From IMG/VR virus record IMGVR_UViG_3300006104_000092, positions 1 to 20,350 of that record: a stretch of 20,350 nucleotides of DNA, one strand, 5' to 3'. Positions 1 through 20,350 of this stretch are shown here, in pieces. Under the pieces are notes generated by a model, which was not told where the DNA came from, did not search any database, and saw only the letters and a list, made by a program, of their open reading frames with translations. Each line of letters starts with the position of its first letter. Position 1 is the first letter of the stretch. This DNA comes from a virus. The position numbers and the translations under genes were made by a program.

Positions 1-6
1 TCCCCG

Positions 7-13
7 TGTCAAA
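7..13 (-). promoter_or_regulatory. TTTGACA start-associated motif (copy 1)
   Basis: Minus-strand TTTGACA follows directly on the TGA stop of the tail-terminator candidate. The gene it would precede lies outside the window, so its spacing to a start codon cannot be measured. Confidence 0.5.
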
Positions 14-418
14 TCACTCCGTCACACCCACCGAGGTCTCGATCTCGGCCACCCAGAGTTCCTTGCTCGTCGACATTTTCGTCCCCTTGATCCAGAGACC
101 GGCAAACGCCGGGACACCCGCATCGGTCGGCCACGCAGCCGAGAGCCCGTCCGGAGTGAGCGCCCCGTACACCGTGTCGAGCGTGTTTTGAAACCCGGTA
201 AGCGACGACGCCCCAAGCAACGCCGGGGCGGAGACTTTCACCAGGACATCGGCCAGAAAGATCCCGCCCACCTCGTGCGTGGTCTGGGTGCAGGCGACGA
301 TGAGGTTGAGGCTTTCCGGCGTCAGTTCCTCATAATCGGTGCCGAGGTAAATGGTCGTTCCGGAAAAGGAGGGAGCCAGCGCGGCCCGGAGGGCGGATTC
401 AATGCGGAGCGGGTTCAT
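14..418 (-). CDS. Putative tail terminator / minor tail protein
   Basis: A 134-residue protein that I do not recognise from motifs alone. Its place after capsid and head-closure genes, its length and its mixed alpha/beta look match the tail-terminator (lambda gpU-like) slot of siphovirus and myovirus head-tail modules, where the protein caps the tail tube and joins it to the head. The ATG at 418 sits 1 base past the stop of the upstream gene at 420, so translation is probably coupled; no Shine-Dalgarno is visible. The first five residues (MNPLR) are the same as in the upstream neighbour. The functional name comes from gene order only; that it is a real gene is well supported by the frame and tight packing. 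Confidence 0.6.
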   Translation of the reverse strand: MNPLRIESALRAALAPSFSGTTIYLGTDYEELTPESLNLIVACTQTTHEVGGIFLADVLVKVSAPALLGASSLTGFQNTLDTVYGALTPDGLSAAWPTDAGVPAFAGLWIKGTKMSTSKELWVAEIETSVGVTE

Positions 419-419
419 A

Positions 420-749
420 TCATTCGCGCACGGCCGTCACGGTCACCTCATGGCCATGCACGGGAGAACCGGCCAACGTGACCGCCGTCTCGACCCGGTA
501 GGTGACATTTTCGGAAACCAGCAGGATCTGTGCCCCGACGGACGGACGCGGCGCGGCCGCCAGGGGCCAGCGCAGCCGGATCGACCGGCGCGTGGAAAAT
601 CCGCCCATCTCGAGGTCAAGCGAAGGCTGCGGCATCGAGACGGCCGCCAGAAACTGGGCGCCGCCATTAATCGAAATCATCGTGCCAAACACGGTCTGAA
701 GGGCGGCGGCGGCCTTTTGCTGAAAGGCGGAGACTCGGAGCGGATTCAC
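420..749 (-). CDS. Putative head-closure / head-tail connector protein
   Basis: A 109-residue protein beginning with GTG. It follows the major capsid gene and precedes the tail-terminator candidate, which is the slot of head-completion proteins (lambda gpFII-like stoppers) that close the portal and take the tail. The C-terminal half is rich in beta-type residues ending HGHEVTVTAV, fitting a small beta-barrel connector, but no diagnostic motif is seen. The start is supported by an AGGAAG element about 10 bases upstream and a TTTGACA motif 13 bases upstream. The gene lies after a strong terminator behind the capsid gene, so it needs read-through or its own promoter. Function is inferred from position. 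Confidence 0.6.
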   Translation of the reverse strand: MNPLRVSAFQQKAAAALQTVFGTMISINGGAQFLAAVSMPQPSLDLEMGGFSTRRSIRLRWPLAAAPRPSVGAQILLVSENVTYRVETAVTLAGSPVHGHEVTVTAVRE

Positions 750-762
750 ACCAAGAGCTTCC

Positions 763-769
763 TGTCAAA
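763..769 (-). promoter_or_regulatory. TTTGACA start-associated motif (copy 2)
   Basis: TTTGACA lies 13 bases before the GTG at 749, downstream of the capsid terminator. There is no TATAAT-like box 16-18 bases further on, so it does not read as a normal sigma70 promoter. Confidence 0.55.
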
Positions 770-780
770 GTTCCTCCCCG

Positions 781-821
781 CAAAAGCAGAAGGCCGGTCC
801 CCCAGGAGAAGGGGACCGGCC
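781..821 (-). terminator. Rho-independent terminator after the capsid gene
   Basis: An 11-bp perfect stem (792-802 pairs with 811-821; arm GGCCGGTCCCC) with an 8-base loop is followed on the minus strand by the T-rich run TTCTGCTTTTG. It begins 22 bases after the capsid stop codon. It probably ends or attenuates a capsid-rich transcript and lowers expression of the connector and tail genes that follow. Confidence 0.8.
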
Positions 822-843
822 GGTTGCGGGACGCCCGGAGGAA

Positions 844-1764
844 TTAGGCGTTGATGATCTTGAGCGCGCTCGTGTCGGCGGCCGCGGCCCCGAAGAGGAC
901 GTCGAAGCTGGCCTGGAGGCTGCGGCTGGAGAGCGATCCCCAGACATTGAACTGGACCGAGAGACCCAGATCCGCGATGTCGATGGTCTCGCTCATCTGG
1001 AGCAGACCGGCGATGGCGGGATCCACATAGGGAATCGCGGAAGCCACGGCCATGGCCTCGGGAGAGACCGCGAAGCCCTTGATGGTCTTCGTGGTGCCGT
1101 TCAACTGTGCATCGCCGGCAATGCCGGTCTGCGCGGTTCCACCCCAGCGGTTGTTGTAGAAGATGCCGTCGAATCCGTAGGCCCCCTTGGTCTGGATGTC
1201 CAGGGAGTATCCGGTCGCGGGCAGGAGGTAGCTGTAGTAGCTGCCATCCAGCACGAGGTACCGCTCGGTACCGTCTTTCAGAGCGGACCAAAGGGTCGGG
1301 AGGGCGGCCGTGATGAGGCTGTTGCCGATGTTGCCACCGGTGGCCGTCGTGATCGCCGAGGAATAAGCGGAAGCACCAAAGGTCGAGGTGCTGATCGGCG
1401 CAAACGAGGCGTCCAGAATGGCATTGGCCAGCGCTCGAAGGTTGGCTTTCATCAGCTTCTCGAGGCGGAACCCCTGGTTGAGCTGCTGCGAGGAAAGGCC
1501 GAACTGAGCCGAGTAATGCGTCATCGTGACGGCGGTCGAGTTGACCGTCTGACCCTGAGCTTCAAACGAGGTCGGGCTGGAGACGGCGGAGGCGGCGTTG
1601 GCCACGACTCCGACCTGGAGTTTGCGAAGACCGGCACCGGAAACGACGTCCTTGCTGAAATCGGTGGTGAAGGTCTTGACGGGGGCGAGCCGGTTCTGGA
1701 GAACGGTGATCGCCGTGCTGGTCGCGGTATCCACGACCAAACTGGAACTGAACGTGTTGGACAT
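844..1764 (-). CDS. Major capsid protein (HK97-fold type)
   Basis: A 306-residue protein in the position of the major head protein, directly after portal and protease-scaffold. Composition is typical of phage coat proteins: rich in Ala, Ser, Thr and Gly, no long charged tail, and long mixed alpha/beta stretches such as TERYLVLDGSYYSYLLPATG. Many copies would form the icosahedral shell and interact with the scaffold encoded just upstream. The ATG at 1764 is preceded by a C/A-rich, SD-free leader of about 24 bases and lacks the TTTGACA motif found before most other late genes. A strong terminator follows. The capsid call is strong from context; the exact family was not checked. Confidence 0.82.
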   Translation of the reverse strand: MSNTFSSSLVVDTATSTAITVLQNRLAPVKTFTTDFSKDVVSGAGLRKLQVGVVANAASAVSSPTSFEAQGQTVNSTAVTMTHYSAQFGLSSQQLNQGFRLEKLMKANLRALANAILDASFAPISTSTFGASAYSSAITTATGGNIGNSLITAALPTLWSALKDGTERYLVLDGSYYSYLLPATGYSLDIQTKGAYGFDGIFYNNRWGGTAQTGIAGDAQLNGTTKTIKGFAVSPEAMAVASAIPYVDPAIAGLLQMSETIDIADLGLSVQFNVWGSLSSRSLQASFDVLFGAAAADTSALKIINA

Positions 1765-1788
1765 GACGGGTGTTGGGTTTGGTTGGTG

Positions 1789-2331
1789 TTACTTTCGCGA
1801 CCGGCCGTTCGCGGCCTCGAAGAGGGCGGAGCGGTTGGCGTTGAAAAAGGCGAGGCGCTCGGGGCTGCCTTTCGGCAGGGCCTCGTACTGCTCGACGAGC
1901 GTCGAGGCAGGGGTGGAGTCCTCGATCTCGGCGAGGACCTCGGAAGGAGCCAGACCCAACGCGCGCTTGGCGGCCAGGTGCACTTTCTGAAGCTTGGAAA
2001 GCTCGGCATCCTTGGCGGCGAGTTCCGTGCGCAGCGCCGAAAGCTCGGTCCGGACGGCGGCAAGCTCGGTCTTGTTGGACGCAAATTCGCTATGGATGGC
2101 GGAAAGCTTGGTCTCGACCACTTCCGGAGTGGCTTCCTCGGCGACCTCGGCTTCAGCATTTTCTTCCACGGTTCCTTCGGCGGAAGCCGAACCGACCGGT
2201 TCGGACACCTCGGTGACCACGGCCGCGGAAGGTTCCGGGGAAATGACGGTTTCGATCAAAGGAGGCGCGGCCTCCTCGACGGCTTCCGGAAGGATCTGTC
2301 CCTCCGGCAGGGATGTGGTGGGTTCGCTCAT
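1789..2331 (-). CDS. Possible nested scaffold protein from internal start
   Basis: The in-frame ATG at 2331, residue 191 of the protease-scaffold, begins MSEPTTSLPEGQ, which resembles a natural N-terminus, and would give a 180-residue acidic coiled-coil protein. Lambda and related phages make scaffold Nu3 from inside gene C in this way. No good Shine-Dalgarno is visible before this ATG, so the call is tentative. Confidence 0.35.
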   Translation of the reverse strand: MSEPTTSLPEGQILPEAVEEAAPPLIETVISPEPSAAVVTEVSEPVGSASAEGTVEENAEAEVAEEATPEVVETKLSAIHSEFASNKTELAAVRTELSALRTELAAKDAELSKLQKVHLAAKRALGLAPSEVLAEIEDSTPASTLVEQYEALPKGSPERLAFFNANRSALFEAANGRSRK

Positions 2332-2901
2332 GGAAGCTTGGAAAAGCGCGGCATTCGTGGCGGGGGACTTGACCAGGTCGGCGCCGAAAAGTTGTCCCGG
2401 AACGATGCGGGCGGCATAGGCCACGATGTCGTTCCCCACGACGGAGGAATCCGGAACGTCGTTTTCGCCGATCTCGGCATCCTCATCCCCCTGATCCTCG
2501 GCGTCGAAGACGGGATCGGGCTCGTTGGCAAAACTGATGGAGAGGCCGAAATTGCTCGGCATCGTCTCGGCCATCTCGCAGATCGTTCCGAAAGCCTCGT
2601 GGCTTTTGAGCAGATAGAGGTCGCCGCGGACCTGGTCGCCGTCGCGGCGGACGTCGCGAACCGATCCGACGAGATCGCTGATGCCGGTGCCGTGGTCGAA
2701 ATTCACCGGAATGCCGTCCTGAAACGAGGTTCCCTCGGTGACGACCTGGTCGAGCGTTTCGTCGTCGACGATGAGCGGCTGCCCCATGACGGTGTGCCCC
2801 TTGGCCGGTCCCTTCGAAATGATCGAGACATTCCGCAGGACGCCGTTGTCGCGGTCCACATTGGACCCGGAGGCGGCGGCAAAAAGGACAAGCTTGCTCA
2901 T
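1789..2901 (-). CDS. Prohead protease with C-terminal scaffold domain
   Basis: A 370-residue fusion. The N-terminal part (about 1-185) looks like a herpes-assemblin-type prohead protease: NFDHG with His70 and GLSIS with Ser121 are candidate catalytic residues in the usual His-then-Ser order. The C-terminal part (about 191-350) is acidic and then strongly heptad-like from about 285 to 335 (repeats such as ELAAVRTELSALRTELAAKD), as in scaffolding proteins. It would assemble the capsid and then digest the scaffold. The start is the ATG at 2901 (MSKLVLFAAAS); a longer in-frame reading to 3003 runs into the portal gene and looks artificial. An in-frame ATG at 2331 (MSEPTT) could yield the scaffold alone. 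Confidence 0.8.
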   Translation of the reverse strand: MSKLVLFAAASGSNVDRDNGVLRNVSIISKGPAKGHTVMGQPLIVDDETLDQVVTEGTSFQDGIPVNFDHGTGISDLVGSVRDVRRDGDQVRGDLYLLKSHEAFGTICEMAETMPSNFGLSISFANEPDPVFDAEDQGDEDAEIGENDVPDSSVVGNDIVAYAARIVPGQLFGADLVKSPATNAALFQASMSEPTTSLPEGQILPEAVEEAAPPLIETVISPEPSAAVVTEVSEPVGSASAEGTVEENAEAEVAEEATPEVVETKLSAIHSEFASNKTELAAVRTELSALRTELAAKDAELSKLQKVHLAAKRALGLAPSEVLAEIEDSTPASTLVEQYEALPKGSPERLAFFNANRSALFEAANGRSRK

Positions 2902-2918
2902 TTGAGAATTCCCCGGGG

Positions 2919-2925
2919 TGTCAAA
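2919..2925 (-). promoter_or_regulatory. TTTGACA start-associated motif (copy 3)
   Basis: It sits 4 bases after the portal stop and 17 bases before the protease ATG at 2901, in a 28-base gap. A GGGGAA stretch lies closer to the start and may help ribosome binding. Confidence 0.55.
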
Positions 2926-2929
2926 TCCC

Positions 2930-4513
2930 TCACGCCGATTTCTTGCGCCCGGACGCCGCCGAAGGTTTTTCGTCCGCGTCCTCGGATTCCTCCGATTCCT
3001 CATCCTCTGGAGGCTCTCCCTCGTACATGGCGCCCGACGCGATCGGCGTGCCAGGCGCGGGCGGGAACACCTCGGAAACCGTCAGCGCGACGCCTTCTTC
3101 CTTACCGATGCGTTCGACCAGTTTCTTACGACGGGCCGCGAAGCGGACGATATCCTCCTCCTGGCGGTCGGCATCGAGTCCCTGCAACGCGAAGTAGCGC
3201 TGCGGACTGATCTGACCGCGCAGCATGAGGTCGCTCAGGAGGCGACCATCCCTCGAAAAATCGACCGAAAGGTCGGCCGGAGGGCAGAAATCGACACGGA
3301 ACCAATCTTCGCCGTTCCCCGGCATGGGCAGGCGGCCCGCCTCGATCTCGTTCCAGACCCAGAATTTCCAAAACGGTTCCGCAAAACTGTGACGGATGAT
3401 ATCCTGAATCTCACGGATGAAGGCCTGGGCCTCGACGAGGATCCAGCGCTGGTTCGCACCACCGGCGTCTGTGGAATCGAAGAGGAACTGCTTCGACGTT
3501 CCGAAACCGACGGCGATGTCCTGCTGGAGGAACTCGATGAAACTTTTGAAGTTCGCCGAGGGGTGGAGGTTGTTGAAACTGGTCAGTTTTTCGCCTGGCT
3601 TCAGCTGCGGGATCACCGAGCCGTTCATCATGGCGTCCACCGTGATGTCGCTTGCGGAACTGGTGGACTGACCTCGGACCAGTTGCGATCCGAACCCAAC
3701 CTGCCCGGCCTCGGGGCTCTCGATGACAAAAGCCATCGAGGCGCCGAGCTTGGCGCTCATTTTCTCATAGCCGACGATCTCGCTGATGTCCTGAAGGTGA
3801 TTGGCCGCGCGGGCCAGCCATGACGGGGCGCGCGTGTGGCCGAGACGGTAGGCCTTGCGGACCTGCGTGAGGTCGTTGGCCGAGACATCAGTGTAGTCCA
3901 GCTGGGCGGCCGGAGACTTCAGGACGCGGTATTTCAGCGGGCGCCCGTATTTGTTCACCAGGACGCCGTCGCGGAACCCGTCCTTTTCATCCCCCAGGAC
4001 GCTCCCAACATTTTCCCCGGGGATCAGGCGGAACATCCCGCGGCCGCTGTTGCTCGTGATCCGCTGCCAAAAGACATCGCCCGCGATGGCCATCTGCCGG
4101 ACGAGCAGGGTCTGGGCCTGATAGAAATTCACGGCGGCCCCGGCATCGACGCCCGGAGCCCAACTGACGGCGGCATGGAACGACTGCTCGGCCATCATGT
4201 TCCAATCGGGATCGGACGTCCGAGCCTGCGGAATGAGAGGGCCGACGAGGCGGGCCACCTTGTCGACGGCGCCTCCTGCCGTCCCCAGATTATTCACCAA
4301 CCACCAGGCCTTGCGGATCAATTCCTCCCGGGTTCCCTGCGAGAATTCCTTGGAAGCGTCGAGCGTCGGCGTGTAGATCCAGGCGCGCTGCGGATTGAAC
4401 CTCCAGGCGCCCTCATAGGCTGCAAAATTGGTCGGTTCGGAGGATTTCCTGGGACGGCCCGCTCCGGGACGAGCCCCGCCGCGTTTTGATTTTTTCGGAA
4501 GAGGTGCGCTCAC
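2930..4513 (-). CDS. Portal protein (lambda-type, Phage_portal_2-like)
   Basis: A 527-residue portal protein, the dodecameric ring at the capsid vertex through which DNA is packaged. Length, position between terminase and protease, and the N-terminal stretch with REELIRKAWWLVNNLGTAGGAVDK fit the lambda gpB family. The start is GTG at 4513; upstream in frame a stop is met before any other start. Residues 9-24 carry the basic, glycine-rich sequence KRGGARPGAGRPRK, a motif common at N-termini of phage DNA-binding proteins and unexpected in a portal. The C-terminus is acidic (EDEESEESEDADEK) and ends in a Lys-rich tail. No Shine-Dalgarno is seen; a TTTGACA motif lies 14 bases upstream. Confidence 0.88.
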   Translation of the reverse strand: MSAPLPKKSKRGGARPGAGRPRKSSEPTNFAAYEGAWRFNPQRAWIYTPTLDASKEFSQGTREELIRKAWWLVNNLGTAGGAVDKVARLVGPLIPQARTSDPDWNMMAEQSFHAAVSWAPGVDAGAAVNFYQAQTLLVRQMAIAGDVFWQRITSNSGRGMFRLIPGENVGSVLGDEKDGFRDGVLVNKYGRPLKYRVLKSPAAQLDYTDVSANDLTQVRKAYRLGHTRAPSWLARAANHLQDISEIVGYEKMSAKLGASMAFVIESPEAGQVGFGSQLVRGQSTSSASDITVDAMMNGSVIPQLKPGEKLTSFNNLHPSANFKSFIEFLQQDIAVGFGTSKQFLFDSTDAGGANQRWILVEAQAFIREIQDIIRHSFAEPFWKFWVWNEIEAGRLPMPGNGEDWFRVDFCPPADLSVDFSRDGRLLSDLMLRGQISPQRYFALQGLDADRQEEDIVRFAARRKKLVERIGKEEGVALTVSEVFPPAPGTPIASGAMYEGEPPEDEESEESEDADEKPSAASGRKKSA

Positions 4514-4527
4514 AGGAGGCGCGCCCC

Positions 4528-4534
4528 TGTCAAA
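4528..4534 (-). promoter_or_regulatory. TTTGACA start-associated motif (copy 4)
   Basis: It is 14 bases before the portal GTG at 4513. The bases between contain CCTCCT, the opposite of a Shine-Dalgarno, so this start lacks the classical signal. Confidence 0.55.
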
Positions 4535-4556
4535 AAATCAAAGAATTCAAACCCGA

Positions 4557-4883
4557 TCAGGTCGTGCTCCAGGTCCTCGAGAAATCGGGACGAGTGCACA
4601 ACTGGCGCGATGGCATGGATCCGTCGGAGGCCACCGGGTAGACATTCAGATCTTTCAGAACGCCTTCCACGGCCGTGAGGAGAAGCCATTTCGGGAAACT
4701 GACCTGGCCGGTGACGATGGCTCCATCGCTCGAGGTGCTGGTGATGACGACCTCGTCGGTCGATGCCATGAACGTGGAATCGGCCAGAGCCTTTAACTCG
4801 GCGACGCTTTTGTTCCGCCGCAGGTAGCTTTTCAGACCGTCGATCTTGTGAAGGTCGGGCGTCGTGGAGGATCCGAAGGCCAT
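4557..4883 (-). CDS. Small head-tail joining candidate (gpW position)
   Basis: A 108-residue protein between large terminase and portal, the place occupied in lambda by gpW, a head-tail joining protein. The N-terminal half has helical character (LKSYLRRNKSVAELKALADS), the middle is beta-rich (DEVVITSTSSDGAIVTGQVSF), and a second helix follows (WLLLTAVEGVLKDL). It is longer than lambda gpW (68 residues). Starts at ATG 4883, 22 bases after the terminase stop, with a TTTGACA motif 13 bases upstream and no clear Shine-Dalgarno. The identification is positional. Confidence 0.6.
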   Translation of the reverse strand: MAFGSSTTPDLHKIDGLKSYLRRNKSVAELKALADSTFMASTDEVVITSTSSDGAIVTGQVSFPKWLLLTAVEGVLKDLNVYPVASDGSMPSRQLCTRPDFSRTWSTT

Positions 4884-4896
4884 GTGACCCGCGTCA

Positions 4897-4903
4897 TGTC
4901 AAA
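4897..4903 (-). promoter_or_regulatory. TTTGACA start-associated motif (copy 5)
   Basis: It starts 2 bases after the TerL stop and ends 13 bases before the ATG at 4883, nearly filling the 22-base gap. Confidence 0.55.
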
Positions 4904-4905
4904 GG

Positions 4906-6666
4906 TCAAGACGGGATTTTCAATTCCTCCCGAAGGATGGCCCAAGCGACGGCATGAAGCTTCGTGCAGTCGCCGTAGTGATCGTTTTCCACTTCCTTGA
5001 ACCGAAAAGGATGGATGCGTGAGGCGCGATTTTCGATGAGGGCCTGACCCGAGTGACCGGCAAGGAACTCCCTGGAGGCATCGGCCGGGAAATGGAGGAG
5101 CGGCGGGAGGCGCTTGGCGATGCGGTCCAAGTAAGTGTGGGATTTCCAGACAAAGTCAGAATAGCTGAAGAGCGTGGTGGAAAATCCCTGGACGGGGCTG
5201 CTGTTGAACGTGCGAAACCCGGAATCGGTGCCTTTCGAAGGGAAAAGCACTCCCCCGGAGCGGCTGCAGAGACTATACACCCGCTCGGCGCTCCAGCCCG
5301 AATCGACGAGGCCCGCCGCCAGCTGGACGCTCGATCCGTCCGGCAGAACGTAAATGCGCGCGCGGAGAAACTCCTCCGAGACGAGATCGTCCATTTCCTC
5401 GAGGACGCCGTAATCGATGACCCAGGATTCCCCCGTGAGCGCGCGGGCCTCGACGGTCCAGTGAGTGCGCGAGCGGGTGGCCGATCCGGGATCGGCGCAC
5501 AGTGTGAGGATCGGCGGGCGGCCATCGACGATGGCCTCCGGAGGGATCTGGCGGGTCAGGTAGGATCCGCGCAATTCGAGGACATTCTCTTCCTCGACGG
5601 TCGCGGCCCGCGGCGTGAAAGGCAATCCGAGGTAGGTGTTGTAGAAATCATGGAGGCCGCCCGGCGTTTTCCGTTTTTGCAAAAACAGGACGGCCAAATC
5701 TCCCCAGGAAAGGGTGGGGGAATACAAAGCCGAGACGTGTGCGCTGCGATGGTCGGCCGGGGCCGCAGGATTCCCAGAAATCCACCGGTCGGAGGCGGCT
5801 GCTTCCGCAATCAAAGCCCGCTTGGTATCCTGATCCCAGGGACTGCCGCATTGCTCGCAATGGTAGACGGTGGCTTCCCGGACTCCGTCGAGATCCCACG
5901 CGCCCGAATCATCCCGGAGGTCGTAGCTCCAGTTTAACTGTTCAAAACGAAGCCATTGCTCATGACGGCAATCGGGGCAGGACACATGGAGGCGGTGACG
6001 GGATCCGGCCAGAAACTGCGTCCAAATGGCGCCGGTTTCCACCGTGGGTGTGCTGACCAGGACGGTTTTACTGATGTTACGAAACTGAATGGTCCGAGCC
6101 ATGGCAAGCTCGAGGGCCGGAGCCTCCGTGGCGGTGGAATCGGGCCACTTTGAAACTTCGTCGCACAGAAGGATGCGAATCGGACGCGACGCGATGGCGG
6201 AAACGGACTGAGCACCGACGAGTTTCACGACCGATCCCTTGAACTGCATTTCCGTCTTTTTGAACTGATCAGGATCGTCCGGCATGAGGGGCCGGATGGC
6301 CGAACACGAACGAATCCTCGGAATGAGTTCGCGCTCGCTCCAGGACTTGGCATTTTCCGCCGTCGAGGTGACGTAGAGGATCGGACCGGGGTCGGCCGCG
6401 ACCGAATACTGGATAAGATTTGCCAGCAGCGTGGTGCCGCCGACCTGGGCGCTTTTCACAAACGTGATCTGGCGGACGGATCGGTCGCCATACCATTCAT
6501 GGAGCTTCTTGAGGTAGGGAGTGAATTCGAAGGAAAACCGACCAGGGCGCGGCGAGAATCGAGGATCGAGACTGATGTGATCCTCGCACCATTCGACAGG
6601 GGTTTTCCGGGCCACCGGCTTCCAAAGGCCCCGAAAGTCGTTTTTTAGCTCTTCAAGCTGCGTCAT
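4906..6666 (-). CDS. terL: Terminase large subunit, GpA type
   Basis: A 586-residue packaging ATPase and nuclease of the lambda GpA family, which cuts concatemeric DNA and pumps it into the prohead through the portal. Visible marks: a Walker A-like segment KSAQVGGTTLL (about 71-81), Walker B ILLCDE (about 165-170), two CxxC pairs (Cys230/233 and Cys270/273) forming the zinc ribbon typical of GpA proteins, and a nuclease region starting near LCADPGSA. The ATG at 6666 overlaps the small-subunit gene by 14 bases and has AGGGGG upstream, so the two are co-translated. GpA-type terminases usually belong to cos phages, which bears on the non-coding region upstream. Confidence 0.95.
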   Translation of the reverse strand: MTQLEELKNDFRGLWKPVARKTPVEWCEDHISLDPRFSPRPGRFSFEFTPYLKKLHEWYGDRSVRQITFVKSAQVGGTTLLANLIQYSVAADPGPILYVTSTAENAKSWSERELIPRIRSCSAIRPLMPDDPDQFKKTEMQFKGSVVKLVGAQSVSAIASRPIRILLCDEVSKWPDSTATEAPALELAMARTIQFRNISKTVLVSTPTVETGAIWTQFLAGSRHRLHVSCPDCRHEQWLRFEQLNWSYDLRDDSGAWDLDGVREATVYHCEQCGSPWDQDTKRALIAEAAASDRWISGNPAAPADHRSAHVSALYSPTLSWGDLAVLFLQKRKTPGGLHDFYNTYLGLPFTPRAATVEEENVLELRGSYLTRQIPPEAIVDGRPPILTLCADPGSATRSRTHWTVEARALTGESWVIDYGVLEEMDDLVSEEFLRARIYVLPDGSSVQLAAGLVDSGWSAERVYSLCSRSGGVLFPSKGTDSGFRTFNSSPVQGFSTTLFSYSDFVWKSHTYLDRIAKRLPPLLHFPADASREFLAGHSGQALIENRASRIHPFRFKEVENDHYGDCTKLHAVAWAILREELKIPS

Positions 6667-7261
6667 GCCCCGCCCCCTTGTGGGATGATGGAGCCGCCGA
6701 CCAGGGCGCGGCGTGGTCGCTTTCCGAAAGTTCGCGAAGGATGACCTCGACTTCCCGGCGCACGATTTCTATCACCTCGGGCCCCGGAATCTGCGCCGCG
6801 AGGACTTCGGGAAGGTTTTCCAGTTGCTGCCGCGCTAGGGCAAGATTGCCCGTGATAAAGGCCCGAACCTCCTCGACCGGAACAAGCTTGTGCGTCGTCT
6901 CGGCCAGCCGGGCGTTGTTTTCGCGGATCGTCGTGAGGATTTTGTGACAATCGACGGCGACTTTGTTGAGGTTCAAAATCACACCGAAATCCCCGCGAGC
7001 CACCGCCTGATCGGCCAGTGCGCTCATCCTGGCATACCGCGCCGCCGAGGATTGTTCCTCCTGTTCCGGCGTCATCGTTTCCACCGGGGTCGGAATAAAA
7101 TTCATCTGAGCCGCGACCGCGGCCTCGCGACTCCTGTTTTCGAGATAAGCTTGCCAGCGGGGATCGGCGTTTCTTCTCCAGATCTGCACCGCCCGGACGG
7201 AAATGCCGTATTTTTCGGCGCAATCGCGGATGGCAGCGGAATCTGTTCGCGAACTTCTCAT
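6653..7261 (-). CDS. terS: Terminase small subunit
   Basis: A 202-residue protein with an N-terminal helix-turn-helix (about residues 8-32, IRDCAEKYGISVRAVQIWRR) followed by helical, charged sequence, as in gpNu1-like small terminases that recognise the packaging site and load the large subunit. It lies directly before and overlaps terL. The start is the ATG at 7261: going upstream in frame a stop is reached at 7289-7291 with no other start. A TTTGACA motif lies 25 bases upstream, the longest spacing of the set. Its DNA targets are likely in the dyad- and repeat-rich gap just upstream (7294-7742). Confidence 0.85.
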   Translation of the reverse strand: MRSSRTDSAAIRDCAEKYGISVRAVQIWRRNADPRWQAYLENRSREAAVAAQMNFIPTPVETMTPEQEEQSSAARYARMSALADQAVARGDFGVILNLNKVAVDCHKILTTIRENNARLAETTHKLVPVEEVRAFITGNLALARQQLENLPEVLAAQIPGPEVIEIVRREVEVILRELSESDHAAPWSAAPSSHKGAGHDAA

Positions 7262-7328
7262 GAAAAGCTTTTTCGTTTGGCGAAACTGTCAAACGAATCA
7301 TCCGCGAACAGGCGAAATCGACTGTTCG
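7245..7328. repeat. Cluster of dyads at the terS start
   Basis: Three inverted repeats are visible: GTTCGCGAAC (7245-7254), CGTTTG with CAAACG (7274-7279 and 7290-7295), and CGAACAG with CTGTTCG (7305-7311 and 7322-7328, 10-base spacer). Placed beside terS, they are candidates for terminase or cos recognition, or for a late operator. Confidence 0.4.
7287..7293 (-). promoter_or_regulatory. TTTGACA start-associated motif (copy 6)
   Basis: It is 25 bases before the terS ATG at 7261 and lies within a CGTTTG/CAAACG dyad. It is at the head of the packaging and head gene block. Confidence 0.5.
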
Positions 7329-7742
7329 TTAAATGTCACGGATTGGCGCGCATAAAAAATTCGAACGCGGCGGGACCGGGTTTTAATAACAGACCAAAAA
7401 AAGATTCCTTACGGGGTGGGGGACTTATTTGAAATACCCATTCACGACTATCAATCCAATTTTTCCAGGCGGTTGCTTTGGGAATCTCATACGGAAATCT
7501 TAAGGATACTTCAAAAAATAGTCGTTATAGTCGGAGCAATATACGCAAGTCACTGATGGAATCCTGATTGAATAGGACGACGATGGTGCGGAAGCACAAT
7601 CGGTCAACCGACTATCATAGTCGCAAAAACCTTCCCATAGCGTTAATCCACACCCTTTCGGGCAAACTTTTTGGTTTTCTCCTACTATCGATAGTCGACC
7701 ATTCGTGCCCTTAAAAGGGCGCGGGAACCCATAACAAAAAGC
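7294..7742. other. Non-coding control region, candidate cos / late promoter
   Basis: About 450 bases between the helicase terminator and terS without a convincing gene. It is more AT-rich than its surroundings and contains all the CGACTAT/ATAGTCG words listed separately. Position next to terS makes a cos or terminase-binding site, late promoter or replication origin all possible. I could not pick a clear -35/-10 pair. Confidence 0.5.
7445..7697. repeat. CGACTAT / ATAGTCG iteron-like cluster
   Basis: The 7-mer CGACTAT or its complement ATAGTCG appears at 7445-7451, 7518-7524, 7527-7533, 7609-7615, 7617-7623 and 7691-7697. The pair 7518/7527 is a direct repeat with 9-base period. The pair 7609-7623 is a perfect dyad around one central C. 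The last copy overlaps the 12-bp palindrome ACTATCGATAGT (7684-7695). I saw no copy of the 7-mer elsewhere in the window. This pattern suggests a protein-binding array. Confidence 0.65.
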
Positions 7743-7787
7743 AAAAAAAAATCCCCCTGCGATTGGATAATTCCGCACGCAGAGGGA
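7743..7787 (-). terminator. Rho-independent terminator after the helicase gene
   Basis: A 10-position stem with one mismatch (7752-7761, TCCCCCTGCG, with 7778-7787, CGCAGAGGGA) is followed on the minus strand by nine T residues (7751-7743) and more T beyond. It lies 21 bases after the helicase stop and closes the replication operon. Confidence 0.85.
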
Positions 7788-7808
7788 AAAAATCAACTTT
7801 CAATAATT

Positions 7809-8912
7809 TTAACTAACTCTCCACTTACGGTTATCTTTCCCACCTACTCGCTCAAATTTGATCGTCCCAAGATCATCGCCGAACCGGAAAATCCTCCCTG
7901 CATACCGAGCAAAGAGCTTTGCCATCTTTGTCCTGGAGTTGGCATAGATTTCAAATTCCCTCGTCTCTCGATCCACCTTCCCCTTAATCAGTTCCTCAAA
8001 CAATCCCTTGTCACGGCAAATCCAGATCACTTCATCAAAGGAAATCCCCTCGCGACAGCGGAATTCAATGCCATCGCGGAAAAGCCCATTGGCCATCACC
8101 TTGACCAGCTCCGTCATGTCCACGGCATCCGGATCTCCGAATTCCTCACTCGTCGGCCTCCGCAGCGGATCTCCAAATCCTGAGAACTCCACGATCCCGC
8201 CGATCACATCGGCCCAGTCCTCAAATCCCGCAAGCCTCGAGGAACACTTCGGACGACCGGCCTGATCCCAGGCCACGACCAAAGACCAGAGCGAGGAAAG
8301 AATCCGAAACCGAACTTCCGGCCGAGCCAGGTACTCGGCGCCCATCGGCCGTTCAATCTTGCGCGCCTGGGGATCCGCCTCCTTGTTGAAAAGATCGATG
8401 AAGATCGACCGACGCGCCAAATCGGCCGAACACTCCGCCTGATTCGCCGTCAAAAGCACCATCGTTTGCTTCGCGATCTCATGTTTCGTTGACGACCCGA
8501 GACGACGCACCGAGACCACGGACGACGTCAGGAACTGCTCCAGATAGCTTGAGTCGACGCGATCCTTCACATTGTCGAAAATGATCGAGTCCGATCCCGC
8601 AAGAACCTCGGAATCCAGCACCTTCTGAAGTTCCTCCTTTTCTTCCGGGAACGACCGCATCGAGGCATAACCTCGAACCGGCACCTCCACCACCATCGCC
8701 AGAAGAGACTTTCCCGCAGCAGGTCCATTGGCATTCCAGACACACATCGGCATCTGGGCTTGCTCAGGAAGAAGGGACGAGGCAAAGCGACTCATCATCG
8801 CCGCGACCTGACAGGAAAGCGACCTTCCCCCATCCTCGGCAAAAGGGAACTCCCGAAGGAAATCCTTCAGGAAATCCACGGCCGCCTCCTTAGGCATCAA
8901 ATCGTAAGTCAC
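7809..8912 (-). CDS. Phage replicative helicase, ATPase domain
   Basis: A 367-residue P-loop ATPase, likely the motor of the replicative helicase. Walker A is NGPAAGKS (about 62-69), Walker B SIIFDN (about 109-114), then a sensor-like LLTANQ (about 153-158) and an arginine-finger-like DLARRS (about 164-169). The start is GTG at 8912 with AAGGAGG just upstream and a GTGA overlap with the preceding gene; the ATG at 8897 is too far from that signal. From memory, related proteins carry an N-terminal domain ending in GYD-type sequence fused ahead of this part. Here that domain is a separate gene (9872-10405), and the first residues (xTYDLMPKEA) look like the continuation of it. A strong terminator follows. 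Confidence 0.8.
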   Translation of the reverse strand: MTYDLMPKEAAVDFLKDFLREFPFAEDGGRSLSCQVAAMMSRFASSLLPEQAQMPMCVWNANGPAAGKSLLAMVVEVPVRGYASMRSFPEEKEELQKVLDSEVLAGSDSIIFDNVKDRVDSSYLEQFLTSSVVSVRRLGSSTKHEIAKQTMVLLTANQAECSADLARRSIFIDLFNKEADPQARKIERPMGAEYLARPEVRFRILSSLWSLVVAWDQAGRPKCSSRLAGFEDWADVIGGIVEFSGFGDPLRRPTSEEFGDPDAVDMTELVKVMANGLFRDGIEFRCREGISFDEVIWICRDKGLFEELIKGKVDRETREFEIYANSRTKMAKLFARYAGRIFRFGDDLGTIKFERVGGKDNRKWRVS

Positions 8913-9748
8913 TTGGCCTCCTTAATCTTCTGGATCTCGTCGCGGAGGAAGCGGATGGCATCTGCGGTGGCGTATCTTGCTTCTGTAGCAGAGTAAGTTG
9001 AAGGTGTGCCGATGACTTCGATTTCAGCGTCTAACCTTGGTAAAGTCCTTTCCTGCTTTGGCAACGGGCGGCGGGTGCGGAAGCGCATGGCTTTGAAGTG
9101 TCCAGCTTTTACGCCTAGTTCAAACGACCATGCCTTCTTCCATTCGCCTTTGGTCTTGTTCGGTTGAACCTCATCCCCATCGCAGATCACCTCGTCAGGG
9201 CCAAGCTCTCGCCATTCGGGTTGTTTGACTTTTACATCCGTATTCCCCTCATGGGTGAATTTCGGTGCAGGATCTAAACTGACGGGTTCTTCCGTCAGGG
9301 GGTCATTTTGCGCGGTGATGAGCGCAACTTCACTTAATGCAGTTTGAGCAATATCTTGGTAATATCTTGCATCATCTCCACCAGTAGCGTTGGCTATTAA
9401 TTCAAGAGCATCACGGAACCGTGTGACCTCATCTTGTTGCTTGAATCCCCATTCCTTCCAGCTTTTGGCTTTCCTTCGCTCGTCGCGGTAATGCTGATGC
9501 CAGTTATTAGCTTCCTCACGGAGCCTTTCGATCTCAGCTTTTAGGAACTTCACTTCCTGCCTCAGAAAGCCAGCCTCTGGGTTGCATCGATGTTTGTCCA
9601 TTTCATCACGGGTATTCCAGGCCACATCCCAGCCATTTTCCCATCCTCTTACATATCCCTCTTTCACCCGATCTTCGACCGTCGGAAGGGTTCCGTCCTC
9701 ATTCAGGAAACGGATCCCCTCACTGTTCCAGTATTCCTCCGCAGTCAT
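8909..9748 (-). CDS. Early phage protein with coiled coil and 'ELGPDEVI..GDE' motif
   Basis: A 279-residue soluble protein of unknown function. A long charged coiled coil covers about residues 60-110 (FLKAEIERLREEANN and on). A segment of the type often seen in phage Ea22-like early proteins follows (ALELIAN...DDARYYQDIAQTAL, about 114-138). Then comes WRELGPDEVICDGDEV (about 179-194), similar to a repeated phage motif 'LxxGExIxxGDE'. The ATG at 9748 has AAAGGAGGA upstream. It is less GC-rich than the genes on both sides and lies exactly between the two parts of the helicase, so it looks like a later insertion. It has no HNH, LAGLIDADG or GIY-YIG signature. Confidence 0.75.
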   Translation of the reverse strand: MTAEEYWNSEGIRFLNEDGTLPTVEDRVKEGYVRGWENGWDVAWNTRDEMDKHRCNPEAGFLRQEVKFLKAEIERLREEANNWHQHYRDERRKAKSWKEWGFKQQDEVTRFRDALELIANATGGDDARYYQDIAQTALSEVALITAQNDPLTEEPVSLDPAPKFTHEGNTDVKVKQPEWRELGPDEVICDGDEVQPNKTKGEWKKAWSFELGVKAGHFKAMRFRTRRPLPKQERTLPRLDAEIEVIGTPSTYSATEARYATADAIRFLRDEIQKIKEAK

Positions 9749-9766
9749 ATCACTTTCCTCCTTTGG

Positions 9767-9784
9767 TTGTTGTTGTTGTTGTTG
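9767..9784 (-). repeat. (CAA)6 microsatellite in mRNA leader
   Basis: Six TTG units on the plus strand give CAACAACAACAACAACAA in the mRNA, just upstream of the Shine-Dalgarno of the 8909-9748 gene. CAA repeats are unstructured and can enhance ribosome loading; the number of units may vary between isolates. Confidence 0.8.
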
Positions 9785-9787
9785 TCT

Positions 9788-9806
9788 TCGGCCATTTGAT
9801 GGCCGA
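9788..9806 (-). promoter_or_regulatory. 8-bp perfect hairpin in the leader of the inserted gene
   Basis: TCGGCCAT (9788-9795), three-base loop, ATGGCCGA (9799-9806). On the mRNA the hairpin lies just 5' of the CAA repeat. It is not followed by a T run on the minus strand, so it may stabilise or process the transcript rather than terminate it. Confidence 0.55.
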
Positions 9807-9871
9807 GTAATTTTTCCGAAACTTCTCCGAGAGATTCCTGGGCGCGGAGCCCTTCCCGTTCTGGGCCGTCT

Positions 9872-10405
9872 TCATTCCTTCACGAGGATCTTTGTCTCCG
9901 GATCGTAGCCGGGCCCCTGGAGCGTCAGTTTCCCGGCGCGGAAGATCGGCACAGGGATCCGCGAGATCCGGCGCAGCTGCCGCAGCAGTTCGCGGAACTG
10001 ATGCGACGTCAGCACAGCCTCCGCCTGCATCTTGTTCATCGAATCGGGGCGATACTCATAGGCCACCGCACTCGTCCCGTCGGGATTGGAGCGCGAGACC
10101 TTCACCATCTTCACCGTCCGGAGAGACTTCTCGGCATAAGTGCGAAAGCACGCCGGGGTGAGGGGAGACATCCGGTCCGTCTTCGGCTCCAGGACGACCG
10201 GCTCCCCGTCCTGCAGGAAAACCCCGTTCGTGCACAGGATCGCCCCCATGTCGCGGGCAAAATCGGCCAGCACGCGCCCCACACGCGGCAGCTCCACCTG
10301 CGGATAGATTGGCTCCTCGGGCCGCTTCGCCGGATCCGAGGACTTCTCGGGTGCGGGCGGCAGGGGCGCGTCCTCGGACGAGCCCAGCATTGGTTCATCA
10401 TTCAT
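9872..10405 (-). CDS. Helicase N-terminal domain protein (split from the ATPase)
   Basis: A 177-residue protein from the ATG at 10405. It has an acidic, Pro-rich N-terminus, then VELPRVGRVLADFARDMG..L...GVFL and ends with RIPVPIFRAGKLTLQGPGYDPETKILVKE. As far as I remember, this is the usual N-terminal domain of phage and verrucomicrobial helicase proteins that continue directly into a P-loop ATPase. Here the chain stops after GYD and the ATPase resumes about 960 bases further on. Start choice is uncertain: a TTG at 10429 gives 8 more residues, and neither has a Shine-Dalgarno. The TTGACA motif precedes the ATG by 18 bases. Confidence 0.7.
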   Translation of the reverse strand: MNDEPMLGSSEDAPLPPAPEKSSDPAKRPEEPIYPQVELPRVGRVLADFARDMGAILCTNGVFLQDGEPVVLEPKTDRMSPLTPACFRTYAEKSLRTVKMVKVSRSNPDGTSAVAYEYRPDSMNKMQAEAVLTSHQFRELLRQLRRISRIPVPIFRAGKLTLQGPGYDPETKILVKE

Positions 10406-10423
10406 TGGGTGAGAGAAAAAAGG

Positions 10424-10429
10424 TGTCAA
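10424..10429 (-). promoter_or_regulatory. TTGACA start-associated motif (copy 7, six bases)
   Basis: The motif here reads CTTGACA, so only the six-base core is kept. It starts 2 bases after the primase stop and lies 18 bases before the ATG at 10405. It is the only copy inside the replication module. Confidence 0.45.
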
Positions 10430-10431
10430 GT

Positions 10432-11622
10432 TCAGCGCGCCAGATCGGCCAGCGCCGTCAGATCGCTCTCGAGTTCCGCGATCATCCTGGGGAATTTTGC
10501 ATTGCAGACCGCGTAGTAGCGCAGACGCTCCGCAGCCTCAGCCATCGCCGCCAGATCCTCCGATCGGATCGCCACCTCGGCCGCCTTCACCGCATCGGCC
10601 AGGGCATCGCGCCGCGGAGGCAGATCGATCAGACGATCCCCGAAAGGAGGGATCGGATTCACATACAGCAGCTTCTGGAGCTTCCTCGGATCCGATCCGC
10701 GCCACTGCTGCGGCAGCCGCGTCAGACGCACTGCCGTCAGAGCCTTCGGATCGGCGCCGAGACGGGCGAGGGGAGCCTTCATCGAGCGCGCCCAGGCATC
10801 CCACTCCTCCTTCGAGGCAGGCCCCGAGAGACGCGACATCCCCGATCCGGCCCCTGGCACCCGGATCAGAGCATGAACGGACCGACCCCCGGAGGAGTAG
10901 ATCGCCGAAATCGGGAGGGACGACTTCGCCAGGGCCGCCAGCCAGAGCGACGGATCCGCCTCATCCGACTCAAGCAGGGCATACTTCCAGCGCGTCACCG
11001 ACTCCTCCGATCGGCGCGACATCTTGCCCGTCCGAGGATTGGGATACGCACGGCCATCGACCGGATTGGCCAGATACCACATCCCGTCCGGCCCGCAGGA
11101 GGGGATTGGCTCATCCGGCCAGACCGCCTGCCCTTGGGAGCGACTATCGTTGAAGATCAGCACCTTCTCCCCGACATAGAGGAGCGCGAGGAATTCCTCC
11201 GACGACGTCAGGGACGGATCGACATACGACCGAGCGGCAAACCAGTCCAACCGCGGCCGAAAATCCCCCGCCGCACGGGCCAGCGCCGCCGGATCGAACT
11301 CCACCTTCTCCACCGAGGGAAGGGGCTTCCACTCCTGGACAGGAAGCGGACCCTTTGAGTCCAGCAGATAACCGTGCCCGCGGGGCGAGGGGGAGTTCGC
11401 CGCGCTCCGCAGCTTGTAGGCCAGCTCCCGCTCCGACCAGGGCGGGGAACACCGCTGATTGTATTCGTGCATCAGGGACATCGCATCCGATTCCCCGAGA
11501 CCGAAGCCATGGATCAAGGCGCAGGCCACCGCAAAGGTCGCATCATGCCCCCCGGAGCCGGAGACAGCGGCATCCATCCGGGCGACGTAACGGGACGCCC
11601 GTTCTGTGATCGGAATGGCCAT
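10432..11622 (-). CDS. AEP-like DNA primase with N-terminal accessory domain
   Basis: A 396-residue replication protein. Residues about 20-85 form a PriCT-like helical domain (GGHDATFAVACALIHGFGL, then SPPWSERELAYKLRSA). The central part resembles archaeo-eukaryotic primases: an acidic motif LLESDEAD (216-223), then SGGRSVHA (244-251), comparable to the SxH motif II. RLTRLP (299-304) is followed by a Gln/Leu-rich LLYVNP block. It would prime synthesis for the helicase encoded downstream. The ATG at 11622 overlaps the previous stop by one base (TAATG) with no Shine-Dalgarno, so translation is coupled. The overall replication role is secure; assignment of the catalytic residues is inference. 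Confidence 0.7.
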   Translation of the reverse strand: MAIPITERASRYVARMDAAVSGSGGHDATFAVACALIHGFGLGESDAMSLMHEYNQRCSPPWSERELAYKLRSAANSPSPRGHGYLLDSKGPLPVQEWKPLPSVEKVEFDPAALARAAGDFRPRLDWFAARSYVDPSLTSSEEFLALLYVGEKVLIFNDSRSQGQAVWPDEPIPSCGPDGMWYLANPVDGRAYPNPRTGKMSRRSEESVTRWKYALLESDEADPSLWLAALAKSSLPISAIYSSGGRSVHALIRVPGAGSGMSRLSGPASKEEWDAWARSMKAPLARLGADPKALTAVRLTRLPQQWRGSDPRKLQKLLYVNPIPPFGDRLIDLPPRRDALADAVKAAEVAIRSEDLAAMAEAAERLRYYAVCNAKFPRMIAELESDLTALADLAR

Positions 11623-11882
11623 TAATTACGAAAGATGACCTTCCACCGATGCTGCGTTGGATAATGATCGCCCGGATTCAGGCAAACCAACTCGTGACGA
11701 AGATGCCTTTTCATCACATTCAGGATTTTTACGATCAACGACTTCGCTGCATATTCCTCCCCGGCCGTGCAGGTGGCGCGGAGAGGCTTAGGGAATAGAT
11801 CCTTCAGTTCCTCCGGAACCACACTGATTTTGGCCGTGGCAAAGTTTCCCGGCTTATCGGTTGTGGTGATCTCAAAGGTCAT
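11622..11882 (-). CDS. Hypothetical early protein, possible ssDNA/DNA-binding helper
   Basis: 86 residues starting at the ATG at 11882, chosen because GGGGGA lies 8 bases upstream and the start overlaps the previous stop by 4 bases (ATGA). An upstream ATG at 11909 has no such signal. The sequence has a beta-type N-terminus (FEITTTDKPGNFATAKISVV) and a basic, helical C-terminal half (AKSLIVKILNVMKRHLRHEL). I do not recognise a family. It is directly coupled to the primase, which hints at a replication role. Confidence 0.65.
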   Translation of the reverse strand: MTFEITTTDKPGNFATAKISVVPEELKDLFPKPLRATCTAGEEYAAKSLIVKILNVMKRHLRHELVCLNPGDHYPTQHRWKVIFRN

Positions 11883-12085
11883 TTTGCAATCCCCCAGCGA
11901 GTTCCGCATTTATTGCAAAAATAATAATTATTATTTACGCATTCCTTATTCGGAGGAAATCTCCTCCAAGAAAATACGAATTGATACTGGTGACGACACC
12001 AACGGGGATTACCCCAGGGGATTGATACTTCCCTCACTTCAACCCTATTCGGCTCGAGCCCATCTAATTTTTTGCCTCGTTTCAT
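11879..12085 (-). CDS. Small zinc-finger-like protein
   Basis: 68 residues from the ATG at 12085 (GGAGG 8 bases upstream, ATGA overlap with the preceding gene). Cys30, His32, Cys49 and the C-terminal CNKC pair (Cys57/Cys60) suggest a small zinc-binding fold; the pattern WCRHQYQF...CxxCG TRW resembles recycled zinc-ribbon proteins. Lys/Arg-rich start (MKRGKK). Function unknown; DNA or RNA binding is plausible. The coding sequence is AT-rich compared with the primase. Confidence 0.65.
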   Translation of the reverse strand: MKRGKKLDGLEPNRVEVREVSIPWGNPRWCRHQYQFVFSWRRFPPNKECVNNNYYFCNKCGTRWGIAK

Positions 12086-12354
12086 TTTGTAGCCTCCATC
12101 TGACAAATAATGGCAACTTTCGTAATAATCCCGTCGATGTATTCATTTGAATAATCGCCAAACTTTTTGCACTCTTTTCGGAACTCCTTCCGATAAAGAT
12201 TTAGAAAAAAAGCGAGCATATCTGCCTCGTAAAAATCAAGTCGTGGAGATGTCTTTTCGTTCCGTACTGGAGCTGAGAAATCCAATGGGATCGTGGATTT
12301 GTCTGTCTTAATGGCCTTCTCCCGGCGGATGGCCTCAAAGTCTTTTTCGCTCAT
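12082..12354 (-). CDS. Hypothetical early protein
   Basis: 90 residues, mostly charged and helical (LAFFLNLYRKEFRKECKKFGDYSNEYIDGIITKVA, shown here as its character rather than a motif: about residues 47-81). The ATG at 12354 follows GGAGGAGG and overlaps the preceding stop by 4 bases. AT-rich codon use. No family recognised. Confidence 0.65.
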   Translation of the reverse strand: MSEKDFEAIRREKAIKTDKSTIPLDFSAPVRNEKTSPRLDFYEADMLAFFLNLYRKEFRKECKKFGDYSNEYIDGIITKVAIICQMEATK

Positions 12355-12710
12355 TCCGCCTCCTCCTCATCATTGACCAAATATTCAGAACCCCTTTCAA
12401 AAACGGTTTCTGGAAATAGTAGGGATAGGAAAATCTGGAGAAATTCACTGTGCCCCAATTTAAAAAGCAGAGAGTCAGGAAAAGTTAAATATGTTTTTCC
12501 TGAAATTCTAATTGCTCGCGCAGTAACTTCTTCTACTGAAACTACAACCCCCAATCTCTCATCGACAATTTGCTGGTTAGACGCAATTAACCATGGGATA
12601 AAATCAGAACAACTGGTTGTCTCGTTATTAGGGAAGAAAACATTAAATGAGTGAATCAGATCTGGTGTAGAGCATAAGCTCTTTAATTGTTTAAGAAATA
12701 AAGGACTCAT
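12351..12710 (-). CDS. Hypothetical early protein, AT-rich
   Basis: 119 residues from the ATG at 12710 (GGGAGGAGG upstream, ATGA overlap with the 12707-13183 gene). A longer reading to 12797 overlaps that gene and is rejected. Leu/Phe-rich with an acidic tail ending NDEEEAE. Codon use is much more AT-rich than both the upstream and the primase genes, which suggests separate acquisition. No family recognised. Confidence 0.65.
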   Translation of the reverse strand: MSPLFLKQLKSLCSTPDLIHSFNVFFPNNETTSCSDFIPWLIASNQQIVDERLGVVVSVEEVTARAIRISGKTYLTFPDSLLFKLGHSEFLQIFLSLLFPETVFERGSEYLVNDEEEAE

Positions 12711-13183
12711 TTCGCCTCCTCCCCTAGCAGGTGATCGTAAAACTCGACCATCGGTCGCAGCAGTTCGCAGGCCTTCTTGCGGTCCGCGCTCGTCCATTTA
12801 TCGACCGCGACCTTGCGACGCCAGAGATCAAAGGACTGCCTTATCCCCTCGATGGTCACGATGGCCGTTCCCTTGCCGAGGCCCTCATTCAGCTTCGGCT
12901 TATCCTCCTCCGGAGGGAGGCCCAGCGCCAGCACCAGCTGATCGTCGATCTGCTTCTCCGTGTCTTCGACGAATTCCTCGCCATATTCCTTTTCACCGTA
13001 CTCGCGCCAGTGCCGCATCCAAATGGACGAACACTTCTTGGCCATCTTGATCCGGTAGCCGACCTCGAAGTATTCCTGACCCGACATGACCTCCGGAAGC
13101 ACCAGCCCATCGGGCCGGAAATAGCCCGCAGGCGTCAGATCGGTGGGGGACACTTCTCCCTCCTGTTGAATTTCCAATGTCAT
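12707..13183 (-). CDS. Hypothetical early protein, charged helical
   Basis: 158 residues from the ATG at 13183, chosen because GGAGGAG lies 7 bases upstream; the longer frame to 13531 is a shadow of the HTH gene. Charged and helical (WMRHWREYGEKEYGEEFVED, about 55-74), with a C-terminal helix ending PMVEFYDHLLGEEAK. No family recognised; it lies after an HTH regulator and before the AT-rich small genes. Confidence 0.7.
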   Translation of the reverse strand: MTLEIQQEGEVSPTDLTPAGYFRPDGLVLPEVMSGQEYFEVGYRIKMAKKCSSIWMRHWREYGEKEYGEEFVEDTEKQIDDQLVLALGLPPEEDKPKLNEGLGKGTAIVTIEGIRQSFDLWRRKVAVDKWTSADRKKACELLRPMVEFYDHLLGEEAK

Positions 13184-13212
13184 CGTTTCTCCTCCTATGC
13201 GTGTTTGTGCCG

Positions 13213-13704
13213 TCAGGCCCGAGAACGGCGGTTGAGTTGGGCCTCGCGGAATGTCTCCCGGCTCTTCTCCGACTTTCGAAACTTCGTGACCGTCACCCCG
13301 AGAATGTCGGCGAATCCCACGACGTAGTGACTCACCAGGGCGCGGGTACAGTTCAGTTCCCGGGCGATCTCCGCCTGGGACTTCTTCCCGTTGAGTTGAT
13401 CGAGGCCCGCGGCAAAAGCCAGCGCGTGGACCATCACCGGCAGATTCTTCCCCTGAAGGAGGAACCCGATCACACGGCCGAACGCCTCCCGATGCTCCCC
13501 GGCGACCTTCTTGCACTCCTCCTGGTGCCATGCCAGCACCCGAAGCGCCTGCTGGGGCGTGATCCCGAGAAGATCGGCGAGGATCTCCTCCTCCCGATCG
13601 ATCTCCGCGGCCAAATCGGGCTCATAAGCCCCCTCGAGGGAATCGCCGACCCACGCACGGAAAGCGCCGTCAGGTGAAGCCGAGAGACCGTGATTCGGGA
13701 ACAT
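13213..13704 (-). CDS. HTH DNA-binding protein (early regulator)
   Basis: 163 residues with an internal helix-turn-helix of the KorB/ParB or sigma region 4 style: KSQAEIARELNCTRALVSHY (about 108-127), followed by a basic tail ending NRRSRA. The N-terminal half is acidic and helical (EIDREEEILADLLGITPQQA). The start is the ATG at 13704 with GGAGGTG upstream, overlapping the preceding stop by one base (TGATG). A longer frame to 13752 is less likely. It probably binds DNA to control early or late transcription or replication; whether it binds the 14824-14877 dyad is unknown. Confidence 0.7.
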   Translation of the reverse strand: MFPNHGLSASPDGAFRAWVGDSLEGAYEPDLAAEIDREEEILADLLGITPQQALRVLAWHQEECKKVAGEHREAFGRVIGFLLQGKNLPVMVHALAFAAGLDQLNGKKSQAEIARELNCTRALVSHYVVGFADILGVTVTKFRKSEKSRETFREAQLNRRSRA

Positions 13705-14021
13705 CAGAGCACCTCCAGTTTCTTGATGTCCAGCTTCCGCCGGATCCGGCAAGCGGGGATGCCCGTAAAGTCACAGAGAAGATCCAGCCCCCATCCCTTC
13801 AGAAAGGAGACCAGATCCATCACCTCGCGCATATCGCCCATCCCATCGAGGACGCGGTACATTCGGACCTTCTTCGTCTTGATCCGGCCAAGGATGCCCA
13901 CCACCTCGCCATCGGCATCGAGGACCCCGTTTTTCTGGAGAAGCTGAAAATCCAGCATCGCCTGATGGATGATCGAGGAGACCAGCCCCACCAGCGCATC
14001 GTCAGGACGCGTCTGCCTCAT
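13704..14021 (-). CDS. Hypothetical early protein
   Basis: 105 residues from the ATG at 14021. The start is fixed by an ATGA overlap with the small gene 14018-14197; the longer frame to 14357 translates as an Arg/Trp-rich shadow. It contains helical N-terminal sequence (LVGLVSSIIHQAMLDFQLLQ), a possible small beta part (VVGILGRIKTKKVRMYRVLD) and a basic C-terminus. No family recognised. Confidence 0.65.
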   Translation of the reverse strand: MRQTRPDDALVGLVSSIIHQAMLDFQLLQKNGVLDADGEVVGILGRIKTKKVRMYRVLDGMGDMREVMDLVSFLKGWGLDLLCDFTGIPACRIRRKLDIKKLEVL

Positions 14022-14197
14022 CGGAGTCCCTGCGCCTCCTGTTTGCGGTGCTCTTGGGACAGCGCGCGGACCTTTGAGGAACGACGGGATCCGGAAACGG
14101 CCCCGCCACGCCGACCGAAAAAGCCACAGACAGTCCACCAGTCCTGACCGGTCTCCCGCATCCGCTCCTCGATCTTTCGGCGAACGTCCGGACTCAT
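14018..14197 (-). CDS. Tiny coupled gene, 59 residues
   Basis: Found by reading the frame by hand. ATG at 14197 has GTAAGGAGG 4 bases upstream and overlaps the previous stop (ATGA); its own TGA overlaps the next ATG at 14021. The product begins MSPDVRRKIEERMRETGQD and has a basic middle with Arg and Ser runs. Unknown function. Strong signals on both ends make it likely real. Confidence 0.6.
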   Translation of the reverse strand: MSPDVRRKIEERMRETGQDWWTVCGFFGRRGGAVSGSRRSSKVRALSQEHRKQEAQGLR

Positions 14198-14400
14198 CGG
14201 TCCTCCTTACGCGCCGCATCCTCGGCAGGGGACATCGGACGCAGCCCCAGATGGGCCACCGAGTTCCAGAACTGCTCCTCCTCCCAGGCATGGGCAGGGC
14301 AAAGATGCCGCGGACCCACCACCACGCAGGCCGTCTCCTTACAGGAGGATTCATCACACGAGGCGAACAGCCCCGTCGCCAGCTTCAGCGTCCCGTTCAT
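14194..14400 (-). CDS. Small Cys-rich protein, possible zinc binding
   Basis: 68 residues. Cys15, Cys20, Cys25, Cys34 with His32 and His37 could bind zinc; the part CVVVGPRHLCPAHAWEEEQ resembles phage zinc-finger proteins where CPAH is the second half of a knuckle. The ATG at 14400 lacks a Shine-Dalgarno but overlaps the preceding stop by 4 bases, and the stop overlaps the next start. Confidence 0.55.
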   Translation of the reverse strand: MNGTLKLATGLFASCDESSCKETACVVVGPRHLCPAHAWEEEQFWNSVAHLGLRPMSPAEDAARKEDR

Positions 14401-14513
14401 CGGTGAGGGACGGGGATGTAGCTCGACTGAATCCTAAGCCCCGTGCGGGACTGCAGGACGTGCCGGTCATAGCCCGTGGCCCGGCGATACCACGACCACA
14501 AACGGCGGATCAT
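14397..14513 (-). CDS. Micro-gene, 38 residues, basic
   Basis: ATG at 14513 overlaps the stop of the membrane micro-gene (ATGA) and its TGA overlaps the ATG at 14400. The product starts MIRRLWSWYRRATGYDRH and is Arg/Trp/Tyr-rich. The Shine-Dalgarno is weak (GGAGCGG). Chained overlaps are the main support. Confidence 0.45.
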   Translation of the reverse strand: MIRRLWSWYRRATGYDRHVLQSRTGLRIQSSYIPVPHR

Positions 14514-14617
14514 TTGCGGAACCGCTCCAGGGCGGTGGCGATGATCTCAACCCATTCTTCGAAACCCACCAGCAACACCGCCAGCAGGATCAAGCACCAG
14601 AACGCCCAGAAAATCAT
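14510..14617 (-). CDS. Micro-gene, 35-residue single-span membrane peptide
   Basis: ATG at 14617 with GGAGGAGG just upstream and an ATGA overlap with the preceding gene. Product begins MIFWAFWCLILLAVLLVGF, one predicted membrane span, followed by an amphipathic helix (EEWVEIIATALERFRK). Possibly an early membrane-active peptide. Confidence 0.55.
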   Translation of the reverse strand: MIFWAFWCLILLAVLLVGFEEWVEIIATALERFRK

Positions 14618-14775
14618 AGAGCCTCCTCCGCGTGAATGTTCAGAAGCGCCTCGAGTTCCTTCTCCTCCTGCAGACGGTCAAAACGAAGGGAAGCCAACCA
14701 GGCCACGCAAAGGCCCAGGGCAAAACTTACAATGCAGCAGACCAAGGCTAGACCTAAGATCAGAATATGACTCAT
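14614..14775 (-). CDS. Small single-span membrane protein, first gene of the early operon
   Basis: 53 residues from the ATG at 14775: MSHILILGLALVCCIVSFAL is a membrane span, followed by a cytoplasmic charged helix (FDRLQEEKELEALLNIHAEE). A TTG start at 14829 would add 18 residues but splits the span from the N-terminus and overlaps the inverted repeat region. No Shine-Dalgarno is seen before 14775. It is the first gene downstream of the 14824-14877 dyad. Confidence 0.5.
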   Translation of the reverse strand: MSHILILGLALVCCIVSFALGLCVAWLASLRFDRLQEEKELEALLNIHAEEAL

Positions 14776-14823
14776 TATTGATGACGGGTAATGGGGTTGG
14801 GATGAATCCCCTCTGAAAACCCC

Positions 14824-14877
14824 CGTCAACTATTCATGACATATATGCTACGGCATATATTCATGAGGCGTTGACGA
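14824..14877. promoter_or_regulatory. Long inverted repeat, candidate early-operon operator
   Basis: The left arm is CGTCAAC (14824-14830), TAT, TCATGACATATATGC (14834-14848); the centre is TACG; the right arm is GCATATATTCATGA (14853-14866), GGC, GTTGACG (14871-14877). Arms match apart from one extra base and the TAT/GGC spacers. The two outer GTTGACG words are -35-like and point away from each other. The AT-rich centre and position ahead of the early operon suggest a repressor site or divergent promoter region. Confidence 0.6.
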
Positions 14878-14940
14878 GGCCTCCTCAGCGGGAACGCCGA
14901 GAGACTCGTGCATATCCCTCTTTGAAATCAAGAGATTTTT

Positions 14941-15414
14941 TCAAAAATCTTTTTTCGGCCCGAAAATCTTGGCCCGGAAAAATTCCGAAAGACCCGCGCA
15001 CCCTTTTATTTTCTCGATCTGCAGCCATTCCTCGTGCGTCAGCGTGACCGATTTGGATTCCACGTTTCGACCCTTGCCGCTGCCTTTTTTGCGACCGGCC
15101 CCGACACGTTTTCCGCCCCTGGGCATCAACGGACGGGGATATCCCCACGGCTTGATGCCCGCCACAAAGTGACCGACCACGACCGGGGCCAAAAGCTCCC
15201 CGCCATAGAGGCGCGTGATTGTTCTGCGAAGCGGTTTTGCATGGGGGTCGATCTCGCCCGGAACGAGATTCCCTTTCAGCGTAAAGCTAGGTTTTAACGG
15301 GGACAAAACGATTTTGTCGCCTTTTCGTTCCGTGATCCGGTAAAAAATCCGATCCGAACTTTTTTGACCGACGCAGGAGCACGCGATGGCTCCGAGGGGA
15401 TATTTCGTATCCAT
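14941..15414 (-). CDS. Putative DNA-binding protein with 'RGGKRVGAGRKKG' basic linker
   Basis: 157 residues. The N-terminal two thirds are beta-type and unrecognised (about 1-90). From about residue 97 there is PRGGKRVGAGRKKGSGKGR, a basic linker typical of phage regulatory proteins. A short ribbon-helix-helix-like region follows (ESKSVTLTHEEWLQIEKIK, then LSEFFRAKIF). Starts at ATG 15414 with TTGACG next to it; no Shine-Dalgarno. It is read toward the long inverted repeat, which makes it a candidate for the protein that binds there. Function is inference. Confidence 0.6.
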   Translation of the reverse strand: MDTKYPLGAIACSCVGQKSSDRIFYRITERKGDKIVLSPLKPSFTLKGNLVPGEIDPHAKPLRRTITRLYGGELLAPVVVGHFVAGIKPWGYPRPLMPRGGKRVGAGRKKGSGKGRNVESKSVTLTHEEWLQIEKIKGCAGLSEFFRAKIFGPKKDF

Positions 15415-15516
15415 GCGTCAACGGTCGGACGACATTTGATTTCCGTCAATGAATCATTTCATACACGGATTGATTTTCCGCTTTTCATAATTTCAAAAAA
15501 GGTATTCAACCAAGGC

Positions 15517-15987
15517 ATGACACATCGCATCCTGACGGTTGTTCTGGCGTTGACGATGGTGGCCAGTTCCCAGGCAAGAATTGGCGAAAGCACGGTGAAA
15601 TGCGCCGAACGCTACGGATCACCCCTTTCCACCCAGGTCGTCCCCGGAGGATATCTCTGCGTCCACAGGAAAGGGGATTTTCAAGTCACGATCCTGTTCC
15701 AGGACGGCATCGCCACCGTTCTCACGATCCGGAAATGGAATGGCCGATTCATGCCTGAAGAAATCGAGGAAATCATCAGGGCCAACGACGGCGAACGCGC
15801 CACGGATTTCCCCAGCAAGGACCCCCATTTGCAGATGAGAAAATCCCCCGACGGGTCGATCCTTTATTCGTGGAATGCTTCCCAGGGAGACCTCGTGATC
15901 GGATTCACGTCGTTTTTGGAAAAGCTCACCGCCGCACAGAACGAGCAAGCGACCGCGGCGGCGAAAGCCAGCACGAGCGGATTTTAG
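15517..15987 (+). CDS. Secreted 'RIGE...C..RYG' moron protein
   Basis: 156 residues on the plus strand, against the run of the phage genes. A signal peptide is clear: MTHRILTVVLALTMVASSQA with cleavage near residue 20. The mature part starts RIGESTVKCAERYGSPL, a pattern I remember from small secreted proteins in Verrucomicrobiota. The start at 15517 is chosen because the signal peptide begins there; a longer frame from 15364 has none. AAAAAAGG lies 14 bases upstream. The stop overlaps the stop of the convergent metallopeptidase. Likely a host-derived cargo gene expressed independently; function unknown. Confidence 0.7.
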   Translation: MTHRILTVVLALTMVASSQARIGESTVKCAERYGSPLSTQVVPGGYLCVHRKGDFQVTILFQDGIATVLTIRKWNGRFMPEEIEEIIRANDGERATDFPSKDPHLQMRKSPDGSILYSWNASQGDLVIGFTSFLEKLTAAQNEQATAAAKASTSGF

Positions 15988-16250
15988 AGTTTCTCCAGGC
16001 AGCCCATCGCAAAAAGGCTGTTGATGATGGCAAGTTCGATGTATTCGACCGCCGTTTCGTCCAGATCGGGGCAGGCCGCGTGCGTGGCTTCGTGCACGAG
16101 GGTTTCGACGAGATCGGCCCCGGGGCGGACATAGATCGTTTTGGATTCGTAGTCGCACAGTCCTAGGGCTTCCGGAGCATTCGGGGGAGCGGCGATCAGG
16201 ATCCGCCACCAGGCGCCACGGATGCGTACACGGGCTTTTTTCTTGTTCAT
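15984..16250 (-). CDS. Small HExxH metallopeptidase-like protein
   Basis: 88 residues with HEATH at 53-57, the zinc-binding HExxH, and a possible third ligand region LDETAVEYIE (63-72). A short beta hairpin GLCDYESKTIYVRP precedes it. This arrangement resembles minimal SprT-like or ImmA/IrrE-like metallopeptidases found in phages. Possible targets include a repressor or host protein. The ATG at 16250 overlaps the previous stop by 4 bases. Confidence 0.7.
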   Translation of the reverse strand: MNKKKARVRIRGAWWRILIAAPPNAPEALGLCDYESKTIYVRPGADLVETLVHEATHAACPDLDETAVEYIELAIINSLFAMGCLEKL

Positions 16251-16504
16251 GGCCGGATCTGCCGGAAATGACGCACCGGATAGAGACGTTCGCCCGCGCG
16301 AATGACGAACTTTCGATCCTCGACAAGGCCGGAAGCCACGGCTTTCCGGAGGAAAACGCGCGTCATCGTCTCCGAGCGCCCCGTCAGCTGCGCAATGGTT
16401 TCAACGGTTTGGAATCCCTCGGGGACCTCATCGGTTTCCTTGCTCATCGTCTTGGCGATGATCGAGGCCCAATCATTTGCCGTGCTGGCGGGTTTCTTGG
16501 CCAT
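16247..16504 (-). CDS. Small winged-helix / HTH protein
   Basis: 85 residues from the ATG at 16504, two bases after the metallophosphoesterase stop. The middle is a MarR-like HTH: FQTVETIAQLTGRSETMTRVF then LRKAVASGLVEDRKFVIRAG with a short wing. An alternative ATG at 16525 adds 7 residues. It is likely a DNA-binding regulator. The ATGA overlap links it to the metallopeptidase gene, a pairing that recalls regulator/ImmA-type modules. Confidence 0.65.
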   Translation of the reverse strand: MAKKPASTANDWASIIAKTMSKETDEVPEGFQTVETIAQLTGRSETMTRVFLRKAVASGLVEDRKFVIRAGERLYPVRHFRQIRP

Positions 16505-16506
16505 GA

Positions 16507-17268
16507 TCAAAAGGGAAGTCGCCATCCGTGGTCCTGTTGCGAGTTCGGACCCGTGAAAAGCCAGGTCACCGAGGAAGGATTCTTCCCTTCGCGGAATTCC
16601 CCACAGACGATGGCTTGACCCCATGCCATCGTGGCACGTCGGTTCAGCGAATAGCCCATCGACCGCATCCTGGTCAGAGTGCCGACGCAGAATCCCTGCG
16701 ACCGGGAAAACGTCCTCCCGGGAGCATAAAACGGGCGGTGCGTGTGCGCATGGATGACCGTTCCTCCGTAGGCTTCGGCATAGTCCCGCGTGGCCGCTTC
16801 GGCATACCAGGTGCCGTGCAAGAATGTGATGTCCGCGCGCTGATACACCTGATTGATGCCATCATACGGAATCAATCGGCACCCGATCTTGCGGCAGCCC
16901 TCTTCGATGTGCTCGACCGCGCGGTGAGAGGCATACGCTATCACGGCATTCGGAGATTCGCGCAGGTGCCAGAGCCGCGCCTCGTGGTTCCCGGCAAGGA
17001 ACACATCGGGCCGCAATTCTCTGAGAAATTGCAATCCCCCATCGATATCCGGGGCGACCGGCTCCGCGCTGTCGGCATCGATCCCGCGGGCTCCGCTACG
17101 GAAGGCCGCCGTATCGACCGCATCCCCGAGATGCAGCGTCAGATCGCCGGAACGGATCCATTGCTTTTTCACTTCCAGGACGATCTTTTTTGCTTCCGCA
17201 TCGATGTGCTTTCCATGGGAACACCCGACCGCCAGAAAGCGCGTCCACCTGGAGGTCACCGAAGCCAT
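16507..17268 (-). CDS. Calcineurin-like metallophosphoesterase
   Basis: 253 residues with the set of metallophosphoesterase motifs in order: GCSHG (15-19), LGDAVD (47-52), AGNHEAR (92-98), a single His in LHGTWY (His151), and HAHTHRP (173-179). The first motif normally is DxHG; here the Asp is Cys16. The second half of the last motif is AHTH instead of GHTH. The ATG at 17268 overlaps the dNMP kinase stop by one base. It probably cleaves phosphate esters in nucleotides or nucleic acids, in line with its kinase neighbour. Confidence 0.8.
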   Translation of the reverse strand: MASVTSRWTRFLAVGCSHGKHIDAEAKKIVLEVKKQWIRSGDLTLHLGDAVDTAAFRSGARGIDADSAEPVAPDIDGGLQFLRELRPDVFLAGNHEARLWHLRESPNAVIAYASHRAVEHIEEGCRKIGCRLIPYDGINQVYQRADITFLHGTWYAEAATRDYAEAYGGTVIHAHTHRPFYAPGRTFSRSQGFCVGTLTRMRSMGYSLNRRATMAWGQAIVCGEFREGKNPSSVTWLFTGPNSQQDHGWRLPF

Positions 17269-17807
17269 CACGCGATTCCCCAAACGTTCTTTTCCAGTTC
17301 GCCGATTGACCCCGTGTTGTCGATCACGACATCCACAGGGAAATCCTGCTGTTCCGAAGCATGGGACTCGACGGCCTCGACGGGGCGTTCGATGCGGACA
17401 ATCAGCGCGCCCAGGGCTTTGAGGGCTTCGGCTTCGTCGGGGAAGCGGAGGTCATCGACCACGACGTCGATGCCGGAATCCAGCAGTTGCTTGGCTTTGC
17501 GGAGGAGAATCCTGCGCCAAAAATCCTGCGCCATCCGTTCACGCCCCCATTCCGTTCCGAGGGTCTGCATGGCATAGCGAGGGGAATGCCCGGCAAGAGC
17601 GTCGTGCGGATCTTCCTTGAATTTCCCAACGATCATCTCTTTGGCCGTGAGCGGCCCGACGCCCGCCTCGGTCAGCAGGCAGAGGATCATCTTCTTGATC
17701 GGGGCCGCGTAGCTCAGCCGCGCATAGTGGTGCTTTCGGACAAGGAATTCGGCAGCGGTCGACTTGCCGCTGCCAGCAGATCCGCAGAGGGCGACGATCC
17801 GGGGCAT
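17268..17807 (-). CDS. Deoxynucleoside monophosphate kinase (T4 gp1-like)
   Basis: 179 residues. P-loop GSAGSGKST at 9-17, a characteristic LGTEWGRE block (about 83-90) and DDLRFPDEAEA (about 118-128), as in phage dNMP kinases that phosphorylate dNMPs to dNDPs to feed replication. Starts at ATG 17807 with a TTTGACA motif 13 bases upstream and no Shine-Dalgarno. Follows the endolysin gene by 37 bases. A dephospho-CoA kinase-type function is a less likely alternative. Confidence 0.8.
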   Translation of the reverse strand: MPRIVALCGSAGSGKSTAAEFLVRKHHYARLSYAAPIKKMILCLLTEAGVGPLTAKEMIVGKFKEDPHDALAGHSPRYAMQTLGTEWGRERMAQDFWRRILLRKAKQLLDSGIDVVVDDLRFPDEAEALKALGALIVRIERPVEAVESHASEQQDFPVDVVIDNTGSIGELEKNVWGIA

Positions 17808-17820
17808 GACAGGGATCGCC

Positions 17821-17827
17821 TGTCAAA
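17821..17827 (-). promoter_or_regulatory. TTTGACA start-associated motif (copy 8)
   Basis: It ends 13 bases before the kinase ATG at 17807, within the 37-base gap after the endolysin gene. Confidence 0.55.
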
Positions 17828-17844
17828 AATCGTTTGTGACCCCG

Positions 17845-18408
17845 TTACGCCAAAAGGCTTTTGGCGACCGTGAGGCGGTTTTCCCATCCGGCCAAGAATT
17901 TAGCTTGGGAAGGGTGTTCCGCCACGAGGTCTTCGTAATGACGCCGGATCTTGGCAAGGAACGCCATGCAGAGCCCTGTCGTGTCATGGACGGCAAAGGC
18001 GGCTGACCGTGTCTGGTCCCCGAGCGCGCCATCGACCGCGATCCGCGCTCCGTAGTCGTTGCAGGCCAGTTGGAGGTATCGGATCGCGGTGGCAATGCCG
18101 ACATTGACCCCCTCAAAAAACACGATTTCTTGCACGAGGACCGGAAGCCCGGTCAGTTTTTCCCAATAGTTGGAAAAATAAACCCGTGCAACGGCATGCG
18201 GATCGGGCGATTCGGTCACTTCGCCATCTTTGAGCAAGAGTCCGGCAAACGTCGGGCCCCCCGAGTCTCCGGCGACATTTTCCCATTCGATCTGCCCCGT
18301 GACATGATTCAGTTCGCATTCCCAATCGAGCACCAGCTTTAGGGCGATCCGAAATCCGGCCGGGTAACCGTTGGCTAGGGCCGCCATGAGGATTTCGCTT
18401 TTCGTCAT
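17845..18408 (-). CDS. Endolysin, GH108-type N-acetylmuramidase
   Basis: 187 residues. The N-terminal domain has the GH108 pattern: a Glu in DWECE (Glu30) as the likely catalytic acid, then GDSGGPTFAGL (47-57), close to the family's 'DPGGxTxxGI', and YFSNYW (about 80-85). The C-terminal part resembles the associated peptidoglycan-binding domain (LQLACNDYG, then VDGALGDQTRSAA). It would cut cell-wall glycan strands at lysis and needs a holin, found at 19268-20329. There is no signal peptide. Starts at ATG 18408 behind a TTTGACA motif 19 bases upstream. Confidence 0.85.
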   Translation of the reverse strand: MTKSEILMAALANGYPAGFRIALKLVLDWECELNHVTGQIEWENVAGDSGGPTFAGLLLKDGEVTESPDPHAVARVYFSNYWEKLTGLPVLVQEIVFFEGVNVGIATAIRYLQLACNDYGARIAVDGALGDQTRSAAFAVHDTTGLCMAFLAKIRRHYEDLVAEHPSQAKFLAGWENRLTVAKSLLA

Positions 18409-18427
18409 GGTTTTTTAAAAAAGCGAT

Positions 18428-18434
18428 TGTCAAA
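18428..18434 (-). promoter_or_regulatory. TTTGACA start-associated motif (copy 9)
   Basis: It is 19 bases before the endolysin ATG, separated from it by an A/T palindrome (TTTTTTAAAAAA). Confidence 0.55.
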
Positions 18435-18465
18435 AATCTTTTTTTAAAATTTAAAAGGTTTTGTG

Positions 18466-18494
18466 TTGACAATATACGCAGGCCGCGCAATGAT
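18466..18494 (+). promoter_or_regulatory. Putative promoter for the plus-strand insert
   Basis: TTGACA (18466-18471), a 17-base spacer, then AATGAT (18489-18494) as a weak -10. It points at the 18562 gene with a leader of about 60 bases. I see only this TTGACA on the plus strand. Confidence 0.45.
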
Positions 18495-18561
18495 TCACGC
18501 AGATCGGAATGAATTCTGAACTCCCGCCGGAGGGAATCCGGAACAACGAAAAAACGACAAA

Positions 18562-19080
18562 ATGAAAATTGGAAACAGAGTAAAAATGACCTCCGAAAAC
18601 TCAAATTGGGTTGTTGGAGAAAACGGAACTATTACTGAAATTCTTGAAAAAGAAGGAAAAGTTGTAATTGCGTTTGACGGACGCGAAGACGATTACACCG
18701 TTTTTGTAAGTGATTTTAAAATTGAAATTCCACTTCCTATTGGAAAGCTCGTGTTCGTCCCAGAAGAAAAAACCACTGCAACCATATTAAATCATTTTAC
18801 AAGTTCAAATGGAGGATACGGTTATGAGTTAAAGTTTTCCGACGGAGAAGAAGGAAATTATTTAGCCAACGAAATTTCAGAAATTCCTCAACTTTTAAAA
18901 AGATTTCGTTTGTATTTGAATGGAAAATATTTTCATGGAGGATACGACTCTTTGGAAGAAGCAAAAACAGAGATTCCATTTATTGTTAAAGGATTTTCAA
19001 AAGAAGATATTTTGAAAATAAGTCCTTTAAAATGGAGTATTCAAGATATTGAAGAAAACGAAACAATCATAATTTCATGA
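18562..19080 (+). CDS. AT-rich cargo gene, SH3-like protein
   Basis: 172 residues, read against its neighbours. The first 50 residues suggest a small SH3/KOW-like beta barrel (VVGENGTITEILEKEGKVVI, then FDGREDDYTVFVSDFKI). A similar stretch (GYGYELKFSDGEEGNYLANE) may be a second one at about 87-106. Codon use is heavily AT-rich, unlike the flanking lysis genes. Its ATG at 18562 follows an A-rich leader without a close Shine-Dalgarno. Function unknown; possibly a host-takeover or defence cargo gene. Confidence 0.65.
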   Translation: MKIGNRVKMTSENSNWVVGENGTITEILEKEGKVVIAFDGREDDYTVFVSDFKIEIPLPIGKLVFVPEEKTTATILNHFTSSNGGYGYELKFSDGEEGNYLANEISEIPQLLKRFRLYLNGKYFHGGYDSLEEAKTEIPFIVKGFSKEDILKISPLKWSIQDIEENETIIIS

Positions 19081-19262
19081 CAGTTTTTTCTTCAAAAGGC
19101 GGACGGCCGCCAAAATCAGGCGCAGAAATTGCAGGAAGTCACCTTCACATGAGGGTGACTCGAGATCAAAAAGCTGCTTATGTTCGCGCGGCCGTGGCAG
19201 AGAAAAAAAAACTCTCAGAATGGGTCTGCACGCACCTGGATGCTGCCGTAAATAAAAAATAA
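19077..19262 (+). CDS. Small 'KGGRPPKSG' RHH-like protein
   Basis: 61 residues, ATGA overlap with the preceding plus-strand gene. The N-terminus SSKGGRPPKSGAE is an AT-hook-like basic segment; the remainder (HLHMRVTRDQKAAYVRAAVA, then KLSEWVCTHLDAAV) looks like a ribbon-helix-helix. It is probably a DNA-binding autoregulator of this small operon. Its stop is 5 bases from the convergent holin gene's stop, in an A/T-rich stretch (19250-19270) that may act as a bidirectional end. Confidence 0.6.
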   Translation: MTVFSSKGGRPPKSGAEIAGSHLHMRVTRDQKAAYVRAAVAEKKKLSEWVCTHLDAAVNKK

Positions 19263-19267
19263 ATTTT

Positions 19268-19537
19268 TTATGCCGTGGGCGAAGAGGGCGGGGGAGGCAG
19301 ATCTTTCGATTCGATCAGTTTCTGCCCGACCTTCCCGAGGCCGAGGGCCGTCACCAGCCAGACCAAAAATTCTTTCACGTTGCCAGGGATATCGTGGGTG
19401 GTGTCCCACGCTTTGATCACGACGGCGATGCAGATGCCGAGCGACACGAGGATCGAGAGGACGAAACAGAACCGCATGGCCGAGGCCAGCCCGTTGTCTT
19501 CCGCCAACAGTTCCTTGACCCAAGCGAGGAAGTTCAC
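19268..19537 (-). CDS. Holin-like membrane protein
   Basis: 89 residues from GTG 19537, a GTGA overlap with the previous gene; a TTG start at 19567 is less likely. Two hydrophobic stretches are seen: one strong (FCFVLSILVSLGICIAVVI, about 23-41) and one weaker and amphipathic (FLVWLVTALGLGKVGQKLIE). The end is PPPPSSPTA. Size and place in the lysis cassette suit a holin that permeabilises the membrane for the endolysin. Confidence 0.6.
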   Translation of the reverse strand: MNFLAWVKELLAEDNGLASAMRFCFVLSILVSLGICIAVVIKAWDTTHDIPGNVKEFLVWLVTALGLGKVGQKLIESKDLPPPPSSPTA

Positions 19538-19989
19538 GGGATCAGGTGGGCAAGCGAGGCCACGCAAGTGCGGCCCAGGGCATAGATCCCGGAAAACGTT
19601 CCCGCATAGACCAGCACCACGCAGATCACCGACCAGGGCATCGGAAATTCCCGCAAGATCATCCCGCTGATGAGCGTACCGAGATACAAAGCTCCGAGAA
19701 TGGCGATCCCGATCAGGAAAACATCCCGCTGGGCCGCATTGTCATGGGCCTGCTTGCGGAATTGTTCGGTCAGGATGGTCTGTTCCTTGAGCGCGGTGAT
19801 CGCGCCGTTGTAGTCGCTTTGTGCCTTGACCAGATCCAGCTTTTGCTGACGGCTCAGGGCCTCAATGTGTTCGACGGTGGCGAGGATGTCGGCCTTGGTG
19901 ACCTTGGACAGATCGGCCCCCATCATGTTCACAAAACCGCAAATCATGACCATGACCGGCAGAACGTGTTTAAGAAATCGACAGATCAT
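19534..19989 (-). CDS. Membrane protein with coiled coil, lysis-associated
   Basis: 151 residues from the ATG at 19989, overlapping the lipoprotein stop by 4 bases (ATGA); a GTG at 20007 is less likely. There is an N-terminal hydrophobic or signal segment (about 8-24), a charged helical region (VTKADILATVEHIEALSRQQ, then LVKAQSDYNGAITALKEQ), and two C-terminal membrane spans (LIGIAILGALYLGTLISGMI and WSVICVVLVYAGTFSGIYAL). It could be an i-spanin-like or holin-like component. Family not recognised. Confidence 0.55.
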   Translation of the reverse strand: MICRFLKHVLPVMVMICGFVNMMGADLSKVTKADILATVEHIEALSRQQKLDLVKAQSDYNGAITALKEQTILTEQFRKQAHDNAAQRDVFLIGIAILGALYLGTLISGMILREFPMPWSVICVVLVYAGTFSGIYALGRTCVASLAHLIP

Positions 19990-20150
19990 TTTCTTGAACG
20001 CAGCCACTGTTCAACCACGACGGCCTTCGCATCGATCCGGTCGGAAATCGCGGCGGCTTGGGTCAGGGATGCGTCTTTCTGCACGATTACCGGACGGGTG
20101 GCGCAGCCGGTGACCGCCACGAGCAAAAACAAGGAAATCAGCGTTTTCAT
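19986..20150 (-). CDS. Small lipoprotein, Rz1 / o-spanin-like
   Basis: 54 residues. MKTLISLFLLVAVTGCATRP is a signal peptide with lipobox VTGC (Cys16), followed by a short soluble part (QKDASLTQAAAISDRIDAK). The ATG at 20150 overlaps the previous stop by 4 bases; a longer frame to 20195 is a shadow of that gene. In phages this would be the outer-membrane spanin component, which implies a Gram-negative-type envelope. The partner may be the 19534-19989 protein. Confidence 0.65.
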   Translation of the reverse strand: MKTLISLFLLVAVTGCATRPVIVQKDASLTQAAAISDRIDAKAVVVEQWLRSRK

Positions 20151-20329
20151 AGCCACTTGCGAATTCCGGCGAAAATCGCCAAGGCCCCGGCGCAAAGGGA
20201 CACAAGAAGTGTCAGATTTTGCAACCAGATGTGCGGATGATCGAAGAAGGACAAAACCAGCGCCACGAGGGAGACCAGTGCCGAGACGGCCGAGGCTTGC
20301 ATATCAGTCGTCGGTGCGTGGTTGGACAT
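20147..20329 (-). CDS. Two-span membrane protein, holin candidate
   Basis: 60 residues with two hydrophobic stretches (VSALVSLVALVLSFF and LTLLVSLCAGALAIFAGI) joined by DHPHIWLQN, ending in a Lys/Trp tail (RKWL). Typical size and shape for a class II holin. Starts at ATG 20329. The TTTGACA motif lies just upstream at the window edge. Confidence 0.6.
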   Translation of the reverse strand: MSNHAPTTDMQASAVSALVSLVALVLSFFDHPHIWLQNLTLLVSLCAGALAIFAGIRKWL

Positions 20330-20345
20330 TTTGCAAAGGGTTCAA

Positions 20346-20350
20346 TGTCA
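20346..20350 (-). promoter_or_regulatory. TGACA, truncated start-associated motif (copy 10)
   Basis: The window ends inside this word; TGACA is 16 bases before the ATG at 20329, the same position as in the other copies. Whether it is preceded by TT cannot be seen. Confidence 0.45.

Follow-up and report, generated by a model that had tools for sequence, protein, structure and literature searches.

A large group of freshwater phages shares a conserved late-gene signal, the heptamer TTTGACA. Judged from sequence, it is probably the recognition element (core TTGACA) of a phage late promoter that would give mostly leaderless mRNA. We found no published description of the motif in the literature searched. 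The signal would provide this whole group of uncultured phages with a readable late-gene code, and the simple rule TTTGACA-N13-RTG would serve to assign start codons and to pick out late genes in metagenomic data. Should the signal prove to be a promoter, its layout is one absent from textbook bacterial systems, and a single phage initiates translation of its early genes differently from that of its late ones.

The motif in the window

The window is the whole stretch of DNA that was analysed, 20,350 nt of the IMG/VR record IMGVR_UViG_3300006104_000092. A sequence-only reading had listed copies of TTGACA on its minus strand, and the hexamer is present there at all nine complete coordinates; one plus-strand TTGACA, at 18466–18471, was overlooked. 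The number of hexamers had been judged only mildly high, which the count bears out (10 versus 7.1 expected, with 20 of 100 shuffles reaching 10). The heptamer TTTGACA occurs eight times where 1.8 copies are expected, a number reached by none of 100 shuffles, and all eight lie on the minus (coding) strand. The copies at 10424 and 20346 have the TTGACA core, but both are CTTGACA. Each copy is intergenic and placed before a minus-strand start, as claimed, with 13–25 nt between the end of the motif and the start codon, a zone that makes up only 1.7% of minus-strand positions. Neither of the two findings named beforehand as refuting was obtained: genes do not contain the word at a comparable frequency, and its place is kept across related phages. 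The sites and associated features are:

7..13, minus strand: TTTGACA, serving a gene past the window edge; in contig G067 its start codon lies 15 nt downstream
763..769, minus strand: TTTGACA, 13 nt before the GTG start at 749; post-capsid gene 420–749
2919..2925, minus strand: TTTGACA, 17 nt before the ATG start at 2901; gene 1789–2901, in the protease/scaffold position
4528..4534, minus strand: TTTGACA, 14 nt before the GTG start at 4513; portal, PF05136
4897..4903, minus strand: TTTGACA, 13 nt before the ATG start at 4883; gene 4557–4883, between terminase and portal
7287..7293, minus strand: TTTGACA, 25 nt before the ATG start at 7261; terminase small subunit
10424..10430, minus strand: CTTGACA, an imperfect copy 18 nt before the ATG at 10405; early (replication) operon
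17821..17827, minus strand: TTTGACA, 13 nt before the ATG start at 17807; deoxynucleotide monophosphate kinase-like gene
18428..18434, minus strand: TTTGACA, 19 nt before the ATG start at 18408; endolysin
20345..20350, minus strand: truncated copy, CTTGACA in contig G067 of the same phage; 16 nt before the ATG start at 20329
784..821, minus strand: intrinsic terminator, GGCCGGTCCCC...GGGGACCGGCC then TTCTGCTT, after the major capsid gene and just upstream of the motif at 763
7744..7787, minus strand: hairpin CCCTCTGCG...CGCAGGGGG then a T run, where the early operon ends; identified by eye
13213..13704, minus strand: early helix-turn-helix protein (family 9), the first candidate for reading the motif
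12707..13183, minus strand: early protein (family 4), co-conserved beside family 9; second candidate recogniser

The terminase large subunit gene (4906–6666), which overlaps that of the small subunit, is without a motif of its own. The status of the copy at 10424 is uncertain, because it reads CTTGACA and lies in the replication operon. The terminator at 784..821 is conserved at the same place in relatives. The hairpin at 7744..7787 has a long loop and was missed by the terminator scan; at the same boundary the relatives have a terminator that the scan did pick up.

Position and context in related phages

In the window and 82 related phage loci combined, 438 copies of TTTGACA lie on the coding strand and two on the opposite strand. 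The corresponding figures are 187 and 5 in a set of 20 records, and 90 and 4 in nine diverged records. Among all 7-mers before starts TTTGACA ranks first (126 observed versus 4.5 expected). The motif stands ahead of most TerS, portal, protease and post-capsid genes, while the heptamer is carried by none of the early-operon genes. Conservation is confined to ∼7 bp, and the flanks are near background composition. The contrast in Shine–Dalgarno sequences drawn by the sequence-only reading extends across the clade. Scored as GGAG, GAGG, AGGA or AAGG 4–18 nt before the start, such a sequence precedes 10 of 123 motif genes compared with 48 of 94 early-operon genes.

The distance from the motif to the nearest start codon has a hard edge. 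In 29 records no start falls at 11–12 nt, 85 fall at 13, 17 at 14, 12 at 15 and 13 at 16 nt, followed by a tail that reaches ∼60 nt. The result is independent of the gene caller; a long open reading frame begins at 13–17 nt in 157 of 277 sites, compared with 11 of 220 for letter-permuted control words. GTG is used in 48% of the 13-spaced starts and in 6% of other genes. Base 13 after the motif is C or T in 95% and base 14 is A or G, whereas ordinary genes of these phages have C or T at –1 in 63%. Sites lacking a nearby start are followed by A/C-rich leaders, opening with (G/A)..AACCC at base 14–15, so that the longer leaders open at the same offset from the motif as the 13-spaced starts; in some genes with A/C leaders TTTGACA lies 33–60 nt before the start. 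The 8 nt immediately following the motif are rich in GC (0.70 versus 0.57 upstream). Strong terminators often end 7–22 nt ahead of the motif, leaving little room for any other promoter; they are most frequent behind the capsid gene, which accounts for 13 of 43 intergenic terminators.

The promoter reading and its alternatives

Four roles had been proposed for the word from the sequence alone, and of these an unusual phage-specific promoter fits best, because of the hard 13-nt edge, the A/C-rich leaders at the same offset and the terminators just upstream. A signal acting directly in translation fits poorly, since the word also lies 33–60 nt before some genes, and antitermination has no specific support. 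Its action as DNA in transcription, the precise point where RNA begins and the leaderless mode of translation are all inferred from sequence. The motif would lie at about –20 to –14, with RNA synthesis beginning 13–14 nt downstream of it. Together with the pyrimidine/purine step, the 13-nt edge suggests that mRNAs begin at the start codon or only a few nucleotides from it. In most genes the first base transcribed would be that of the ATG or GTG, with a leader of 0–4 nt; a small number, among them the capsid gene in some lineages, would have an A/C-rich leader of 30–50 nt. The distribution of distances would be one-sided because a start codon can sit at or after the transcription start, not before it. 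Late genes or small gene groups would each be started separately, often directly past a terminator, by the RNA polymerase of the host together with a specificity factor supplied by either phage or host. A message that starts at the start codon would not need Shine–Dalgarno docking, and the early genes would be translated from Shine–Dalgarno leaders. Several points count against the promoter reading. No second promoter element or –10 box was found, the exact start offset varies in about half of the sites, and GC-rich DNA after the motif is odd where melting is required. The genes examined also yielded no recognisable RNA polymerase or clear sigma factor, and sites from the same clade are not independent.

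The main rival is RNA cleavage yielding leaderless mRNA, which we consider unlikely. One long late transcript would be cut by a nuclease that recognises UUGACA and cleaves 13–14 nt downstream, giving leaderless or A/C-leader messages. This accounts for the one-sided 13-nt edge, the placement on the coding strand only and the missing Shine–Dalgarno sequences, but the terminators that often abut the motif would need to be read through, and a scan of early proteins recognised no nuclease. Nor is there a conserved hairpin joining motif and start; a stem is common in a GTG-start subset and is not general. That the word in the mRNA guides ribosomes to starts lacking a Shine–Dalgarno sequence would agree with its nearness to starts in place of one, yet it is quite improbable given the one-sided spacing, the distant copies before genes with A/C leaders, the terminators directly preceding the word, and a GC-rich stretch between word and start that would hinder ribosomes if present in the mRNA.

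TTGACA is also the –35 consensus of sigma-70 promoters, and the earlier reading had already noted that the spacing is wrong for a –35/–10 promoter. There is indeed no –10 box downstream; TATAAT matched at 4/6 or better occurs 15–19 nt downstream in 5.9% of 372 sites, compared with 7–9% of control windows, and at 5/6 in none. Were a –10 box to lie 17 nt downstream, transcription would moreover start inside the gene. An ordinary –35 box is thus scarcely credible, and a conventional promoter is ruled out for the set, while single sites could double as –35 boxes. Stoperator sites of the mycobacteriophage L5 type contain TGTCAA, and a prophage repressor might bind the word in intergenic gaps and halt transcription. 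The phages are temperate, with an integrase-like protein (family 13) in 18 of 20 records, and sites of the L5 type lie between genes and point along the direction of transcription (PMC9283540). We nevertheless regard such a role as highly improbable, as only ∼7 bp are conserved and not 13, the early operon that a repressor should control lacks the sites, and repressor sites would not be expected to keep a fixed 13 nt from starts.

A different kind of question is where the signal came from. Bacteria of the host lineage might use TTTGACA-N13-start and the phage have adopted it, which is compatible with the promoter reading and is in keeping with the occurrence of the motif in several diverged phage lineages. 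We hold this origin doubtful. The early genes of the same phages lack the motif, and it is missing from Akkermansia phage Moulinsart; terminase and portal both make this the nearest named phage, and its kinship hints at a Verrucomicrobiota host. A Burkholderiaceae MAG gave the only match in a bacterial genome, to a phage contig that looks complete and is probably mis-binned there, and the motif has no evident enrichment in that MAG.

Candidate recognising proteins and known systems

Under the promoter reading a specificity factor would act with the host polymerase. Scans of window and family proteins with Pfam and PHROGs recognised neither an RNA polymerase nor a clear sigma factor. The early family 9 protein is the best candidate recogniser, although we put it forward only tentatively. 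Where it is present, 26 of 27 records carry TTTGACA-N13..17-RTG; of 20 records in which it is absent, 16 have 0–2 scattered matches and the other four resemble fragments of a motif-bearing lineage. Family 9 is set aside as a proven recogniser. One record (G054) has the protein and no motif sites, two (G056 and G068) have weak sites, and the link may reflect shared descent because the structural genes and family 4 co-occur too. Neither sequence nor fold gives a significant match to a sigma factor. The Sigma70_r4 match is weak and seen in few members, and a Foldseek search with the family 9 model returned nothing significant (top match an archaeal TFB, E 0.16; sigma factors E ∼0.9–1.2). No match to family 9 was found among 50,697 records of named phages. 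The structure model of family 4 is helical. In its fullest form the proposal is of a one-element promoter, with TTGACA at –19 to –14 and no –10 box, read by host polymerase carrying a small sigma- or TFB-like family 9 protein, through which temperate phages pass from early Shine–Dalgarno to late leaderless translation of virion genes; this whole combination is rather unlikely.

The motif shares features with several known systems. It contains the identical hexamer of the sigma-70 –35 element, and differs from it in having no –10 box and 13 nt to the predicted start instead of ∼29. Like the stoperators of cluster A mycobacteriophages, bound by the L5 repressor (PMC9283540), it occurs as many short asymmetric intergenic copies oriented with transcription, in temperate phages that encode a small helix-turn-helix protein. 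Stoperators are 13-bp sites controlling early and lytic transcription, whereas here ∼7 bp are conserved, before late genes only and at a fixed distance from the start codon.

Mycobacterial leaderless messages lack Shine–Dalgarno sequences and use GTG freely, and their promoters have a –10 box ∼7 nt upstream. The sole word here would lie at –20 to –14, with GC-rich DNA after it. Such messages begin at ATG or GTG (PMC4633059, PMC3898074), and the predicted starts here share this together with the missing Shine–Dalgarno and the free use of GTG.

The late promoters of phiKZ and AR9 are TATG, with G as the start, and AACA-N6-TA/G (PMC5312081). These are giant phages with their own multi-subunit RNA polymerases, their words and spacings are different, and the leaders of AR9 are 26–491 nt long; the phages studied here are ∼30–45 kb and temperate, with no polymerase gene recognised among the proteins scanned. 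The sequence statistics here are compatible with a short word at a near-fixed distance from a predicted purine start, and, as in those giant phages, the word is repeated before many late genes in a layout other than that of sigma-70 (PMC5312081).

TTTGACA in the window and in related phages

The TTGACA copies that the sequence-only reading had placed before minus-strand starts were re-located in the window, and their coordinates are correct. The hexamer occurs at an ordinary frequency (10 copies, 7.1 expected); the heptamer TTTGACA is in excess, with 8 copies against 1.8 expected, a number reached in none of 100 shuffles. All eight are intergenic, precede a start and lie on the minus strand, which is the coding strand for nearly all the window genes. 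The window, a 20,350-base viral record, covers part of the genome of a temperate-type phage (about 30 kb in all) and has the following features.

Terminase large subunit (PF05876)
Lambda-family portal (PF05136)
Endolysin gene
Deoxynucleotide kinase gene
784-821, terminator, then TTTGACA at 763-769

In an almost identical contig of 28,294 bases (G067) the start belonging to the copy at 7 is seen 15 nt downstream, and the copy cut off at 20346 reads CTTGACA, with ATG 16 nt on. This contig has one extra perfect TTTGACA-N13-ATG beyond the window limits. The sole plus-strand TTGACA of the window (18466-18471) has AATGAT behind it at a 17-nt spacing and lies upstream of the plus-strand gene 18562-19080; it looks like a usual sigma-70 promoter for an extra gene expressed in lysogeny.

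Relatives were gathered with the terminase large subunit, giving 12 and later 80 viral loci at 54-100% identity. In the window and 82 related loci, of which some overlap or almost duplicate each other (the window's own phage among them), the coding strand carries 438 copies of TTTGACA and the opposite strand two. The ratio is 187:5 in 20 records, mostly near-whole phage contigs, where TTTGACA ranks first of all 7-mers 8-35 nt upstream of starts from our own gene finder (126, against 4.5 expected). Nine extra, more diverged records hold 90 coding and 4 opposite copies. Sites inside one phage clade are non-independent, so that separate origins are fewer than all these counts imply. The wider diverged set has terminases 26-34% identical to that of the window. 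A more distant record (G034) has TTGACA without the leading T at unchanged spacing, and thus the core is TTGACA.

IMGVR_UViG_3300027746_000023 (57.5 kb) carries two related phages arranged head to tail with a shared orientation, either tandem prophages or an assembly join. A complete-looking relative on a 33.4 kb contig lies inside a Burkholderiaceae MAG (VERI01000017.1); no host genes are evident on that contig, which is probably a free phage, mis-binned.

Spacing, gene classes and terminators

Distances from the motif end to the closest called start, tallied over 29 records, peak at offset 13 (85 cases); offset 14 has 17, 15 has 12, 16 has 13 and 17 has 7, with a sparse tail beyond. There are none at 11 or 12, and 8 at 0-10 combined. 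Because our gene caller misplaces some starts, ORF openings were counted without gene calls. An ATG or GTG opening at least 50 codons is found at offset 13-17 in 157 of 277 sites, compared with 11 of 220 letter-permuted words, and exactly at 13 in 87 and 3, respectively. C or T occupies base 13 in 95% of the 13-spaced sites (63% in other genes of these phages), and GTG provides 48% of their starts, against 6% elsewhere.

TTTGACA is never found before the early-operon families (helix-turn-helix (HTH) family 9, families 4 and 16, primase-like 15 and helicase-like 1), and is usual before the terminase small subunit, the gpW-position gene, portal, protease and post-capsid genes. Shine-Dalgarno-like words precede 10 of 123 motif genes, compared with 48 of 94 early genes. 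In a simple scan TTTGACA follows 13 of 43 intergenic terminators within 40 nt, mostly 7-22 nt behind the capsid-gene terminator. If these terminators are functional, transcription must begin anew in the few bases ahead of the next start codon.

Sites lacking a close start have an A/C-rich leader from base 14-15 onward (e.g. GAACCCAACAACC, GTAACCCGCAACC), and are typical for the capsid gene in some lineages and for one tail gene. The major capsid gene of the window has such a leader (ACACCAACCAAACCCAACACCC; 1765-1790, minus strand) with the motif missing, and in some relatives a leader of this kind lies 42-51 nt after TTTGACA. Behind the capsid gene of one related locus (L048, 6857-7118), a stretch of 260 bases contains TTTGACA three times, with a terminator-like hairpin close to each copy; the arrangement resembles a duplicated terminator-plus-motif unit. 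In a 37.6 kb relative (G003, genes 00-04 and 36-43) one family of tail-region genes is multicopy, several members having their own TTTGACA.

Promoter or RNA cleavage, and a candidate reader

The best account of the directly observed motif, polarity, spacing edge, terminators and gene classes is that TTTGACA, at -20 to -14, would be the sole visible element of a promoter giving a leaderless or almost leaderless product. It would act as a DNA element, with the transcription start site downstream and the resulting messages translated leaderless. Transcription starting at base 14 would generate the one-sided edge, the start codon lying at or after that base and never before. Against a promoter, the 8 nt downstream of the motif are GC-rich (0.70) and no -10 element is present at the motif sites. 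The main rival, RNA cleavage at a set distance from the motif, predicts most of the same statistics, but the terminators adjoining the motif make it less probable.

What might read such a promoter? Of 47 records tested, 27 encode the early HTH protein of family 9 (13213-13704 in the window, minus strand), and 26 of those have the motif-plus-start pattern. Of the 20 lacking it, 16 hold 0-2 scattered matches and four resemble fragments from a motif-bearing lineage. A simple link is argued against by one record with the protein and no motif (G054), and by family 4 and structural genes that travel with family 9. The predicted fold is all-helical (HTH at about 107-130, mean pLDDT 74); among PDB structures the closest matches are archaeal TFB (E 0.16) and sigma factors (E about 1), none reaching significance. 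Family 9 is best regarded as a lead, not an identification.

Comparison with known systems

No paper describing the motif was found among the openly licensed literature. L5-type stoperators are likewise intergenic and oriented, but differ in site length and gene class (PMC9283540). Leaderless messages of mycobacteria (PMC4633059, PMC3898074) have an ATG or GTG 5′ end, which the proposed TTTGACA messages would share. Closest in kind are the late promoters of PhiKZ and AR9, although those phages supply their own polymerases (PMC5312081).
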